Below, piece after piece: positions 1 through 64,000 of a stretch of 64,000 bases of DNA (the stretch's first letter is position 1; every line of letters starts with the position of its first letter). The DNA comes from a virus. The stretch is taken from the IMG/VR virus record IMGVR_UViG_3300033064_004648, positions 58,830-122,829 of that record. One strand, written 5' to 3'. The notes below the pieces were generated by a model, which saw nothing but the letters and a program-made list of their open reading frames with translations, had not been told where the DNA came from and made no database searches. The position numbers and the translations under genes are program-made.

Positions 1-393
1 GGATATGTTGCAAGCAGTTATCTTCCGTCTGGTAGTAAAAAAGACGGAAAGATATCAATTGCTATGCATAGAATAATTACAAACTGTATTGACAAAAAAT
101 TAGTTCCAGATCATATAAATCACATTAATTATGACAATCGAAAAAGTAATTTAAGAGTTGTTACTTATTCTCAAAACAATCAAAATAAAATTATTTATAA
201 AAAAAATACTTCTTCTGGACGTATGGGAGTTTGTTGGCAAAAAAGTATAAACAAATGGTATTCATACATTAATATCAATAAAAGAAGGATCAATTTAGGG
301 TATTATGAAAAATTAGACGACGCTATAAAAGCAAGAGAATTAGGCGAGATTGAGTACTTCAAAAAATATAGGTGTGGACAACCTAACCCTTGA
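1..393 (+). CDS. HNH homing endonuclease with AP2 DNA-binding domain, 5' truncated by window edge
   Basis: The frame is open from base 1, so the gene starts outside the window; the first internal ATG is at 64. The visible part has an HNH_3-like core (MHRIITN, then DHINHINYDNRKSNLR) followed by a C-terminal AP2-like domain (SSGRMGVCWQK, WYSYININ, LGYYEKLDDAIKARE). This is the standard layout of free-standing phage HNH homing nucleases, in which HNH cuts DNA and AP2 binds the site. It ends just before the promoter at 390. Family assignment is secure. Whether the protein is active cannot be judged without its N-terminus. Confidence 0.88.
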   Translation, partial: GYVASSYLPSGSKKDGKISIAMHRIITNCIDKKLVPDHINHINYDNRKSNLRVVTYSQNNQNKIIYKKNTSSGRMGVCWQKSINKWYSYININKRRINLGYYEKLDDAIKARELGEIEYFKKYRCGQPNP

Positions 394-418
394 CAAAATG
401 TAAGATGTATGGTATTAT
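390..418 (+). promoter_or_regulatory. Sigma-A-type promoter of the early operon
   Basis: TTGACA at 390-395, a 17-nt spacer and TATTAT at 413-418, with TG one base upstream of the -10 (extended -10). An overlapping TATAAT at 416-421 would give a 20-nt spacer. It precedes the run of small plus-strand genes and matches the five minus-strand promoters in this window in layout (CCTTGAC start, 17-nt spacer, TGn before the -10). Confidence 0.8.
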
Positions 419-427
419 AATAGAAAC

Positions 428-460
428 AAAACAACATAAAACAGTAATTTTATCATGTTT
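428..460 (+). promoter_or_regulatory. Dispersed leader hairpin, copy 1 (imperfect)
   Basis: AAACAACATAAAA and TTTTATCATGTTT form an imperfect hairpin directly ahead of the AAGGAG ribosome site of the gene at 474. It is one of about ten related hairpins at gene junctions in this window whose best conserved part is the downstream arm. With the promoter at 390 it lies near the 5' end of the early transcript. Confidence 0.55.
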
Positions 461-473
461 AAGGAGAAAATAA

Positions 474-785
474 ATGACTAAACTATTAGCGTGTAGGTGT
501 GGTGGAGAACCATTTTATTCGTTGCGTCATGTAGATGGTTATGGAGATTCAGAACAGGTTACTTGTAGTATGTGTGGCATTACGACTGGTGGCATGTATG
601 CGGAGGGTGTAGCTGTAAAAGTATGGAACGAGCGCGCACCAGACCCACGACTTCTAAAGGCGATTGAGGAGATAGAAGAAGCAACGGAGAAACAAATAGA
701 ATTATATGGGCAAGAATATTTTACTGGGAAAGCAGATTCAGTAACGATTTTAAATAAGCATATTCCGAAGGTGAAAGATGAATAG
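474..785 (+). CDS. Lar-like zinc-ribbon protein (putative restriction alleviation)
   Basis: 103 aa. The N-terminal half has a zinc-ribbon layout: CRCGGEPF, then CSMCG, followed by AVKVWNERAP. This Cys pair / Cys pair / WNxR pattern is the signature of the Lar restriction-alleviation family and related small phage proteins. The C-terminal half is helical and acidic. Start ATG 474 has AAGGAG at 461-466. First gene behind the early promoter, a suitable place for an anti-restriction function. Family resemblance is clear; a real role against host restriction is inference. Confidence 0.7.
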   Translation: MTKLLACRCGGEPFYSLRHVDGYGDSEQVTCSMCGITTGGMYAEGVAVKVWNERAPDPRLLKAIEEIEEATEKQIELYGQEYFTGKADSVTILNKHIPKVKDE

Positions 786-876
786 AACTGCTATAATTGG
801 TGCTAACGTAATTATGGAAGTCCAATCGGGGCATTTAGCAAAACAGGAAGGTATTGGGTATAGAAATGAAAATTAG
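778..876 (+). CDS. Small hypothetical protein, 32 aa
   Basis: ATG at 778 overlaps the 3' end of the Lar-like gene (GATGAATAG) and the frame runs to TAG at 874-876. GAAGGTG lies just upstream inside the preceding gene, so translation could be coupled. The product is short with no recognisable motif. It overlaps the next gene by 11 nt. It could be a chance frame; the tight junction and correct strand are the only support. Confidence 0.35.
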   Translation: MNRTAIIGANVIMEVQSGHLAKQEGIGYRNEN

Positions 877-1042
877 TGAATTACTTAAAATTTTAAGGGC
901 AAAGAAAAAAGCGTATGGAGATCTTGAAATCAGAGTTTATGATCCTGATTGGCGGGCATATTATAATATTGATGTAAAATATATTGAAAAAACAAATGAT
1001 GAAGGCGATGATTTTCTTTGTTTAAATACCCCTTCAAATTAA
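866..1042 (+). CDS. Small phage protein of the 'KISELLKIL' type, 58 aa
   Basis: Start chosen at ATG 866, giving MKISELLKILRAKKKAYGDL, which resembles the N-terminus of a common small phage protein (helix, then 'G/D-DLEI.V.D' and a beta hairpin). An in-frame TTG at 854 sits almost on top of AGGAAGG (845-851), too close for good initiation, but it cannot be excluded. The central DPDWRAYYNI and the final strand fit a small alpha/beta fold. Function unknown. Confidence 0.6.
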   Translation: MKISELLKILRAKKKAYGDLEIRVYDPDWRAYYNIDVKYIEKTNDEGDDFLCLNTPSN

Positions 1043-1062
1043 TATAATAAAAGGCAAAACAA

Positions 1063-1221
1063 ATGATTGCAGATAAGCGATTGAATAAAATTAGAAAACT
1101 AGTTAACATTATCTATACGGCAAGAAGTGTAATAGAAATAACTGTTGCCGCAAATGAACTTGTTAAACTATCCAAGGAGATAAGGCATGAAAAACGCATT
1201 AGATTATATTCTGGCGGATAA
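1063..1221 (+). CDS. Small hypothetical protein, 52 aa
   Basis: ATG 1063 is preceded by AAAAGG about 7 nt upstream. The product is basic and helical (MIADKRLNKIRKLVNII), without known motif. It overlaps the start of the next gene by 35 nt, which carries that gene's AAGGAG site inside this frame. It fills an otherwise empty 140-nt gap in a tightly packed operon, which is the main reason for calling it. Confidence 0.5.
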   Translation: MIADKRLNKIRKLVNIIYTARSVIEITVAANELVKLSKEIRHEKRIRLYSGG

Positions 1222-1519
1222 TGTTAATATGGCTTTTCTTTGGAATGAAAAACAGATGGTTGTTATAAATGCAGCAAGAAAAGAATTAAAAACCCTTCGC
1301 CGACAGAATAAAGATTTTATTGATGATGCAAAGGCGTTGACAAATTCTATTGCGTCCTTAAAGGATTTTGTAAATCTAAGTGGGCTTACATTCAAGAAAA
1401 AAGATGGTTCAGGTATTGGTAGTGGAGAAGCGTTGGTGTTCGGACAGTTTATAACTAATATAGATGAGGCAATAGAACAACACAACGCCCTCATGCAGAA
1501 ATATAATAAAACCACATAA
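1187..1519 (+). CDS. Hypothetical helical protein, 110 aa
   Basis: Start ATG 1187 has a strong AAGGAG at 1172-1177. The product looks mostly helical with a likely coiled-coil segment (INAARKELKTLRRQNKDF). No family recognised. The stop codon lies inside the left arm of the perfect 13-bp hairpin at 1509-1540, so the last codons of this gene are part of that element. Confidence 0.75.
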   Translation: MKNALDYILADNVNMAFLWNEKQMVVINAARKELKTLRRQNKDFIDDAKALTNSIASLKDFVNLSGLTFKKKDGSGIGSGEALVFGQFITNIDEAIEQHNALMQKYNKTT

Positions 1520-1540
1520 AATAGTTCTTTTATGTGGTTT
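1509..1540 (+). promoter_or_regulatory. Dispersed leader hairpin, copy 2 (perfect 13-bp stem)
   Basis: AAACCACATAAAA (1509-1521) pairs perfectly with TTTTATGTGGTTT (1528-1540) around a 6-nt loop. It overlaps the stop codon of the upstream gene and lies 16 nt before the start of the next. There is no U-run after the stem, so it is not a classical terminator. This is the best formed copy of the family. Confidence 0.8.
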
Positions 1541-1555
1541 AATAAAAAAGGAAAA

Positions 1556-1816
1556 ATGAAACAATTAATGTTATTAGAAGTTCGTGGAAGAACCAAGCCG
1601 TGGGATTTTATTGTCGAAGGCGATAGTGACTATCTGGAAGAATGGAGAGAAGACGGTCTTGATATCAATCCGCTAGTCAATGTAATTCCTGAATGGGTAG
1701 TAGACATAGGACTTTTACGACCATGGTGTTTTTTTCAAGATCTATTAAATAGTAAATGGGCTGGAAGAATTTTGATAGGTTGCATTATTGTTGGAATTAT
1801 AATATCGGTTGTATAA
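1556..1816 (+). CDS. Small protein with C-terminal membrane anchor, 86 aa
   Basis: Start set at ATG 1556 behind AAAAAAGGAAAA rather than the upstream in-frame ATG at 1532, which lies inside the hairpin arm. The N-terminal ~65 residues are soluble (LLEVRGRTKPWDFIVEGDSD). The last ~20 residues (AGRILIGCIIVGIIISVV) form one transmembrane helix, giving a tail-anchored layout. No family recognised. An early membrane protein could act in host takeover or exclusion; that is speculation. Confidence 0.7.
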   Translation: MKQLMLLEVRGRTKPWDFIVEGDSDYLEEWREDGLDINPLVNVIPEWVVDIGLLRPWCFFQDLLNSKWAGRILIGCIIVGIIISVV

Positions 1817-1825
1817 TAAAATCGG

Positions 1826-1854
1826 TATGATAAAATGATTCTTTTATGCGGTTC
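1826..1854 (+). promoter_or_regulatory. Dispersed leader hairpin, copy 3 (degenerate)
   Basis: ATAAAA (1830-1835) pairs with TTTTAT (1842-1847). The 3' arm continues GCGGTT, close to the GTGGTT of other copies. It precedes AAGGAA and the gene at 1878. The outer part of the stem is lost, but position and 3' arm match the family. Confidence 0.5.
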
Positions 1855-1877
1855 AAGAAAACATAAGGAAAAGTAAA

Positions 1878-2078
1878 ATGAAAATTAAAAATAGACAAGG
1901 CGTGTGGATCAATACTAGAACTGATTGGGGATATGAAACCAATGCAGATTTTGTGCTTGCATTATTGGAGCATGGGGAAATGACAAGGGATGTTTTATCT
2001 GAAATTTTGAATCTAGATAGTTTACCAGACGACTTGAATAAAAAAATTCGAAAAGTTTTGGACAGAAATAATTTTTAG
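1878..2078 (+). CDS. Hypothetical protein, 66 aa
   Basis: ATG 1878 with AAGGAA upstream. The product begins basic (MKIKNRQGVWINTRTDWGYE) and continues as a helical region with two turns (VLALLEHGEMTRDVLSEIL, SLPDDLNKKIRKVL) that may be a small helical bundle. It is preceded by a leader hairpin. No family recognised. Confidence 0.7.
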   Translation: MKIKNRQGVWINTRTDWGYETNADFVLALLEHGEMTRDVLSEILNLDSLPDDLNKKIRKVLDRNNF

Positions 2079-2102
2079 AGATCTCACAATAAAAGGAGAA
2101 AA

Positions 2103-2420
2103 ATGAGCAAAATTGAAGAACTGCGTAAGATTACAGAAGAAGTAAGGGAGAAAAAAAATGCAGATTGGGAATCTATTCGTGTAAAGTTTTTTAATGGAAA
2201 GTTGTTCGAAAGAATACTGTCTGATTTTGAAGAAGAGGCATTACTGGTGGCTCAAAAGGGTGAGCATATTGCTTTTATCAGGATGGATACATATTTTCCT
2301 CGTGGCGTTATTCCGGACAATGGTGAAAGTCTGCTTGACTATGCTATGACAAGGACTGGCTATTTTTATTCGTCCGATAAAACAAACGATGGTGGGCGTA
2401 CATTGGGATTTTCGTGGTAA
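2103..2420 (+). CDS. Hypothetical protein, 105 aa
   Basis: ATG 2103 has AAAAGGAGAAAA upstream. The N-terminal ~25 residues form a charged helix (MSKIEELRKITEEVREKK). The rest is alpha/beta with IAFIRMDTYFPRGVIPDNG. No recognised domain. It lies in the cassette of early small genes, each preceded by its own ribosome site. Function unknown. Confidence 0.72.
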   Translation: MSKIEELRKITEEVREKKNADWESIRVKFFNGKLFERILSDFEEEALLVAQKGEHIAFIRMDTYFPRGVIPDNGESLLDYAMTRTGYFYSSDKTNDGGRTLGFSW

Positions 2421-2425
2421 TATTG

Positions 2426-2457
2426 AAACAACATAAAATGATGTTTTTATGTGGTTT
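2426..2457 (+). promoter_or_regulatory. Dispersed leader hairpin, copy 4
   Basis: AAACAACATAAAA pairs with TTTTATGTGGTTT with one mismatch, loop TGATGT. It lies between the stop at 2420 and the AGAGGA site of the gene at 2467. Confidence 0.72.
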
Positions 2458-2466
2458 AGAGGAAAA

Positions 2467-2727
2467 ATGAGAAAACAAGAGCTGTTAGACGAAGCATATA
2501 AGAAAGAAACAAGAGAGACATTTTCTACGAAAAAAGATAGACGAAATCTTTGGCTAAAACATGGTGTCGTACATGGCGATCTTCTTGTTGTACAGAGGAT
2601 TTACTATTGGTTACGTTGGAAACTTACAGGACAGAAACTAAATTTATGGAAAATGACACCACACTATGTTGTGTTGAATAAAGATTTTTTAAAGGATATG
2701 TGGTTTGAAGATATAAAGGAGATTTAA
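2467..2727 (+). CDS. Hypothetical basic protein, 86 aa
   Basis: Start set at ATG 2467 (MRKQELLDEAYKKET) because AGAGGA lies 5 nt upstream; the in-frame ATG at 2449 is in the hairpin arm. The product is rich in Lys, Arg and Trp (VQRIYYWLRWKLTGQK), suggesting contact with nucleic acid or membrane surface. No family recognised. The next gene starts 1 nt after its stop. Confidence 0.7.
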   Translation: MRKQELLDEAYKKETRETFSTKKDRRNLWLKHGVVHGDLLVVQRIYYWLRWKLTGQKLNLWKMTPHYVVLNKDFLKDMWFEDIKEI

Positions 2728-2728
2728 A

Positions 2729-2932
2729 ATGAAATGGATTTCAAAGCGCCCTATTTATGATGACAGTAGATATATAAAAAAATTTTTACTCTTCCCCATA
2801 AAAGTAAAAAGAGAAGTATGTTGGTTAGAAACAGCATATATTTTCCAAGTATGGAATCATGGATGGAAAAATAAATTTTTTATTACAGAGGAATATTACA
2901 ATGATTTTGACCAAAAAAGGAAAGACAAATAA
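2729..2932 (+). CDS. Hypothetical basic protein, 67 aa
   Basis: ATG 2729 with AAGGAG at 2716-2721 inside the previous gene, so the two are likely translated together. The product is rich in aromatic and basic residues (MKWISKRPIYDDSRYIKKF, FQVWNHGWKNKF). No known motif. Confidence 0.68.
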   Translation: MKWISKRPIYDDSRYIKKFLLFPIKVKREVCWLETAYIFQVWNHGWKNKFFITEEYYNDFDQKRKDK

Positions 2933-2950
2933 AATGCATCTTTTATGTGG
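2929..2950 (+). promoter_or_regulatory. Dispersed leader hairpin, copy 5
   Basis: ATAAAA (2929-2934) pairs with TTTTAT (2941-2946), and the 3' arm continues GTGG as in the other copies. It starts within the stop of the upstream gene and precedes the ribosome site for 2968. Confidence 0.6.
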
Positions 2951-2967
2951 AAAAAGGAAAAAAATAA

Positions 2968-3435
2968 ATGAAAACAATTGACATGAATTGGAGAGGGTAT
3001 TCATTCTCTGCCAACGACGACAAGGATAGATCAACGCATGACAAAATACTTATTAGAGTAGATAAATATACTTATGCTGAATTTACAAGAGATGCTATAT
3101 TAGAGTTGATAAGGGAACTGGCTGAATACATTGAAGATGACGATGCCGCTGAAAATGACATATTACAAACTCAACGGACTAAATTAGAATTAGGGGCAAC
3201 GGCGGCAGAATTTGTGGTAGGACCAATCGCAGAAGAATTGGCGTTGTGTATGAGATATTTCGAGAAGAATATCCCGACAGAAGAAACAGAATTCCCTCCA
3301 ATTAAAAACTTCTTTCTACATCCATTAATAGAGGACATAGAAAATGATATAATGGCTCATGCGATTGAATATCCTGACCACGGTTTTAAAATAAAAGTTG
3401 AATGGATTCCTTCAGCTAAGAAGAAAACAAAATGA
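2968..3435 (+). CDS. Early protein carrying a tail-fibre-derived segment, 155 aa
   Basis: ATG 2968. Residues 1 to about 55 are unlike anything I recognise. From about residue 56 to 101 the protein matches the C-terminal part of the tail fibre encoded at 19,683-21,695: both contain NDILQ, KLELGAT, a PI pair and an LC.RYF ending in the same order. The corresponding DNA is also visibly similar. The remaining ~50 residues are unrelated (EFPPIKNFFLHPLIEDIEND). The simplest reading is a chimera formed by recombination with a fibre gene. Its stop overlaps the next ATG (ATGA). Function unknown. Confidence 0.75.
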   Translation: MKTIDMNWRGYSFSANDDKDRSTHDKILIRVDKYTYAEFTRDAILELIRELAEYIEDDDAAENDILQTQRTKLELGATAAEFVVGPIAEELALCMRYFEKNIPTEETEFPPIKNFFLHPLIEDIENDIMAHAIEYPDHGFKIKVEWIPSAKKKTK

Positions 3436-3752
3436 TAAAAATATATTCAGGAGCATTATCAAGATACTTTGAAAAATTTACATTAAATAAAGACGACCCA
3501 TTTTACATATTTTTTCCTTGTAAAAAAACATGGCGTGGAATAGAGGTAATTCCAACAGAATGTAGCAAATGGGCAAATGAGATTGGTTCTTATAGAATGA
3601 TATTTGATGAAAACAATCTCAAATATAATTCTTTTGCGATTACGAAGGAAGGTATTGAAATACAAATTTCTAAAAACAGATTAATAGAAAGCCAAGAACA
3701 ATTAGTCAACGAAATAAGCCAAGGATTTTTGGTGCCTTTAAAAACCAAATAA
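3432..3752 (+). CDS. Hypothetical protein, 106 aa
   Basis: ATG 3432 overlaps the previous stop by 4 nt, so translation is probably coupled. Mixed alpha/beta with many aromatic residues (FYIFFPCKKTWRGIEVIP). No family recognised. Confidence 0.7.
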   Translation: MIKIYSGALSRYFEKFTLNKDDPFYIFFPCKKTWRGIEVIPTECSKWANEIGSYRMIFDENNLKYNSFAITKEGIEIQISKNRLIESQEQLVNEISQGFLVPLKTK

Positions 3753-3769
3753 AATACATATTTTATGTG
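3741..3769 (+). promoter_or_regulatory. Dispersed leader hairpin, copy 6
   Basis: ACCAAATAAAAT pairs imperfectly with ATTTTATGTG. It overlaps the stop of the gene ending at 3752 and precedes AAAAGGA and the ATG at 3785. Confidence 0.62.
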
Positions 3770-3784
3770 AAAAGGAATATAAAA

Positions 3785-3982
3785 ATGGAATATGAAATAG
3801 TAATGGAAGAACGGATGACTTTAAACAGTGCAGAAATCGATGCATTTATGTCGCTTGTAGGCGAAACGACTAGAAAGCAAAAAATGGGTTTTAGAGTCTC
3901 TGAATCAGACTCTAATTTATTGGATGAAGTTTATTTTGAGGTGTGTGATTTGCGCAGACAGAATAACATAGAAACCACATAG
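3785..3982 (+). CDS. Hypothetical protein, 65 aa
   Basis: Start set at ATG 3785 (MEYEIVMEERMTLNSAEID), since AAAAGGA sits 8 nt upstream; the in-frame GTG at 3767 is part of the hairpin. Acidic helical product without known motif. The next gene starts 1 nt after its stop. Confidence 0.68.
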   Translation: MEYEIVMEERMTLNSAEIDAFMSLVGETTRKQKMGFRVSESDSNLLDEVYFEVCDLRRQNNIETT

Positions 3983-3983
3983 A

Positions 3984-4187
3984 ATGATAAGAAAAATATA
4001 TCTAAGATTGCTTTTATGGGGTTTTAGAATCGGCGCATTTTTTCATTGGGAGTTTGCAGAAGACCAGTGCGAGGATTTAGAACTTGCTCTTAACGATGAG
4101 TTTATTGCTGGTATGAGAAAAATAATTAAAGCTGTAGAATCTACGGATTTTGATATTGGTAAGGTAAAAAAGGTTGATAAGTTATAG
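3984..4187 (+). CDS. Hypothetical protein with N-terminal hydrophobic helix, 67 aa
   Basis: ATG 3984. The first ~20 residues (MIRKIYLRLLLWGFRIGAFF) form an amphipathic or membrane-associating helix with positive charge at its start; the rest is acidic and helical. There is no clear ribosome site, so expression may depend on coupling to the gene ending at 3982. Confidence 0.6.
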   Translation: MIRKIYLRLLLWGFRIGAFFHWEFAEDQCEDLELALNDEFIAGMRKIIKAVESTDFDIGKVKKVDKL

Positions 4188-4190
4188 TAA

Positions 4191-4219
4191 AAAACCACAT
4201 AAAATGAGGGTTTTATCAT
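4191..4219 (+). promoter_or_regulatory. Dispersed leader hairpin, copy 7
   Basis: ACCACATAAAA (left arm intact) pairs with TTTTATCAT. It lies just before AAAAGGAAAA and the ATG at 4233. Confidence 0.62.
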
Positions 4220-4232
4220 AAAAGGAAAAAAT

Positions 4233-4868
4233 ATGGCGGCAATAGCATACGATAATAATGGAAATATAAGGATACCAAAAAAAGAAAATAAAAAGGAGAA
4301 AATAATGAGTGCACTAAGTGATTATGTGAACGTAAAAAATTACAAAATAGAAATAGATGGCAATACTATGGGAGATTCAATTTTGAGCGGAGAAGTAAGT
4401 ATTGGATTTGATTGGGCAGAAGAAAATAAAAAAGTTTTTACCAAGGAGATATTAAAAAGCATGAAAAACAATAATGAATTTACTTTTATGAACAGGATAG
4501 GAGAGTTTGCAACATATATTCAAAATGAAACAAATTACGAAAATCTAGTACCAAAAAGAGTTATCTATAATGGGCGCACCACTATTTGCAAATGGAAAGA
4601 TGGTACAAAAACAGTTGTCAAAGCAACTAAAGATGATAATCCAACACATGAGCACGGCGTAGCCATGGCAGTTATTCGAAAACTATTTCCAAGCCGACAA
4701 GAATTTCTTAGGTTGGTGGATAGTGGATATGATGTGATTGAAGAGACAAAGAAAAGAGAGATAGAAAAAGCAGAACGAAAAGAAATTGCGAGACTTGAAA
4801 AAATAAGAATAAAAGATGAAAAAGAACGTGCAAAAGCAAAACTTGGCGAGTTTATCGTAAAGGAATAA
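4233..4868 (+). CDS. Phage protein with 'WKDGTKTVVK' domain, 211 aa
   Basis: ATG 4233 with AAAAGGAAAA upstream. An internal ATG with AAGGAGAAAATA in front (near 4305, MSALSDYVNVKNYKIEI) could give a shorter form. Residues ~107-165 contain PKRVIYNGRTTICKWKDG, TKTVVKATKDD and HEHGVAMAVIRKLF, a conserved domain of unknown function frequent in phages of Firmicutes. The C-terminal ~45 residues form a charged coiled coil (KKREIEKAERKEIARLEK). Domain resemblance is from memory of the family; function unknown. Confidence 0.78.
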   Translation: MAAIAYDNNGNIRIPKKENKKEKIMSALSDYVNVKNYKIEIDGNTMGDSILSGEVSIGFDWAEENKKVFTKEILKSMKNNNEFTFMNRIGEFATYIQNETNYENLVPKRVIYNGRTTICKWKDGTKTVVKATKDDNPTHEHGVAMAVIRKLFPSRQEFLRLVDSGYDVIEETKKREIEKAERKEIARLEKIRIKDEKERAKAKLGEFIVKE

Positions 4869-4871
4869 GTA

Positions 4872-5036
4872 ATGGACAAAATCAATGTACTTGCAAAAAA
4901 CATTATAGCTATGCTCATGGATTACGATGAGTCGCTTGCTGATTTTTTTATTGAATTAGATGAAATCGATAAAAAAGAACTCATGAGTGATTTAGAAGAT
5001 ATAATTTATATTGCCACAGAAAAATATTGGGCATAG
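4872..5036 (+). CDS. Small acidic hypothetical protein, 54 aa
   Basis: ATG 4872 follows AAGGAATAAGTA and the frame ends at TAG 5034-5036. The product is an acidic, probably all-helical peptide (VLAKNIIAMLMDYDESLADF, then ELDEIDKKELMSDLEDIIY). It fills the gap between 4868 and the GIY-YIG gene and has a good ribosome site. No family recognised. Confidence 0.62.
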   Translation: MDKINVLAKNIIAMLMDYDESLADFFIELDEIDKKELMSDLEDIIYIATEKYWA

Positions 5037-5041
5037 ATAGA

Positions 5042-5878
5042 ATGAAACATGGAGTTTACAAAATTGAAAATATTTGTGATAAATCATTATATATTGGATC
5101 GGGGAATCTAAAGGAAAGATTTTATCATAACTTCAATGATCTAAAAAGAAATGCCCACTATAATTCCAATTTTCAAGAATCGTACAATTTATACGGCAAA
5201 GAAAATTTTGAATTTATTGTTCTTTTGTATTGTGAATCATTTGAGTTGATTCGTTATGAACAATTTCTTGTAGATAAATATAAAAATTCTGGCTTATTAT
5301 ATAATGTTTGTATTTATGATGTTCAAAACAGAAAAAAAGTTAAAGCAACCCAAAAAACGCGTGCAAAAATGTGTAAAAGCCATCCCGATATGAGAGGTAA
5401 AAACAATCCTATGTGGGGGAAGAAGGGAAAAAATAGCCCTCTTTATAGAAGGTATAACGGTAAAAGCAATCCTTTTTATGGCAAAACACATACTTCAGAG
5501 ACAATTGAAAAGATGTCAGGAGAAAATAATCATGGCATTATAAAAGAAACAATAGTAAGGCAGGTAATAGATCTGTTGGAAAAGAAAGTATTACAAAAGG
5601 ATATTGTTAAAAAAACTGGTATTAGTTTATCTACTATAGCAAAAGTAAAACAAGGATTTTATAATGATATATATAATCTTCCAACGAAAAAATATATTCG
5701 CGGAAATACTAAAGATAAAGAAATAGTTTTAGAAATTTTACAACTATTGAATAAAGGAATGATACAGTCTGATATTGCCAAAAAATTAAACGTTGGAATA
5801 GGAACAGTTTATAAAGTAAAAAGTGGTGGATACAATAAGACTTATAATTTAGAAAATAATGAAAAAAATAATAAATGA
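5042..5878 (+). CDS. GIY-YIG homing endonuclease (NUMOD3, two C-terminal HTH repeats)
   Basis: The start is placed at ATG 5042 (MKHGVYKIENICDKSLYIGS); a TTG at 5027 in frame overlaps the upstream gene. Residues ~3-90 are the GIY-YIG nuclease (GVY...LYIGSG, R in the LKERF helix, E near YEQFL). Then come NUMOD3 motifs (GKNNPMWGKKGK, GKSNPFYGKTHTSETIEKM) and two HTH/IENR-like repeats ending FYNDIYNLP and GYNKTYNL. The modular C-terminus binds DNA. It sits between small early genes and the nucleotidase gene, whose ATG overlaps its stop. This copy lacks the leader RNA seen before minus-strand nuclease genes. Confidence 0.92.
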   Translation: MKHGVYKIENICDKSLYIGSGNLKERFYHNFNDLKRNAHYNSNFQESYNLYGKENFEFIVLLYCESFELIRYEQFLVDKYKNSGLLYNVCIYDVQNRKKVKATQKTRAKMCKSHPDMRGKNNPMWGKKGKNSPLYRRYNGKSNPFYGKTHTSETIEKMSGENNHGIIKETIVRQVIDLLEKKVLQKDIVKKTGISLSTIAKVKQGFYNDIYNLPTKKYIRGNTKDKEIVLEILQLLNKGMIQSDIAKKLNVGIGTVYKVKSGGYNKTYNLENNEKNNK

Positions 5879-6405
5879 AAACAATAATTCTCGACGTAGA
5901 CGATGTTATTTTGGATCTTGTTCCTAACTGGTTAAGACTTTATAATAAAGATTTTAATGATAATTTAACAACAGAACAAGTTACTGAATGGAATATTACA
6001 AAGTTTATAAAACCAGAGGCAAAACAATCTATTTATAAATATGTTCACGGTGGTGAAGTTTTTCGAACTGCTCAACCAATTAAAGGCGCCATAAAATCAA
6101 TTCTCCAAATTATATCTTGGCAAAACAATAGAATTGTTTATGTAACGGCTGGCGATCCTATGGATGCTAAATACAATTGGTTATGTAAACATAAAATACT
6201 GTTTCGTCGAGAAGATTTTGTGACGGCGTTTGATAAAAGTTTAATAAGAGGATTTTCAATTTTGGATGATAAATATGAAAATGTTGTTGGGTTTAAAGGA
6301 AAACAATATCTTTTTGATCGTCCGTGGAATAGACATTATAATGCCCCCAATAGAATATATGATTGGAAAGAGTATATGACACAACTAAGAAAGGATTTAG
6401 AATGA
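5875..6405 (+). CDS. 5'(3')-deoxyribonucleotidase, HAD fold (NT5C-like)
   Basis: 176 aa. It opens with the HAD catalytic motif (ILDVDDVILDLVPNWL: first Asp nucleophile, second Asp general acid/base). Motif II is VYVTAG near residue 85; motif III/IV lies around FSILDDKYENV. The DVDDV...W.NW layout is typical of phage pyrimidine deoxyribonucleotidases, which remove phosphate from dNMPs. ATG overlaps the GIY-YIG stop. It belongs with the dNMP kinase, RNR and MazG genes downstream in a nucleotide-pool operon. Confidence 0.82.
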   Translation: MKTIILDVDDVILDLVPNWLRLYNKDFNDNLTTEQVTEWNITKFIKPEAKQSIYKYVHGGEVFRTAQPIKGAIKSILQIISWQNNRIVYVTAGDPMDAKYNWLCKHKILFRREDFVTAFDKSLIRGFSILDDKYENVVGFKGKQYLFDRPWNRHYNAPNRIYDWKEYMTQLRKDLE

Positions 6406-7076
6406 CCGAAATGCGAAATGATTTAACAGGACAAAAGTTTGGCAGATGGAAAGTAATTAAATTCAGTCATATGGACAAAAGACAAGGAGCTCACTGGTTA
6501 TGTGAATGCACCAACGACGGAAACAGAAGAGTTGTAAGTGCTGGTTCTTTAAGAAGCGGAAATTCAAAGAGTTGCGGATGTTTAAGTTCAGAAATAACAG
6601 CTAATAGGAATAAAAGAAATGCAAAATGGCAGGGTGATTCTACTACTAATCCAAAACTATATAATGCGTGGAATCATATGAAACAAAGATGCGAAAAAGA
6701 TTATGTTCATAGCAAAAAATATTATAAAGACAGGGGAATTAAAGTTTGTAATGAATGGCAAAATTATAATATTTTTAAAAAATGGTCATTGAAAAATGGT
6801 TTTGGGAAGGATTTATCTCTAGACAGAATTGATAATGACGGAAATTACGAACCTACAAATTGTCGATGGGTTGACGCACAAACACAAGCAAACAACACAC
6901 GCACAAATCACCGAGTTGTTATAAACAATGTTTCAAAAACTTTAATGGAGTGGGAAAGATTTAGTGGGATTAAACGAGAAACTATTGCTTACAGAGTAAA
7001 AGCAGGATGGAAAGACCAAGACTTATTAAATCCGCCTAAAATTCAAGCGAAAGAACAAGGTTATGGAAAAAATTAA
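6402..7076 (+). CDS. HNH-type homing endonuclease
   Basis: Start chosen at ATG 6402 (MTEMRNDLTGQKFGRWKVIK), which overlaps the nucleotidase stop as ATGA. The N-terminal DLTGQKFGRW...C.C...V..GSL..G..KSCGC segment is a zinc-bearing module common in these nucleases. The core has YNAWNHMKQRC, YYKDRGIKVCNEW and LDRIDNDGNYEPTNCRW, the HNH-like active region. The C-terminus holds a small DNA-binding segment (LMEWERFSGIKRETIAYRV). It separates two nucleotide-metabolism genes and has a 14-nt overlap with the kinase, typical of a recent homing insertion. Confidence 0.85.
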   Translation: MTEMRNDLTGQKFGRWKVIKFSHMDKRQGAHWLCECTNDGNRRVVSAGSLRSGNSKSCGCLSSEITANRNKRNAKWQGDSTTNPKLYNAWNHMKQRCEKDYVHSKKYYKDRGIKVCNEWQNYNIFKKWSLKNGFGKDLSLDRIDNDGNYEPTNCRWVDAQTQANNTRTNHRVVINNVSKTLMEWERFSGIKRETIAYRVKAGWKDQDLLNPPKIQAKEQGYGKN

Positions 7077-7623
7077 AGTTATATTATTGTCGGGCAAGGC
7101 GGAATCAGGTAAAACATCTGTCGCAAAAATACTAAAAAAGAAATTAGAACAAGAAAATAAAAAAGTGTTGTTGATCAATTTTGCCGATTATCTTAAATTT
7201 GTTTCGCAAAAATATCTTGGATGGAATGGGATAAAAGACAAGAAAGGGAGAGGCATACTCCAATTTGTAGGTACGGATTTAGCGAGAAAAAAACAACCAG
7301 ATTTTTGGGCAGATACAGTTGCAAGATTAGTTTTTGTATTGAATGATAATTTTGATTATTTTATTGCCGACGATGCAAGGTTTATTGAAGAGATGGAATG
7401 TTTTAAAGATCAAGATGTATTTTCAACAACAATAAAAATTGTCCGATTAAATTATGAAAATTCATTGACCGAAAAACAGAAACAGCATTTATCAGAAACC
7501 TCATTAGATAATTTCTTATTTGATTATATTATTAAATCTGAAAGTGGATTGGATTATCTAGAAAAAGAAGTCGATAAATTTTTAATACAATATAACAACA
7601 ATAATAACAATAGAGAAAGATAA
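7063..7623 (+). CDS. Deoxynucleoside monophosphate kinase
   Basis: 186 aa. P-loop GKAESGKT at residues 11-18 with a preceding beta strand (KVILLS). QFVGTDLARKKQPDFWAD is the substrate-binding region typical of phage dNMP kinases (T4 gp1-like), and DYFIADDARF is the Walker B-like strand. It converts dNMPs to dNDPs for phage DNA synthesis. It follows the HNH gene with overlap and precedes RNR by 7 nt. The C-terminal Asn run (near residue 178) comes from an AAC/AAT repeat in the DNA. Confidence 0.82.
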   Translation: MEKIKVILLSGKAESGKTSVAKILKKKLEQENKKVLLINFADYLKFVSQKYLGWNGIKDKKGRGILQFVGTDLARKKQPDFWADTVARLVFVLNDNFDYFIADDARFIEEMECFKDQDVFSTTIKIVRLNYENSLTEKQKQHLSETSLDNFLFDYIIKSESGLDYLEKEVDKFLIQYNNNNNNRER

Positions 7624-7630
7624 CAACAAT

Positions 7631-10579
7631 ATGAAATTTCCAATGACACAAAGTTTTCGATTAACACAAAGTTTTTTGGACAAGTATAAAAAAATAAAAC
7701 CTAACTTTGGTTTTAATGGTCTTGGGGAATTCGTCTTCATGAGAACATATAGTCGAATAACAGAAACAGGCAAAAATGAAACATGGCAACAGACCGTACA
7801 GAGAGTGGTTGAGGGAATTTATTCTATTCAAAGACAACATATTGAAGATTATAATCTAGGGTGGAATCAGACAAAATCTCAAAAATCTGCTCAAGAAATG
7901 TATGATAGAATTTTTAATTTTAAAATGCTTCCCTCTGGTCGTTCGCTCTGGGCAATGGGAACAAACATTATTAAAGAAAGAGGGCTGGCAGAAGCGCTAT
8001 ATTCATGTTGTTTCTTGACAACTGAAAATATCAATGAAAATCCTAGTAAACCATTCGCTAACGCAATGGATTTTCTTATGTGCGGAATTGGAATTGGAGC
8101 TGACCTAAAAGGGGCGAACAAAATTGTTGTAAAACAACCACATGAAAAAACACATGAATTTATTGTTCCAGATAGCAGAGAAGGGTGGGTAGAATCAATA
8201 GAGTTGTTGATCGATTCTTTTTTTGTCGGAAAAAACTATGTTTTTGACTATAGTTTAATTCGTAAGGCTGGCGAACCAATTAGAACATTTGGAGGAATTT
8301 CAGCAGGAAGCAAGCCATTAAGAGAACTGCACAAATCTATTTCGAAATTTCTTACAAAAAATATCGGTAAACCTATTACATCAAAAATTATTGCAGACAT
8401 TTTTAACGTTATTGGTAAAGCAGTAGTTTCTGGAAACATTAGAAGATCTGCCGAAATTCTTATTGGTAGTTACGAAGATAAAGAGTTTATGGATTTAAAA
8501 AATTATAAAATTAATCCCGATAGACGATCTTATGGATGGTCAAGCAACAATTCAATCTATGCGGATATTGGAATGGATTATTCAGATAGTTCTAGTAGAA
8601 CTATAAAAACTGGTGAACCAGGTTATATTTGGATAGAAAATGCCCGTAAATACTCACGTATAAGGGCGACTGAAGCAAATTATAAAGACAAGAGGGCATC
8701 TGGATTAAATCCTTGTTTTGCCTATAGTTCAAGACTCCTAACCTCTGATGGATATAAAAAAATTGGTGACCTTGAAGGAAAATCTATTCAAATTTATGAT
8801 AAAAATGGAGAAAAAGTAAAAGCCGAAATTATTAGCAGTGGCAATAAAGAAGTCATTGAACTAAAACTTTCTAATCGTCAAACCATTCAATGTACACCGA
8901 ACCATATGTTCATGACACTCGAAGGCAAAAAAACTATGGCAAAGGATTTGAAAAATCAAAAGATTATGCCATATATTAGATCGAAAACATTAGATGATAA
9001 ATTTATCTTATTGGGATTTATTCAGGGAGACGGAAATTTAACTCGTCTAAATTCCAAGACACATAAGGGTCTGGAAATAAACGTTGGATTAAAAGATAAA
9101 GAAATTATTTTTCTGGCTGATAAATTAGGACTAAAATACACTCGCCCCCAAGAGGGAAGGACAATCTACGTTCAAGGATGGAATACCTATCTCTTAAGTC
9201 TTGATTTTGATGCATCTACTTTGCCAAATAGAGAATTTCCTTCGTCATATAATAACTTTACAAAAAAAGAGAAGGCTTCGTTCTTGAATGGTTGTTTTAC
9301 CGCAAACGGATGTATTAATAACAAAGGAAGAATTACTTACAAAGCAACCAGCAACATTTTTATTAGCAAACTAAAAGAAACTTTAAAAAGAGATTTTGGC
9401 ATTGATTCTTATATCACAACCAATAAACCCAAAATGACTAAATTTAAAAATGGAACATATCTTTGTAAAGAAAGCTATGATTTAAATATTGCAAAATTTG
9501 AGCACAAACTACAGTTTTTCAACGAGATTGGGTTTTACCACAAATATAAAACAAATATACTGAAAAAACATTTATTGAAAAAGTGTCCTTACGTTAGAAG
9601 CATCAGACCTATTGGGGTTCAACCAGTTTATGATTTTTCAATGGAAAAAACACATTGGGGTGTAGTCAATGGATTTATTGCCCATAACTGCGGAGAAATT
9701 ACATTAGAGTCGGGAGAATTATGCAACCTTGTTGAAACTTTTCCAGACCACCATGAATCTTTAGATGACTATAAAATAACATTGAAATATGCCTACCTAT
9801 ATGCAAAATCGATTACGTTACTAAATACGCATTGGTCAGAAACTAACAGAGTAATGTTACGCAATAGAAGGATAGGGCTTTCAATGTCAGGGATTGCTCA
9901 GTTTGTTTCCTCAAGAGGATTGAACGAATTAAAGTTGTGGATGAAAGAGGGTTATGATACTGCAAAATATTACGACAAAATATATAGCGATTGGCTTGCT
10001 ATTCCTGAGTCTATAAAAATAACAACCATAAAGCCGTCTGGAACAATCTCTCTTTTAGCGGGTGCAACCCCAGGCATTCATTTCCCAGAATCACAATATT
10101 ATATAAGGCGAGTTAGGATCGCAAATAATTCCTCATTTATAAATGTACTCAAAAGGGCTGGACATAAAATAGAAAAGGTGATAGGACAAGAGGATACAAC
10201 TAGTGTTGTTGAATTTCCTGTGTTTGTAGGAAAAAACATAAGATCCATCAACGATGTGTCTATGTGGGAACAATTGGGTCTCGCATCTTTCGTACAAAGA
10301 AACTGGTCTGATAATAGCGTCAGTGTTACAATTACATTTGGTAAGAAAGAAGAAAAAGATATTGCCAATGCTTTAAATATCTATCAGTTTCAATTAAAGG
10401 CTGTGTCTTTTTTACCAAAACTTAACAAAAATATTTATCCCCAAATGCCTTATGAAGCCATTACAGAAGAAGAATATAATACAATGGCTAAGAAATTAAA
10501 GCCTTTAAGATTCTCAAAAATGGAATCTACAAGAGCAATAGGCGAAAAATATTGCACTAATGATACATGTGAACTTTAA
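7631..10579 (+). CDS. nrdJ: Class II (B12-dependent) ribonucleoside-triphosphate reductase with intein
   Basis: 982 aa including a 325-aa intein; the spliced protein would be about 657 aa, close to monomeric RTPR enzymes. N-terminal part: LPSGRSLWAMG and CCFLTTENI. The catalytic NPCGE motif is split by the intein at its Cys, with GEITLESGELCNLVE after it. A CTNDTC pair at the extreme C-terminus fits the redox cysteines of RTPR. The TIKPSGTISLLAG loop is also present. It makes dNTPs from NTPs using adenosylcobalamin. No paired small subunit gene is seen, as expected for class II. First residues are ambiguous, but ATG 7631 follows the kinase closely. Confidence 0.9.
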   Translation: MKFPMTQSFRLTQSFLDKYKKIKPNFGFNGLGEFVFMRTYSRITETGKNETWQQTVQRVVEGIYSIQRQHIEDYNLGWNQTKSQKSAQEMYDRIFNFKMLPSGRSLWAMGTNIIKERGLAEALYSCCFLTTENINENPSKPFANAMDFLMCGIGIGADLKGANKIVVKQPHEKTHEFIVPDSREGWVESIELLIDSFFVGKNYVFDYSLIRKAGEPIRTFGGISAGSKPLRELHKSISKFLTKNIGKPITSKIIADIFNVIGKAVVSGNIRRSAEILIGSYEDKEFMDLKNYKINPDRRSYGWSSNNSIYADIGMDYSDSSSRTIKTGEPGYIWIENARKYSRIRATEANYKDKRASGLNPCFAYSSRLLTSDGYKKIGDLEGKSIQIYDKNGEKVKAEIISSGNKEVIELKLSNRQTIQCTPNHMFMTLEGKKTMAKDLKNQKIMPYIRSKTLDDKFILLGFIQGDGNLTRLNSKTHKGLEINVGLKDKEIIFLADKLGLKYTRPQEGRTIYVQGWNTYLLSLDFDASTLPNREFPSSYNNFTKKEKASFLNGCFTANGCINNKGRITYKATSNIFISKLKETLKRDFGIDSYITTNKPKMTKFKNGTYLCKESYDLNIAKFEHKLQFFNEIGFYHKYKTNILKKHLLKKCPYVRSIRPIGVQPVYDFSMEKTHWGVVNGFIAHNCGEITLESGELCNLVETFPDHHESLDDYKITLKYAYLYAKSITLLNTHWSETNRVMLRNRRIGLSMSGIAQFVSSRGLNELKLWMKEGYDTAKYYDKIYSDWLAIPESIKITTIKPSGTISLLAGATPGIHFPESQYYIRRVRIANNSSFINVLKRAGHKIEKVIGQEDTTSVVEFPVFVGKNIRSINDVSMWEQLGLASFVQRNWSDNSVSVTITFGKKEEKDIANALNIYQFQLKAVSFLPKLNKNIYPQMPYEAITEEEYNTMAKKLKPLRFSKMESTRAIGEKYCTNDTCEL
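8714..9688 (+). mobile_element. Intein with LAGLIDADG-type endonuclease in the RNR active site
   Basis: In-frame insertion of 325 residues. It begins with Cys (CFAYSSRLLTSDGYKKIGDL, block A) and continues with TPNHMFMT (block B). Two LAGLIDADG-like helices follow (FILLGFIQGDG, ASFLNGCFTANG). Block F/G is VYDFSMEKTHWGVVNG then FIAHN, with Cys as the next extein residue. Every splicing block is present, so it should be active. The insertion splits Pro from the catalytic Cys of the NPCGE motif, the most conserved site of the enzyme. Confidence 0.93.
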
Positions 10580-10607
10580 TAAACAATAAAATTAAGGAAT
10601 CAATACA

Positions 10608-10961
10608 ATGAAACTAAACGAATATGTAAAATGGACAGGAAATACTTGCGCTAAATTAGAATCAAAATTTATGGACGACATTCATATGATATTTGGAATG
10701 TCTACAGAAATAGGGGAATTGCAAGATGTATATAAAAAACATATTGCATACAAAAAAAATATTGACTGGATAAATGTTGAAGAAGAAATAGGTGATATTA
10801 TGTTTTATCTTGCTTCTTTTTGTCGTATAAATAATTTTGATCTAGAAGAAATACTTGAAACAAATGTTAAAAAATTAGAATCAAGATACCCAGATAAATT
10901 TACGGAATATCATGCTTTAAACAGAGATCTTTCGAAAGAAAGAGAAATATTAGAAAAATAA
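10608..10961 (+). CDS. MazG-like nucleotide pyrophosphohydrolase
   Basis: 117 aa. The all-helical MazG fold is marked by STEIGELQDVYKK and VEEEIGDIMFYL, the paired E-x-x-E / E-x-x-D metal-binding motifs. It likely hydrolyses (d)NTPs or ppGpp-like alarmones to monophosphates. Start ATG 10608 has AAGGAATCAATAC upstream. Last gene of the plus-strand operon, followed by the terminator at 10,975. Substrate cannot be told from sequence. Confidence 0.82.
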   Translation: MKLNEYVKWTGNTCAKLESKFMDDIHMIFGMSTEIGELQDVYKKHIAYKKNIDWINVEEEIGDIMFYLASFCRINNFDLEEILETNVKKLESRYPDKFTEYHALNRDLSKEREILEK

Positions 10962-10974
10962 AAAATCGTAAAAA

Positions 10975-11007
10975 AAAGCCCCCGAAGGGGCTTTATAATT
11001 TGTTTTT
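10975..11007. terminator. Bidirectional intrinsic terminator between convergent operons
   Basis: AAAGCCCC (10975-10982) and GGGGCTTT (10987-10994) form an 8-bp stem with a CGAA tetraloop. It is flanked by A-rich sequence on the left and T-rich sequence on the right, so it can stop transcription in both directions. It lies exactly between the ends of the plus-strand MazG gene and the last minus-strand gene. Confidence 0.93.
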
Positions 11008-11012
11008 AAATT

Positions 11013-11354
11013 TTATCCAAGAAATACATTCGCCAATAATCCTAAACCAGTTAAAACATTCATAATGATGGCAATTTTTACTTCTTTAGCAATATCTTTG
11101 CGTTCAAGGTGTTCATCCCACATTGTATCATTTTGAGATTTTATTCCTTTTTTACCATTTCCATTGATATCGGTATCAAGTTCATTGACTCTTTTAAAGT
11201 CAATTTTTCTATAAGCATGAATTTCGCGCATTTCTGATTTTATTTCATTCATGGCCTTTATTAGGTTTAAGTTAGTTTCATTTAATGTTTTTGTGAACTT
11301 AGAATCTTGTTCGTGTATTGCCTTCATTAGCTGGGTGTTAGTTATTCCTGCCAT
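11013..11354 (-). CDS. Coiled-coil protein with C-terminal transmembrane helix (XhlA/holin-like)
   Basis: 113 aa. Residues ~5-50 form a charged coiled coil (LNLIKAMNEIKSEMREI). A linker with DTDINGNGKKG follows, and the last ~22 residues (IAIIMNVLTGLGLLANVFLG) are one membrane helix. This is the layout of XhlA-type lysis proteins. It follows the GH25 endolysin with 0 nt between the genes, as the last gene of the late unit. A role in lysis timing is inferred from layout and position. Confidence 0.65.
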   Translation of the reverse strand: MAGITNTQLMKAIHEQDSKFTKTLNETNLNLIKAMNEIKSEMREIHAYRKIDFKRVNELDTDINGNGKKGIKSQNDTMWDEHLERKDIAKEVKIAIIMNVLTGLGLLANVFLG

Positions 11355-12248
11355 TTATATTCTCTCCTTTATGTATTTGGTGTTGGCAGATACATATACA
11401 ATTCTTTCAGGAATTTTTATTGGCTGCCAGGTGATCCCACTGGCCTTTTCATATTTTGTTTCTCCTGCCTTTTCATAAATTTCGCCATCACGAGTAATAA
11501 CTGAATGTGTTCGTGATTCAAATATCGGTTCTGAACGTCCCCATAATTGATTTACTAATATTTCAACGCGAGTTTTTTCGATTGGGTCTGGGGGAGTTGG
11601 AATAGTATTTTCATCGCCTATATAATCAAATAATTCTTGATTGGTGCCATTAAATCTGTTTAAGTCAAGGTTCTTTCCAGCAGATCCGTATTTTAATCCA
11701 TCGCCATTTTCTGTAAATTGCCAGAATGTATAAGGAACATTATTATTTATCCACACAGAAGGCATAGATGGTTTTGATGCAAGTGTGTAGTTAGCAACCC
11801 ATAAATCATATTTTAATGCCCAAGTTTGATTGACACTATTGACTAAACCATTCCAATATCCTTGAGAAGTATAAATGATTATCTTTGTTTCTGGTAATAA
11901 TCGTTCTATCTCTTTTATAAATGCTTGTAATTCTGAGAATGTAGGTTTACCATAATTTGCTGTGTTTTCAAAATCAACAACTATCGGAAGTTCGCCAATA
12001 TCGTGTTTTACTCTATCGACAAAAACTTTTGCGGTTTTAACTTGGTTGAATCCATGTATGACCCAGCCATACGCACCCCTTGCTATACCGGCTTTTTTTG
12101 CTTCAATCCAGTTTCGTTCAAATTGTTTGTCGTGCGTGTAACCAAATACGGCTCTCATAAAAGCGTATATTACATTTTCTGATTTAGCTTTGTCCCAATT
12201 AAATATTCCATTGTGGTGAGATACATCTATTCCACTCGTTCCATTCAT
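11355..12248 (-). CDS. Endolysin: GH25 lysozyme with C-terminal SH3-like domain
   Basis: 297 aa. GH25 features: GIDVSHHNG with Asp8, IVVDFEN with Asp92 and Glu94 as catalytic acids, IIIYTSQGYW, and YTFWQFTENG near the end of the barrel. Residues ~225-297 (ILVNQLWGRSEPIFESRTHS, ITWQPIKIP) look like a small beta wall-binding domain. It cuts the MurNAc-GlcNAc bond of peptidoglycan. No signal peptide, so it needs a holin. Start ATG 12248 has AGGAGG nearby. Between the last fibre gene and the coiled-coil lysis gene. Confidence 0.92.
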   Translation of the reverse strand: MNGTSGIDVSHHNGIFNWDKAKSENVIYAFMRAVFGYTHDKQFERNWIEAKKAGIARGAYGWVIHGFNQVKTAKVFVDRVKHDIGELPIVVDFENTANYGKPTFSELQAFIKEIERLLPETKIIIYTSQGYWNGLVNSVNQTWALKYDLWVANYTLASKPSMPSVWINNNVPYTFWQFTENGDGLKYGSAGKNLDLNRFNGTNQELFDYIGDENTIPTPPDPIEKTRVEILVNQLWGRSEPIFESRTHSVITRDGEIYEKAGETKYEKASGITWQPIKIPERIVYVSANTKYIKERI

Positions 12249-12320
12249 TGATTACCTCCTATTTATTTTTATATTTTCCCTAGTTATGCAAAACACATAG
12301 ATAGGAGTCGTTATTCATTT

Positions 12321-12352
12321 AAAACCACATAAAACAAACATTTTATTGGGTT
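12321..12352 (-). promoter_or_regulatory. Dispersed leader hairpin, minus-strand copy before endolysin
   Basis: On the minus strand AACCCAATAAAA pairs with TTTTATGTGGTTTT around TGTTTG. The well conserved arm is again the downstream one with respect to transcription. It lies between the fibre stop (12,361) and the endolysin start. Confidence 0.65.
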
Positions 12353-12360
12353 CTTAATAT

Positions 12361-14055
12361 CTATGTGGCAAGAGCAATTGCCATCACTTGACTATATTCA
12401 ACAGTTGCGGTATCCGTACTATAGGCATAAGCCTGCATTTTTACAACAACGTCTCCCGCACTACAATCCCTTATAGCAAACGCCGTACCACTACTGAATA
12501 AAATAGTGTTTAGAATTTGCGGGGGGGCACTGCCGTCTATGTTTACACCTATAAATGCGTTCCAGCCACCGCTTGACTTGAAACCACCAGAAGCTATCCC
12601 TATTACTACACCGGCCTTAGCCAAGGTCAGTGTAACTGTTGCGGATGTCACATCTTGCCATGACGCCGTAGCAGATGAAGTAAAATTAGTTCCAGTTGCT
12701 CGCGCCCAATCTAAAACAATTGAACTGCCACCAGTTCCACTTACGGCAGACATAATATGTCCCAAAGCATCGACTTCTATGTTAGCATTAGTAAAAGAGC
12801 CAGCAGTAACCGCACTAACATTATGTTTTACAGTAGACCCAGTTGTATCTGACATTACACCAGAACCTTCTATAGTTGCAAGGCCGCTAACAAAACTACC
12901 CTCCGTTATACGACCATATACGTCTACTTCAACTTGATTATAGCTTCCTGACGCTATTCCTGTTTCACTTAAACCCAATGATCCCGAAACCACAGAAAGC
13001 ATGCTTCCTGAATTGATAAATGACCCAGAAATATTGGTCTCGGAAGACACAATTATTCCTGAATCTATGGCGCTTCCGTCGCTATATCGAAGTAAATTGT
13101 TTTCCGTTCCCAAAGAATCAACATAAGAACCTGAAATTCTACTGCCAGAAGATACAACTACTCCCGAATCCGTTGCGCTTCCATTGACGTGTCGAAGCAA
13201 GTTATTCTCACTACCTAAAGATGCGATATATGAACCTGAAATTCTACTTCCCGAAGAAACAATTACGCCTGAATCTACGGCGCTTCCGCTAAAGTGTCTC
13301 AATAAATTGTCGTCCGTTCCTTGAGTGGCAACATAAGAACCCGAAATTCTACTTCCAGACGATACAACTATTCCCGAATCTATTGCGCTTCCACCAAAAT
13401 GTCTCAACAAATTGTCATCACTTCCTTGGGCATCAATATAAGAAGCGGATATTTTATTATTTGCTAAAAATTCAACATAAGAACCTGAAATTCTACTGCC
13501 AGAAGATACAGAAACACCAGAATCTATAAGAACTTTACAGCCACTAACCATACTTAAGTTGTTTGCGGTTCCCAAAATACTTACTTGATCTGCAACTGTC
13601 GCACCAATTAAAGTAAATGACGTTCCATTATATTTGAAAAAATACTCTCTGTTTTTTTTTAGATCGCCTGCTTCTAATACTACTAAATCCCCATTATCAT
13701 CTATTTTGTTAAGTGCTTTAGATGCCAATGCATTGATGCGAAGGTTTACTTCTCCGTCATTCTCAACATCCAGTCGTAAAGATAATACTTGATTTGTTTC
13801 ATATGCCGAAATAGTAGAAACAGTTGCTCCATAATTATTTGAGCTAGCATATGAACCCGTAGTATTATAAATCGGCTGCTCCGCCATTAAATCTACAATA
13901 GAACCGTTTGCTAAATACGCAAAATCATCTATAAGTTGCATATTTGAACTAGAAACAGAACCAGCTATATCTGTACGAAAATCCAAGAATAAAGCAGATG
14001 CATCTGTGACATTACTATATGTTATTAAATCCAAAAAAGATGTTGTGCCTGTCAT
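12361..14055 (-). CDS. Receptor-binding/tail fibre protein with 35-residue repeats and C1q-like tip
   Basis: 564 aa. N-terminal ~200 residues include a trimeric-fibre-like region (NQVLSLRLDVENDGEVNLRI). The middle has about four 35-residue repeats (DNLLRHFSGSA.DSG, then VSSGSRISGSY). A linker with GSYNQVEVDVYGRITEGS follows, and the ~110-residue tip (SSATASWQDVTSATVTLTLA) looks like a C1q/TNF-type beta sandwich. The repeats suggest a beta-helical shaft. Distal adhesion device next to the lysis genes, probably host-binding. Confidence 0.75.
   Translation of the reverse strand: MTGTTSFLDLITYSNVTDASALFLDFRTDIAGSVSSSNMQLIDDFAYLANGSIVDLMAEQPIYNTTGSYASSNNYGATVSTISAYETNQVLSLRLDVENDGEVNLRINALASKALNKIDDNGDLVVLEAGDLKKNREYFFKYNGTSFTLIGATVADQVSILGTANNLSMVSGCKVLIDSGVSVSSGSRISGSYVEFLANNKISASYIDAQGSDDNLLRHFGGSAIDSGIVVSSGSRISGSYVATQGTDDNLLRHFSGSAVDSGVIVSSGSRISGSYIASLGSENNLLRHVNGSATDSGVVVSSGSRISGSYVDSLGTENNLLRYSDGSAIDSGIIVSSETNISGSFINSGSMLSVVSGSLGLSETGIASGSYNQVEVDVYGRITEGSFVSGLATIEGSGVMSDTTGSTVKHNVSAVTAGSFTNANIEVDALGHIMSAVSGTGGSSIVLDWARATGTNFTSSATASWQDVTSATVTLTLAKAGVVIGIASGGFKSSGGWNAFIGVNIDGSAPPQILNTILFSSGTAFAIRDCSAGDVVVKMQAYAYSTDTATVEYSQVMAIALAT
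13010..13440 (-). repeat. 105-bp tandem repeats in the fibre gene (35-residue units)
   Basis: Related units start about every 105 bp (near 13,016, 13,121, 13,226 and 13,331). Each encodes SSGSRISGSY followed by an NLLRH segment, differing mainly at third positions. A partial unit lies near 13,478. Copy number could vary between strains and change shaft length. Confidence 0.75.
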
Positions 14056-14089
14056 ATTTTATTTTCCTTTTTTATATAATTTCTTAATA

Positions 14090-14656
14090 TCATGATGCAG
14101 TATAATCTAAGGCAGTCAACGTTTGTCCATCCATTTCCCATAGTTCATCTGGATCATAGACCCATAAAGGATAGAACGTGCCTGTGCTCATAATAATATC
14201 AATAATAGCGATTTTTGGAACCGCAATAGTGACATTACCTAAACTCCATTCCATTATTGCGGTTGCTACAATCTTGATTCTTTTTAAGGTAATTTCTATT
14301 GGGAGACCTAAAGTTTGTTGCATTATAGCACTAATCAAAATTCTTTTAAGTTTAATTTCTGAAACAAATTTTTGTGTTAATGAAGACAGGGCAGTTATAA
14401 ATATTCTTTTTAATTTTATCGTTGACGTTAATGCAATTGAACACGTCATTGTAAAAACAACTGTAATACCCTGAACTATTCTTGCTAACCAAGAAGTTAA
14501 TGTTGACGCACCATCTATAATAATATCAAATAAATTCCATTTGCTTATAGTAGATGAAAAACTATGGCTATCGGATAAATCGGACGGTGTTCCCGTGGTA
14601 AGATCAAAAGTTCGTTCTTCTACAATATTTATATCGAAATCATGTTCATTAGCCAT
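14090..14656 (-). CDS. Virion-associated protein with 'IKLKRI' repeats, 188 aa
   Basis: The N-terminal ~45 residues are acidic and Ser/Thr-rich (DLTTGTPSDLSDSHSFSSTI). Residues ~70-150 hold three related segments of about 25 residues with alternating hydrophobic and basic positions (TIKLKRIFITALS, EIKLKRILISAIM, EITLKRIKIVATAI), consistent with stacked beta strands. The end (YPLWVYDPDELWEMDG) is separate. It lies among tail-tip genes with the same codon style, so it is probably a structural or adsorption protein. No family recognised. Confidence 0.6.
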   Translation of the reverse strand: MANEHDFDINIVEERTFDLTTGTPSDLSDSHSFSSTISKWNLFDIIIDGASTLTSWLARIVQGITVVFTMTCSIALTSTIKLKRIFITALSSLTQKFVSEIKLKRILISAIMQQTLGLPIEITLKRIKIVATAIMEWSLGNVTIAVPKIAIIDIIMSTGTFYPLWVYDPDELWEMDGQTLTALDYTAS

Positions 14657-14666
14657 ATTGTCACAC

Positions 14667-15074
14667 CTATACGTTTGTCATAGAAAAAGTCATTGCGGAT
14701 GCCGCAAAGACAACGGTTGTTGCTGTTTGAACAGTTTTAGATGCAGGCAATGCTTCAAAAAAATAGATGTTTCCGCCTGAAAGAGCATCGGCTAGAAATA
14801 CATAGGTGATGGTTCCCCAAGCATCAGTACTTTCGGTAAAAGATATGTTTATATCATTTGTCAATTCGCCCGAAGCGGCGGTTGTAAAAGTAGTTTTATT
14901 GTTTGTAATGGCCACCCTTGCATATGAGCCTCCTGATGGCTCTGTTTCGCCTGTTCCATCGATAAGTACAGTTGTTGTGGATAAACCCACATAATAAGTA
15001 CCTGGTGGTGTATTTGCCGTAGCCCCCAAATTATTGTCAAGAATTTTATTGGCAGAAATATAACAAACAGACAT
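14667..15074 (-). CDS. Tail fibre/tip accessory protein, 135 aa
   Basis: Short beta-rich protein. Its opening (SVCYISANKILDNNL, then PGTYYVGLSTTTV, PSGGSYARVAITN, YVFLADALSGGNIYFFEAL) matches a common phage/tail accessory protein type in which a compact beta domain ends with 'SxxxTVQTATTVVFAASAMTF'. It sits between BppU-like and 'IKLKRI' genes. Role in the tail tip is inferred from fold type and neighbours. Confidence 0.65.
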   Translation of the reverse strand: MSVCYISANKILDNNLGATANTPPGTYYVGLSTTTVLIDGTGETEPSGGSYARVAITNNKTTFTTAASGELTNDINISFTESTDAWGTITYVFLADALSGGNIYFFEALPASKTVQTATTVVFAASAMTFSMTNV

Positions 15075-15106
15075 AACAACCTCCTAAAAATTTATAGTTA
15101 ATATAA

Positions 15107-15469
15107 TTAAACAGTAGCATTTCTACCCGTAATTAAAACAATACCTTGTGATGGTCTATATTCTTTTCCAGCAATATCAACCACGACAGGTTGCATAGTG
15201 TATTTTCCACTTAATGTTTGAGTGCTAGAACCAGTTAAAGTGGCAGTAAAAGTATTTGATGTAGCCAACGCAACACTTCCAGTAATAGTCATTGCAGCAT
15301 AATTGTTTTGCCCATAAGGACTAAATACGACTGTACAAGTCGCGGTGGTTAAATCAACTTCAGATCCCGTAGAATCAACTACCGTGAAACTCAATGATTG
15401 TTCGTTGCCCCCAATAAACGAAAAAGAGTCAAGATCATTTATCACTAAAGTTGAAAAATTATCTGCCAT
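15107..15469 (-). CDS. BppU-N/Ig-like tail tip protein, 120 aa
   Basis: An all-beta domain with NEQSLSFTVVDSTGSEVDL and FTATLTGSSTQTLSGKY, then GKEYRPSQGIVLI. This order (linear extension, 'D.tG...dLt.a', 'GkY..q....d..G....q G.i.I') matches the N-terminal Ig-like domain of baseplate upper proteins. It probably attaches fibres to the tail tip. It follows the small gene at 15,471 by 1 nt. Confidence 0.65.
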   Translation of the reverse strand: MADNFSTLVINDLDSFSFIGGNEQSLSFTVVDSTGSEVDLTTATCTVVFSPYGQNNYAAMTITGSVALATSNTFTATLTGSSTQTLSGKYTMQPVVVDIAGKEYRPSQGIVLITGRNATV

Positions 15470-15470
15470 T

Positions 15471-15677
15471 TTATTCTTTCTCCTTTTCCTTGTTTATTGG
15501 AAGATTGCTTATTTTTACTTTATCATCTGTCTCTTTCATGCTTTCTCGAAATTTCTGCAAGAGGGAGGCTATATTAGTTATAGTAATATGGTTTTGTAAT
15601 CCTTTAACTTCTATCTGATTCAATAATTCAAAAGCTTGTTCTAAATAACTTATTGATTCATTTTCTATTTTATACAT
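15471..15677 (-). CDS. Small helical protein, 68 aa
   Basis: Charged all-helical product (YLEQAFELLNQIEVKGLQNH, then SLLQKFRESMKETDDKV) located between Tal and the BppU-like gene. Position and size resemble small tail-fibre helpers, but no family is recognised. The next gene starts just after its stop. Confidence 0.62.
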   Translation of the reverse strand: MYKIENESISYLEQAFELLNQIEVKGLQNHITITNIASLLQKFRESMKETDDKVKISNLPINKEKEKE

Positions 15678-15727
15678 TTTCTCTCCGTTTTTTTATTTTT
15701 ATCTAGTTTAAATAGTATATAATTTTA

Positions 15728-18382
15728 TTATGTATAGTTTGTTAATATTCCATTTGTAAAGGTTAAAACCCTTGTTCCATAAGGTGTTTCAACACTATAA
15801 CCGATAGATTTTCCAAGATATCCATTGGTATAAAGCGAACCTTGTAGTCTTACATTAGACGGATAAATTATAATATTCGGAGAACCACCTGCATACAAAG
15901 CCAGAGAGTTATTGCCCTTTATCCACGGATTACCAAGCACGGTCGTTCCCATAGAAGCTCCAGCCCAGGCAATAGTACTACCATAAATAGTTCCTGCGGT
16001 AACTTTATTCGCACTTATATCGGCGATTTGGCTATTTACTACTTGCCCGTTTAGATTAGCCGCATAGATATTACCAGAAAAAGTACCACTTGCAGCACTA
16101 ATATCGCCTGAAAAAGTTCCTGTAGCTGCACTCAACGAACCCGCAAAAGTTCCAGTCGCTGCACTTAATGCGCCAGAAAAAGTTCCTGTAGCACCACTTA
16201 ATTGTCCTTTAAAAATTACATTCCCAGCGCTATCTGCATAAAATTTATCTACCCAAGATGCATCCACCAATGATTGAACCTTAATTCCATTTGTTGGGTC
16301 TAATAATATTTTTGTATTGCCATTTGTGGTTGTTAACGTCATAGTTGCATTAGTTAATGTTGCTCCTGAACCATCTACTGAAAACGTACTGTCTTCGTTA
16401 GTGATGAGAAGGTCATTAGATGCAATCATATTTCCGACGATTACATTTGCAACCAGACCCCATGCAGAACCAGTTACAGTTGAAATTTGCCCTAATGCTA
16501 AACTTGAAGTATCCCAATTATCTTGAGTAAAGGCAATTATGCCATTATTCATCCATATTTGTTTAGGATCATAGGTTCCACCATCTAACATTTGTCTGAC
16601 ACGAATTCCGTTAGAATCTATTAGTACGTTTTGAGAACTGCCACTAACAACATTATTAGTAGCAGTATCTAAAGCAGAATCAATAAACGTACTAACATCA
16701 TCTTTATAATTCGTATTCCAACTACCCCATTGTTCTGAATTAAAAGATGTATTTATAGAAGAACTAACTGTTTGTTCAAATAAATCTGAAAATTGAAATG
16801 AACTATCATCTAATCTTAAACGATTACTAAATATTAATGAAAAATCTGATGGATCTTCATAATTAATATCCATTCCTAATAATACAGGATAAATATATGT
16901 ACCTGTATCTAATTCTAATGTAATGATTGCACCTAAAGATAACTGATCGATGAAAGTCTGAAATTCTGAAAGCATAGTAAAGTTTACGGCATTAACTTGG
17001 AACTCATATCTAGGCTGCGAAACTTTTGCTAATACTTCTAATGCTTGATCATATAATTCCTGTGCTTCTGCTTGAATTTCTGCATTAGTCATTAAATCTG
17101 TTTGGATGAAATTATCATTTTGATACGTACTACCAAAAGTGAAGTTAGATAATTCTGTTAATTGACTGCCACTAAAATTACTATCAAAACTACAAAGTGT
17201 ATTTATTGATTCAAGACTGGTCGTTGTAGTAGTTATTGAGCCACTAGTTGTTGTGATTAATGCTTCTTGTACGGTTATTTCTGCTTCTTTGGCTACTATC
17301 AAAACATTTATTGCCGTTAGACTCAATCCTTGTTGAATTTGGGCGCTTTTTACTGCTTCTAACGCAGATAATTCGCCTTGTAAATCGGTTAAATCTGATT
17401 CTTCTGTGATTAATGTTTCATTATAATCAAGTAAATCTGTTAATAAATTTGCATAACCTGTTTGATTATTATCAACTACTATCTCCCAATTTTCAATATC
17501 TGTTAATAATGATTGTGTCATCCATGCAGTACTTTTGAAATAAGAGAAATCGTACAAAACATCATTTCCCAAAGGATTAACTTGGTTGATACTTAAATCG
17601 CCACCGCCATAAACGTTAAGAGCAGTTACTAATTCATCTGAAATTTCTGTAATATTAACTTCTTCCAACAGGTTGTCGAAACTCATGTAAATATCGGTCG
17701 AAGAAGTTGCGCCAGAAACGGTATAAGCATTGATTTCTTGTGTAAGGTAATTAAAGTCGAAAACCGCCTGAAACGCTTCAGATGCATCGTTTACAAGAAA
17801 GGCATATATGGTAGAATCCGAAATATCAAAATTTCTATATAGGGTCATTAATTCAGCATCCACTGTGCCAATCGACCATCCAGGGAGATACGTCAGGATT
17901 GTGTTAAGAAGTGTATCTTCCGGCGAGATTAAATCGTAGAATTGATATGTGCCTGAAAAATTTGAAAGCTTCTTAAAGGTTAACTGTACTTCTAATGATT
18001 GAGCAACAACTGTCTTTAAATTTGTGATTCCATCATTAAATTCATCAACTTCCGTGATCATAAAATAACCTATGTCTGGAAGAAAAATAATACGCTTAGT
18101 GACCAAATAATCGTAATACTCACAATCTGTTGAAACAACATCTGCTACTTGGAAAGCAGTCGTTTGGAAGGCATTTTCTTGAAATCCCAAAATTTCGCCA
18201 GTAATTGGCGAAACAAAAGTTTTAGACGGAGCGGTAAAAGATATTTCTGATAAGGCATTATAACGAGGGCAATATTTTTTGTCGAAGATACTGCCGAGCG
18301 CATAAAGTTGTTCTTTGTTCGGGTTACAGAGAACAAATGTAGGTGTTTCCGCGATTCCGTGAAAATCGAAATTTACGATCAT
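15728..18382 (-). CDS. Tail-associated protein Tal (minor structural / prophage-endopeptidase-tail type)
   Basis: 884 aa. The N-terminal ~380 residues match the Tal/gp27-like hub (CPRYNALSEISFTAPS, then IGYFMITEVDEFNDGI, VVAQSLEVQLTFKKL). Residues ~300-400 form a coiled coil (LTDLQGELSALEAVK). After ~560 comes a long Ser/Thr/Gly-rich fibre-like extension with repeated TGTFSG.LSAA units (about five, near residues 735-790), then a short beta tip. It forms the tail tip and probably opens the cell wall or membrane. No peptidase motif seen. Order Dit, fibre, helper, Tal is consistent with a siphovirus tip. Confidence 0.82.
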   Translation of the reverse strand: MIVNFDFHGIAETPTFVLCNPNKEQLYALGSIFDKKYCPRYNALSEISFTAPSKTFVSPITGEILGFQENAFQTTAFQVADVVSTDCEYYDYLVTKRIIFLPDIGYFMITEVDEFNDGITNLKTVVAQSLEVQLTFKKLSNFSGTYQFYDLISPEDTLLNTILTYLPGWSIGTVDAELMTLYRNFDISDSTIYAFLVNDASEAFQAVFDFNYLTQEINAYTVSGATSSTDIYMSFDNLLEEVNITEISDELVTALNVYGGGDLSINQVNPLGNDVLYDFSYFKSTAWMTQSLLTDIENWEIVVDNNQTGYANLLTDLLDYNETLITEESDLTDLQGELSALEAVKSAQIQQGLSLTAINVLIVAKEAEITVQEALITTTSGSITTTTTSLESINTLCSFDSNFSGSQLTELSNFTFGSTYQNDNFIQTDLMTNAEIQAEAQELYDQALEVLAKVSQPRYEFQVNAVNFTMLSEFQTFIDQLSLGAIITLELDTGTYIYPVLLGMDINYEDPSDFSLIFSNRLRLDDSSFQFSDLFEQTVSSSINTSFNSEQWGSWNTNYKDDVSTFIDSALDTATNNVVSGSSQNVLIDSNGIRVRQMLDGGTYDPKQIWMNNGIIAFTQDNWDTSSLALGQISTVTGSAWGLVANVIVGNMIASNDLLITNEDSTFSVDGSGATLTNATMTLTTTNGNTKILLDPTNGIKVQSLVDASWVDKFYADSAGNVIFKGQLSGATGTFSGALSAATGTFAGSLSAATGTFSGDISAASGTFSGNIYAANLNGQVVNSQIADISANKVTAGTIYGSTIAWAGASMGTTVLGNPWIKGNNSLALYAGGSPNIIIYPSNVRLQGSLYTNGYLGKSIGYSVETPYGTRVLTFTNGILTNYT

Positions 18383-18410
18383 TTATCCTCCTTATTATTA
18401 TATTGTATTT

Positions 18411-19313
18411 CTATAAATCATAAATATCGTTATAAAATCCATTTTTTATTCTATAAACAGTTGACATACTAATATCTATTTCTTTCAATATTTTTACTAC
18501 GGGTATGCCATTATTTAATAGTTCTAAAATCTCTAAGACTATTTCTTCTTTAAAAATTTTGTAATTATTTTTACCACTATTTGCTTCAGATATTTTCTTT
18601 TTTGTTTCTTCGGAGTGAACTTTTCCAAGCATTCCTACATGATTTTCAGATATCTTTCTTTTTGTTTCCTCAGAATGTTTTTGCCCTTTTTTGGCTTTGC
18701 GCATTTTTTCTTTAGTTTCTTCAGAATGATGTTTTCCAAAATTAGGACTATCTTTTCCTCGTTTTCCCCACATAGGCGCATCTTCTCCAGAAAGACGTGC
18801 ACTATTTTTAGATATTTTTCCTTTTGTTTTTTCAGAAAGATGTTTTCCCCACATATGATTTTTTTTACCAACATATTTTCCTTTGAGGGTATTAGATATC
18901 TTCTTTATGGTTTCATCAGAATGATGTTTGCCAAAATTGGGATGGTCTTTGCCAGAAAGACGTACATGATTTTCAGACATTAATTTTTTTGTTTCTAATG
19001 AACGTTTTATTCCTTTATTGCTATCTACACAATCTCGAATATTGTAGGATAGTCCATGTGTTTTGTCTATATCGCAAAATAACTGTTCATATTTAGTTAA
19101 TTCTTTTTGCCTACAATAAATTAGAATTTCAAATACAAAAAATTCTTTTCCGTATTTGTTATAAGAATTTTGTAAATGCGAATTTTTATGTTTATTGTTT
19201 TTTAATTTACTCCAATGCTGCCCAGGTCTCTCTTTTAAATGTATACTCTGCCCAGCATAACAAACATTCGTTACAATATTCCTTATCTGATAAATCCCAC
19301 AATTTAGATCCAT
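18411..19313 (-). CDS. GIY-YIG homing endonuclease, NUMOD3-rich (type 1)
   Basis: 300 aa. GIY-YIG core at residues ~5-95 ([48 protein letters not shown]). Then seven or so NUMOD3 units of the form [19 protein letters not shown], and one C-terminal HTH repeat ending FYNDIYDL. The GIY motif is well kept (Y...YAGQ, Arg, Glu). It is inserted between the helper gene at 19,448 and Tal. Its leader carries structured RNA copy A (19,343-19,408). The start has GGAGGAATAGAA before ATG 19313. Confidence 0.93.
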
Positions 19314-19342
19314 TTCTATTCCTCCAAGTACTCCATAAATTT

Positions 19343-19408
19343 AAAAAACGGGAAATAGTGGAGTTCTACTTATCGGCTGGTCTATAAGTCCCAACCTATC
19401 CCGTTTTT
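19343..19408 (-). ncRNA. Homing-nuclease leader RNA element, copy A
   Basis: On the minus strand, AAAAACGGGATAG pairs with CTATTTCCCGTTTTT (10 bp, 2-nt T bulge, then TAG/CTA). It encloses a hairpin GGTTGG/CCAGCC and the tract GATAAGTAGAACTCC. The bases ACTCCA are complementary to TGGAGT just upstream of the nuclease ribosome site, allowing an H-type pseudoknot. The hairpin loop also contains ACTTAT, complementary to ATAAGT of the tract. Five related copies precede other nuclease genes. Confidence 0.72.
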
Positions 19409-19416
19409 ACTGTATT

Positions 19417-19449
19417 AAAAACCACATAAAATACGAATTTTATTATGTT
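19417..19449 (-). promoter_or_regulatory. Dispersed leader hairpin, minus-strand copy
   Basis: On the minus strand AACATAATAAAATT pairs with the arm ATTTTATGTGGTTTTT. It overlaps the end of the helper gene at 19,448 and lies just upstream of leader RNA copy A. The downstream arm is the conserved one. Confidence 0.62.
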
Positions 19450-19681
19450 ATTTTACCTTTAACTGTTTCTCAACTTCTTTAGCAATCTTCTCGCCCAATG
19501 TTTCCACTGGCTCAACAGGTGTTGGTTCTATTGATATCTCATAGTCCAATGGTGTTTTCTGTTTTTTGTTCCACTCAAGAAATTTACGAAAGTCCCTGTT
19601 TAGTGGTTCAAACGGAATAGACATATTACCTTTTTGAATTGACACTGGTTCGCCTGTAAAATCATAGTTTATTTTATACAT
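19448..19681 (-). CDS. XkdW-like / tail-fibre helper protein, 77 aa
   Basis: Start set at ATG 19681 (MYKINYDFTGEPVSIQKGN) with GGAG 7 nt upstream. The pattern 'MYK..Y...GEPVSI.K.....IP..P.N.D...FL.W...' followed by a Pro/Glu-rich tail is that of small phage proteins placed after fibre genes (XkdW/hinge-type). It directly follows the fibre gene stop (1 nt apart). A chaperone or fibre-attachment role is inferred from position. Confidence 0.7.
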   Translation of the reverse strand: MYKINYDFTGEPVSIQKGNMSIPFEPLNRDFRKFLEWNKKQKTPLDYEISIEPTPVEPVETLGEKIAKEVEKQLKVK

Positions 19682-19682
19682 G

Positions 19683-21695
19683 TTATAGCTCCGCATCTAA
19701 GTTTACCTGTCCATTCGGGGTCCACATGCAAGGTCTCTGGTTAGCTGCGACTGCCTGTGTTGTTAGGTCTATATATCCTCCTTCAGAATCTGCATTCAAA
19801 GTTGCAACTGTAACATTGCGAAATTGTATTCCTGGGTCAACAACAGCATTTGCTCCTACAATCAATGTGCCAGTAGGTGTTATTCTCATAGATACTGGGA
19901 AAGGTCCAGAAACAGTTGCGCTTGTAGTACTGGTCGCCCACCATGAACCAAACCATTTCGGGAGAAATTGAAAATATCTTAGACATAAATCCTTTTCTGC
20001 CCCAATCGGTCTCGCCACAAAATCGGTACACGTTGCTCCTAATTCTAATTTCACCCATTGAATTTGCAGTATGTCGTTAGCCGCAGCATCAGCGTCATCA
20101 ACCCAAATAAATACACCAACGTTCTTTGTAGCCGCTGTATCAACCGCAATATTTTCAATCGTAAATGTTTGATATGCGGCAGTTAGCAAATTGTCAGTAG
20201 CCACGTTTTCATAAGTCCAGTTAGCAACTAATGTTGGTACAGTTCCTTCTGCTTCCCATGCAGAAACCACATCGCTTGTAACCGTGTCAGCCGCCCCGTC
20301 CCATGAAATAACCGCAGCCCTTACGTTCCTAATTGCAGCCCCGGTAGTCTTTGCCCTGAATGATAGTGAAACAACCTGGTCTATTTGCGGACTGTCTTTG
20401 GTTTCAAGTATCTGTATAAAACCGAATTTCTTATTAGCCGTTGCTACAAGTGCCTGTATAGCAAACGGGTTTTCATCACTCGTTACTGCTAATTGCGAAA
20501 CATCAACAATATCGTTACCATCTGACAATAATACCCACCTATCAAGCAAATAGGTATCATCACTATTTAATGGAACAGTTGCTGCTGTGAACGCAGTTCC
20601 TCTTTGTGCTACTGCGAAACCAGGGTTGATTAGGGAGTTTTGATTTATAATTCTACTATCAATTTTGCTTCCACTAAGAACGTGTCCATAGGTGTCTACA
20701 ATCACCGATGCGTAAGAACCTGCCGTGACAGCCGAGACATTATGTTTAGCAACAGAGCCAGAGGTATCGGAAAGTATTGCTGAGCCAGCAATAGTTGTTG
20801 CTCCCGCTACAACTTGACTCCCGCTAAGAACGTGTCCATAAGTATCCACGATCACCGAGCTATATGAACCTGCGGTGATTGCAGAGACATCATGTTTGAC
20901 AACGGAGCCTGCTGTAGTTGTCATAATTGCAGAACCAGCGATCTCGATTAGCATCAAAGAACCAGCAGTCTCTATCGCTACGATTGAACCACTGTTCCAA
21001 ACCACCTGTTCTTTTAGCAAAGAGCCAGCGGTCTCTATTGCTACAATTGACCCACTATTCCAAACAACTTGGTCATTTAACAAAGAGCCAGCGGTCTCAA
21101 TTTCGACAATCGAACCTTGGATGTAGCCTATTAGACTTGAATTGGCTGAAATAGACCCGCTATTCCAGTCTATGAGAGTATCTTGCGCCACATCATAGGA
21201 TGCAACTTCGCTTCCACTAAGGACGTGCCCGTAAATATCGACAATTACCGAAGCATAAGAACCTGCTGTTACAGCCGAGACATCATGTTTAACTACGGAA
21301 CCAGTTGTTGTTGTCATGATCGCAGAACCGGCGATAGATGATAAATCTCCCGTCCCCGTTGTACTTCCATCTATAACATGTCCGTAGGCGTCAACAATAA
21401 CTGCACTATAAGAACCCGCTGTGATTGCCGAGACATCGTGTTTGACAACTGAACCAGTGGTTGTTGTCATGATTGCCGAGCCAGCGATTGGGTTTGCAAT
21501 AAAGGTATCTATCTGGGCATGAGTATTTGTGCCTATGCTAGTTAGGTTTGTATGATCTACTGCACTACCGCTATCTGAATCAGTATGGTCGTGTATATTG
21601 GTTCCTACATGTGCGGCATTCCAATCAGAAGGACGAACATTAGCAGGATTTGCGGTATCAGCAACGCCAGACACTTTCGAGTGTTTTGTACTCAT
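19683..21695 (-). CDS. Tail fibre with repeats and C-terminal carbohydrate-binding-type domain, 670 aa
   Basis: Begins STKHSKVSGVADTANPANVR, followed by repeats built from GSAIMTTTTGSVVKHDVSA and 'ITAGSYS.VIVD.YGHV..G', a common phage fibre shaft pattern. Residues ~185-250 contain three 21-residue units around DQVVWNSGSIVAIETAGSLL. The C-terminal ~290 residues (LINPGFAVAQRGTAF, TYLLDRWVLL, KLELGATCTDFVARPIGAE) are the typical 'NxF..WQRG' jelly-roll-like fibre end, followed by a small tip. It probably binds host glycans. Parts of this gene recur at 2,968 and 43,256. Confidence 0.82.
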   Translation of the reverse strand: MSTKHSKVSGVADTANPANVRPSDWNAAHVGTNIHDHTDSDSGSAVDHTNLTSIGTNTHAQIDTFIANPIAGSAIMTTTTGSVVKHDVSAITAGSYSAVIVDAYGHVIDGSTTGTGDLSSIAGSAIMTTTTGSVVKHDVSAVTAGSYASVIVDIYGHVLSGSEVASYDVAQDTLIDWNSGSISANSSLIGYIQGSIVEIETAGSLLNDQVVWNSGSIVAIETAGSLLKEQVVWNSGSIVAIETAGSLMLIEIAGSAIMTTTAGSVVKHDVSAITAGSYSSVIVDTYGHVLSGSQVVAGATTIAGSAILSDTSGSVAKHNVSAVTAGSYASVIVDTYGHVLSGSKIDSRIINQNSLINPGFAVAQRGTAFTAATVPLNSDDTYLLDRWVLLSDGNDIVDVSQLAVTSDENPFAIQALVATANKKFGFIQILETKDSPQIDQVVSLSFRAKTTGAAIRNVRAAVISWDGAADTVTSDVVSAWEAEGTVPTLVANWTYENVATDNLLTAAYQTFTIENIAVDTAATKNVGVFIWVDDADAAANDILQIQWVKLELGATCTDFVARPIGAEKDLCLRYFQFLPKWFGSWWATSTTSATVSGPFPVSMRITPTGTLIVGANAVVDPGIQFRNVTVATLNADSEGGYIDLTTQAVAANQRPCMWTPNGQVNLDAEL
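20935..21130 (-). repeat. 63-bp tandem repeats shared with the gene at 43,256
   Basis: About three units of 63 bp encode D-Q-V-V-W-N-S-G-S-I-V-A-I-E-T-A-G-S-L-L. The same unit occurs twice at about 43,600-43,740 with high DNA similarity, although the two genes serve different virion parts. Confidence 0.75.
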
Positions 21696-21751
21696 ACTTA
21701 GTCCTCCTTATCGTTATATTTAAAATTAATTTATAAATGCATTTGTTCTTA

Positions 21752-22549
21752 CTATCCGCCAACAGCTCTTGCAAAACTATAAGTAAATTCAACAAAAGAT
21801 ATTGCACTTGTTATATGTAATGAATTTAAACCAGGTAAAAATCTTAACCAATTTTTATTGAAATATGAAAGACGATAAAGACCAGTTGTTGAAGAAATTA
21901 TTTGAAGGCTATTATCTACAGTAATACCTTCATCTGCACTTAGTCCTGTAAAAATAAATTCTCTACCATCATCAGTTGTATTTGTAAATGTAAAATCTGC
22001 GCCCAGAGAATTGAGTGTAAATTCAATTGTTGGATAGAGATAATTGTTGTTGTCACTATCATTATAAAATGTAAAATCGAAGTCTTGTACTGCATCAGGC
22101 GAAAAATCATAAGAAAAAGATTGATCTTCTGTATGACCCCACGGAGCGTCACAAACTGCCCTTAAATCCATCCCTACGGGTTTATTACCAACATAAATAG
22201 TCTCAGAACCAGTGAATATTACATTGAAATATATGCCCTGCATATCGTCTTGACATATGATTAATTTTTTATAACCAGATTTACCAAGAAGCCATTTAGA
22301 CATATTCCGTATATCTATAGACGATACAAAATTGTTGTAGCCTATTTTAAAAGTGAATTCTAGCGGGATGCTCTGACTGTTCCCAAAATGATAGGGGACA
22401 GTTCGACGATATGGCCACTTTTGATTAATTGTTGTTGCGTTACCCGAAGAAGACCTACTTGTCCCGGAGGTACGCTCAAAATTAATTATTTGTACGCTGT
22501 AATTTTCTGAGGGAATTCCTCCGTAAATGAAGTTCGCGCCAAAAAACAT
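21752..22549 (-). CDS. Distal tail protein Dit
   Basis: 265 aa. The N-terminal belt domain is recognisable (MFFGANFIYGGIPSENYSVQ, QSIPLEFTFKIG, IRNMSKWLLG, YFNVIFTGSETIYVGNKPVG, CDAPWG), followed by a C-terminal beta domain (TIEFTLNSLGADFTFTN). Dit forms the hexameric ring joining the tail tube to the tip. It lies between the tape measure (plus an inserted nuclease) and the fibre gene, as in other siphoviruses. Confidence 0.85.
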   Translation of the reverse strand: MFFGANFIYGGIPSENYSVQIINFERTSGTSRSSSGNATTINQKWPYRRTVPYHFGNSQSIPLEFTFKIGYNNFVSSIDIRNMSKWLLGKSGYKKLIICQDDMQGIYFNVIFTGSETIYVGNKPVGMDLRAVCDAPWGHTEDQSFSYDFSPDAVQDFDFTFYNDSDNNNYLYPTIEFTLNSLGADFTFTNTTDDGREFIFTGLSADEGITVDNSLQIISSTTGLYRLSYFNKNWLRFLPGLNSLHITSAISFVEFTYSFARAVGG

Positions 22550-23308
22550 TTAGTCCTCCTTTGATAAATCATAAATATCATCATATTCATGATTTTTTAC
22601 TCTATAAACCGTACGAACACTAACATTAAGAGTTTTTGATATATTTATTGCCGAAATATTTTTGTCAAGCATACACAAAATATCTATAACTATTTCTTTT
22701 TTTATAGATTTAGACCGACGCATTTTTAAAATAGATTCTGCTGTATGTTGTCTATTATAAAAAGGAGCATCTTTTCCCCTAACGCCCCACATAGGATTAT
22801 TTTTACCTTTGAGATCTCTAGTCTTCCAATTTCTTTTTGGTAAATTATCATAAATATTATCATATCCGCCCTTTTTAATCTTGCCAATAGTATTCTTGCA
22901 AATACCCGTTTTCTTAGAAATCTCTTTCTGTGACATTTCTTTTGGCATTTTCAGTATTTTTAATACCATCTCTTCTTTTATAAGTTTAGGTTGACTTTTA
23001 CATATTTTTGTTCTAGAAATCGATGGGTGATGATACCCGTAAGTACCTTCTCCTCCGCAACAAATATTATACCCAATTTTACGATCTGTTGAACTATATT
23101 TTTTTATCCAATATATTTCTCTCTCACATAAATAATCATGGTCAGTTATTCCATCTTCTAATGTTTCTCTAGTAAAATTTTTTTTACCATATTTTTTAAT
23201 AGCTTTTTTTAAATTTTTTCCTGAACCCAAATAAGATTTTTGATTCCCACAATACTTTCCTATATAAATCATTCCATTGATTTTATTTGTTGTCTTATAA
23301 ATAATCAT
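22550..23308 (-). CDS. GIY-YIG homing endonuclease, Seg-like (type 2)
   Basis: 252 aa. GIY-YIG core: IIYKTTNKINGMIYIGKYCG, SYLGSGKNLKKAIKKYG and DYLCEREIYWIKKY with the conserved Glu. An HTH segment (KEMSQKEISKKTGICKNTI) lies in the middle, a NUMOD3 unit (GKNNPMWGVRGKDAPFYN) follows, and a second HTH ends EYDDIYDL. It is inserted between tape measure and Dit, with its stop abutting the Dit start. Leader RNA copy B precedes it. Confidence 0.92.
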   Translation of the reverse strand: MIIYKTTNKINGMIYIGKYCGNQKSYLGSGKNLKKAIKKYGKKNFTRETLEDGITDHDYLCEREIYWIKKYSSTDRKIGYNICCGGEGTYGYHHPSISRTKICKSQPKLIKEEMVLKILKMPKEMSQKEISKKTGICKNTIGKIKKGGYDNIYDNLPKRNWKTRDLKGKNNPMWGVRGKDAPFYNRQHTAESILKMRRSKSIKKEIVIDILCMLDKNISAINISKTLNVSVRTVYRVKNHEYDDIYDLSKED

Positions 23309-23335
23309 CTATTCCTCCATATCTCCATAAACTTT

Positions 23336-23399
23336 AAAAATGGGAAATAGTGGAGTTCTACTTATCAGTTTAAGAGCGACCTAAACCTATCCCATTTTT
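23336..23399 (-). ncRNA. Homing-nuclease leader RNA element, copy B
   Basis: Minus strand: AAAAATGGGATAG / CTATTTCCCATTTTT form the closing helix, with C-G of copy A replaced by T-A. The inner hairpin is GTTTA/TAAAC, unrelated to copy A. The tract TGATAAGTAGAACTCCACTA is nearly identical to copy A. CTCCA is complementary to TGGAG, which occurs twice before the nuclease ATG. Two thirds of the element therefore vary by compensating changes around a fixed core. Confidence 0.74.
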
Positions 23400-23420
23400 A
23401 TCATACTTAATATTCTTTTT

Positions 23421-23453
23421 AAAACCACATAAAACTATAATTTTATTTGGTTT
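23421..23453 (-). promoter_or_regulatory. Dispersed leader hairpin, minus-strand copy after tape measure
   Basis: On the minus strand AAACCAAATAAAAT pairs imperfectly with GTTTTATGTGGTTTT. It begins at the tape-measure stop codon and lies just upstream of leader RNA copy B, the same arrangement as at 19,417. Confidence 0.65.
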
Positions 23454-26400
23454 CTAAAGAGAAAAATCTTTAGCATTACGCGAGACTCCTCTTTTTGTAA
23501 TTGCTTGATATACTGCCTTGGTTATGTTTTCTTTTAATTCTGGCATAACATTTTTATCAACATTGCCTTCTATTGTTATACTTACAGGAACATTTGTTTC
23601 GCCAGATTTATTTGCAAGAGACAAAAGACCTGGTAACGTATTTCTAATAAAATTATAAGCTTGATTTTCTGTAACTATAACTTCTTCTTTCAATACATTT
23701 GCAAGAACTTCATTTTCTTTCGTTGATGAAGTTGTCGACAAGTCTCTTCCAACAATACCGCCATCATGATATTTGGGAAGTTCGCTGTACTTATCAAGAG
23801 AAATATAAGTACCTGTAATTTTATTTTGATACATTTCTCTATTGTTATACCATCTTCTTTGATAGTCTGATTGTTTTCCCGTAAGGTCGGCAGAAGCGGC
23901 AGCCATGGCATTGGCGGCAGCAGAACCATAACTATTTGCCGAATTAGTTGCATTATTCCATTTTTGCGCAAGATCATCTATGCCTGACCCATACTGTCTA
24001 TTCCATTCCATCAAATTATTATAAAATTCTTGATTTCTACTTTCTAATAATGAAATAGCTTCTGCGCGAATAGCCCCTTCTCTTTTTAAATAATCATCAA
24101 GAGCATCGATTTTCTTACTTAATTGATCTTCATATCTATCATACTCTTCATCCAATGCATCTTTTTGAATATCTACACTTCTATCGGCCTGAAATTGATC
24201 TATTTCAGTGATTTTCTTAGCTTTTTCATCTTCAAGTTCAAGTCGACGTCTTTTAGCTTCATCACTATTATCAAATTGTATTTGTAATAATTCATTTTCA
24301 ATATCAGATAAATCTTCATTCTTTTCAGCAAGTTCATCCTGATATTTATCTTCTTCTTGCATTTGATCGAGTATTTTTTTCTTTGCATCTATAATTTTTT
24401 TATAACCATCAAGTTGTGCTTTTAATGCATCTTTTTGATCGTTTGCTTGTTGTTTAAGCATTGAAATAGTGTCTTTGAGAAGATCATTATAAGTTTTTTG
24501 GGCATCACTAACGCCACTAACTCCAGCAGATACTTTTGGCAACCAAAACGACGTACTTTTAACTTGTGTTAAATACCCCTTAGCTAACGCCAACATTCTT
24601 TGTAGTGCAACATTTTCAGTATCAAGAGCAAGTGCATGTTCCGCCGCTTTAAATGCCGCTTGTGCTTTTTCTACAACCAATGCTTTTAATGCTTGAATAT
24701 TTAGATAAACCAATCCAGTTGTTTGATCAATCATCATGGCTTCTTGGTATTCTAATGGGAACATTGTTTGAAGCGACTGAGCCTGTTCTATGGTCATGCC
24801 ATTAAGTTCATCGTAGCCATTTATAAGATCACGAACCGCAGTTGCATTTTGATAAATAGCATCCATATGAGCAAGAAGTGATTCGGGGCTTGCAGCCTGT
24901 TCCATTTCTTCGCCAATATTTGCGGCAGCTATGGCTAAATCATTTGCATATAGTAAAACTTCTGTTAATAAAGTTTTTCCGTCTTCGGCAGAATCTATAA
25001 TCATTTGCATAAAAGCATTGGATGCAACTTCGCCTTCTTTTTGAGCAACCATGTATAATTCTGTAAGCATTTGTATAGTTTCAGTTTTTATATTTTGTTG
25101 TTCTTTTAATTGAGACTGTAAATCTTTTTCATATCCGGTTTGAAAATCGCCTTGATATGCTCTACTTTTACCGAATTCTCCGGCAATTTCAATTGAACCA
25201 ACTAGTTTTACTTCTTTTTTAGTAGCTAAATTATATGCTTCAATAGATAACTGAGCTTGTCTTTCTTTATCTAATACTAATTGATCTTTTGCCAACTGAA
25301 TTTCTATCATTCTTTGCTTGTTTAATTCGGTTAAATTAATTCCAGCCGTTAAAATAAAGTTGCCTTGTTCGTCATAGAATCCAGAAATGTTTGGCATTAA
25401 TGCTTTTAATTCATTTTGTAAATCATAAAATCTTTGTTGTTCTTCATTATTTCTATTAGTATTATTTCTTAAATTTTCAAATTCATCACTTAGTTCTTCA
25501 ACTCTTTTGATGATACCACTCAAACCAGAAATAGTTGATTCTGTTGCCGATATTGATTTATTAACTTCATTTATACTATCAACATTCTTTTGAATTGTTC
25601 TATCTAATGATCCAGACAAATAGATTAATCCACCTATCGCGGCAGTTATAGCAACAATTGCAAGCGCATATGGATTCCAAAGAGCTGCCCCCAACGCCCC
25701 AGCTTTTGTTAAACCTCCCGCTAATCCCGACAAGTTGGCGGCAAAAGACGCTTTAGGAATAGTTGATAAAAGTGCAATAACTACAGTTAAGACAGGAATA
25801 AGTCCCCCCATAGCCGCAATTAGATTATATATGCCAGTCGTTGCATTTATACTCCATTTTACTAAACCAGAACTAATAGTAGTCTGCCACATTCTTTCTA
25901 AAGCAGCGGCATTTTTATTGGCAGTAGCCTCTATGCTTCCAAGATATATTTCGTATCTTTGTAATGCCAATCCTGCCGAATTTAATTCTACTGCCTGTGC
26001 TATCAAAACTTCGTTATAATTATTCATTAAAACTAAGAAGTTTTCTCTTTGGCGAATACCGGCAATAGTAGTTGCAAGAGCACTTTGTTCTGTAGTACTC
26101 AAAGTAGACCATTTTGAGGATATCTCGTCTAGTACATCTCCCATAGGTCTAAATGTATCACTTGTTTCTCTAAGTGTTATATCTACTAATGATAAAGCTT
26201 TTTCAACATCGTTTATATTGGTTGCTTCATCTTCAAACATTTTTCCTAATTTGATGTTTTGCATTCTCGCAAACATAGTTCGAAGGGATGTGCCAATAGA
26301 TTCTCCCGATTGTCTTGTTATTGAACTGATAACTGTGATATATGATGCTAATTCATCAAAACTAACTCCCGCTTGTTGTGCAGAGTTACTTGATTTTTGA

Positions 26401-27272
26401 AGAGCTTCTGCTATTTCTGCAACACTTGTAGCATAATCATTATCCAAAGCTACTAATTTATCTATAACCGTAGTTGCATCTTCGGCTTCAAGTTTAAAAC
26501 CATTTAAAGTTGAAGTAAGATATTCTGTTGATTGCGCTGCCTCTACATTGCCTAGTTTGCTCATCATTATAGAAGCTTTTGTTAATTCAACCGCTTCTTG
26601 AGCAGTTTTACCTTGTCTAAACCATTCCAAACTACCTTTGGCAATTTCTAGAGTAGTGGCGCCCATTTGTTGAGCCAAGTCACTATAGTCAGTGATTAAG
26701 GATTTGATTTGTTTGCCATTCATTCCGGTAACAATTTGAATATTTGTCATTTCTTTATTCAAATCTTTGACATACTGAATTCCTTCTTTTAAAGCGCGTA
26801 AAGTTCCATAAATTACGCCAGTGACAAGACCCCACTGCACAACCTTGCGAAAAGCAACACCTAGATCTTTGATAAGTCCTTGTCCATCTTTTTGAAGATT
26901 TTGAAATGAAGTGTTTGCTTTTTTTACCGAACTAGTTACAGTAGTAAAAGCTGTATTAATTTCATAAACGCCTTCGGCTGTTTTCTGATAATGCGCAAAA
27001 AGAGGTTCCAACTTGTCTAGTTCTTTTTGTACTTCCGGCATAGCGGCTGCCGCTGGATGCAGTGTTTTTATGTCTTTTATTCTATTGCGCCACCGAGTCA
27101 TTTGTTGTTCTATATGTTCGGTGTCAAGTTTTAATTTTATCCCTGTTTTAGTAGTTCCTGCGCTGGATAATTTTTTATTGGCTTTATTCTGTACTTCTGC
27201 AATTTGTTTTAAAAGGTCAGCGTCAGCTAATTTAGCATAAATCAATACTTCATATCTATTTGGTGTTGCCAT
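23454..27272 (-). CDS. Tail tape measure protein (TP901/PhageMin_Tail family)
   Basis: 1272 aa. The PhageMin_Tail core spans residues ~160-400 (VTGMNGKQIKSLITDYSDLA, GNVEAAQSTEYLTSTLNGF, SRQSGESIGT-like SITRQSGESIGTSLRTMFAR). Hydrophobic segments lie at ~490-560 (GGLIPVLTVVIALLSTI, YALAIVAITAAIGGLIYL). A long charged coiled coil covers ~930-1090, and the C-terminus has the KYHDGGIVG motif. It sets tail length and helps DNA entry. The length suggests a tail near 190 nm by the usual 0.15 nm per residue rule (estimate). Confidence 0.93.
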   Translation of the reverse strand: MATPNRYEVLIYAKLADADLLKQIAEVQNKANKKLSSAGTTKTGIKLKLDTEHIEQQMTRWRNRIKDIKTLHPAAAAMPEVQKELDKLEPLFAHYQKTAEGVYEINTAFTTVTSSVKKANTSFQNLQKDGQGLIKDLGVAFRKVVQWGLVTGVIYGTLRALKEGIQYVKDLNKEMTNIQIVTGMNGKQIKSLITDYSDLAQQMGATTLEIAKGSLEWFRQGKTAQEAVELTKASIMMSKLGNVEAAQSTEYLTSTLNGFKLEAEDATTVIDKLVALDNDYATSVAEIAEALQKSSNSAQQAGVSFDELASYITVISSITRQSGESIGTSLRTMFARMQNIKLGKMFEDEATNINDVEKALSLVDITLRETSDTFRPMGDVLDEISSKWSTLSTTEQSALATTIAGIRQRENFLVLMNNYNEVLIAQAVELNSAGLALQRYEIYLGSIEATANKNAAALERMWQTTISSGLVKWSINATTGIYNLIAAMGGLIPVLTVVIALLSTIPKASFAANLSGLAGGLTKAGALGAALWNPYALAIVAITAAIGGLIYLSGSLDRTIQKNVDSINEVNKSISATESTISGLSGIIKRVEELSDEFENLRNNTNRNNEEQQRFYDLQNELKALMPNISGFYDEQGNFILTAGINLTELNKQRMIEIQLAKDQLVLDKERQAQLSIEAYNLATKKEVKLVGSIEIAGEFGKSRAYQGDFQTGYEKDLQSQLKEQQNIKTETIQMLTELYMVAQKEGEVASNAFMQMIIDSAEDGKTLLTEVLLYANDLAIAAANIGEEMEQAASPESLLAHMDAIYQNATAVRDLINGYDELNGMTIEQAQSLQTMFPLEYQEAMMIDQTTGLVYLNIQALKALVVEKAQAAFKAAEHALALDTENVALQRMLALAKGYLTQVKSTSFWLPKVSAGVSGVSDAQKTYNDLLKDTISMLKQQANDQKDALKAQLDGYKKIIDAKKKILDQMQEEDKYQDELAEKNEDLSDIENELLQIQFDNSDEAKRRRLELEDEKAKKITEIDQFQADRSVDIQKDALDEEYDRYEDQLSKKIDALDDYLKREGAIRAEAISLLESRNQEFYNNLMEWNRQYGSGIDDLAQKWNNATNSANSYGSAAANAMAAASADLTGKQSDYQRRWYNNREMYQNKITGTYISLDKYSELPKYHDGGIVGRDLSTTSSTKENEVLANVLKEEVIVTENQAYNFIRNTLPGLLSLANKSGETNVPVSITIEGNVDKNVMPELKENITKAVYQAITKRGVSRNAKDFSL

Positions 27273-27312
27273 AGTTAGCCTGCCTCCTTTTATAAAGAAT
27301 TAGTATTGATAT

Positions 27313-28332
27313 TTAAATATCATTATCCAAAGAATCTTTTAATTTGTCTAAATCCTTCCATTCTCTATCCTTTGCTGAAAGGTCGTTATAAATCTTATAC
27401 ATCTCTACCGAAGACCAGCCCATCAGTTCTATAATAAGATCTGCATTAATTCCTATCCGAGAAAGATATGTAACGATAAAATGTCTCGAACAATGAGGAT
27501 AAAAAGGTATTTCTAGATACTTTTCTATTCGAACACACCAACTACGAACAGTACTTTCCTTCGCAATATCTCCATTATTTTTGATAAAAATAGAATTATG
27601 TTCTTTATTATTTTTTAACATTATCTTTTGTCTCTCAATAAGCCAGCGCCCATAATGTGGTAAAAATATATCTTTGACAATATATTTCTTGAGCATCTTA
27701 CCGTTTTTTGTTCTGCCTTTTGTCTTTATTGCTTGAGTTGTTTCCAAAAAAATATCGTTGAATACTAGATTATTCTCATCAATAATATCTGTGGTGAATC
27801 TTAATAATTCAGCAAAACGTGCCCCTGAACCAATAGCTAAACTTAGCCAACAAACCAATTGCCATTCTTTCTTTTCAGAAAAATGTCTAAGTAAATCCCA
27901 TACTTGTTCTTCTGTTAAAATGGTTTTCTCGCGCCTTATTTCTTTAGGCATTGAATCTACTGCGCGAAGTACAATATTCCTAAAATCCGTATACACGTCG
28001 TCGTAAAACTTTTCAATAAAGTTACTAAAAGACGATAAGGTAGATTTAGTTCTAGCAAATTTTGCGCTCCCCCACCTCAACTCTTCAGTAGCATAAGAAA
28101 AGAAATTTGAAAACTCAATTTTTCGAATGTCTGTAAACAACTTGTTTTCGCAATGCTGTAATAACCATGTAAAGAATATTAATAAGTCAGAACGATAATT
28201 TTTTATTGTTAAATCAGCACATCTAATGCCCTTTTCTCTCAGAAAACCTTCCATTAACGAAATATTTTTAGGATTAATTTTTGAGATTAATTCATTGCTA
28301 GTAATAATTTTTTTAAATGTTTTTCTAGGCAT
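27313..28332 (-). CDS. Tyrosine recombinase/integrase (XerC/D-like)
   Basis: 339 aa. The N-terminal SAM-like domain covers residues ~25-120 (TIKNYRSDLLIFFTWLLQ). The catalytic domain has Arg172 in GSGARFAELL, a Lys in the TKGRTKNGK hairpin, HCSRH (His280, Arg283), Trp306 in LMGWSSVEMY and Tyr315 in YKIYND. All catalytic residues are present. It may act in integration, genome-dimer resolution or cassette switching. Its position inside the tail module, between resolvase and tape measure, is unusual, and no attachment site is visible beside it. Confidence 0.88.
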   Translation of the reverse strand: MPRKTFKKIITSNELISKINPKNISLMEGFLREKGIRCADLTIKNYRSDLLIFFTWLLQHCENKLFTDIRKIEFSNFFSYATEELRWGSAKFARTKSTLSSFSNFIEKFYDDVYTDFRNIVLRAVDSMPKEIRREKTILTEEQVWDLLRHFSEKKEWQLVCWLSLAIGSGARFAELLRFTTDIIDENNLVFNDIFLETTQAIKTKGRTKNGKMLKKYIVKDIFLPHYGRWLIERQKIMLKNNKEHNSIFIKNNGDIAKESTVRSWCVRIEKYLEIPFYPHCSRHFIVTYLSRIGINADLIIELMGWSSVEMYKIYNDLSAKDREWKDLDKLKDSLDNDI

Positions 28333-28346
28333 TAAACAATCTCCTT

Positions 28347-28805
28347 TTATATAATCCCCGCCTCAATGAAATAGCATAATCCCACCGCAAAACTATCGCT
28401 TTGGTCGTCGTTTTCAAATGACACACTATATTTTTTTTCAATAATTCCCCGTAATTCAGCCTTCTTCATGTGTCCGTGTCCACCTACTATTTTTTTTATT
28501 GTTGCTGGCGAATAATATATCGTTTTACAGTCATGAAATATATAATTTGCTACACCTATTGTTTTAAACAAGGCTTGTGTTGAATTATTGTATCTGGTGA
28601 AACCCCTTTCAAAAACCGCTACATCAATATCATATTGATGTCGTAGATCCGATAAAACATCTGCAATAATTTTTAGCCTTTCACCATGTGAATTTTTACT
28701 TTTTGTAGCTATACTGCCTATTTTTAAAGGATTTCCTTTCGTATCAAAAACACAATATCCTGTATTTGACAAACTTGTATCTAATGATATTACATATTTT
28801 TCCAT
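28347..28805 (-). CDS. RuvC-like Holliday junction resolvase
   Basis: 152 aa. RNase H-fold features: YVISLDTSLSNTGY (first Asp), VAVFERGF (Glu near 66), YYSPATIKKIVGGHGHMKK, and DDQSDSFAVGLCYF (C-terminal acidic pair). This is the RuvC/phage resolvase pattern ('P..vK....G.G.a.K..v', 'D..DA.AvAl'). It cuts branched DNA before packaging. It ends 14 nt before the recombinase start, so the two may be co-expressed. Confidence 0.8.
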   Translation of the reverse strand: MEKYVISLDTSLSNTGYCVFDTKGNPLKIGSIATKSKNSHGERLKIIADVLSDLRHQYDIDVAVFERGFTRYNNSTQALFKTIGVANYIFHDCKTIYYSPATIKKIVGGHGHMKKAELRGIIEKKYSVSFENDDQSDSFAVGLCYFIEAGII

Positions 28806-28858
28806 AAAATCCCTCTTTTATTGTGTTTTGTCATAAGTTTTACACATTGATAAAATGC

Positions 28859-28896
28859 AAAAAAAAGAGGACACCTAAATAATTTAAGTATCCTCC
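28859..28896 (-). terminator. Intrinsic terminator in the late tail operon
   Basis: The minus-strand transcript can form a 13-bp stem (28,867-28,895, GAGGATACTTAAA with GU pairs) followed by eight U. On the plus strand the same stem has mismatches, so it is better formed in the minus direction. It lies after the holin-like gene and before the RuvC-like gene, implying that resolvase, recombinase and perhaps tape measure need readthrough or their own promoter. Confidence 0.82.
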
Positions 28897-28940
28897 AATT
28901 TTTTTGTTTTTATTGAATTTATTTATTGGGCGATACGAAA

Positions 28941-29198
28941 TTATTCTCCTACAATTGCTTCGCCAACAGTATATCCAATAGCACTCGCAACAATAGAATA
29001 GACTGCTGCAACAACTATAATAACCAACTGAGGTGCTTCAAAACTAAATTCCGCCAATAAAGCAATAGCCATCGCTCCTAAAGCCGAGAGGACAATATTT
29101 GCTATACGAGCATGATCACCTGTGACAATAATCCCAACCTTTTTTAATAACTCAACTAATAGTCCGACTATCGCCGGAAGGCTCAATCCAAATAACAT
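28941..29198 (-). CDS. Small membrane protein, possibly holin, 85 aa
   Basis: Two or three transmembrane helices (LSLPAIVGLLVELLKKVGII, IANIVLSALGAMAIALLAEF, LVIIVVAAVYSIVASAIGY). Length and topology are those of a holin. It is not beside the endolysin but in the tail module, ahead of a terminator. It could alternatively be a virion or superinfection protein. No signature lets me decide. Confidence 0.62.
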   Translation of the reverse strand: MLFGLSLPAIVGLLVELLKKVGIIVTGDHARIANIVLSALGAMAIALLAEFSFEAPQLVIIVVAAVYSIVASAIGYTVGEAIVGE

Positions 29199-29222
29199 TT
29201 TTAAATCTCCTTTTTATTTTAA

Positions 29223-29714
29223 TTATTTTTTTATACTTATAATCCCGCGCCTTATAAAAGCCTCTTCAATAAACTTATTTCCATTTTTATTTAATTCTTT
29301 TATAAACGGCTCCCAAAAATCTCGTGGTTCTCGCCAAAATCCCTTTTTTCCAAACCTCGGTCCACTTTTCCCCTCAATAATAATTTCTGCAAGAATATCT
29401 CTTATATCATTTCGATACCAATCATTACTTCCATGAACATAATTATCTACATCGAGTTTCATTGACATAGGATCATGATCAATTTTAGAATTTACGGCTA
29501 ATCCAGCGGTTTGCGCATCTTCTTTTTCGAAACTTCCTTGCAAACCACCGTCCATACGGTTTCTTTTATACGTTGTTGGTTCTCCTGCACCATAAACTAT
29601 TGTTTCAATGGAGTCCTGCAGGTTCTTTAATAATTTTTCTGTAACTTCATCGATAATACTATTTAAATCATTTATCATTACTTGTTGTAACTGCATATCA
29701 TTAGTAATAGCCAT
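29223..29714 (-). CDS. Tail-module protein, 163 aa
   Basis: Start set at ATG 29714 (MAITNDMQLQQVMINDLNSI) rather than the upstream TTG at 29723, which overlaps the previous stop. The first ~45 residues are helical; the rest has conserved-looking patches (YKRNRMDGGLQGSF, GPRFGKKGFWREPRDFWEPF). Such proteins occur in tail modules of Firmicutes phages, often as minor or connector proteins. The role here is inferred from position only. Confidence 0.68.
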   Translation of the reverse strand: MAITNDMQLQQVMINDLNSIIDEVTEKLLKNLQDSIETIVYGAGEPTTYKRNRMDGGLQGSFEKEDAQTAGLAVNSKIDHDPMSMKLDVDNYVHGSNDWYRNDIRDILAEIIIEGKSGPRFGKKGFWREPRDFWEPFIKELNKNGNKFIEEAFIRRGIISIKK

Positions 29715-29719
29715 AATAA

Positions 29720-29920
29720 TCAATCCATATAGTTAACCCTTTTATGTTTTTTTTTAGCTCCAGTATATTTTAAATATTCACATATTTCACATTCTATAAA
29801 CTGTTCAATATATGCGAATCCCTTTTTTTCAGTTGTATAACCAACTATATTTAAACTTGCCCCACACTCAGGACATTTTTTATGTAGTCTTTTTTGAATA
29901 CGTCTTTTTTTGTATGACAT
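29720..29920 (-). CDS. Zinc-ribbon protein, 66 aa
   Basis: Very basic N-terminus (MSYKKRRIQKRLHKK), then CPECG and, 24 residues on, CEICEYLKY: two Cys pairs forming a zinc ribbon. The C-terminus is basic again. It probably binds nucleic acid. It lies between tail genes with short spacers. No specific family recognised. Confidence 0.68.
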   Translation of the reverse strand: MSYKKRRIQKRLHKKCPECGASLNIVGYTTEKKGFAYIEQFIECEICEYLKYTGAKKKHKRVNYMD

Positions 29921-29932
29921 AACACAAATATC

Positions 29933-30460
29933 CTATGGTTTTTTATATTTTTCGTCAAAGTCTTGTGATACTTCCTGAAATTGTTTTATAATTTTTTGAA
30001 CACCTTCTGAAGATAAATCAATACCTTGAATAAACTCAAGAATCGCCATCGATAACTTATCAAAAGCAACTCCCATTGATTTTTCTGCAACTCTTTGTTC
30101 AGAACATAGTTTAATAATATTATATAGATCACCTTGTACTTCTTGATAATTAACTATTTTTGATTTAATTTTAACCCACATACCACTACTAATAAAATCA
30201 TTCATATCTAACTTCTCTACACTAATATTGGTGCAAAGATCAACAACACCCAACATTAATCCATAAAACGCATTTATATAATTATCAACAAAATCATCTG
30301 AAGCAAAATATGAAGAAGCATAATTTTTAAATAATATCATTTTATTTTCTAATGATATATATGGATTTACTTTAATGTTTGGATTTCCCTCATCCATCAT
30401 TTCTACCCATTTAATAGGTTTAAATTCTAGTTGAATCTTATCTCTAGTTTTTTTGGCCAT
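29933..30460 (-). CDS. Helical tail-module protein, candidate tail assembly chaperone, 175 aa
   Basis: Mostly helical and acidic (MILFKNYASSYFASDDFVDN, NYINAFYGLMLGVVDLC). It begins inside the end of the upstream 232-residue gene (17-nt overlap, different frame) with AAAAGGA upstream. In siphoviruses the gene pair between major tail protein and tape measure usually encodes tail assembly chaperones, so position suggests that role. No motif proves it. Confidence 0.62.
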   Translation of the reverse strand: MAKKTRDKIQLEFKPIKWVEMMDEGNPNIKVNPYISLENKMILFKNYASSYFASDDFVDNYINAFYGLMLGVVDLCTNISVEKLDMNDFISSGMWVKIKSKIVNYQEVQGDLYNIIKLCSEQRVAEKSMGVAFDKLSMAILEFIQGIDLSSEGVQKIIKQFQEVSQDFDEKYKKP

Positions 30461-31142
30461 GATACGATCCTTTTATTTTTTTAGGCGGGGTTTTGTCCCC
30501 GCCCATTTTTATATTTTTTTTAACTTCATCCCCAACTGTAAATTTTATTTTAAATTCAGCATTATCATTTGATTCGGACTGTTTAATAAAATTATTGATT
30601 ATTTCATCAGCAATTTTATCCGCTAACTCTTCGGCTGTCTCTTCAATGTTTTCTTTAACGCTTGTTTCAATAGGTTCTTTGATGTTTTTTTTTATGGGGA
30701 GTTCAATGTTTTTTTTAATAGATTGTTTGACCTTTTTCTTGATAGGTTTTTCAACTATTTCTTCAATAGGCTCTTTAACTGATTCCACAACGACTTCTAC
30801 AACAGGTGCTTCAATAATAGACTTTTCTATGGGGTCTTCGGTAATTTTTTCAATAACTTCTTCCACTATTTGCTCTGGTTCTTTTTCTTTACTACATTCA
30901 CCAGGATTAGCAAGAATTTCTTGAATACGCTCATCCATACTTTTTTGTTGTTCAATGCTTTCCTCTGTTGAAAAATCAGGACAAGCGTTGCCGTATTTGT
31001 CTGTTTGAACTATATATGAGCGAGATTCAGCACACCATTTTGAATAACGACAATGATTTCCCTTATATTGTCCGTATTGGCAGATAAAATAAATTCCACT
31101 TTGTCCAAGCGGACTTACCTGTTCACCATGTATACAAATCAT
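30444..31142 (-). CDS. Cys-rich N-terminus plus long Lys/Glu repeat protein, 232 aa
   Basis: Residues ~1-55 hold Cys/Tyr-rich sequence (CQYGQYKGNHCRYSKWC, then GNACPDF) that may bind metal. Residues ~95-180 are a low-complexity, charged stretch built on variants of 'EPIEEIVEKPIKKKV'. The C-terminus is basic. It follows the major tail protein by 13 nt. I recognise no family. The repeats suggest an extended helix. The last codons include a GC-rich hairpin at 30,484-30,505. Confidence 0.65.
   Translation of the reverse strand: MICIHGEQVSPLGQSGIYFICQYGQYKGNHCRYSKWCAESRSYIVQTDKYGNACPDFSTEESIEQQKSMDERIQEILANPGECSKEKEPEQIVEEVIEKITEDPIEKSIIEAPVVEVVVESVKEPIEEIVEKPIKKKVKQSIKKNIELPIKKNIKEPIETSVKENIEETAEELADKIADEIINNFIKQSESNDNAEFKIKFTVGDEVKKNIKMGGDKTPPKKIKGSYHGQKN
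30484..30520 (+). terminator. Plus-strand (antisense) terminator-like hairpin inside a coding region
   Basis: GGCGGGG and CCCCGCC form a 7-bp GC stem with a TTTTGT loop. It is followed on the plus strand by ATTTTTATATTTTTTTT. On the minus strand the stem is followed by A residues, so it does not act there. It lies in the last codons of the 232-residue gene. It could stop antisense transcription entering from the left. Confidence 0.6.
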
Positions 31143-31155
31143 TATTTCTCTCTTT

Positions 31156-32217
31156 CTATGCAGTAATACTCACATAAACAGTATCAGTTATACTTCCCGA
31201 AGTTACATCCCAATAAGCTACACCAATAACCGCATCATCGCCATCGGCCATAAGTGAACCACTAACAGTCACCAAACCAGTTGCCGCACCAACATCAATA
31301 CATGTGGCAGAACTAGAACTACACCAAGACCCAGCCGTAAGTGAATAAACACAATCGGTTGTTACATCCGTAGTTGAATGTATTGGTCCACGATAACCAA
31401 GGACCGAGATTTGCTGTGTTGCACTTCCTGTCGCATCTGAAAAAGACATAGGCGATGGCGTAGCAGCAATAATAGTATATGGAGAAGTCGATGAGTCGAC
31501 ATTAATATATCTTGCTTTGTAGTAATAATCACCACTTGCACAGTCCGCCGAAGTTGAAAGCAAGGCTTTACCACTTAAAGTTTGTTTACTAATATCGTTT
31601 GCCACCATAGATAGACTATAATTACCGTCCAATTTAAATTGGGGCACAATAACTTGGAAGTTTTGTATTACTGTTGTATGATCTTGATCGTATACAGGTG
31701 CAGTCATAACTAATTCAACTACAGAAGGTTGTGTTGTCCCTTCAACCAATATTTGATCTGCCGCTGCTAAATAATCATAAACAGCATATCCTTTTCTGTT
31801 AACACCTGCGGCTACTGTAATATTACTCCCACTAGGCGTTACTAAAACCGAAGCACCTGTGTCATCAAAGAAAAATGTTACATCACCAGTTGGAGTATTG
31901 TCGAGTTGTCCTGAGCCACTAGAAAGCACTAAACAATCTGTGGCGACAACTGAATAGTTGCCACTACTAACGTCAACGCCAGTCTGTAAGGCTAAAATCC
32001 AAGTATTCCACGTTGGCATCTCAATTGAAAATTCTACTGCTCGGTCTGTAGCATAAGTATAGAGTAGTTGATTACCTATGCCACCACGAGCCTCTACCGC
32101 CGACATTGTTTGAGTTAACGAAGTGGTGGTGTTAGTTCTGCCGTGAGCTATTGCTTCGTAAGTGGTTGCGTCGCGCAACACAACATCTGCAACAGACGTT
32201 TGAAATTTGTTTGTCAT
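31156..32217 (-). CDS. Major tail tube protein with Ig-like (BIG2) C-terminal domain
   Basis: 353 aa. The N-terminal ~230 residues are beta-rich (TYEAIAHGRTNTTTSLTQTM, AVEFSIEMPTWNTWILALQT), with an insertion loop near 130-150. The last ~90 residues are a bacterial Ig-like domain (PSPMSFSDATGSATQQISVL, VGAATGLVTVSGSLMADGD). Size, position before the chaperone/tape region and the decorative Ig domain fit a siphovirus tail tube. Assignment is by context and fold type. Confidence 0.7.
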   Translation of the reverse strand: MTNKFQTSVADVVLRDATTYEAIAHGRTNTTTSLTQTMSAVEARGGIGNQLLYTYATDRAVEFSIEMPTWNTWILALQTGVDVSSGNYSVVATDCLVLSSGSGQLDNTPTGDVTFFFDDTGASVLVTPSGSNITVAAGVNRKGYAVYDYLAAADQILVEGTTQPSVVELVMTAPVYDQDHTTVIQNFQVIVPQFKLDGNYSLSMVANDISKQTLSGKALLSTSADCASGDYYYKARYINVDSSTSPYTIIAATPSPMSFSDATGSATQQISVLGYRGPIHSTTDVTTDCVYSLTAGSWCSSSSATCIDVGAATGLVTVSGSLMADGDDAVIGVAYWDVTSGSITDTVYVSITA

Positions 32218-32290
32218 AAATTTATTCTCCTTTTTTAATTTTTTTTATTTTTACTGTCCCAATATTTGTTGATATTATTAAAATAAGATA

Positions 32291-33091
32291 TTATTTAAAA
32301 TAAGATGTATCTTCTTTAAATTCATCAACAGTCTGTAATATTTCGTCATATCTACCCCTAATTTTTAAATTCTTCATGTAATGCTTAACATCATATTCTT
32401 TTCCTACCTCTGTCAACGGAATCGTTTGCATACGATATGTTTCAACTGCACCTTTGCTGTCCAATAAATTTTTCATTTGGAATAATGTGCAATCTTTTAT
32501 TTCTTCCATTGTCTTATTAAATAATGCCGCAAATGAAAATATTTGATCACTAAAATTATATTTTTCAATGTTGCGCATTGCAAACTGTAAATCTTTTTCC
32601 AATTCCGGCCTATAGGCTTCTACATATTCAGTACTAGAACCGTTTTGTTGTAAAATAATATCTCGAATAATGCTAAAGTCTGCCTCTGTAAAAATTTCAG
32701 AATCCTCACCTATATATAGGCTGATAATTAAATTTTCTATTTGATCATCTATTCGATCATCTCTATTCCTGCTACTCAATTCTATATCTTCTACATCTGT
32801 TTTCGTAACATAAGCTAAAAATATTCTTAAATCTTCTCTAAAGTCTATATTTTCTTTATTTTCGCCCAGAAGATAGGGCAACACGTAAATGAGAAATTTT
32901 AAGAAAGACATCTTGTATATTACAGGATTGTCATTTGTTGCTGATTTTGGATATGAAAATAATTTGTTAAATTCATTTATTTGTATTTCATCTGATATTT
33001 TTAATGGATGGAATTTAATACCTTTATAAGACTGGGGGAGTCCCCACACATCAGCGTTTTTTTTATAAATCTGGTCAAATTTATTAGTCAT
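32291..33091 (-). CDS. Phage structural-module protein, 266 aa
   Basis: Predominantly helical (FLKFLIYVLPYLLGENKENI, then VEDIELSSRNRDDRIDDQIE). MTNKF opens both this protein and the next downstream, which may be chance. It overlaps the upstream gene by one base. Located between head-tail connector genes and the tail tube, it may be a connector or assembly factor. No family recognised. Confidence 0.6.
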   Translation of the reverse strand: MTNKFDQIYKKNADVWGLPQSYKGIKFHPLKISDEIQINEFNKLFSYPKSATNDNPVIYKMSFLKFLIYVLPYLLGENKENIDFREDLRIFLAYVTKTDVEDIELSSRNRDDRIDDQIENLIISLYIGEDSEIFTEADFSIIRDIILQQNGSSTEYVEAYRPELEKDLQFAMRNIEKYNFSDQIFSFAALFNKTMEEIKDCTLFQMKNLLDSKGAVETYRMQTIPLTEVGKEYDVKHYMKNLKIRGRYDEILQTVDEFKEDTSYFK

Positions 33092-33657
33092 TATGTTATA
33101 TTATTACCGAAGAGTATTCTTCGTCCTTTGAATGGTATGGTGCCTATCACCGTTGCGCCACATTGACGACTTGCCTTCCTGTCAAAATAAAGTTTCCCAA
33201 TGCCATCTATGTTGGCACCATTTAGAGAAGAAATTATTAGTTGGGTTATGGTGTCCGTTCTCGTTTGATATGAAGATAAAGTATTTACCTTAAAATGTGA
33301 ATAAATTTCTACAGCCAGTATGATTTTCCCAATTATATGATTTGTAGGTTCTAATAAAGCAGGCGAAACTCTTATTTGAGAAGACTCTACCATCCATGGG
33401 TCTGATATTCCTATATCCATAAATACTCGATAATCAATTTCGTCTATTGAACCATCATATACCAGTGCGCCTTTTTGTACTCGTGTTAAGTCAGGATGAG
33501 CAGCATTATCTTTCCATGCGTTATTATCATTGTAATATAATAATTTCCAGAGAAGTTCTATATTTTCATCGTCAATCAAGTGAGATATACAACGATATGC
33601 AAATAAGGGAAAATCAGAATAATCATTATAAGAATATGTAGAATAATCAATAGACAT
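33091..33657 (-). CDS. Phage structural-module protein, candidate head-tail completion, 188 aa
   Basis: Mixed fold (IDYRVFMDIGISDPWMVESS, LAVEIYSHFKVNTLSSYQTR, DRKASRQCGATVIGTIPF). The 'lavevyvh' and C-terminal 'G..i.F.g.r' patches are seen in head-completion or tail-terminator proteins, but the match is weak. It starts after the 431-residue structural gene and overlaps the next gene by 1 nt. Position is the main evidence. Confidence 0.6.
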   Translation of the reverse strand: MSIDYSTYSYNDYSDFPLFAYRCISHLIDDENIELLWKLLYYNDNNAWKDNAAHPDLTRVQKGALVYDGSIDEIDYRVFMDIGISDPWMVESSQIRVSPALLEPTNHIIGKIILAVEIYSHFKVNTLSSYQTRTDTITQLIISSLNGANIDGIGKLYFDRKASRQCGATVIGTIPFKGRRILFGNNIT

Positions 33658-33678
33658 TTGTATCTCCTTTTATTTTAG

Positions 33679-34959
33679 TTACCAAGCGCCACGTAAATCG
33701 ATAGAAATATCCTCTGTGTAAGAACCACTCGTGGCAGAAATTATTAACGGATACGCTAAGTACATGCTTACATTCTGCACGGAAAAACTATTATCGTTTA
33801 TTGTCGTCAACGTATAATTTGCTGAAGGAACATTGGTGTTCTTGAGAGCGAACGTGTACAGATTTGCCTGTTGCACGCCTCCCACATAACCATAGACTGT
33901 AAATGTAGTTGTCGTTCCTTCTAAAATTGTATCATTCGCAGGATCAATTCTTGTCTCATAAGAGGCTGTTGAACTTGCTGAAACTACAACGGAACATGTA
34001 GCAGAAGCTGAAGTAGTATCTGTCGCGTATGCCAAAATATCTGTGCTACCATTTCCGGTCAGTACAACGCCACCAGAACCAGATACAGTTGCTATTGCAC
34101 TTGAACTACTCACGTAACTCATATCCTTAGTTACAGAAATATCGTTGATTTCTAAATTAGAAGCCAACAAAAACGAATCTCCTATTGTTCCCGTAATTGA
34201 AGAAGGAGTTAGTGTAAGAGCATAAACAGACTTGTTCTTGTCGGCTACGCCTAGCGTAATATCGTCAGTGTTTTCGTTCACGGTGTCTGCGCCCATCTCT
34301 AACATAAGAAGTTTACAAGAATCATTGTCTTCTGTTTCTTGATTTAAGAAAGATCTTACGCCGTTTCCAAATATTTTGAATGCCTGCCAATTATTACTAT
34401 TCCCAAATAAGAATCTTTGTCCCGATTTTATTTGTCTCGAAACACTGTTGAGTTGTGTGTAAACTATAATAAATCCTTGAGAAGTTACTGGATCTTTTTT
34501 CCCAACACTATCAGAAGGCCTTTTGATAGAATAATCTACGATACAGTGCTCAGATAAATCATTTCCGTCATTGTCTGTCCATCTTAAAACGTTATTACAT
34601 CTCCGAACAGTAATAGATGAAACAAAACTTTTAGTTATCTCAGTATTAACTGCTAAATAATAATTATTATCAAAATAATATTGATAACCTATTTCTGTAG
34701 TGTGTTCCAAATCCTGAAATATGATCTTCTTAAAATCATCAATTAATTTAATTCCCGTTTCACTATTGATTGCACTATTAATGCGTACATTTACATCAAT
34801 ATATGACCCCGTAGAAAATGGAACTTCTTCTTGTATTGTATATATATCGGGGGCAACTGAAAATTCGGCATCTATATTTGCCTGAAAATCTGCTAAAATT
34901 GATTCTTTGGGAGTCTGAAAAGTTGTGGCTGATGCAGAGGTAAAATACTTATATGGCAT
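33679..34959 (-). CDS. Virion protein with Ig-like (BIG2) domain, 426 aa
   Basis: Start set at ATG 34959 (MPYKYFTSASATTFQTPKES) behind GGAGGTG; the upstream GTG/TTG frame start is poorer. Residues ~1-210 are a mixed domain. Residues ~245-330 form an Ig-like BIG2 domain (LTPSSITGTIGDSFLLASNL, SSSSAIATVSGSGGVVLTGN), followed by a further beta domain. It is encoded among connector genes, so it may decorate the neck or head. Confidence 0.65.
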   Translation of the reverse strand: MPYKYFTSASATTFQTPKESILADFQANIDAEFSVAPDIYTIQEEVPFSTGSYIDVNVRINSAINSETGIKLIDDFKKIIFQDLEHTTEIGYQYYFDNNYYLAVNTEITKSFVSSITVRRCNNVLRWTDNDGNDLSEHCIVDYSIKRPSDSVGKKDPVTSQGFIIVYTQLNSVSRQIKSGQRFLFGNSNNWQAFKIFGNGVRSFLNQETEDNDSCKLLMLEMGADTVNENTDDITLGVADKNKSVYALTLTPSSITGTIGDSFLLASNLEINDISVTKDMSYVSSSSAIATVSGSGGVVLTGNGSTDILAYATDTTSASATCSVVVSASSTASYETRIDPANDTILEGTTTTFTVYGYVGGVQQANLYTFALKNTNVPSANYTLTTINDNSFSVQNVSMYLAYPLIISATSGSYTEDISIDLRGAW

Positions 34960-34995
34960 TTTCAGCACCTCCATTTATCTAATTTTTAAATCATG

Positions 34996-35868
34996 TCAAT
35001 CATCATAAAAACCATTTCGAATTTTATAAACAGTGGCTATATTGATACCAAGTTCTCTAGCAATCTTTGGGCCAGATATTTTTTTCTTCAATAATTTTTT
35101 TGTTTGCAAAATTGTTTCCTTTTTCAAGGCATTAGATTTAACCCATTTTCGACTTGGCAAACTATATATTTCATTATAAAAACCTCTACTGGCCCTACTC
35201 ACAACGCTCTTGCTGATTTTTAAATTTTCAGCAATTTCTTTTTGGGATAGCCCTTTATCAAGATATTTTATAATTCTTAATATAATTTCTTTTTTAAAAA
35301 TTTTAGACATTCTCATTTTCTTTTTTGTTTCTAGGGAAGGTGTTTTTCCATACATGCCATTTAACTTGCCACATAGTCTGACTCCCCACATCGGATTGTT
35401 TTCATTTTTATGTGCCTTAGACATTTTTTCAATTGTTTCTGGAGAATGTGTTCTGCCATAATTTGGATTATCTTTTCCTAGTTTTCCATAGTTAGGATTA
35501 TTTTTGCCACTTTGAGCAGCACACATTTTCTTAATAGTTTCAGGAGAAAGTTTTATTCCCCTATTGCTTTCAACACACTCACGAATATTATAGGATAAGC
35601 CATGTGCTTTGTTTATATCACAAAATAATTGCTCATAATAAGTCAATTTTTCTGGTATACAATATATCAATATTTCAAAAATAAAATTTGTTTCTCCATG
35701 TTTATTAAAAGAACTTTGCAAATAAGGATTATGATGTTGATTTCTTCGTAAATCACCCAAATGGTCATTTTTCCTAGATTTTAAATGTATGCTCTGTCCA
35801 ACATAGCACTTTCCATTTATAAGATTTCTAATTTGATATATTCCGCAATTAAAATCAGCTTTTTTCAT
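34996..35868 (-). CDS. GIY-YIG homing endonuclease, NUMOD3 plus two HTH repeats (type 1)
   Basis: 290 aa. Core: [56 protein letters not shown]3 units follow (GKDNPNYGRTHSPETIEKM), then two HTH repeats (GLSQKEIAENLKISKSVV ... FYNEIYSLP; KKISGPKIARELGINIATV). It resembles the nucleases at 5,042 and 18,411. It is inserted between the gene at 35,967 and the BIG2 protein. Leader RNA copy C precedes it. Confidence 0.92.
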   Translation of the reverse strand: MKKADFNCGIYQIRNLINGKCYVGQSIHLKSRKNDHLGDLRRNQHHNPYLQSSFNKHGETNFIFEILIYCIPEKLTYYEQLFCDINKAHGLSYNIRECVESNRGIKLSPETIKKMCAAQSGKNNPNYGKLGKDNPNYGRTHSPETIEKMSKAHKNENNPMWGVRLCGKLNGMYGKTPSLETKKKMRMSKIFKKEIILRIIKYLDKGLSQKEIAENLKISKSVVSRASRGFYNEIYSLPSRKWVKSNALKKETILQTKKLLKKKISGPKIARELGINIATVYKIRNGFYDD

Positions 35869-35889
35869 TTTTTCCTCAACCTCTAAGAT

Positions 35890-35953
35890 AAGAGATAAGA
35901 ATGGGGAGGTTTCCCTTTCATTTCAGTAATTAATTGAAACTATCTTATCTCTT
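35890..35953 (-). ncRNA. Homing-nuclease leader RNA element, copy C
   Basis: Minus strand: AAGAGATAAGA/TCTTATCTCTT form an 11-bp closing helix, completely different in sequence from the other copies. The inner hairpin is TTTCA/TGAAA. The single-stranded tract reads GAAAGGGAAACCTCC. Its AACCTC is complementary to GAGGTT at the ribosome site of the nuclease gene, a 6-bp match that differs from the ACTCC/GGAGT pairs of copies A and E in the same way on both sides. Confidence 0.66.
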
Positions 35954-35966
35954 TTTTAATATCATT

Positions 35967-36434
35967 TTAACTATAGAAAATTTGGTTTCTCCAGCTTGAC
36001 CAACTATTTTTGCGATATGAATAATCATTTAGTTTCTGGGAAACATCTTCTTTTATTGAATTATAATAACTTTGTTTTGCTCGAAGACTGTTTGCTTCAG
36101 AGTACATCTTAAAATCTCGGTCTTGGAGCATATTTCGACTTTGTAAAATATCATTGATTTCTTTCTTCATCCAATATTTAACCATAATGGCCGAAAGCAT
36201 TAATTGGTTTTCAGTTGTAAGATCTACGTCAAAATATCCTTCAATGACACTTCCGGAGACAGTATATGTTAGTGATTGATTGCATTCATTAAATTCTAAA
36301 ATACTGTTAAGCAAAAATGGTTCTAAATAAATGTCTAACACGAGACTGCCAGACGTAGTATAAATATTTGTAAGTCTATAGTCCGTAATATTGGTCAAAA
36401 AAAAGTCAAATATTGTTGACGATAAAGTTCCCAT
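35967..36434 (-). CDS. Connector/neck-region protein, 155 aa
   Basis: Beta-rich first half (FFLTNITDYRLTNIYTTSGS) and helical second half with many charges (MKKEINDILQSRNMLQDRDF, YYNSIKEDVSQKLNDYSYRK). It lies between the tRNA-like region and an inserted nuclease in the head-tail connector area. Start ATG 36434 has AGGAGG. No family recognised. Confidence 0.65.
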   Translation of the reverse strand: MGTLSSTIFDFFLTNITDYRLTNIYTTSGSLVLDIYLEPFLLNSILEFNECNQSLTYTVSGSVIEGYFDVDLTTENQLMLSAIMVKYWMKKEINDILQSRNMLQDRDFKMYSEANSLRAKQSYYNSIKEDVSQKLNDYSYRKNSWSSWRNQIFYS

Positions 36435-36521
36435 TAAGTAACCTCCTATTTAAATGCAAAATCCCACTACTTATAGAGGGAATATTTTATATATGTAAAT
36501 AAACTTATTAAACATCAAAAT

Positions 36522-36601
36522 TAGACAGGTAGGGAGTCGAACCCTATTTAATCGGAAGTATGAATCCAATGATTGCACCAATTACTACAATAGGCCTATC
36601 T
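36522..36601 (-). tRNA. tRNA-like structure, anticodon CAT, 8-nt anticodon loop
   Basis: Minus strand: acceptor AGATAGG/CCTGTCT (one GU), T-arm TAGGG-TTCGACT-CCCTA, D-stem ATTG/CAAT with GG in its loop, and an anticodon stem TTGGA/TCCGA around TTCATACT. With A as discriminator the molecule is 80 nt, several longer than usual, because of an extra base in the anticodon loop and extra bases around the D-arm. It may be a degenerate or specialised tRNA (Met or Ile decoding). CCA is not encoded. Confidence 0.5.
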
Positions 36602-36752
36602 ATTTATAGGTGTTCAGGTCACTCAATTGTCCGATGTATCGGGCTTCTTGGGAATATTCCCGCACCCTTACCCCAGACGCATCGCCCTCAATGTACCTAT
36701 TTCTTCAATCCGTCAATTTATCACGCCGACGGAAAGCGTTTTCTTTTACGAT
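36602..36752 (-). ncRNA. Structured noncoding stretch upstream of the tRNA-like element
   Basis: About 150 nt between the stop of the 218-residue gene and the tRNA-like fold, without a credible gene. It is more GC-rich than its surroundings. Minus-strand pairings visible are ATAGGT/ACCTAT (closing), ATTG/CAAT, GATGCGTC/GATACATC (one mismatch) and GGGAATATTCCC. These nest as one folded domain. It may be a structured RNA or a decayed tRNA cluster; I cannot match it to a known RNA. Confidence 0.42.
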
Positions 36753-36764
36753 AAAATGCCCATT

Positions 36765-37421
36765 TTATGGGACAAGAGGCATTTTTCTGTAAGAACCAGA
36801 AAATTCAGCCTCTTCAATTATTTTTACGCCAGAAATACGAGCGAATTTGTCTACAATATTCAAATCTAATTTTTCACCATTTATAATACGTTCTATTATC
36901 ATTCTACTAACATGTAGTTGTTGAGTTTTATTAGTAGTTTCAAGTAATTCAGCGCATTTTTCAGAATCACATTTGAGTACTTCTTGCATTTGTTCAAAAT
37001 CAAGGAGGTTTTCGTAGATTTCGTTGAATCCAGATTTCTTTACAACATCTTTATCGTTAATATACACATATCCTTCGCGGAAAAAATCAGTATAAAGACC
37101 GCTACCATGACTTTTTATTAGAAGTTGTAAATCTGAATAAACTATTTGTGATACATCTCCAAAATTAACCCAAGTATATGGAAAACCCATGCCTTTTGTT
37201 TCGGTGGTCATTGTCAGCATGTTTGGACACAATGAGATTACTTCAATGTAATCGTCTTGACTTACACTATCTCTTTTAGATCTAGGTGCATCACTATCAA
37301 TTTGTCTTTGCATGTTTCTTATCTGTATTTGTGATTCCAGAATCAATTTTTCCATTTTGTCGATCTGCGAATCTTTAGGAACCTGTCTTGTTGTAGTTCT
37401 TTTCTTAGGTTGTTCAGCCAT
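36765..37421 (-). CDS. Phage protein near head-tail junction, 218 aa
   Basis: Basic N-terminus (MAEQPKKRTTTRQVPKDSQI), short coiled coil (MEKLILESQIQIRNMQRQI), then a domain with EVISLCPNMLTMTTETKGMG, YTWVNFGDVSQIVYSDLQLL and a helical C-terminus. Similar proteins with a 'G...tW..FGd...I.Y.dL' patch occur in large Firmicutes phages. It has its own sigma-A-type promoter at 37,505-37,533, unlike flanking virion genes, so it may be regulatory or expressed early. Confidence 0.65.
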   Translation of the reverse strand: MAEQPKKRTTTRQVPKDSQIDKMEKLILESQIQIRNMQRQIDSDAPRSKRDSVSQDDYIEVISLCPNMLTMTTETKGMGFPYTWVNFGDVSQIVYSDLQLLIKSHGSGLYTDFFREGYVYINDKDVVKKSGFNEIYENLLDFEQMQEVLKCDSEKCAELLETTNKTQQLHVSRMIIERIINGEKLDLNIVDKFARISGVKIIEEAEFSGSYRKMPLVP

Positions 37422-37504
37422 AAAATCCTCTCAATTATTTTTTATACTATTATTATTACCAAATCAATTTGTTAGATTATCTAATTAATTAATTTATTAA
37501 TAAT

Positions 37505-37533
37505 ATTATACCATATAATTCTTTTTAAGTCAA
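37505..37533 (-). promoter_or_regulatory. Sigma-A-type promoter before the 218-residue gene
   Basis: On the minus strand TTGACT (37,528-37,533), 17 nt, TATAAT (37,505-37,510), with TGG before the -10. The spacer is almost identical to that of the promoter at 59,972, suggesting shared control. Confidence 0.85.
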
Positions 37534-37570
37534 GGGTTAATTAGAGATATTTATAATTAATTTTATTTAG

Positions 37571-38614
37571 TTATTGATCTTTAATTTTACCTGATTTAAT
37601 TTTTTCTAAAAATTCATACCACATTTCGGGAGTTGTATCTCCATACCCATAAATATTATGAAATTTCATATGCCAATCACGAGTCAAACATGCTCCAAGA
37701 GGATATCTCATATGAAGTTCTCTTAATTTTTTTAGAAGTAATTTTAAATCATCTTTTTTATAATCACCAGCATTTTCTTTTAATTCAAAATTCAATTCTT
37801 TTATAGATTCTTTAAATATTGAGTTGAAAGAATATACATGATGTATATCATCATATTTTTCTCCGCTAATAACGCATTTTCCACCACATTGTTTTATAGA
37901 TTCTTTTTTCCAGCGAGTTATTCTATTTTGCAAATAATCTCTAATATTTGTTAGTCCTCCCCGCCAATTACTTGCATTAACTCCACTTATTCTCTCTATT
38001 AAGTCTATTCTTGAACAAACAAAACATTTATGCCACTTTAAAAAACTACTAAATGCCACATAATTAATATGATTATAATTACAAGTATATTTTATTTTAG
38101 AGTTTCTATTGATATACTCATCAGGAAAATCTATAAAGATTAGATTGTTGTCTTCCATTATCTTATTTATTCTTTCCATGGAATATTTTCTAGAAACTTT
38201 TGATTTTTCTAATCCACATATCCTACATCTTCTTCCTCTTTTAAAAGACTCAAAGTTTGTCTTTTTGCCGATATGACTACATTCAAATTGTATTATCAAT
38301 GGTATTTTGCTATTTTTATATTCGATTGAAAGCAATTTGCAATTTTTTAATTTAATATATTCTTTTACATCTTCAAATTTAAAACTATATTTCTCACTAA
38401 ATATACGATTTCGACATTCTGTACATCCATTACCGCTCCATACAGACCAAGTATCAGCATTCCATTTGTTACCACATATTTTACATTCAAATAAACTTTT
38501 TCCGTGAGATCCTTTAAATTCTAGTAAGGCAATTTTATCTCCATGGGTATCAAAAGTTCTTTTTATTGCAACTTCATTTGTAATTGTATCTTTTCTTTTA
38601 TAGTAGTCTCTCAA
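37571..38614 (-). CDS. HNH homing endonuclease with zinc-finger repeats
   Basis: Start set at TTG 38614, because AAAGGAGG lies 5 nt upstream; ATG in that spot is out of frame. 347 aa. Three to four treble-clef/zinc-ribbon units fill the N-terminal half (CKICGNKWN...CTEC, C-x-H...CRICG, C-x-YNH...CFVC). The C-terminal HNH has KCVISGEKYDDIHHVYSFN and ends HMKFHNIYGYGDTTPEMWYE. It is inserted after the major capsid gene, with its own promoter (38,722) and leader RNA copy D. Confidence 0.85.
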   Translation of the reverse strand: MRDYYKRKDTITNEVAIKRTFDTHGDKIALLEFKGSHGKSLFECKICGNKWNADTWSVWSGNGCTECRNRIFSEKYSFKFEDVKEYIKLKNCKLLSIEYKNSKIPLIIQFECSHIGKKTNFESFKRGRRCRICGLEKSKVSRKYSMERINKIMEDNNLIFIDFPDEYINRNSKIKYTCNYNHINYVAFSSFLKWHKCFVCSRIDLIERISGVNASNWRGGLTNIRDYLQNRITRWKKESIKQCGGKCVISGEKYDDIHHVYSFNSIFKESIKELNFELKENAGDYKKDDLKLLLKKLRELHMRYPLGACLTRDWHMKFHNIYGYGDTTPEMWYEFLEKIKSGKIKDQ

Positions 38615-38645
38615 TTCATCCTCCTTTAGATGATTATTTAATATT

Positions 38646-38716
38646 AATAGGTAGAAAGACAACTAAGGAAAGTTATCTTTATCGGTAAGTTAGCAAAATT
38701 CACCTATCTACCTATT
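38646..38716 (-). ncRNA. Homing-nuclease leader RNA element, copy D
   Basis: Minus strand: AATAGGTAGA/TCTACCTATT closing helix (10 bp), inner hairpin GGTGA/TTACC, tract GATAAAGATAACTTTCC. TCCTTAG after the tract is complementary to CTAAAGGA at the ribosome site with one bulged A. The predicted start of transcription from the promoter at 38,722 falls at about 38,715, that is, at the first base of this element. Confidence 0.68.
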
Positions 38717-38721
38717 ATTAT

Positions 38722-38750
38722 ATTTTATCACATAATGTTATTCTTGTCAA
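38722..38750 (-). promoter_or_regulatory. Sigma-A-type promoter dedicated to a homing endonuclease gene
   Basis: Minus strand TTGACA (38,745-38,750), 17-nt spacer, TAAAAT (38,722-38,727) with TGTGA upstream (extended -10). It lies between the major capsid stop and leader RNA copy D, so the HNH gene is transcribed separately from the late capsid operon. Confidence 0.82.
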
Positions 38751-38795
38751 GACCCAATTTAATAATATCAAATCAAATCGGACAATTTTTATCCA

Positions 38796-39887
38796 CTATA
38801 ACGTGATGGTTCCGGCCGTTGAGTTTGTCGCTACCCCAACTCCCCAACTCTTCCAAAGGGTAGTTGTCTGTTTTAGATCGGCTTTTTCAAATTCTCGCGT
38901 TGTATTGGCGAGTGTATTACCTTCCAAAACTAGTTTTACGATTTTATTTACCGCCGGTGAAACAAGCCAAAGAACCGTGTCACTTAAAACTCTGCCCCAA
39001 GGCGTATAAATGTCAGCAACCTGTGGTAATCTCATTATATCAATACCTGAGATTGTAGGAATATGTCCAATAGAAACATACTTAGATTCTAAATCATATC
39101 TATAGTTTGCATCATTTGGTAGCACGTTTAACAAACCGACTGCCGTTCCTAAAAGCACGGCTTTTGCTCCACCGTTCCAAGCAGCAACTTGTTCTGAAAG
39201 TCTAACTAGTCCAGCTTGTGTATAGCCAGAAATTCGCAGTCCAGTCGTTGCCGTAGTGGGCAGCGCGGCCATAGCAGATGCCATTGAATTATAAACATCT
39301 ACTGTCATCTGAGTTTCAATGGATTTAATAGCCTTTGTTGTAAAAACTGCCAGACTTTCTTTTCCAGACAAAACTCTATATAGCGAAACGCCAGTTGTAA
39401 TAGCATGAACATCGGGAATAATGGTTACTTGACCATTCCACTGCTTTTTTACTTCAGCTTCTCGTTTTCCTAAAGTTGCTTTGCTTACCACAAACAAATC
39501 TCTTGGTTCAATATCAAAAGAGGCACTATCTCCCCATCCAATCACGCTCACATCAGCATATGTGCCAATGGTGTCTATAATACTATCAGGAAGAATCATA
39601 TCTATTAGCGAACCAACAACGGAAAATGCCGCTGGTGCAACATTTGGAAAAAAGAACCATTCTTCAACGGGTTTTTCTGCCATATTGCCAAGATTGGCGC
39701 GCATAATAATCTCTTCTTTTAAAGCTTTATTAAGTATTGCTTCTTTCTCGTCTAAACTAATATCGGTACTAAATCGTCCTGCCACATTGGTGCTGTGGTA
39801 CCAATAGTCGAGAAAGCAACGAGCTAAATCCTCATTGTTTAAGGATTTAGTTGAGAACGAAACTAAATTATCTACTGTATTTTTCAT
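38796..39887 (-). CDS. Major capsid protein (HK97 fold)
   Basis: 363 aa. N-terminal arm is helical (VDNLVSFSTKSLNNEDLARC), then IIMRANLGNMAEKPVEEWFF and a P-/A-domain pattern (AVLLGTAVGLLNVLPNDANY, VSIGHIPTISGIDIMRLPQV, WGRVLSDTVLWLVSP). Size, position after protease/scaffold and a decoration candidate, and alternating fold fit the capsid protein of siphoviruses. No protease cleavage site was assigned. An HNH gene follows it. Confidence 0.8.
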   Translation of the reverse strand: MKNTVDNLVSFSTKSLNNEDLARCFLDYWYHSTNVAGRFSTDISLDEKEAILNKALKEEIIMRANLGNMAEKPVEEWFFFPNVAPAAFSVVGSLIDMILPDSIIDTIGTYADVSVIGWGDSASFDIEPRDLFVVSKATLGKREAEVKKQWNGQVTIIPDVHAITTGVSLYRVLSGKESLAVFTTKAIKSIETQMTVDVYNSMASAMAALPTTATTGLRISGYTQAGLVRLSEQVAAWNGGAKAVLLGTAVGLLNVLPNDANYRYDLESKYVSIGHIPTISGIDIMRLPQVADIYTPWGRVLSDTVLWLVSPAVNKIVKLVLEGNTLANTTREFEKADLKQTTTLWKSWGVGVATNSTAGTITL

Positions 39888-39902
39888 TTTCTCTCCTTAT
39901 CC

Positions 39903-40472
39903 TTAGTTATCCACACATACAAGTTTGTATGCGTCTACGCGCTGATTGTTGATAGCACCAGTACCTATTGAAAAATAGGTTGTTGCCAAATACAGGAACG
40001 ACATTCTGCTACCACTTCCAACAGCACTATCCCAATATAGGGTGTAAACATTACTGCCAGAATTAGCATGGGTATGCGAACTAAAAGTATTTACAAAACA
40101 ATCTGCACTTAGTTCTATAACATCGCCAACTTGTGGCTTGAAAGCACTAAACACATTGCCTCCAATATTATAAAAGTTTCGTGGATCGTCGTTTAGTCCT
40201 TTATACTGATAAGTGCCGGAAACTGTTGTATTACAATTTTCTTCACTTGCCATCCATAGACCGTCCATATTTGAACCAGATGGGCTAGGCGCAGAGACAT
40301 CCCATACTTCTGAGTATCCAGATGAGCCCGATGAGTTCCACATATTCTGTGTATCTAGACGAAAAACATTTCCGTTATCGATATCAACAGAACTTGCAGT
40401 TATAGCATATCTATTATATGCAACTACATCGTTAGCCGCACACGATTTCTGTAATAGAATTCCTTGTGACAT
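39903..40472 (-). CDS. Capsid decoration candidate, 189 aa
   Basis: Beta-rich protein with many Ser, Asn and Gly (ASSVDIDNGNVFRLDTQNMW, then VGDVIELSADCFVNTFSSHT, RVDAYKLVCVDN). It lies between protease/scaffold and major capsid protein, where small head-decorating proteins are encoded. The 'DV.eL....F..G' beta pattern fits such proteins. No family is recognised with certainty. Confidence 0.62.
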   Translation of the reverse strand: MSQGILLQKSCAANDVVAYNRYAITASSVDIDNGNVFRLDTQNMWNSSGSSGYSEVWDVSAPSPSGSNMDGLWMASEENCNTTVSGTYQYKGLNDDPRNFYNIGGNVFSAFKPQVGDVIELSADCFVNTFSSHTHANSGSNVYTLYWDSAVGSGSRMSFLYLATTYFSIGTGAINNQRVDAYKLVCVDN

Positions 40473-40491
40473 ATTTTTATTCCTCCTTTAA

Positions 40492-42486
40492 TTATTTTCT
40501 ACTTAAGTTTGCCCAAATAGATTTTTTTTGATTTACTTTTCCCCACGGGAAAGCAACTTTGCCTTCTGTAGGTTCAACGTCGGTTTTTTTGATTGCATAA
40601 GAAAAAGCTTGGGCCTTACAATCATTTTTCCATTCATCGATTGTTTCTAAATTATGTTCTAAAGATTTTTCGCGCATTGCCTTGATTGCATTTTCGGGAA
40701 TATCGACAGTCGCCTGTAACTCTTCTAATGCGGCATCAACTTCGAAATTAAATCTTTCTTCTTCGATTACATCTTTAAATTCCTGTAATTTTTCATTTAA
40801 CGAAGCAAATTCTTTATTTGAATCAAATAAAGCTTTCATTTTTGCTAACATCAAATTTATAATCACAGAAAAATCTTTATCTTCCTTGTCGAATTCAGAT
40901 TTAAGCACATCGCTTATTTCTTCTTCTTTGTCAAACAATGACATGAGTTCACTAATATCAACTTTCTCACTCATTGGGACAAAATCCTCTTCGTCTCCGA
41001 CAACCTTATAATCGCTTTTTATAACTTCTTCTTTTTTATCCAAATGTACCTCGCCTACTTCTGCGTCAATAGTATATTTGGCGCGATATTCTTTTTCATC
41101 TTCTTGATCACGTAAGTAAACATATTCTTTATCAACAGATTCTACCCAATATTTGGCAAGTTTTTGTTCGCCGTATTTGAATTCCGATAAAGAGCTATTG
41201 AGCACTTCAATGGTCTGTAAAGAATCAAAAGAAGTTTTATCTTGATCTACTTTTTGATTTTTCACACTATTTTCGTCCTCCTTTTCTATTTTTTTGTCTT
41301 TATCTACGGATATGCCGCCATCAGGATCTTCCGCAGAAAAATCATCTTCTTCTTTTTTGACCCATCGCTCATCTATAACCACATGAGATTTTTCAAAGTT
41401 AGCGATTGCAATAGCCCACCCATTTTTATCTTCATCAACACCGATGGCGTCGGCTTGCGCAGATATCGAGTTAGCCTGCCCAAGAGTAACTGGTGGATCA
41501 ACATTTTTTAAAGCACCATTAATTTCACCTAAATTTTTATAAGGCATAATGTCTCCTTCTTCTTCAAAATAAGTTAGATTTTTCTCATCTTCTTCATCTA
41601 ACAAACCTTCTACATTTTCAATCCATTCATATCCTTCATTTCCCCCATATAGCATAAATCTAATGTAAGAATCAGAAATTGAATCTTCATCAATATCTTC
41701 AAACTTTTTGCTTGAAAAAATTTTATACATATGTCGGATTTTTAAATGATTGGTTTTTCCGTTTTTAACTAAATGACGTGCCAGCGCCAAAGAAACAGGA
41801 TTTCCGCCTCTTCCAAGTTCTTTATATAAATCAAGTCCTTTTTGTGCGTTTGTTTTCACTTTTTTTGGAACTGAAAAATCAATTGACTCATATTTTTTTG
41901 AAAACTCTAATTCATAATCACGTTTGTAATCTTTCGCAAACTTTAATACTGTGGCATGAGCCAAAGGAATTGCGGGTTCGATTTCACTACCTAGAATTGT
42001 GATTGCCTGAAATTTATAATCGCATAATTCTATAACGTCATCCTCTAATTCTTCAAAATCAATGACTTCAATTTCAACACTGACAGGCTTATCTCCATCT
42101 CTTTTGAAAAAGTCCAGCAATTTTCCGGAATAGTATTTCCACACAAAAGTCTTTACAGACAACATAGTTCTTCCGTCTGGCATCTTTTTTTCAATAATTT
42201 CCGCATCTTTTGGAACAAACCCGCCAGGAATCTGGTCGGGACCGTGACCACCAATATCGTCATGCAATCTATTATATTGCCAGACCAAAGGACAGTTTTT
42301 TATTGTTGACGCCGTTTTACGCAAAGTTTCTTCGCTAACATAAGTATTATGTAAGTTCCTTCCAGATGCAAAAAAGTCAAGCAATAATATACTAAAACGT
42401 GAATCTGGATTTTCTTCTAATAATTCTATGTTGTCAATAGCAAATAACATTTTATTGTTCAATACATGCCTCCTTTCTAAAGACAA
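40492..42486 (-). CDS. Prohead protease fused to scaffold-like domain, 664 aa
   Basis: N-terminal ~200 residues look like a capsid maturation protease (LLLDFFASGRNLHNTYVSEE, CPLVWQYNRLHDDIGGHGPD, KFQAITILGSEIEPAIPLAH). A central segment has PYKNLGEINGALKNVDPPVT and AIGVDEDKNGWAIAI. The C-terminal ~230 residues are acidic and coiled coil (VDISELMSLFDKEEEISDVL), as in scaffolds. It lies upstream of the capsid gene. A protease-scaffold fusion matches HK97-type heads. An alternative is a 'portal-proximal structural protein' only. Confidence 0.72.
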   Translation of the reverse strand: MSLERRHVLNNKMLFAIDNIELLEENPDSRFSILLLDFFASGRNLHNTYVSEETLRKTASTIKNCPLVWQYNRLHDDIGGHGPDQIPGGFVPKDAEIIEKKMPDGRTMLSVKTFVWKYYSGKLLDFFKRDGDKPVSVEIEVIDFEELEDDVIELCDYKFQAITILGSEIEPAIPLAHATVLKFAKDYKRDYELEFSKKYESIDFSVPKKVKTNAQKGLDLYKELGRGGNPVSLALARHLVKNGKTNHLKIRHMYKIFSSKKFEDIDEDSISDSYIRFMLYGGNEGYEWIENVEGLLDEEDEKNLTYFEEEGDIMPYKNLGEINGALKNVDPPVTLGQANSISAQADAIGVDEDKNGWAIAIANFEKSHVVIDERWVKKEEDDFSAEDPDGGISVDKDKKIEKEDENSVKNQKVDQDKTSFDSLQTIEVLNSSLSEFKYGEQKLAKYWVESVDKEYVYLRDQEDEKEYRAKYTIDAEVGEVHLDKKEEVIKSDYKVVGDEEDFVPMSEKVDISELMSLFDKEEEISDVLKSEFDKEDKDFSVIINLMLAKMKALFDSNKEFASLNEKLQEFKDVIEEERFNFEVDAALEELQATVDIPENAIKAMREKSLEHNLETIDEWKNDCKAQAFSYAIKKTDVEPTEGKVAFPWGKVNQKKSIWANLSRK

Positions 42487-42494
42487 TCATGCCC

Positions 42495-42686
42495 TTAAAA
42501 TAATTTTGCAACTTTTAACCATAAAGGAATATCTTGTAAGATCTCTTGTAATAATGAAGTGTCTGAAAAATAATAATCTTTTCCAATAACACTCAAAACC
42601 GGAAAATGTTTATCATAAACGAGATAATCAGCCATTATTTTATTGCATCTATACTTGCGTTTTATAAAATCTGGATTTACAAACAT
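42495..42686 (-). CDS. Small protein, 63 aa
   Basis: Aromatic, basic product (MFVNPDFIKRKYRCNKIMAD, then HFPVLSVIGKDYYFSDT) between the small surface proteins and the protease/scaffold gene. No signature. AGGAGG lies before ATG 42686. Confidence 0.58.
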   Translation of the reverse strand: MFVNPDFIKRKYRCNKIMADYLVYDKHFPVLSVIGKDYYFSDTSLLQEILQDIPLWLKVAKLF

Positions 42687-42791
42687 GTCATCCTCCTTTC
42701 ATAGTTAAATTTCATTAGATAAAAACACTTGTCAAACAATATTGTTAACAAGTGTTTTATTTTTAATGGTTTTTAATTTCGTTATAAAATA

Positions 42792-43178
42792 TTAAAATAC
42801 TATCCAGCTAACTACGTCGCCTGCATCAATAGCGCTCCAGCTTCCAGTAGTTGTTGGAGTAACTGTGAGGTTACTGCCACCTGCGCTATTTGCGACATGA
42901 GACGTCATGGTTGAACCAGTTTGATAAACTTGTACGATAAAACCAGCAATACCAGTTGTTCCCGTCAAGATTTCAATAGAACTTCCGTCTGCGTCTGCCA
43001 ATGTTGCCGTATAGCTACCACTTGTATATTCTGCCTCCAAAACAATTATTGAAGCGCTATTGGCTAAACTTATAGCCTGCATTTCATCAATTTGCGTCCC
43101 TAGCCCCGCTCTTTGGGAAGCCACATTCATACCGTCAATTTGTGATGCTTCTGCTGGGGTTATGTCATCATATGCCAT
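42792..43178 (-). CDS. Virion surface protein, 128 aa, paralogue of the next upstream gene
   Basis: N-terminal helix with ITPAEASQIDGMNVASQRAG then LGTQIDEMQ, followed by a beta domain (SYTATLADADGSSIEILTGT, SNLTVTPTTTGSWSAIDAGD, VVSWIVF). The gene at 43,256 has the same helix and the same beta domain, separated by repeats. A third copy of the helix motif opens the protein at 51,998. Probably a head decoration or fibre-like protein. Confidence 0.65.
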   Translation of the reverse strand: MAYDDITPAEASQIDGMNVASQRAGLGTQIDEMQAISLANSASIIVLEAEYTSGSYTATLADADGSSIEILTGTTGIAGFIVQVYQTGSTMTSHVANSAGGSNLTVTPTTTGSWSAIDAGDVVSWIVF

Positions 43179-43255
43179 AATTTATTCCTCCTTATTTTTT
43201 ATATATGTATTTTTAATTAAGAATTCTTTGAATCCTTACTTGTTGTCTTAATTTT

Positions 43256-43891
43256 TTAGAAAACCATCCAATTAACTAGATCTCCCACTGCAACCACACT
43301 CCAACTTCCTGTGGTTGTTGGAGTAATAGTCAATTCACTCCCACTAGCTACAACATTATAAACTAGGTTAGAGCCTGATTGAAAGACGTCCACTAGATAT
43401 CCAGCAATGCTACTTGTTCCTGTCGCGACAGCAATTGAACTTGCATCTACGTCCGCTAAAACGGCAGCATAGCTTCCGGTTACGACAGACAACGCTTCTA
43501 ATGCTGTAATCGAACCGCTATTCCAAGATATTAAGGTGTCCTGTGCGGAACCAGTGCTCTCTATTTGCACAATTGAACCTTGGATATAGGTGATCAAATT
43601 GTCTTGCGCGGAACCAGCAGTTTCAACAGCTACGATTGAGCCGCTATTCCAAACCACCTGGTCGTTTAACAAAGAACCAGCAGTTTCAACAGCTACGATC
43701 GAGCCACTATTCCAAACCACCTGATCATCTCTTGACGAACCAGAAACCGATATCGCTATAATTGAAGCACTGTTTATTGCAATTTCGTTTTGGTTATCCT
43801 GAATTACATTCCCCATGTCTGCTCTTTGGGACGCTTCATTCATATTGTTGATTTGCACTACTTCTGCATCGGTTAATGGGTATGTCGCCAT
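43256..43891 (-). CDS. Virion surface protein with fibre-type repeats, 211 aa
   Basis: N-terminal helix (VVQINNMNEASQRADMGNVI), then repeats of 21 residues based on DQVVWNSGSIVAVETAGSLL, and a C-terminal beta domain (SYAAVLADVDASSIAVATGT, ELTITPTTTGSWSVVAVGDL, VNWMVF) homologous to that of the gene at 42,792. The repeats match those in the tail fibre at 19,683. It looks like the 42,792 protein with a fibre shaft inserted. Confidence 0.68.
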   Translation of the reverse strand: MATYPLTDAEVVQINNMNEASQRADMGNVIQDNQNEIAINSASIIAISVSGSSRDDQVVWNSGSIVAVETAGSLLNDQVVWNSGSIVAVETAGSAQDNLITYIQGSIVQIESTGSAQDTLISWNSGSITALEALSVVTGSYAAVLADVDASSIAVATGTSSIAGYLVDVFQSGSNLVYNVVASGSELTITPTTTGSWSVVAVGDLVNWMVF

Positions 43892-44003
43892 AATTTATTC
43901 CTCCTTACTAACAAATATACGTTATTATCTAAAAACTTTTCTGTCCTATGATATATCTCTCAAAGTATATTGTTCAGTTTTTATTTATTATAACCTTTCC
44001 TCT

Positions 44004-45596
44004 TTATTTTTTTCCACCTTTATCAATATTTGAAGCACTATCTTGTGTATCTGTTGATTTAATTTCACTATCAGATTTCTGTGGTCTTCCATTATCTTTT
44101 CCACTAAGTTGTGCTCCTGGCGTTACTGGAGTCAAGTTATCAACAAATTTGTTTGCCCTTGCCTCATCAAGTTGTCGTTGAAAATTAAAAGGCGACATCC
44201 CAATGCTTGCGGCTATCTTTTGTGGTAAAACAATTCCTTGTCCTATCAACGCCATTTGGTCATTGAATCGCTGTTGGCGATTTAAGTAAAAATTGGTTCC
44301 TTCAAAATGAAATTTAAATTCAAAATGTTTAGTTTCTTTATTGACGTGATAATTTAAAAATTTCTCAAAATCTGGATAAAGTGCAATCAACTGATTTTCA
44401 TCAACATTAAGTGCTAATTGAGATTCAATTGCATTTTGTTTTACATCCGAAGTAAACAAAAGATTTGTATTTACTCCAGAGGACGCCAAAGTAGTTTTTA
44501 TATAAGAACTATATAGTTCATTATCGGATTCAAAATCTATTCCTTTTATATTTGTCAATGGTACAGCGGCAGTTTTTATAGCAGACCCAATTGCAGCTTT
44601 CACTAAAGCTAGAAATTGTCCCAAGTTTTTGGCAGAAATACCAAACTGATCTTTAGTTGAAGCTTGCGTAGTTTTATTTAATAAGGGGATTTCTCCAATT
44701 ATTAATTTTGCCGCCTCAGCCATATTTACGCTTTTTTGTAATGCCCTCATTGTAGGCTGTTGAATTAGATCTAAAAATAGTCCAGTATATAATGGCAGTC
44801 TTGTTGCCATAGATACATTCATTTTCCACGCCCATCCTTCTTCGGGCGGAATATCTTGCCAATCCATATAAGAACTACGTCCGCGATAAATTGGATTGAC
44901 GGGTGGATTGTATGAAGTTTGTAGTTTTCTCTCGTTATGTTTTCTCTTAAAAAATGGTGGATAAAAATCTATATCAACACCTTGTTGCATAAACCAATTC
45001 ATATTAAATGAAAATAATAACCCATAATCCCATCTTCCGGTTATTAATGTCCAATCGACCGAATTAGGCAACTCTTGTAAAACATATTGATCGCCTTCAA
45101 GTCTTGGCGTACAGAAAAATGTATCATTTCTAATCATTTCTTGTACGGCAATTTTGAACTCTCTACGATAATCAAATTTATCTAAAAATTCTTTTACTTT
45201 ATCTAAGTCTTTTTTATATTTTGGGGTAGTATAATCTTTATATTTTGCATTTATGCAGTCATAAGTTAAATCAAACGCCAATATGTTACTCTGATATTCC
45301 AAGAGGGTCTTGTACACCTGTGAATTAATTTCAAAATCTTGTGAAATCTGTTGTAATTTTAATTCACTGGTTTTCGGACTGTTTAAAGCTTTTATTAAAT
45401 CTGCTTCTGTAGTTTGAAAAGGATTTAATGTAATGTCCTGCATTCTTGCATTTATCATTTGGGGAGATAAATACTGTTGTCCTATTGGCCCCATAAGATT
45501 TTGGGCAAATTCTAGGACATACTTTGTATTTTCTTCAGATATAAGAATTTCTCCATCGGAGCCACTATCTTCCTGTATTTTTTCATTTTCTTTCAA
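44004..45596 (-). CDS. Portal protein
   Basis: 530 aa. Portal-like features: NSQVYKTLLEYQSNILAFDL near residue 95, the long acidic N-terminus, FDYRREFKIAVQEMIRNDTF, then SSGVNTNLLFTSDVKQNAIE and a helical C-terminal stem with FYLNRQQRFNDQMALIGQGI and LPQKIAASIGMSPFNFQRQL. The last ~45 residues are hydrophilic. It forms the dodecamer through which TerL pumps DNA. It is separated from terL by an inserted nuclease gene. Confidence 0.83.
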   Translation of the reverse strand: MKENEKIQEDSGSDGEILISEENTKYVLEFAQNLMGPIGQQYLSPQMINARMQDITLNPFQTTEADLIKALNSPKTSELKLQQISQDFEINSQVYKTLLEYQSNILAFDLTYDCINAKYKDYTTPKYKKDLDKVKEFLDKFDYRREFKIAVQEMIRNDTFFCTPRLEGDQYVLQELPNSVDWTLITGRWDYGLLFSFNMNWFMQQGVDIDFYPPFFKRKHNERKLQTSYNPPVNPIYRGRSSYMDWQDIPPEEGWAWKMNVSMATRLPLYTGLFLDLIQQPTMRALQKSVNMAEAAKLIIGEIPLLNKTTQASTKDQFGISAKNLGQFLALVKAAIGSAIKTAAVPLTNIKGIDFESDNELYSSYIKTTLASSGVNTNLLFTSDVKQNAIESQLALNVDENQLIALYPDFEKFLNYHVNKETKHFEFKFHFEGTNFYLNRQQRFNDQMALIGQGIVLPQKIAASIGMSPFNFQRQLDEARANKFVDNLTPVTPGAQLSGKDNGRPQKSDSEIKSTDTQDSASNIDKGGKK

Positions 45597-45608
45597 GGTA
45601 ATCTCCTT

Positions 45609-46757
45609 CTATGAGAAATTTTTATTTAAATTTAATTTTTTTTCTAAAATTGATTCTATATTGTTAAAATCCCAATATGGAATTGCTATTAATTTGATGT
45701 TATTTTTTTTACAGTAATCTTCTTTCATCTTATCTCTATATTTTTGTAACTCAAAAATTTCTTTACCTCCGAAAAACTCTATAGGTTCATAATGTTGTTT
45801 GCCATTATATTCTAATAAAAATTTTAATTTTTTACAGTCATTAAAAACCCCAAAATCATATTTTAACATACGATTGTTTTTAGTTCTAAGATTATCAAAA
45901 CTATATTGAAATATATAATTAGTATCATTATTTTTCAACCAATTATCAATACGACATTCACCACCGGACATAATACAAAACCTACAGGCACTTCCATTGA
46001 ACCTATTAAGACAACTCGATAAATATGATCTTCCACAAAAATTGCATATCCAATAAAATTTCTTTTTCGTACCGTACACAACATCCGTTGGTTTTAAAGG
46101 ATAATTTTTTGAATAATCCCATTCTAATGCCAAATCAGGTCTTAGGTATGCTAAATTATTTTTAGAAGAAACTCTTTTCCCATTACGGTAAGGGCAACTT
46201 TGTCCTCCAAATATAACCATCCAACTAGAATTCCATGTACAACCACATTCTTTACAACGAAAAACGAGAGAACTATCTATGGCGTTCTTAAAAACTCCTT
46301 CAACAAAACTAAAATCTTTATGTTGTTTTTCTATCCATAATTTAATATTATCTATAGTAAAAATGTTTGTGCCAGAAAACCGATCGGGAGTGCCTCCCTT
46401 TGAAAATGTTGCAAATGTGGTCACATATTTATACCCGTTTTTATCTATTAAATATATCTTTTTTGTATTTCCTTCGTACTGATCGTTCAACAATAAAAAT
46501 TTTCTACCTTCAACAATACTTTTGACATATTTTAAACTATGTCTTCTTTTCAATCCATTTTTTGCAAAAGAACATTTATTACAAAATACTTTTTTAATTT
46601 TTTTAAAATTCGGAAAAGTAATAAAATAAGATTCTCCACAATTCTTACATCTTAGTTCTATTTTTTCATTTGAATTTATATATACTTTACTTAATAACTT
46701 TACATCAAAACTTTCAACGTAATTTTTTACAAAATCATAAGACAATTTTTTACCCAT
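45609..46757 (-). CDS. Homing endonuclease with treble-clef repeats and PD-(D/E)XK (EDxHD/Vsr-like) domain
   Basis: Start set at ATG 46757 (MGKKLSYDFVKNYVESFDVK); GTG 46778 in frame lies on the AAAGGA site. 382 aa. Zinc modules: RCKNCGESY...CNKC, RCKECGCTWNSSW...C, ICNFCGRSY...CRFC. The C-terminal nuclease has YDFGVFNDCKKLKFLLEYNG, KQHYEP and RDKMKEDYCKKNNIKLIAIP, the 'D...E.nG.qHY....D..K..yc....i.Li.IP' pattern of PD-(D/E)XK homing nucleases. It is inserted between terL and portal. Leader RNA copy F precedes it. Confidence 0.84.
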   Translation of the reverse strand: MGKKLSYDFVKNYVESFDVKLLSKVYINSNEKIELRCKNCGESYFITFPNFKKIKKVFCNKCSFAKNGLKRRHSLKYVKSIVEGRKFLLLNDQYEGNTKKIYLIDKNGYKYVTTFATFSKGGTPDRFSGTNIFTIDNIKLWIEKQHKDFSFVEGVFKNAIDSSLVFRCKECGCTWNSSWMVIFGGQSCPYRNGKRVSSKNNLAYLRPDLALEWDYSKNYPLKPTDVVYGTKKKFYWICNFCGRSYLSSCLNRFNGSACRFCIMSGGECRIDNWLKNNDTNYIFQYSFDNLRTKNNRMLKYDFGVFNDCKKLKFLLEYNGKQHYEPIEFFGGKEIFELQKYRDKMKEDYCKKNNIKLIAIPYWDFNNIESILEKKLNLNKNFS

Positions 46758-46802
46758 ATTCTTCAATATTCCTTTCACAATATTGTTTTTCGATTATATT
46801 AA

Positions 46803-46882
46803 AAATGGATGAAAATAGTCGAAAGCCTACTTTTTAATTATTATAAGAGTTGCAACTCTAATAAAAATCTATTCATCCATTT
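46803..46882 (-). ncRNA. Homing-nuclease leader RNA element, copy F
   Basis: Minus strand: AAATGGATGA/TCATCCATTT (10 bp), then the same 2-nt T bulge and TAG/CTA as in copies A and B. The inner hairpin is AGAGTTGCAACTCT (perfect). The tract AAGTAGGCTTTCGACTATTT is aligned with AAGTAGAACTCCACTATTT. CTTTC is complementary to GAAAG at the nuclease ribosome site. This is the most diverged nuclease class with this leader. Confidence 0.68.
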
Positions 46883-46891
46883 GTAACCAAT

Positions 46892-48709
46892 TTATACAGA
46901 TTGTACTAAAGACATCATTTCTGCCGTTGAATCATAAGTATCTTCCTTAAGAAGTTCTTGATCTAATATTGAAGCATAATATGTCCCATATAATAAACTA
47001 CTAAATCTATCTTTTCGACTTCCTGGTATTTCTGTTAGTTTAATGTTTCCTATACTCACAGACATTGATAAGTTAATACATTCATTAATAAGTAATGAAG
47101 TTTGTACGTATGGTGCTAAAAAAAAACTTTTTGCTGTTGGGTCATTTTGACTAAGAAATTCTTTTTTATACGAGGACTTTATTAGATAATCGTCGGCAGA
47201 CATTTCATCTACTAAGAAACTAAACATTCTTTTTTGAAGTTTATCCCTCATTTGTACCGCCATAATCGAATTTAATTTAGCGGTTGCAGAAATAGGATAT
47301 ATGTTTTGTACCGCCCCTACTCCTAAAGTACGTTTAGATAATTCTTCATAATTATCATTGCTAATAGTTGCATCTGGAATAATCGTCCATGCAGGCCATT
47401 CTGCCCCACTATCCGAATCAATAGTAATTTGACCTAGTTGATCATACATAGGAAGTCCACCACCACCAGTACCAACATCTAATACTAATACATCGGCATC
47501 AAAAGCATAATATAATTGCTTAATTCTTGCGCTCTGCGAAATTGAATCTACGCCAGAGAAAGTCTCCATATATACCAAGTCTATTGTGTATCCCTTGCGA
47601 GTAGGGGATAGTCTTAAACAACTTGTTGCAGACAGGTCGTTGCTTTTGCCGGCTTTTTGAGCAACGTCACAAGATATAAGCCTTATTTCACCATCCTTTT
47701 TTTTGATAGCATAAGGATTTTTTTTAAAATTATATGTTTCCATTCTCTGAGGATAAAATGCCTTCTTTATTGTTCTCGCTCTATCAAACATCTTTAATTT
47801 AAAATAAGCATCAGAATTTTCGCCATATGGAATGTTAAAATATTCTTCTTGGGCTGTTATTTCGTCCATTTTAGATATTTCGTTTCTAATTTGCCTTGCT
47901 GTTTTAATATGATGTCTGATAGACACAGCAAAATCTATGGCGATAAATCCAGCATTGTCACCTTTCAACATTGCTATAATATTCTTTTTTGTTTCGTCGA
48001 ACCACCAAAGAAACTTCCTGTAGGCACTGGAGATAAAAATCTCTTTTGGTTCTTCTCCTAGGTGTTCATATTTAGGATTTTTTAAATATGGGGCCTGTCT
48101 TATGTAAGCGAATGGTCTAATAACTGCATCTAAAACTTTCTTATCAATTAATCTGAATTCTTCGTATAAAATAAAAGTAGCTCGCTTGCCTCTGCTTGAA
48201 TCACGGCTAGCCACAATTTTTATTACACTTCCATTATAAAAATCCACTTGCCATTTGTTCATGTTCTCTGTAAGTTTTTTAATTTCTCTTGCAAGATTAG
48301 GATAATCGTTGCGAAGACTTGTAATTTTGTCACTAACAATAATTCCCGCTTGTTGTTTTGTGCTACTAACAACAACTATTTCACTGTTTGGATATAAAAC
48401 TGCTTTCGCACAAACAAAAACACCTACCAACCATGTTTTCCCTGTGGCACGACTACAAATTGCTACAAATGAATCACTAACATTCATAAGATAAACAAGC
48501 AGTATTTGATAAGGATGTAATTTTATACCGAAATAATGTTCAATAAATCTATGCATATTTCGACGATAAAAAGTTATCCAATCAATTAATTTATCTCTTC
48601 TTATCTTGCTCATATCGACTTCTCTTATGGTCGAAATGGGTTTTTTGAAAATATCTTGTCCTTCTGAATTTCTTTGTTTTTGGTTTTTAAAATTTTTATA
48701 AGAAGGCAT
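46892..48709 (-). CDS. terL: Terminase large subunit
   Basis: 605 aa. ATPase: Walker A SRATGKTW near residue 88, IVVVSSTKQQAG, Walker B TFILYEEFR. Nuclease: LISCDVAQKAG (first Asp), DADVLVLDVGTGGGGLPMYD, and the C-terminal acidic region. It packages DNA into the prohead through the portal. Direction and order (313-residue gene, terL, portal) follow the usual head module. An inserted nuclease gene follows it. Confidence 0.93.
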   Translation of the reverse strand: MPSYKNFKNQKQRNSEGQDIFKKPISTIREVDMSKIRRDKLIDWITFYRRNMHRFIEHYFGIKLHPYQILLVYLMNVSDSFVAICSRATGKTWLVGVFVCAKAVLYPNSEIVVVSSTKQQAGIIVSDKITSLRNDYPNLAREIKKLTENMNKWQVDFYNGSVIKIVASRDSSRGKRATFILYEEFRLIDKKVLDAVIRPFAYIRQAPYLKNPKYEHLGEEPKEIFISSAYRKFLWWFDETKKNIIAMLKGDNAGFIAIDFAVSIRHHIKTARQIRNEISKMDEITAQEEYFNIPYGENSDAYFKLKMFDRARTIKKAFYPQRMETYNFKKNPYAIKKKDGEIRLISCDVAQKAGKSNDLSATSCLRLSPTRKGYTIDLVYMETFSGVDSISQSARIKQLYYAFDADVLVLDVGTGGGGLPMYDQLGQITIDSDSGAEWPAWTIIPDATISNDNYEELSKRTLGVGAVQNIYPISATAKLNSIMAVQMRDKLQKRMFSFLVDEMSADDYLIKSSYKKEFLSQNDPTAKSFFLAPYVQTSLLINECINLSMSVSIGNIKLTEIPGSRKDRFSSLLYGTYYASILDQELLKEDTYDSTAEMMSLVQSV

Positions 48710-48712
48710 ATT

Positions 48713-49654
48713 TTATTCTCCTTCATTTATTTCTTCAGCCATTCCAATTGATTCTAATTCGGAAGTATTAAAATCGCGAGAACCAGTAATAAAATTGCGA
48801 ATAGATCTAATAATGTCTTTTCGGTCTTCCTCTATTCCATCTATATCGTGATATTTTGTTTGGTCTTGCCACCATTCAGCGGGAGTTTTGTTTTCAATAT
48901 CTTTTATCCACACACCAAATGCATCGGCAAATTTATTTGAGTCGGCTGCATTTTGTAATGCAGGAGTAAGCGCACTGTTTTTCATAATTTCTTGTAATTG
49001 TTTTACTAAATTACTTGTAGACCCTCCCGTTATTCTTTCTTTGCGGATCTCGTTTTGTTTGTGACAAATTTCTCTTACGAGAACGATTTCACTCTGAGTA
49101 TTACATTTAGTAGTTCTCTTCCATTTAGAAAATTCTCGCTCCAGATATTTATAATCATCTATGTTTAAATTATCGCCTTCCCCCCAACTATCTTCATAAT
49201 ATTCTTTGTCTGGAATTATTTCGGTAGACAAGGATTCGATAACTTTTTTAGTCGGTTCAACAAAAGTCAAGTCTTCGTCTGTATTTCTTTTTCCGATTTG
49301 TGAATGCTGTAAAGCCCCTAGTTTAGATTTGTAGGTGCCAAAAATACTCTTTACTTTAGTGCCGCGTTCTTCATATGTTTGTATATGTTTTTTTGTTGAT
49401 TCTATTGCCTCTTCGTCATATCGAACATTCAATAGTCGACACATTCGCAATAAAGTTTTTTCCATTGTTTTTTCAACAACAAAAAACGATACATACATAT
49501 TATTTATACAATCTTTGCACACCGACATTAAATTGTTTTTGTCCAAGAAAAAATCGGTCGCTTTGTAGAAGTATATTATTGGTTTATTTTTCATACATTT
49601 ACGACAATAGTTTTTAGGTTTGTCTACTTTTTTTATTCTTTTGGAAATCGCCAT
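48713..49654 (-). CDS. Putative terminase small subunit with N-terminal zinc finger, 313 aa
   Basis: Residues ~15-48 hold CRKC...K...CKDC (treble-clef-like zinc binding), next a helical region with KTLLRMCRLLNVRYDEEAIE, then acidic linker and a C-terminal helical domain (ALQNAADSNKFADAFGVWIK, EWWQDQTKYHDIDG). Immediately upstream of terL (3 nt), where terS lies. The zinc-bearing start is known in some phage terS-position proteins. Function by position. Confidence 0.65.
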   Translation of the reverse strand: MAISKRIKKVDKPKNYCRKCMKNKPIIYFYKATDFFLDKNNLMSVCKDCINNMYVSFFVVEKTMEKTLLRMCRLLNVRYDEEAIESTKKHIQTYEERGTKVKSIFGTYKSKLGALQHSQIGKRNTDEDLTFVEPTKKVIESLSTEIIPDKEYYEDSWGEGDNLNIDDYKYLEREFSKWKRTTKCNTQSEIVLVREICHKQNEIRKERITGGSTSNLVKQLQEIMKNSALTPALQNAADSNKFADAFGVWIKDIENKTPAEWWQDQTKYHDIDGIEEDRKDIIRSIRNFITGSRDFNTSELESIGMAEEINEGE

Positions 49655-49725
49655 AGAACCTCTTTTAAATTAAAAAAGACTATAAAAATATAGTCTTTTG
49701 ATAATGTGATAATTAGTTTTTTTAT

Positions 49726-50514
49726 TTAAATGTCGTAGATTTCGTTGTACCATCCGTTTTTGACTTTATAGACGGTGGTTTTCCCAACATTCACCTCTTT
49801 TAATATTTTTGTTACGGATAAACCTTTACTTAATAATTTTGAAATATCTAAAATAACTTCTTTTTTTATAAGTTTCACTTCAGACATTTTTTCAAGTGTT
49901 TCTTCTGTATGGTGTTTCCCATACAGGGGGTTATTCACGCCCTTTTGTGCTTCGGACATTCTTTCAATTGTTTCTGGCGTGTGATGTCTTCCATACATAG
50001 GATGATTTTCCCCACCATTATCCCAATGATTTTCGGACATCTTCTTGCATGATTCTGGCGCGTGATGTCTTCCATAATTAGGGTTGTCTTTTCCTTTTTT
50101 CCCGTACATCGGATGATTTTCGCCACTAATATCCGCATGGTTTTCAGATATTTTTCTACACGTTTCTTCAGTCATAGGCGATCTATTTTTAGCGGATTCC
50201 GACATTTTCTCACGTGTTTCTGGCGTATGGATAAGCCCAGAAAAACCGCTTTTGCCACCCTCGCTAAGGTTATATCCAACATCTGGATTAGTAGAATCAT
50301 AGAATTCTATCCAATAAATTTCTCTCTCACATAAATAATCATGATCGGTGATGCCGTCTTCTAAAGTTATTCTGCTAAAATTTTCTTTACCGTATTTCTT
50401 GATCGCTCGCCCGACATATGTGCCAGATCCGAGATAAGTTAATTTGTTCTCGTTAACTAATTTCCCCACGTAAACTTTATTTTTTATATTATTAGTCGTC
50501 AAATATATTATCAT
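49726..50514 (-). CDS. GIY-YIG homing endonuclease, Seg-like, NUMOD3-rich (type 2)
   Basis: 262 aa. Core: IIYLTTNNIKNKVYVGKLVN, YLGSGTYVGRAIKKYGKENF, CEREIYWIEFY. Then five or more NUMOD3 units (GENHPMYGKKGKDNPNYG, HHTPETIERM) and a C-terminal HTH (SVTKILKEVNVGKTTVYKV). Close relative of the gene at 55,961; the first ~95 residues are nearly the same. It is inserted between the exonuclease and the terS-position gene and carries leader RNA copy E. Confidence 0.92.
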   Translation of the reverse strand: MIIYLTTNNIKNKVYVGKLVNENKLTYLGSGTYVGRAIKKYGKENFSRITLEDGITDHDYLCEREIYWIEFYDSTNPDVGYNLSEGGKSGFSGLIHTPETREKMSESAKNRSPMTEETCRKISENHADISGENHPMYGKKGKDNPNYGRHHAPESCKKMSENHWDNGGENHPMYGRHHTPETIERMSEAQKGVNNPLYGKHHTEETLEKMSEVKLIKKEVILDISKLLSKGLSVTKILKEVNVGKTTVYKVKNGWYNEIYDI

Positions 50515-50540
50515 TTCTCTCCATACTCCATTAAATAAAA

Positions 50541-50601
50541 AGAATGGGAAAAAGGAGTCTTTTTTATCGGGTCGGTGATCATTCCGTTCCTATCCCATTC
50601 T
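50541..50601 (-). ncRNA. Homing-nuclease leader RNA element, copy E
   Basis: Minus strand: AGAATGGGA/TCCCATTCT (9 bp) followed by TAGG, inner hairpin CGG/CCG, tract GATAAAAAAGACTCC. ACTCC is complementary to GGAGT, which lies just before the real ribosome site GGAGAG of the nuclease gene. Same relative positions as copies A and B. Confidence 0.7.
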
Positions 50602-50613
50602 AATTTAAACATT

Positions 50614-51567
50614 TTATTTACTGTTTACCAATAAACTTTTTCTCTTATCCTTACTTAGCAAATTTTCTTTCTTCCTTGAAACACACTGGCAGTTTTGACA
50701 TCTCATTGTTTCTCTTTTACCAGCGGGAGTATAATAATATCCTTCGGATTTTAAATCAGTACTTCCACATACGGGACACTGAAATTCATCTATTTCATTA
50801 TATAGCGCAACATTAAAATTCCTCACATAAGGTCTAATTCGATAGAATAAATCTTCTGTAGCGTAAATATCACCAATATTATAATCTAGCATTGTCTGTA
50901 ACGATTCTTTATTTCCCTCGCTACATTTTTTCCAAAGCTCAAAACCATCATTTTCAGTTTTTTGCTTAATTCCTAATTTCTTGTTTATAAACTTTAATTT
51001 GTTACTCATAAAACGAAAATTCTGCCTTGCAACTTTCAAAGTATCAACTATCACAAACTTAAGTGGAGGTAAATCATGCATTAGAAATGAGGAGTTAATT
51101 ATTTTATTATCAAAAGCATAAAAATTGTGTCCAACAACAACATCGCATTTACTAAGAAATTTCCAAATAGATAAAGCTATTTTTTTATCATCTCTTTTTC
51201 TTGCCTCTTTAGAAGTCATAATATCTGAGAACATATCGTTTTCATTAAGATGTTTTCCTGCCCAACTTAAAAAACATGTATCATGAATTATTTGATCTAC
51301 GGAAATATTCTGATCCCATAATCCCCAATGGTAAGATATTCCCGGCAAGGTTTCTATATCAACAACCCCTACTCTAGGGCCACCATGGGTTCCCTTGTTA
51401 TTGGTTTTGCCCAACATCCCTCGACTTTTTCGCTCATTTTTAAATGCCCATCGCAAGTTCTCACCACTTTTATAGCCATGTTTCTTTGCAAGTTTCTCCC
51501 AAAACGGCTTTACTCCACCATTTATTTGTTTTTGTTTTTGGCAATCTAAAAATATGCTTTCCTTCAA
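50614..51567 (-). CDS. DEDD-family 3'-5' exonuclease (RNase H-like) with zinc ribbon
   Basis: Start set at TTG 51567 (KESIFLDCQKQKQINGGVKP) since AGGAG lies 8 nt upstream. 317 aa. N-terminal HTH-like region (WEKLAKKHGYKSGENLRWAF). Exonuclease motifs: VGVVDIETLP (DxE), CDVVVGHNFYAFDNKII (Exo II) and LDYNIGDIYATEDLFYRI (Exo III, YxxxD). C-terminal zinc ribbon CPVCGSTDL...CQNCQC. Probably trims or degrades DNA in replication or host takeover. It lies next to the terminase genes. Confidence 0.78.
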   Translation of the reverse strand: MKESIFLDCQKQKQINGGVKPFWEKLAKKHGYKSGENLRWAFKNERKSRGMLGKTNNKGTHGGPRVGVVDIETLPGISYHWGLWDQNISVDQIIHDTCFLSWAGKHLNENDMFSDIMTSKEARKRDDKKIALSIWKFLSKCDVVVGHNFYAFDNKIINSSFLMHDLPPLKFVIVDTLKVARQNFRFMSNKLKFINKKLGIKQKTENDGFELWKKCSEGNKESLQTMLDYNIGDIYATEDLFYRIRPYVRNFNVALYNEIDEFQCPVCGSTDLKSEGYYYTPAGKRETMRCQNCQCVSRKKENLLSKDKRKSLLVNSK

Positions 51568-51608
51568 TGGTTTTCTCCTGATTTGTTGATTATATTGATA
51601 AAATACTT

Positions 51609-51746
51609 TTACTTTTGTAACTTTTTTCCGCATTTGTAACAAAATAAATTTGAATATCTGTTTTGTTCGCCACAATTAGGGCATATTATTGTTTCTATGC
51701 CACTATTTTTGTCATAAGTTTTTGGGATTTCTTTTTCGTTTTGCAT
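51609..51746 (-). CDS. Small zinc-ribbon protein, 45 aa
   Basis: Start set at ATG 51746 (MQNEKEIPKTYDKNSG), with AAAAGGAAC upstream; the longer frame would run through the tRNA-Thr gene and is rejected. The C-terminal half is a double Cys pair (CPNCGEQN then CYKCGKKL), the zinc_ribbon_2 pattern. It lies between the tRNA and the exonuclease gene. Confidence 0.65.
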   Translation of the reverse strand: MQNEKEIPKTYDKNSGIETIICPNCGEQNRYSNLFCYKCGKKLQK

Positions 51747-51773
51747 TGTTCCTTTTCTGTTTTTAAAAGCAAA

Positions 51774-51846
51774 AGCTTTGAGATGGGCTCGAACCATCAA
51801 GAATGGTTTACAAAACCATCGTTTTACCAATTAAAACTATCAAAGC
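51774..51846 (-). tRNA. tRNA-Thr (anticodon TGT)
   Basis: 73 nt. Acceptor GCTTTGA/TCAAAGC (7 bp), D-stem GTTT/AAAC, anticodon stem ATGGT/ACCAT with loop TTTGTAA, T-arm GATGG-TTCGAGC-CCATC, discriminator T. All stems are perfect. U73 for threonine is usual in Bacillus-type hosts. It reads ACA codons, which are common in this AT-rich genome. CCA is not encoded. Confidence 0.93.
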
Positions 51847-51849
51847 ATA

Positions 51850-51995
51850 TATAGTAAAGTTCTCTCTGGTTGTCCCTCTAAAAACGAGAGAACTCTACAA
51901 ACGACTCGCCTGAATAATATAACTTGCTTCAATAAAATATATAATAATTTGCGAAGCAAAGGTTTTCCAGACGTTTCGGGCACCCCCACAATAAA
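51850..51995 (-). ncRNA. Structured leader region before tRNA-Thr
   Basis: About 145 nt without a gene. Minus-strand features: GTAGAGTTCTCTC/GAGAGAACTTTAC, a 13-bp stem (51,854-51,898) with a 19-nt loop; TTTGC-TTC-GCAAA; TTGCTTC/GAAGCAA as an alternative; and AAACGTCT/AGTCGTTT as a possible long-range helix. The 5' end is unusually GC-rich (GGGGGTGCCCGAAACG). It may be a ncRNA or a tRNA-processing leader. No known family recognised. Confidence 0.42.
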
Positions 51996-51997
51996 TC

Positions 51998-52348
51998 TTA
52001 TTCTTCTGTTGGTGGCGGAACAATAACTCGACTCTTAGGCTGATTAGCTTTCTTTTGTGAAGAAATATATTTATCTAATTTAGATGAAATATCAGATATA
52101 GATTTACTGTTCACAGATATCAAGCTAGAATATTTATCTTCTGAAGCTAATGCATTAACCTTATCTTCTAATCCACCAATCAACTCTAAAATTCCATCTA
52201 ATTCTTCTCGAAATGCATCTAAACTTCCAGAAACATCTCCGCCACTTGCATTGGATTCTATTTCTGCCAATATATTACCTAACCCTATTCTTTGTGTCGC
52301 AGAATTAATCCTATTTATAATGTCAATATATTCCTGTATTAATGTCAT
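51998..52348 (-). CDS. Coiled-coil protein with 'INxxNxAxQRxGLG' start, 116 aa
   Basis: The N-terminal helix IDIINRINSATQRIGLGNIL matches the opening of the virion surface proteins at 42,792 and 43,256. Then a coiled coil (ILELIGGLEDKVNALAS) and a Pro-rich end (VIVPPPTEE). It has its own promoter at 52,401. The shared helix may anchor it to the same partner as the surface proteins. Function unknown. Confidence 0.66.
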   Translation of the reverse strand: MTLIQEYIDIINRINSATQRIGLGNILAEIESNASGGDVSGSLDAFREELDGILELIGGLEDKVNALASEDKYSSLISVNSKSISDISSKLDKYISSQKKANQPKSRVIVPPPTEE

Positions 52349-52400
52349 TTTATTTCCTTTTATTCAATTTTTATTCATTTTTTATTCAATTTCAATAAAG

Positions 52401-52429
52401 ATTATATCATACCTCTGTATTTTTGTCAA
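52401..52429 (-). promoter_or_regulatory. Sigma-A-type promoter with inverted repeat (operator candidate)
   Basis: Minus strand TTGACA (52,424-52,429), 17 nt, TATAAT (52,401-52,406), TGA before the -10. The sequence ATATCATACC/GGTATGATAT forms a 10-bp inverted repeat (about 52,404-52,440) that overlaps the -10 on one side and lies upstream of the -35 on the other: a plausible repressor site. Confidence 0.83.
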
Positions 52430-52454
52430 GGGTATGATATATATTGATTATAAA

Positions 52455-52520
52455 TTATATTGTTACAACTTCATTAGCTTGTAGTCCTTTTTCTGTTTGT
52501 TCAATTATAAACTCTCCGCC
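52455..52520 (-). pseudogene. 3' fragment of a second cold shock protein gene
   Basis: Minus-strand reading ends GGEFIIEQTEKGLQANEVV then TI and TAA. This is the C-terminus of a CspA-like protein, homologous to [10 protein letters not shown] of the intact gene at 53,314. No start or upstream part is left. It directly follows the GIY-YIG gene at 52,530, so the nuclease lies between a complete and a truncated csp copy. Confidence 0.75.
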
Positions 52521-52529
52521 AATAGTTTT

Positions 52530-53309
52530 TTAAAAAACATTTAATGGATTTGAAAGATTGTTTTCGATGATGTATTCGTTATATGCCTTTGCGGCATCCA
52601 TTTCTTTTCTAAAACACCCTAATCGTTTTAAATTTCCGTTTGCTCTTATTCGGCTCTGCCATTTTAGACCACCGTCTACATACTTATCTGTGTGAAGACA
52701 TACTCCACGGTATTTAGAAGTAGAATTTACTCTCTTTTTTCCAAGATTTAAAACCGATATTTTTTTACATGTTTCTTCTGTCATTGGAGATCTATTTTTA
52801 GCAGTTATAGACATATTTTTACGAGTTTCTTCAGTGGGATTTTGGCGTGCTTCGGACATCTTTTTACATGTTTCTTCTGAAAGTTTTCTTCCTTTGTTTG
52901 CTTCAGAAATTGCTTTTTTGGTTTCATCTGAGTGTGTTTTCCCAAGCATTCCCACATGATTTTCAGATATCAATTTTTTAGACTTGTCTGAATGGATTCG
53001 GTTTTTCATAGGAGATTTTCCTCCCCACGAAATATTATAACCATTTTCGGAAACATGGGAATGTAATGTTTTTATCCAATATATTTCCTTTTCATCTAAT
53101 TGCTCGATTGTACATTTCTCGACTATCCAAAATTTAAAGTTTTTTTCACCATAATTGTTCCAAGCATTTTGAAAATACATACTGTCTTTTTTCTTTTTGC
53201 TTTTTAAAACATATAAATGACTTTTTTCTCTATTTTTAATGCGTTTTGATTGTCCGACATACTTCTTTTTATCGGCTAAATTCTCAAAACAATAAATTCC
53301 ACTTTTCAT
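52530..53309 (-). CDS. GIY-YIG homing endonuclease with NUMOD3 and C-terminal AP2 domain
   Basis: 259 aa. Core: KSGIYCFENLADKKKYVGQS, NAWNNYGEKNFKFWIVEKC, EKEIYWIKTLHSH. NUMOD3-like units follow ([19 protein letters not shown]). The C-terminal ~60 residues are an AP2 DNA-binding domain (SKYRGVCLHTDKYV, RLGCFRKEMDAAKAYNEYI). No leader RNA precedes it; its start lies 4 nt after the csp stop. It may have arrived by cutting a csp gene. Confidence 0.9.
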   Translation of the reverse strand: MKSGIYCFENLADKKKYVGQSKRIKNREKSHLYVLKSKKKKDSMYFQNAWNNYGEKNFKFWIVEKCTIEQLDEKEIYWIKTLHSHVSENGYNISWGGKSPMKNRIHSDKSKKLISENHVGMLGKTHSDETKKAISEANKGRKLSEETCKKMSEARQNPTEETRKNMSITAKNRSPMTEETCKKISVLNLGKKRVNSTSKYRGVCLHTDKYVDGGLKWQSRIRANGNLKRLGCFRKEMDAAKAYNEYIIENNLSNPLNVF

Positions 53310-53313
53310 ATTT

Positions 53314-53523
53314 CTATAGAATTACAACATCTGTAGCTTGTAATCCTTTGTCTCCTTCTACTACAGAAAATTCTACCTGTTGTCCTTCATTTAATGACTT
53401 GAATCCCTCTTGTAAGATACCGGAATAATGTACGAATACATCTTCACCTTCTTCGCGTTCTATAAAGCCGTACCCTTTTGTGGCGTTGAACCATTTAACT
53501 GTACCTTGTTCTTTTTCTGACAT
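53314..53523 (-). CDS. csp: Cold shock protein (CspA family)
   Basis: 69 aa. RNP-1 KGYGFIE and RNP-2 DVFVHYS motifs, opening [15 protein letters not shown], ending [15 protein letters not shown] five-stranded OB fold that binds single-stranded RNA/DNA and melts RNA structure. Phages carry such genes rarely. In a genome with many leader hairpins it could act on them (speculation). A partial second copy lies 800 nt downstream across the GIY-YIG gene. Confidence 0.95.
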
Positions 53524-53597
53524 TTTTACTTTTTTCCTTTTTTTCTTTCTGCTGTTATTATATTAATATTACAATATTCCGATTAAGAAATATAATA

Positions 53598-53846
53598 TTA
53601 TCCTTCATACTCATGTAATCCTATAAAGAAGTCTATTTGAAAAGGGTTTGATGTTATCCCGATTCTGTCTGCAAAATGTGTAGCTGTTGGTGTACCAGCT
53701 AATCCTAACCACCTACCGCCACTATGGATATGGCGTTCAATCATATGCACCTTATACGCTAATGAATTTGAAACACCTGATAATCCATTGACCGCCAAAG
53801 AATCTATTTTTTCTATATTGGTGCTTAATCCATTGATAATAGGCAT
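53598..53846 (-). CDS. Small virion-type protein, 82 aa
   Basis: Sequence MPIINGLSTNIEKIDSLAVN, SNSLAYKVHMIERHIHSGGR and GITSNPFQIDFFIGLHEYEG. 'KVH..ERH.H.GGRW' is reminiscent of phage structural or tail-related proteins. It follows the repeat-rich structural gene at 53,856 by 9 nt, so the pair may form one unit. No certain family. Confidence 0.62.
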   Translation of the reverse strand: MPIINGLSTNIEKIDSLAVNGLSGVSNSLAYKVHMIERHIHSGGRWLGLAGTPTATHFADRIGITSNPFQIDFFIGLHEYEG

Positions 53847-53855
53847 TTATCCTCC

Positions 53856-54710
53856 TTATATATATTGAGCGTAATATCGAAGACTAATGTCGGATGCTCC
53901 CATGATAGTTATATCTGTAATAATTTGTCCATTTATTGCTACATTATTGCTTGGTGCAATATAGATACAATGACTGCCACTGTTTATTTTTGCATAAATA
54001 GGCGAAGCGCTTGCGTAAATTGTAAGAGCATTAACTTGTTCGGCAAAAGTAATTACTTGACTAGCTGAAGAAGTTATCATCCATGGTGTAAGATCTCCAA
54101 TATTTACGCTAGACATAAATCCGTTACTAGTTATGTTTTTATCCTCTATCGCGACTATAGAACCACCTGCGACAAGACTTGCAGAGATTACATTATCAAT
54201 TGTGATGTTTCCGTCGTTAACCCAAACTGCACTTCCTCCATAGGCAAGCGAAGCCGAAATTACATTATCAATTGTGATGTTTCCATCGTTAATCCAAACT
54301 GCACTTCCTCCATAGGCAAATGATGCCGAAACCACATTAGTTATTGAACCACTATAAACCGTAGGATAAGTTACATTTGCGTCATGCACAGCGATAGCCA
54401 TATCATTCAATGTTATCGAACTTCCCTGAATTATTTTCGCACGACTATCGGTAGTACCATCTTTTAATTCAACTGCACCTATTTCAATATCTCCACTCGA
54501 AAGAGATACTGTAATAGAACCCGAAGAGGGAGGGTTGACAAGAGGTACGAGATACATATCTGGTATAACTCTGTACCACTCTTTTGTATCTGTTACAAAT
54601 AAATTTGCCCCTACCCATGAAATTCCATCGACTGGTGTAGACCCACTCATGTCTGTTGAAAGACATTGATAATCAACACCATTCCGCTTAGGTATAAAGG
54701 TTACACTCAT
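53856..54710 (-). CDS. Repeat-containing virion/fibre-type protein, 284 aa
   Basis: Beta-rich protein. The first ~95 residues (VDGISWVGANLFVTDTKEWY, GSITVSLSSGDIEIGAVELK) resemble a phage fibre/ decoration domain with 'IEIGAVELKDGTTDSRAKI'. Next come 24-residue repeats based on SAVWVNDGNITIDNVISASL (two near-identical, one diverged), and a ~75-residue tip (FAEQVNALTIYASASPIYAK). Such layout suggests an adsorption or decoration protein, yet it lies outside the virion gene block, in the replication-side region. Confidence 0.66.
   Translation of the reverse strand: MSVTFIPKRNGVDYQCLSTDMSGSTPVDGISWVGANLFVTDTKEWYRVIPDMYLVPLVNPPSSGSITVSLSSGDIEIGAVELKDGTTDSRAKIIQGSSITLNDMAIAVHDANVTYPTVYSGSITNVVSASFAYGGSAVWINDGNITIDNVISASLAYGGSAVWVNDGNITIDNVISASLVAGGSIVAIEDKNITSNGFMSSVNIGDLTPWMITSSASQVITFAEQVNALTIYASASPIYAKINSGSHCIYIAPSNNVAINGQIITDITIMGASDISLRYYAQYI
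54200..54350 (-). repeat. 72-bp near-identical tandem repeats in the 284-residue protein gene
   Basis: Two units of 72 bp encoding SAVWVNDGNITIDNVISASL with only a few base differences. A third diverged unit adjoins them. Low divergence points to a recent duplication. Confidence 0.75.
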
Positions 54711-54774
54711 AAAAATTCCTCCTTTTCATTTTCATCATCTTCTATATGAAATAATTCCTCCAAAAGGAGGGAAC

Positions 54775-55080
54775 TTATTCTTCTTTTTCTTCTTCAAATA
54801 AGTCAAGCAATGTTCTACTTGCCTTAAAAACGATACGTTGTGATTCTGGTATTTCTATTTCTTTCTTTTTATTTGGGCTCCATCCTTTATGTGACTTAAT
54901 TGTTGTTACATAAAGTTTAAAAAGACCCATAATTTTTAATTCACTTCTATCATAAATAATATCTTTAATGATTTCTTCAAATGTTTCCCATATAATTAGA
55001 ATATCGTCTCGTGTGAAACTTGCTCTATGGGCTAATTCCCGTATAAGCCATTCTTTGTTATAGACAGTTTTTTCTGACAT
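54775..55080 (-). CDS. HU/IHF-like DNA-binding protein, 101 aa
   Basis: Helix pair at the start (NKEWLIRELAHRASFTRDDI, ILIIWETFEEIIKDIIYDRS), then 'LKIMGLFKLYVTTIKSHKGW' in place of the canonical GFG.F...r.aR.GrNP, the arm PNKKKEIEIPESQRIVFKAS, and a closing helix LLDLFE. The arm Pro is kept in IPE. It probably bends or packs phage DNA, e.g. at the origin. Diverged but layout is complete. Confidence 0.82.
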   Translation of the reverse strand: MSEKTVYNKEWLIRELAHRASFTRDDILIIWETFEEIIKDIIYDRSELKIMGLFKLYVTTIKSHKGWSPNKKKEIEIPESQRIVFKASRTLLDLFEEEKEE

Positions 55081-55110
55081 TCTTGTTCCCTTTTATAATA
55101 TTTATTGATG

Positions 55111-55149
55111 TAGAGATAAACACGCGTTGAAAATCGTGTAAGTCTCTCT
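55111..55149. other. Intergenic hairpin before the HU-like gene
   Basis: TAGAGA/TCTCTA and ACACG/CGTGT nest to one stem in the gap between the 255-residue gene and HU. No U-run follows on either strand, so it is not a clear terminator. It may be a leader or processing element. Confidence 0.45.
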
Positions 55150-55196
55150 ATTATATAAGGAGAACGATGGCTGTCCAAATAATCTTGGAATTGTTT

Positions 55197-55964
55197 CTAT
55201 ATTTTTTTTGATTTTTGGTATATTTTTTGAGCACTTTCCTTTTTTACTTGAATTCTTTGTTTTTCATAGCATTTATCGCATATTTCCTTAAGCCTTTTTG
55301 TTTGCGAAGACATCTCTTCTCCACACTCAATACATTTTTGGGGATAAAAAGAAACTATTCTGTTCATATCAGTAACAATTATTCCGTCAGGTGATTCTTC
55401 GCCTATAAAAAGCAATTCAAACATCTCACCATGTCTGTTATACTCTGATTTTTTGTTTGGGTTAGGAGCACAAATCATACCTAATTTGAAAAGATCGTGC
55501 TTAATTTTGTTTCGCTCTTTTTTGTTAGCGTGAACTTTGGCTATTTTCAGTATCTCGGAAAAGTTTACATTAAGGTAATATCGAGATGATTTGCTATTGA
55601 ATGCTTTTCGATTTGAACGCGAAATTGTAAGCATGACAAAGCAGATTTTTTCAAACTTGTAGTTTTTTAGTGCACGAATGGCGGTTATTTCAGATTCGGT
55701 AATTACAACCGAAGTACTAATGCGCAAAGGATACTTTTCACTTTTTTTGATAGCGTTATCCAACTTGTTTCCAACGATAGATTCGTTGTAGTTGGAAAAT
55801 TTTGTGTAAAATTCAATTATAGATTTCTTGATTTGGGGATTATTCAAGTTTTTATAGCGAAAATATTTAGAGAGAATCTTTAAGTCGTGCCAGACAAGGT
55901 AGTCGGTAAAGCCGTCGTGTAATAATTGTTCGGCGTATTCTAGTTCATTGAAAATTATATTCAT
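55197..55964 (-). CDS. Hypothetical protein with C-terminal zinc finger, 255 aa
   Basis: Mostly helical protein with a middle region that could bind nucleic acid (SRSNRKAFNSKSSRYYLNVN, then EILKIAKVHANKKERNKIKH). The end has CIECGEEM...CDKCYEKQ, a zinc-ribbon pattern. It overlaps the GIY-YIG stop (4 nt) and belongs to the operon that starts at 59,972 and includes the RNA polymerase. This layout recalls replication-initiator-type proteins of Firmicutes phages, but no motif confirms it. Confidence 0.62.
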   Translation of the reverse strand: MNIIFNELEYAEQLLHDGFTDYLVWHDLKILSKYFRYKNLNNPQIKKSIIEFYTKFSNYNESIVGNKLDNAIKKSEKYPLRISTSVVITESEITAIRALKNYKFEKICFVMLTISRSNRKAFNSKSSRYYLNVNFSEILKIAKVHANKKERNKIKHDLFKLGMICAPNPNKKSEYNRHGEMFELLFIGEESPDGIIVTDMNRIVSFYPQKCIECGEEMSSQTKRLKEICDKCYEKQRIQVKKESAQKIYQKSKKI

Positions 55965-56920
55965 TTTGTGATGTCTTTTTCGGGTAAGTCATAAATGTCG
56001 TTATACCAACCGTTTTTGACTTTGTAAATTGTATTTTTACTAACCTCTATTTCTTTAAATATTTTTGTTACAGATAGACCATTTTCTAATAATTTTAAAA
56101 TTTCTAAAACTATTTCTTTTTTAGTTATTCCTGGATTATTTGTCCCACTGTTTGCCTTAGACAATTTCTTACGTGTTTCATCTGACGGATGCTTTCCGAA
56201 ATTATGATTTTTTTCACCCTTTTTCGATTCAGACATTTTTTTACACGTTTCTTTAGAATGTGGAGGTCTATTTTTAGCGGAGATGGACATTTTCTTGCAC
56301 GTTTCTTCAGAAGGATTGCTATTTGCTTTGCTTATTTTCTTACATGTTTCTTCCGTATGATGTTTTCCGGACATAGGGTTATTTGTAAGCATGAATTTTC
56401 TCTGATCTGGCCTAATCATTCCTGTTTTACTTTTTGACATTCTGTTGCGTGTTTCTTCAGACGGATGTTTCCCATACATTGGGTGGTTTTCGCCCTTTTG
56501 TGCTTCGGACATATTTTTACGTGATTCTTCAGTGCGGCGTTTTCCAAAATTAGGGCTATCTTCTCCTCGTTTCCCAAACATAGGATTGTTTTCACCTTTA
56601 TGTGCTTCCGACATTTTATTACGTGTTTCTTTGGTGGCTTTATGCCCAGAATTACCGCTTCTTCCACCTTTACTAAGATTATAGCCAATATCAGGATTAG
56701 TAGAATCATAGAAATTAATCCAATAAATTTCCCTTTCACACAAGTAATCATGATCTGTTATTCCGTCTTCTAAAGTTATTCTTGAGAAATTTTCTTTACC
56801 GTATTTTTTGATAGCACGTTTAATATATTTTCCAGAACCCAAATATTTTTCATCGTTCCCGCAATGTTTTCCAACATATATTTTTTCTTTTATATTATTT
56901 GTTGTAAGGTATATTATCAT
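55961..56920 (-). CDS. GIY-YIG homing endonuclease, Seg-like with about ten NUMOD3 units (type 2)
   Basis: 319 aa. Core: IIYLTTNNIKEKIYVGKHCG, YLGSGKYIKRAIKKYGKENF, CEREIYWINFY. NUMOD3 units run from ~95 to ~260 (GENNPMFGKRGEDSPNFG, GKHPSDETRKKLSKA). C-terminal HTH KEIEVSKNTIYKVKNGWYND. The largest of the set. It is inserted directly behind the RNA polymerase gene (2 nt) and overlaps the next gene. No leader RNA. Confidence 0.93.
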   Translation of the reverse strand: MIIYLTTNNIKEKIYVGKHCGNDEKYLGSGKYIKRAIKKYGKENFSRITLEDGITDHDYLCEREIYWINFYDSTNPDIGYNLSKGGRSGNSGHKATKETRNKMSEAHKGENNPMFGKRGEDSPNFGKRRTEESRKNMSEAQKGENHPMYGKHPSEETRNRMSKSKTGMIRPDQRKFMLTNNPMSGKHHTEETCKKISKANSNPSEETCKKMSISAKNRPPHSKETCKKMSESKKGEKNHNFGKHPSDETRKKLSKANSGTNNPGITKKEIVLEILKLLENGLSVTKIFKEIEVSKNTIYKVKNGWYNDIYDLPEKDITK

Positions 56921-56922
56921 AA

Positions 56923-59646
56923 TTAATTCTTTTCCACATCAATTTTTTGTAGCGAATATTTTTTTCCCAAATAATCTATATCTCCCGTATCACTTACTAG
57001 TGGGATGAAATTTTCTTTCTGCTTATTTTCTGTAATATTCGCCAAAAGCCCATCCTCAAAAATTGACCACAAAAAATTTTTTCCATCTCCGGGATGTTTT
57101 ACATAGCAGATTTCAACAGCAAGATTTGCAAGTTCCTGCATATTATTCGATATCTTCGTGGCTTTGTTACGGATGTATATGTTGTAATGCTGCAATGTTC
57201 TGTAAGACCGTTCACCGCTATTATTTTTAATATTTGCAAAATTTCTTTTTCCTGTCTTAAACTCTTCATATAGTTTGTACAATTTTTTAAATTTTTGTTC
57301 ATCAAATTCATATTTAGATGTTTTTAATAAAGAAATGTTGAATTTTTTACTTCTTGCCCGCATGTCGAACTTAATAACTTTTACTGATTTTTCCATGAAA
57401 CGACACACTTTGTTCATGGCACAAGGACTATCTAACAAAGGTGAATACCTATGGTACTTTTCAACAACTTCTTTTTCTTGTTCTGTTTGCGGGCTATCTA
57501 ACATTTCCTCTAAACTTTTGCCGTAGTTAGTTTGACAGAAATTCTCGTATGTTTTTTGATAATTTTTATAACGCTTATTATAATTTTGGTAACGATAGCG
57601 GAAAAAATAAGGTCTTTGATTTATTCTAATACTATTGTTGAAATTACATAAGTCAATTTCTTCGCTCATATTGTCATTATCGGCTGTGATATATTTTGTC
57701 CAATATTTTGGAAGCGGCACTACTTCTAAACCCTTTGCGTGATCTATATTTAGCCCCTGTAGTTTTCTACATAGTTTTAATCTTTTTTCGATTTCTATGA
57801 ATTCATGTGAACCAACGTCGTAGGAAGCCTGCATGGCAAACAAAGTTGTAGAAATGTTTGTGATAAATCCAATTTTTGAATTGAACCCAAGTGTATCTAT
57901 CTTCCACAAATTGTTCTCTATAATAGGTTCCTTTTTAGCGGTTTCTCTACTATACGTTATCGGCAGACCTCGAAAAGCGCCTTCTATTATTTGTTGCTGA
58001 TCAGTTGTTGCAATTAAGTCGCCATCAAAGTCAGCATCGGCATGCAGCATCATGTCAGTTCCATGAACATCATAGATAGTGCATCCGTTTTGCAAATGTT
58101 TATACCATTTGTCGGTTTCATCATTATCAACAAGATTTAAAACATTAACTTCTGATCGCCATGTAAGAGGCGCACGCATTGCGGCAACTTTAGAAACATT
58201 TCTTTTATTCCAAAATCCGCTATAATGCTGCCACTCATCTAAAAGCCCTTTTATTGGTTTGTCAAATATGTACTCACAAAAAGCGACGGGGTCCGCTACT
58301 ATGAAAGAATAATTCCCATTTACGATGAGACTTCCAACATAACTTTCTTTAATCTTCTTATTGAGACTTTTTATTAAATAATTTTTTACATGCGGATCTT
58401 GAATAAGCGAGTTGTTAAGGATTATTGCCTTAGTCACTGTATCATTAATACTATTAAACAGGTTGTCATTGTTATCTACGTCGGCAAGAGACCCCATTAA
58501 ATAAAGCGCGGCGAAAGTCCAGTCACTATTTACAGTTTTATCAAAATATTCAACCGTTTTCTCACATAGTAATTCTATTTGTTCGTCATCCAGATCGAGT
58601 GCCTGTAGAAACTGGTAATTTGTAGTTACACTTGTTTTATCTGTTTCTGGTGCTACTCTTACTACTCCGAAATGGAAATCGTTTTCTTTACAATTTCTTT
58701 GATATTCTTGTAATGAGTCATAGTTCTGCCATGCCTTAAATTGGCTCGTTGTCAAAATAAGATCCATGTCACGTATATTGACGGAATTTCCCCAAGCATC
58801 TTTAAAAATATGTTTTTCGGCTACTTCTTCAGAATACATGTGAAAATCGAATACACACACTAAACCTTTCAAGAATGATGATCGTATTAAAAAAGAACTG
58901 GGTATGTAGTCAAGCCGCAGATCTTTCGCCCATTTCTTCGCCATTTTTGGTGACACTAGCCCCATTCCATCAAAAATGTTTCCGGACAACTCCATTTCTT
59001 TTACAGACACTTCATTATTATCATCAATAAATTCAACTTTGGTGTCTTTTTTAATCTCGCAGTCCTGAACCACACAAAAATAAGGATCACTTACTGGAAT
59101 TGTCCCGCTATAAGAAAGAGCAAAATAAGCGTTATTCTTCGCTAAGACTATATCGTCTAGTCTTCGCCCATTATTCAGCATTCTTTTCAGCTCTTTTTCA
59201 ATGTGTTTGGAGCAGAAAATTACTGTATTTCTTCTGCTATGCCCTGCACCGCATAATAATCTCGTAAACTCCACCCCATTTATTTTGAATCCTTTTTTTA
59301 TTATTTTTTTGTACTGCGATTTACTATCTACCGTTAAAGAAACAATATCTGGCACAAATAATATGCCATCAATAGTTGTCTGGATATTAATTAATTCTTC
59401 AATATTCTCTGTACATGACTCTAATTTTCGTATATCTCGTCTGTTCTGAATTAGGACGTCCAGATAACTTTTATCGAATAACTTACCTTTTATCTTAAAT
59501 ACAGATAAAATAACTTGATTTTGTGAAATCGATATCAGCTCTGCATTTTTTCGTGCTTGAGAAATACTGAGTTCGACATTATAATTTGCTTTTTTGATCC
59601 TACTAGAAGATAACTTAAAAACAAAAAACTGTTGATTTTTCTTCAA
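56923..59646 (-). CDS. Single-chain RNA polymerase with double-psi barrel DFDGD motif (YonO/QDE-1-like)
   Basis: 907 aa, about the size of SPbeta YonO. The catalytic motif DFDGD occupies residues 539-543 (HADADFDGDLIATT). Upstream SSFLIRSSFLKGLVCVFDFH matches the 'S.FQ.R....KG' region of RNA-dependent RNA polymerases and YonO. MRAPLTWRSEVNVLNLV corresponds to the 'RNP....D...' strand. The fold is that of the multi-subunit RNA polymerase active site on one chain. Known phage relatives make RNA from DNA. It probably transcribes late phage genes, which have no visible sigma-A promoters. Template type cannot be told from sequence. Confidence 0.87.
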   Translation of the reverse strand: MKKNQQFFVFKLSSSRIKKANYNVELSISQARKNAELISISQNQVILSVFKIKGKLFDKSYLDVLIQNRRDIRKLESCTENIEELINIQTTIDGILFVPDIVSLTVDSKSQYKKIIKKGFKINGVEFTRLLCGAGHSRRNTVIFCSKHIEKELKRMLNNGRRLDDIVLAKNNAYFALSYSGTIPVSDPYFCVVQDCEIKKDTKVEFIDDNNEVSVKEMELSGNIFDGMGLVSPKMAKKWAKDLRLDYIPSSFLIRSSFLKGLVCVFDFHMYSEEVAEKHIFKDAWGNSVNIRDMDLILTTSQFKAWQNYDSLQEYQRNCKENDFHFGVVRVAPETDKTSVTTNYQFLQALDLDDEQIELLCEKTVEYFDKTVNSDWTFAALYLMGSLADVDNNDNLFNSINDTVTKAIILNNSLIQDPHVKNYLIKSLNKKIKESYVGSLIVNGNYSFIVADPVAFCEYIFDKPIKGLLDEWQHYSGFWNKRNVSKVAAMRAPLTWRSEVNVLNLVDNDETDKWYKHLQNGCTIYDVHGTDMMLHADADFDGDLIATTDQQQIIEGAFRGLPITYSRETAKKEPIIENNLWKIDTLGFNSKIGFITNISTTLFAMQASYDVGSHEFIEIEKRLKLCRKLQGLNIDHAKGLEVVPLPKYWTKYITADNDNMSEEIDLCNFNNSIRINQRPYFFRYRYQNYNKRYKNYQKTYENFCQTNYGKSLEEMLDSPQTEQEKEVVEKYHRYSPLLDSPCAMNKVCRFMEKSVKVIKFDMRARSKKFNISLLKTSKYEFDEQKFKKLYKLYEEFKTGKRNFANIKNNSGERSYRTLQHYNIYIRNKATKISNNMQELANLAVEICYVKHPGDGKNFLWSIFEDGLLANITENKQKENFIPLVSDTGDIDYLGKKYSLQKIDVEKN

Positions 59647-59656
59647 AATACTCCTT

Positions 59657-59914
59657 TTAATTATCTTCTATGTAATTGTATAATTTATCTACATATTTAT
59701 TCCAGCTCATCTCCCGCCATATATTTTCTTCATCTGTTCTGTTCCAAGCATCTTCATCTTCATCATCTATTTCGTCAAGATAAAAATTATTTATATTTGT
59801 AAAGTTACTGCATCCATTGTCTAAAGAGTTATCTAATAATTTTTCCCATGGCGTGCACAATTCTCGGAATACGCATTGGTTACAACATTGATTGCATATG
59901 CACTGCCCGCTCAT
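59657..59914 (-). CDS. Cys-rich acidic protein, 85 aa
   Basis: Opens CICNQCCNQCVFRELC, with six Cys in 16 residues, suitable for one or two zinc sites. The rest is strongly acidic (DEIDDEDEDAWNRTDEENIW). It is the first gene behind the promoter at 59,972 and lies 10 nt before the RNA polymerase gene. It could be a polymerase partner or a host-transcription modulator (inference from position). Confidence 0.66.
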   Translation of the reverse strand: MSGQCICNQCCNQCVFRELCTPWEKLLDNSLDNGCSNFTNINNFYLDEIDDEDEDAWNRTDEENIWREMSWNKYVDKLYNYIEDN

Positions 59915-59971
59915 ACTGTTTTCCTTTCATTTAATTATAGTTTTACTATTATCGTTCTTTTCGTAGTGATA

Positions 59972-60000
59972 ATTATACCATATAATTCTTATTAAGTCAA
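59972..60000 (-). promoter_or_regulatory. Sigma-A-type promoter of the phage RNA polymerase operon
   Basis: Minus strand TTGACT (59,995-60,000), 17 nt, TATAAT (59,972-59,977), TGG before the -10. Drives the Cys-rich gene, RNA polymerase, GIY-YIG and 255-residue genes. The spacer is almost identical to the promoter at 37,505. Confidence 0.86.
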
Positions 60001-60135
60001 GGGTGTAAATTTTATTCTTTGCCATAATTGCCATAAGATAAAAAGCAAATGATAAAGTATTCTACAATGTAATTATACCCCCTAATAATCGTTTCTAATC
60101 AATGTAACTCCTTTTTATGATAGATTACATGTGTT

Positions 60136-60366
60136 TTAGGTAGAATCCAAATTACCTCTAATTAACTTAAGTTCTTTTAGTGAAACAAGTACATCTACAT
60201 ATTCTTTATTGATCTCAGGATCTCCGTCACATAAAGGAAGAGTTTTTTGAACGAGAAATTCGTGTATTGCTATTAATTCATCTAACCTTTTACTAGATAC
60301 CCTACTTAATAATATTCCTCCTTCCTTCATACTTTCTACTAGTTTATCAAAATCTTTTTTGTTCAT
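60136..60366 (-). CDS. Small hypothetical protein, 76 aa
   Basis: Helical, with MNKKDFDKLVESMKEGGILL followed by SSKRLDELIAIHEFLVQKTL. ATG 60366 has AAAGGA upstream. A TATAAT lies about 30 nt further up (minus strand), but no -35 is at the right distance. No family recognised. It stands alone between the RNA polymerase operon and the nuclease/helicase pair. Confidence 0.62.
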   Translation of the reverse strand: MNKKDFDKLVESMKEGGILLSRVSSKRLDELIAIHEFLVQKTLPLCDGDPEINKEYVDVLVSLKELKLIRGNLDST

Positions 60367-60559
60367 GTGTTTTCCTTTATATTTTTAAACGTTTAGTATT
60401 ATATTTGTTTGAAACAGTCAAAATGTAAAGCATACTTGTCCTTTTATGTTTTAAATAATTTGTATTATAATCGATTACTTTAGTCGAAGTAAAGCATTTT
60501 CAACTCTTTCCTTTTTGGATATAGTTCATGTTCTCCTGATTATTTACTGTGTTTTACTG

Positions 60560-61150
60560 TTATTTAAGATATTCAATGGCGTTTTGCAATATTTTGGGAC
60601 TATCTTGGGCATACCCTAACATCATATTACATCTAGAACATAATAAACCTCTAATGGCACCACTTGTATGATTATGATCTACCGCCAAAGATTTCTTAAA
60701 TTCATTAAAATGTCTTCCGCAAATTGCACAACAACCATTTTGCTCTTGCAACATTTCATCATATCGTGTCGGTGTTATGTCAAACATTCTTTTTAATCGT
60801 TCTTTTCTTGATTTAGCATAATCATAATTATTTATAGGAATATATTTAGTAAATGATTTCTTAAAAGTTCTTTCTGTCTCGTTGTTTAATTTTTTCACTA
60901 TCCAATATGTCTTTCCCCTATTTTTTGCCATTCTTTCTCGAAAACTATTTACTTCATATAATAACTCATCTTCCTTCAATAATAGATTTATTTTATTCAA
61001 TCCCTTTGTTCTAAATGTAATTTCAGAATTATTTTCCGCTAGAGAAAGAAGCATATTTATAAAATCTTCTTTTTCTTTATCACAAATATATAATTTTTTC
61101 CCTATATATGATTCTAATATCTTTTTTAGTTTTGTGTTCTTTTTTTTCAT
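60560..61150 (-). CDS. Recombination endonuclease VII-like nuclease with duplicated helicase-tail domain, 196 aa
   Basis: C-terminal ~80 residues match the Endo VII family (YDEMLQEQNGCCAICGRHF, LAVDHNHTSGAIRGLLC, SRCNMMLGYAQDSPKILQNA), with two zinc Cys pairs and an HNH-like site. The N-terminal ~85 residues (LESYIGKKLYICDKEKEDFI ... KNRGKTYWIVKKL) resemble the C-terminal domain of the helicase at 61,174, down to the RGKTYW ending. So the nuclease seems to have taken over a helicase domain. Could cut branched replication DNA. No separate promoter visible. Confidence 0.86.
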   Translation of the reverse strand: MKKKNTKLKKILESYIGKKLYICDKEKEDFINMLLSLAENNSEITFRTKGLNKINLLLKEDELLYEVNSFRERMAKNRGKTYWIVKKLNNETERTFKKSFTKYIPINNYDYAKSRKERLKRMFDITPTRYDEMLQEQNGCCAICGRHFNEFKKSLAVDHNHTSGAIRGLLCSRCNMMLGYAQDSPKILQNAIEYLK

Positions 61151-61173
61151 TTTATTCCTTTATCAAAAATGTT

Positions 61174-62610
61174 CTACGGTTTAATCAACACCCAATAGGT
61201 TTTTCCTCTAAATGGTTTTTTCCCATCTTGGATGCTGGTCAATCTAAAAGGTAAATTGTCTTCTTCTAATATAGAGTTAATACAATTGATTCCTCTGTGT
61301 CTAACATCGATATTTCTATGTAGATTGAATATGTTTGCAAAGAAGACATTTTTAAATTCCCTTTGTTCTTCCTTATATAGTCTTTTCCCCATATAAGATT
61401 CTAAAATATCTGATAAGTTTTTCTTTTCAAATACATCTTCTGCTTGCAAAAAATCATTTATTTCAAATAATTCTATGATATGAGACTTATACCCTTCACT
61501 ATTCTCCATCATTTTAGAAAATATGTTTTCAAGATATTTTGCATAATACATTTTTGCCCAATTGATTTTCCCGTCGTTCATAATAATACTGTCTATTTGT
61601 TTTCGCGCATACTTTTCTTGAAATGATTCTTTTCCTAATTCTTGAAATTCTTCAACCAGTTTTAGTTTTTCTCTAACGTTTTTAAGGCGAGGATAGATAT
61701 TTCTTCCGTTTTGATTCTTTATATATAAAGTTATTTGTTCATTATCAATAATTCTCTTTCTGCCTAAGCATTGAATAACGTCTATGGGATCTATCATATC
61801 TATAATAATATGTTTCAATTCAGGCATTATGATGTTAACCCCATTATCTAATACTTTTGTGGAAAAAAGTATTCTACTGGAAAACTTGTTTTCAGAAACT
61901 ATCTCTTTTATCGTTGCTTGAGAAGATCTGCGCCTGAAAGCATTGTTGCTGTTTGAACATATGAATTGTGAATCAAGTCTCTCCATAGAAAATTCAAATC
62001 CGTCTAAGGCATTACCAAAATACAATATTTTCTCATCTAAAGGTATATTATCAATTATATTATTGATTATTTCATTTTTATTATAAAAATAAAGTTCTTT
62101 TATAAATGAATAATCTGGCTTCAAAATATAGGAGTGTTCAAATATTTTATTATATTTCAGAACTGCTTGTGGAGTTGCTGTAAGGAAGATGCTTATTTTA
62201 TCTTTTAAAGGAAATTTAACACTATCTAATAAAATATCGGTATTCCTATTGAAGGAACTATCTGACATCAGGTAATGTACTTCATCAAAACAAATATAAT
62301 CATAGTTCGAAAAAAGATTCTTTATCTTATTCCCCATCAATACATTGGATTCTAACCCTTGATAATTCTTTAGAGTGATAATATCTATTTTACTGTCTGA
62401 TAATTCTGCTAGGTTTTGATTTTTTAATAGATTTCTATTACTCAGTAATAGAATTTTCTTATCTCTCTTTTGACAATAATCATACAGTACGTCTTTAATG
62501 AACTGACTTTTTCCTGTACCTGTCTGACTATGGATGAGTATCCTGTCACCGTTTTCCCACAAAGCTATTTCTTTTTGATCTATAACGTCTGATATAAATT
62601 GTTTTGACAT
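61174..62610 (-). CDS. SF2 DEAD/DExH helicase, candidate origin-binding replication protein, 478 aa
   Basis: Walker A QTGTGKS (residues 29-35), motif Ia-like LLLSNRN, DEVH (109-112), TATP (144-147), SRILFSTKVLDNGVNI (motif V) and DVIQCLGRKRI (motif VI). The C-terminal ~85 residues are a separate domain shared with the next gene. Such helicases lie beside origins in Firmicutes phages and plasmids. It stands directly downstream of a promoter (62,623) and the AT-rich region. Probably unwinds the origin; this last point is inference. Confidence 0.83.
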   Translation of the reverse strand: MSKQFISDVIDQKEIALWENGDRILIHSQTGTGKSQFIKDVLYDYCQKRDKKILLLSNRNLLKNQNLAELSDSKIDIITLKNYQGLESNVLMGNKIKNLFSNYDYICFDEVHYLMSDSSFNRNTDILLDSVKFPLKDKISIFLTATPQAVLKYNKIFEHSYILKPDYSFIKELYFYNKNEIINNIIDNIPLDEKILYFGNALDGFEFSMERLDSQFICSNSNNAFRRRSSQATIKEIVSENKFSSRILFSTKVLDNGVNIIMPELKHIIIDMIDPIDVIQCLGRKRIIDNEQITLYIKNQNGRNIYPRLKNVREKLKLVEEFQELGKESFQEKYARKQIDSIIMNDGKINWAKMYYAKYLENIFSKMMENSEGYKSHIIELFEINDFLQAEDVFEKKNLSDILESYMGKRLYKEEQREFKNVFFANIFNLHRNIDVRHRGINCINSILEEDNLPFRLTSIQDGKKPFRGKTYWVLIKP

Positions 62611-62622
62611 AAGTTTTATATA

Positions 62623-62651
62623 ATTATATCACATAACTGTCTTTAAGTCAA
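62623..62651 (-). promoter_or_regulatory. Sigma-A-type promoter of the helicase gene
   Basis: Minus strand TTGACT (62,646-62,651), 17 nt, TATAAT (62,623-62,628), TGTGA before the -10 as at 38,722. Immediately upstream of the helicase start. Confidence 0.85.
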
Positions 62652-63830
62652 TAGGCTTTACCATAGGAATGTGCTTTTAAATCGGTAGCCGTGTGTATGT
62701 AATACATATATAATGTAAATTGCTTAAAAAATCACAATCTCTTCTTATATACTCGTTGTGGAAAAATATGCATTTTTAAGTTCTTTTGATCTCTCCCTAT
62801 AATGGTTTGAAGCTTTACCTTTGACTGTTTTAAACAATTACAATAACTAACGTTTAAAAAGGTAAAGGAAAACACTATCTTTTCTGGAAACGGTCGAGAT
62901 GAATTTTTTAAAAAAAATTTTTAAATTTTTAAATGTTTTCACTTTTACATTTTTAAACATTATATTATTCTATATTTAAAGCGTTCAAAGTAAAAGCATT
63001 TTATTCTCTCCATAATGGCTTCTATATTGATGCTTTATTTTTTATTGTTAAACCTTTTAATATTGAAATTGTTTAAAACAATAAAGGTAAAACTGTAATA
63101 GCCTATAAACTATATCATTTGTAATGTTACTTGCCTTATAATCATATAATTTATTTTTTAAATATATTATTATTCAACACTATATTTATGTCTTAAAAGT
63201 AGTGTCTAATCCTATCAATCATATTGTTAAAAGCATTAATTTATTGTATTACACATTAATTTTATAATAATAATAAAACATATAATACCTCTTTTAAAGT
63301 ATGATTCGTAAGATAATAAGGCATTTATTGTGTTATTGATGAAATAATATGGTTCTAAAACATTATGAATGATATATGTAGCATACAATTATATAGGGGA
63401 AAAATTTATAGTTTAATGATTTTTTTTAATAATTTTAATAAAGTGTGTTTATATAATGGCTAAGCACGTTTTTCTCTGTCCCTGATTATTCGAGTATGTA
63501 AAATGGGGGGATTGGTGCGTCAATCTCTGGGTTTATTATTATATATAGTTAGACAATCACGTTAAAAATGTTAAAAAATTTATGTATGAGTTATTAATAG
63601 ATATGCTTAAAATCTTGTTTTTTTTGGTGGTTTCTCTCTCTTATAACATGCGGTTTTTTGTATCTCGATTATTATTAATATTTATCATTATATATTATTA
63701 TTATTTTTATTAATCAATAATTATTATTAATAATTGTTCAGTCAATCATTTATTTATTTTATTATTACCAGTCAATGACTGTTTATCTTTTAGAATCTTA
63801 CGGCTGACTATAAAAATATATATGTGAGTG
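62652..63830. other. AT-rich noncoding region, candidate replication origin
   Basis: About 1.2 kb without a credible gene. Very AT-rich, with inverted repeats: CTTTACCTTT (62,813-62,822) with AAAGGTAAAG (62,858-62,867); TTTATTGTT / AACAATAAA near 63,045-63,090; long A/T runs at 62,910-62,930; and TTATTATTAATA-like tracts around 63,670-63,730 followed by two CAGTCAAT boxes. A helicase gene on one side and iterons on the other fit an origin with an unwinding element. No DnaA boxes were identified with confidence. Confidence 0.55.
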
Positions 63831-63998
63831 AAGGAACCTTCCAGCAGGCAAGCTTGAGAAGGAACCTTCCGGCAGGATAGCTTGAGAAGGAACCTTCCGG
63901 CAGGCAAGCTTGAGAAGGAACCTTCCAGCAGGCAAGCTTGAGAAGGAACCTTCCGGCAGGCAAGCTTGAGAAGGAACCTTCCAGCAGGCAAGCTTGAG
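63831..63998. repeat. GC-rich 28-bp tandem repeats (iterons), at least six copies
   Basis: Six consecutive units of 28 bp starting AAGGAACCTTCC and ending CAAGCTTGAG, at 63,831, 63,859, 63,887, 63,915, 63,943 and 63,971. They alternate mostly between A and G at position 13, and unit 2 has GATAG in place of GCAAG. The array continues past the window end. Each unit has the palindrome CAAGCTTG and the arms AAGG/CCTT. GC content is about 54%, far above the surroundings. There are no spacers, so it is not CRISPR. Confidence 0.93.
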
Positions 63999-64000
63999 AA

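Follow-up and report, generated by a model that had tools for sequence, protein, structure and literature searches.

Each of six homing endonuclease (HEG) genes in the late half of a phage genome is preceded by a copy of a structured RNA, and we propose that this RNA serves its downstream gene as the 5' leader, probably working as a bistable translational switch. The copies and their relatives contain a common fold, a pseudoknot between loop L3 and a downstream strand, a second, start-proximal site that competes for the same loop and, in most members, a palindromic loop. Pairing of L3 with the first strand (site 1, pseudoknot 1) would leave the ribosome-binding region free and the gene on, whereas pairing with the second (site 2, pseudoknot 2) would block initiation and turn the gene off; the balance would be biased by dimerisation or by some factor that recognises the junction. 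We infer this direction of switching, as well as what triggers it and what dimers contribute. In this phage, promoterless homing-nuclease cassettes inside the late structural operon would in this way have their translation gated.

The window analyzed was a stretch of 64,000 bases, 58,830 to 122,829 of a 122,829-base IMG/VR phage record. An earlier note on this DNA had located six elements there, and direct reading and folding confirmed all of them on the minus strand, within a few bases of where it had put them, each in the gap that separates the stop of a phage gene from the start of the nuclease gene. All six downstream proteins have matches in PHROGs, to families annotated as homing endonuclease, HNH endonuclease or endonuclease. 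Both L3-complementary sites are found at A, B, C, E and F, and at D only the one that is the Shine-Dalgarno (SD) sequence. In window positions, the features are:

19344..19408, minus strand: RNA element A (P1, UA, P2, GAUA, P3 with L3 AACTCCA, P1')
19330..19335, minus strand: A site 1, pseudoknot strand TGGAGT
19322..19326, minus strand: A site 2, TGGAG, Shine-Dalgarno
18411..19313, minus strand: HEG A, GIY-YIG and NUMOD3 (Pfam; PHROGs)
23335..23400, minus strand: RNA element B (descriptor, covariance models, fold)
23323..23327, minus strand: B site 1, TGGAG
23315..23319, minus strand: B site 2, TGGAG, SD
22550..23308, minus strand: HEG B, PHROG homing endonuclease, GIY-YIG type
35890..35953, minus strand: RNA element C, L2 palindrome TAATTA
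35878..35883, minus strand: C site 1, GAGGTT
35874..35877, minus strand: C site 2, GAGG, SD
34996..35868, minus strand: HEG C, GIY-YIG and NUMOD3 (Pfam; PHROGs)
38645..38717, minus strand: RNA element D (descriptor, covariance models, fold)
38621..38626, minus strand: D, single L3-complementary strand, AAGGAG, which is the SD; no clear site 1
37571..38614, minus strand: HEG D, PHROG endonuclease / HNH endonuclease; CapR zinc finger (Pfam)
50541..50601, minus strand: RNA element E, L2 palindrome TGATCA
50525..50529, minus strand: E site 1, GGAGT
50519..50522, minus strand: E site 2, GGAG, SD
49726..50514, minus strand: HEG E, PHROG homing endonuclease; NUMOD3 (Pfam)
46803..46882, minus strand: RNA element F, the most divergent; long P2, loop TTGCAA; J23 AAAA
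46788..46793, minus strand: F site 1, TCGAAA
46772..46776, minus strand: F site 2, GAAAG
45609..46757, minus strand: HEG F, DUF4379 (Pfam); PHROG HNH / homing endonuclease

The whole phage was scanned with a descriptor of the fold (P1 / UA / P2 / 4-5 nt / P3 / P1', plus pairing of the loop with a downstream strand), and the six elements were the top six minus-strand matches in the 122,829 bases, scoring 64 to 74 against 58 for the runner-up. Two covariance models, R1 (trained on A, B, C, E and the relatives L003 and L053) and R2 (with all six window elements in its training set), each recovered five of the six; F was missed by both and recovered by the descriptor only. Of the R1 recoveries, only D had not been used in training; the other four had. 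Because of this overlap between training sets and window copies, independent support comes from homologues elsewhere. At gathering thresholds, Rfam found only a tRNA in the window and no match for the elements.

The fold runs in the order P1, junction strand J12 (UA), the P2 hairpin, J23 (GAUA or GAAA; AAAA in F), the P3 hairpin and P1'. P1, P2 and P3 make a three-way junction whose conserved strands are UA and GAWA; P1 measures 9-11 bp in the window and is closed by an A-U pair in nearly all members. The TAG/CTA extension of P1 with a 2-nt T bulge, described earlier for three copies, was not kept across the family, as UAG proved to consist of the two unpaired bases UA followed by the base with which P2 begins, and the CTA half belongs to a CTAT that is part of P3. 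Pseudoknot 1 joins L3 to a strand about 8 nt downstream of P1, and within this phage the two covary in sequence: ACTCCA/TGGAGT in A, CTCCA/TGGAG in B, AACCTC/GAGGTT in C, TTCCTT/AAGGAG in D, ACTCC/GGAGT in E and TTTCGA/TCGAAA in F.

The covariation claimed from the six copies was upheld with more of them. For 40 distinct, diverse sequences and 20 pairs (near-duplicates being dropped only when the core was identical), the covariation score was 0.933 compared with 0.242 after shuffling, a value that 0 of 500 shuffles reached. Paired cells made up 97.3% of the total, double changes occurred in 19 of the 20 pairs (278 double-change cells against 77 shuffled), and sliding the partner by one base lowered pairing to 50-56%. 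All sequences had been trimmed to one length, and the five pairs of the pseudoknot came from the best-pairing window, so that helix 4 is 100% paired by construction; pseudoknot 1 was evaluated separately with pairing scores that are our own simple sums. Its mean best score was 15.4, compared with 10.94 ± 0.32 for shuffled sequences and 11.08 ± 0.33 with the loop of another member, a difference of about 13 SD, while single window members were weak alone (shuffle p 0.007-0.32). Some core bases had been fixed by the collection patterns, and their conservation is therefore partly imposed. We have practically no doubt that the element is a structured RNA, and pseudoknot 1 is, judging from these pairings, almost certainly real.

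A DNA-level element, such as a cruciform, a homing site or an operator, could also put inverted repeats and palindromes next to nuclease genes. However, the elements are always on the coding strand, on which the helices hold 55 G-U but only 10 A-C mismatches, so that selection acts on the coding-strand RNA; in addition, the palindromes vary freely in sequence and the elements also occur before non-nuclease genes. We thus consider a role as DNA extremely improbable. An intrinsic terminator was discarded because the GC-rich members L136 and L145 have no U run after P1.

Most leaders have a second site complementary to L3, separated from the start codon by about 5 nt; it is usually the SD sequence and is also present where no SD exists. 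The two-site hypothesis was formed on the first set of leaders, in which the second-best non-overlapping site scored 12.88 on average compared with 9.01 ± 0.24 when the loop of another member was used. It was then tested on two further sets, namely 53 unique leaders parsed among the listed matches (at least 120 in viral contigs) to a pattern for the branch of int-alpA (Rfam RF02996), and 28 held-out leaders, and the second site was replicated in both (11.68 versus 8.00 ± 0.32 and 13.61 versus 8.67 ± 0.37, respectively). Since site 2 is often the SD, an L3 that is complementary to the SD will match it to some extent in any case, a concern that the cross-member control and the members with a non-SD-like site 2 (12.22 versus 8.50 ± 0.47) address for start codons that are predicted ones. 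Leader L144 carries AATTTGAT twice and identically, after P1 and abutting the ATG; the two sites are TCGTCGGT and TTCATCGGT in L121, CGTGGG and TAACGTGG in L108, and GTTCTGG and CTGGTT in L149. D and L053 have one good site only, and L127 none that is strong.

At least three L3 bases are common to both pairings in 48 of 52 members, and as the same L3 bases are used the two pairings should be mutually exclusive. Their mean duplex energies are -6.4 kcal/mol for site 1 and -5.8 kcal/mol for site 2. The quartiles of the spacing are 7, 8 and 11 nt from P1 to site 1 and 3, 5 and 7 nt from site 2 to the start, with a loose gap of 0-50 nt between the sites. These predicted alternatives at the ribosome-binding site are of the kind that defines a riboswitch, and it is quite likely that the two sites form a functional switch.

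An exonuclease-blocking or mRNA-stabilising structure would explain why an element with the pairing topology of flaviviral xrRNA is placed where a cistron of a polycistronic mRNA begins, on its 5' side, but not a site 2 at the start codon; moreover, the element is present in satellites of E. coli, which to our knowledge has no RNase J, and such a function seems very unlikely. The two-site design would be equally unexplained by a self-cleaving ribozyme or a processing site separating the nuclease cistron. Small size, conserved junction bases and a position beside mobile-gene cassettes would suit a ribozyme, yet no Rfam ribozyme matches the element and we know of no ribozyme class with this topology, so we regard this as highly improbable.

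The apical loop of P2 is self-complementary in most members, and two transcripts of the same gene should therefore kiss. In the 13-nt class of P2, the 4-mer centred after base 7 was self-complementary in 16 of 16 unique sequences, which contained nine different 4-mers; the palindrome register was kept in 12 of 15 sequences of the 21-nt class and 10 of 16 of the 12-nt class. The register rule was set down ahead of parsing the held-out leaders, and 24 of their 27 new P2 sequences obeyed it; of the three that did not, two are likely false matches. B, D and members with GACG-type loops, including the E. coli copies, have no P2 palindrome; in most of the others the loop stays palindromic while its sequence varies, as in kissing-loop homodimers. 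Adjacent central bases cannot pair inside one hairpin, so the simplest reading is a loop-loop contact between two copies, and the loops would probably direct formation of a homodimer in vitro. That dimers control translation is a more tentative idea. Leaders throughout the phages may conceivably count their own transcripts, with gene-private palindromic loops pairing and dimerisation flipping the pseudoknot between the decoy and the start-codon region, although we hold this to be doubtful; if true, transcript abundance would set translation without any protein or metabolite.

The palindromes also bear on a ligand-binding riboswitch, in which the junction and pseudoknot 1 would form a small-molecule aptamer and site 2 its expression platform. 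Conserved junction bases among variable helices, and a fixed P1-site 1 spacing with a variable distance to site 2, have this appearance. However, a ligand needs no palindromic P2 loop, the conserved unpaired bases are very few (UA, GAWA) and some were fixed by the collection patterns, and the downstream genes show no common metabolic theme, which makes a ligand rather unlikely. A constitutive damper, with the ribosome-binding site always occluded except on a shorter transcript and no switching, has precedents in T4 I-TevI, segB and Aeh1 mobE (PMC2988022), and the SD itself is the only L3 partner of element D. Nevertheless, a damper has no use for a decoy at site 1 whose sequence follows that of the loop, and here the SD is not within a hairpin stem; we find it unlikely and prefer the two-site switch.

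Relatives of HEG E in viral contigs led to element copies before GIY-YIG-type genes in L003 and L053. The reading frames of the L053 phage require TAG to be read as an amino acid. The R1 search gave five copies in a 36-kb contig, three of them before nuclease-like genes, one (L104) before a primase-like gene and one (L098) before a 472-aa zinc-finger-like protein without Pfam match. Other R1 matches, in contigs G040, G023 and G008, were rejected on inspection as they had no UA/GAWA core. Protein-blind scans of viral contigs with core patterns (metagenomic contigs, predicted start codons) extended the members to a G+C content of 71%; L350, L366 and about one quarter of the loose pattern matches look like chance.

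About 18 of 40 downstream proteins had HEG-type Pfam domains (GIY-YIG, HNH_3, NUMOD3/4, HNH_repeat, T5orf172, DUF4379), the rest being about a dozen other genes and proteins that resemble zinc-finger nucleases without Pfam match. Among the held-out 28, twelve had strict nuclease or HEG domains and most others resemble them. HEGs thus look heavily over-represented in these raw counts. As the earlier note had it, the RNA precedes nucleases of different families: the protein-blind scans found it before GIY-YIG, HNH, NUMOD and DUF4379-type genes in unrelated phages. Although HEGs are strongly represented behind the matches, the RNA is not confined to them: it is also carried by genes for a glycosyltransferase/FkbM protein (L126), a tape-measure-like protein (L127) and primase-like proteins (L104 and L221), and by satellite genes. 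Conversely, the early region of the same phage holds about ten HEGs that are without the element, which is confined in this genome to HEGs of the minus-strand (late) half; none was detected at the plus-strand HEGs, whose starts are near or overlap the preceding stop. R2 had no match in 15 named HEG-rich phage records (2.7 Mb), which shows that not all HEGs are accompanied by the family. No match was found in 566 bacterial genomes among about 21 scored candidates per genome, which shows little, and an HEG-protein scan of genome contigs returned HTH fragments only.

In spite of the earlier statement that no described RNA has this layout, int-alpA has the same architecture: P1, (C)UA, P2, GAAA, P3 and P1', followed by a tail that can pair with L3. 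The window elements follow it (P1-UA-P2-GAAA/GAUA-P3-P1' plus the L3-complementary tail) but do not reach the RF02996 gathering cutoff of 35.8 bits. Element A scored 28.0 bits and L127 32.5, both below it, and the phage relative L105 scored 48.4, above it. Rfam types int-alpA as an sRNA and its printed model shows no pseudoknot; the known copies seen here belong to satellites and are flanked by int and an HTH gene, whereas the window elements are cis leaders, mostly with a GAUA junction and often before HEGs, here in a late operon. The E. coli copies, in satellites beside yicC between the integrase and a variable gene of about 300 aa or an HTH gene, have the same fold and tail pairing, with TAAGGT or TAAGGC as site 1 and then a second AAGG before the start. 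Pfam and PADLOC gave nothing clear for the satellite genes behind them. Our literature search found no description of this RNA, and int-alpA in one list only; its discovery paper is reportedly Weinberg et al. 2017. We therefore treat the window elements as relatives of int-alpA and not as members by Rfam's rule. The element family is large and consists of mostly undescribed phage mRNA leaders, and it is not wholly new since int-alpA shares its architecture.

An Rfam motif that had no explanation would thus join many phage leaders in a single family with a testable mechanism, a compact protein-free translation gate for phages and satellites that offers homing nucleases of unrelated families a common control. 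From the two-site and palindrome rules it can be predicted exactly which point mutations should flip the switch, break it or restore it.

Among other known systems, flavivirus xrRNA forms a three-way junction in which L3 pairs with the strand that follows P1; the pairing topology is common to both and the sequences are unrelated, and we know of no counterpart there of site 2 or of the palindromic L2. In the apical loop of the HIV-1 dimer initiation site, unpaired bases flank a palindrome of 6 nt. Our element resembles this site in its palindromic apical loop and predicted homodimer, and differs in being a phage mRNA leader whose loop is coupled to a translational pseudoknot, with a dimer predicted from sequence. 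In T4, HEG translation is held down by RNA that sequesters the ribosome-binding site, which provides a biological reason for gating homing nucleases at translation (PMC2988022). In those homing genes (I-TevI, segB, Aeh1 mobE), as we propose for ours, RNA upstream of the gene controls access to the SD, but the T4 structures are individual hairpins with the SD inside the stem (PMC2988022). Here the SD is outside P1-P3 and reachable only by L3, and several gene families have in common a conserved junction fold whose loop has an alternative partner.

In the plus-strand half of the phage there are about ten further nuclease genes of the GIY-YIG and HNH types, which are densely packed:

L083 1219-2148, 8009-8728, plus-strand half: GIY-YIG/HNH-type nuclease genes
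L084 1046-1648, 9539-10282, 10692-11441, 13702-14304, plus-strand half: GIY-YIG/HNH-type nuclease genes
L085 196-912, 1323-2006, 13506-14477, plus-strand half: GIY-YIG/HNH-type nuclease genes

The RNA element was not found at any of these approximately ten genes in the three stretches of the phage (L083, L084 and L085), and several of them start only a few bases from the preceding stop. L085 also encodes an RtcB-like RNA ligase (2467-4533) that, judging by eye from its translation, looks to be interrupted by an intein. A tRNA gene lies immediately upstream of the gene preceding element E, a copy of the RNA element:

window 51774-51846 (-): tRNA-Thr (TGT)

Matches to catalytic RNAs were observed in other viral sequences. 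An HDV-like ribozyme match (HDV-F-prausnitzii; L097 204-277 (+), contig G029) scored 43.6 bits, below the cutoff of 44, and is directly followed by a tRNA; its phage appears to decode TAG as an amino acid. A group I intron (57.5 bits) was located at L118 4795-5006 (-), in a contig that also holds one of the RNA elements.

Concerning int-alpA (Rfam RF02996), an RNA of like architecture, the gene that follows it in E. coli satellites (L216-L220) varies strongly from strain to strain (about 280-317 aa) and has no clear match in Pfam or PADLOC. Its versions have, as judged by eye, only an N-terminal HTH-like stretch in common, and it may be satellite cargo or a regulator.
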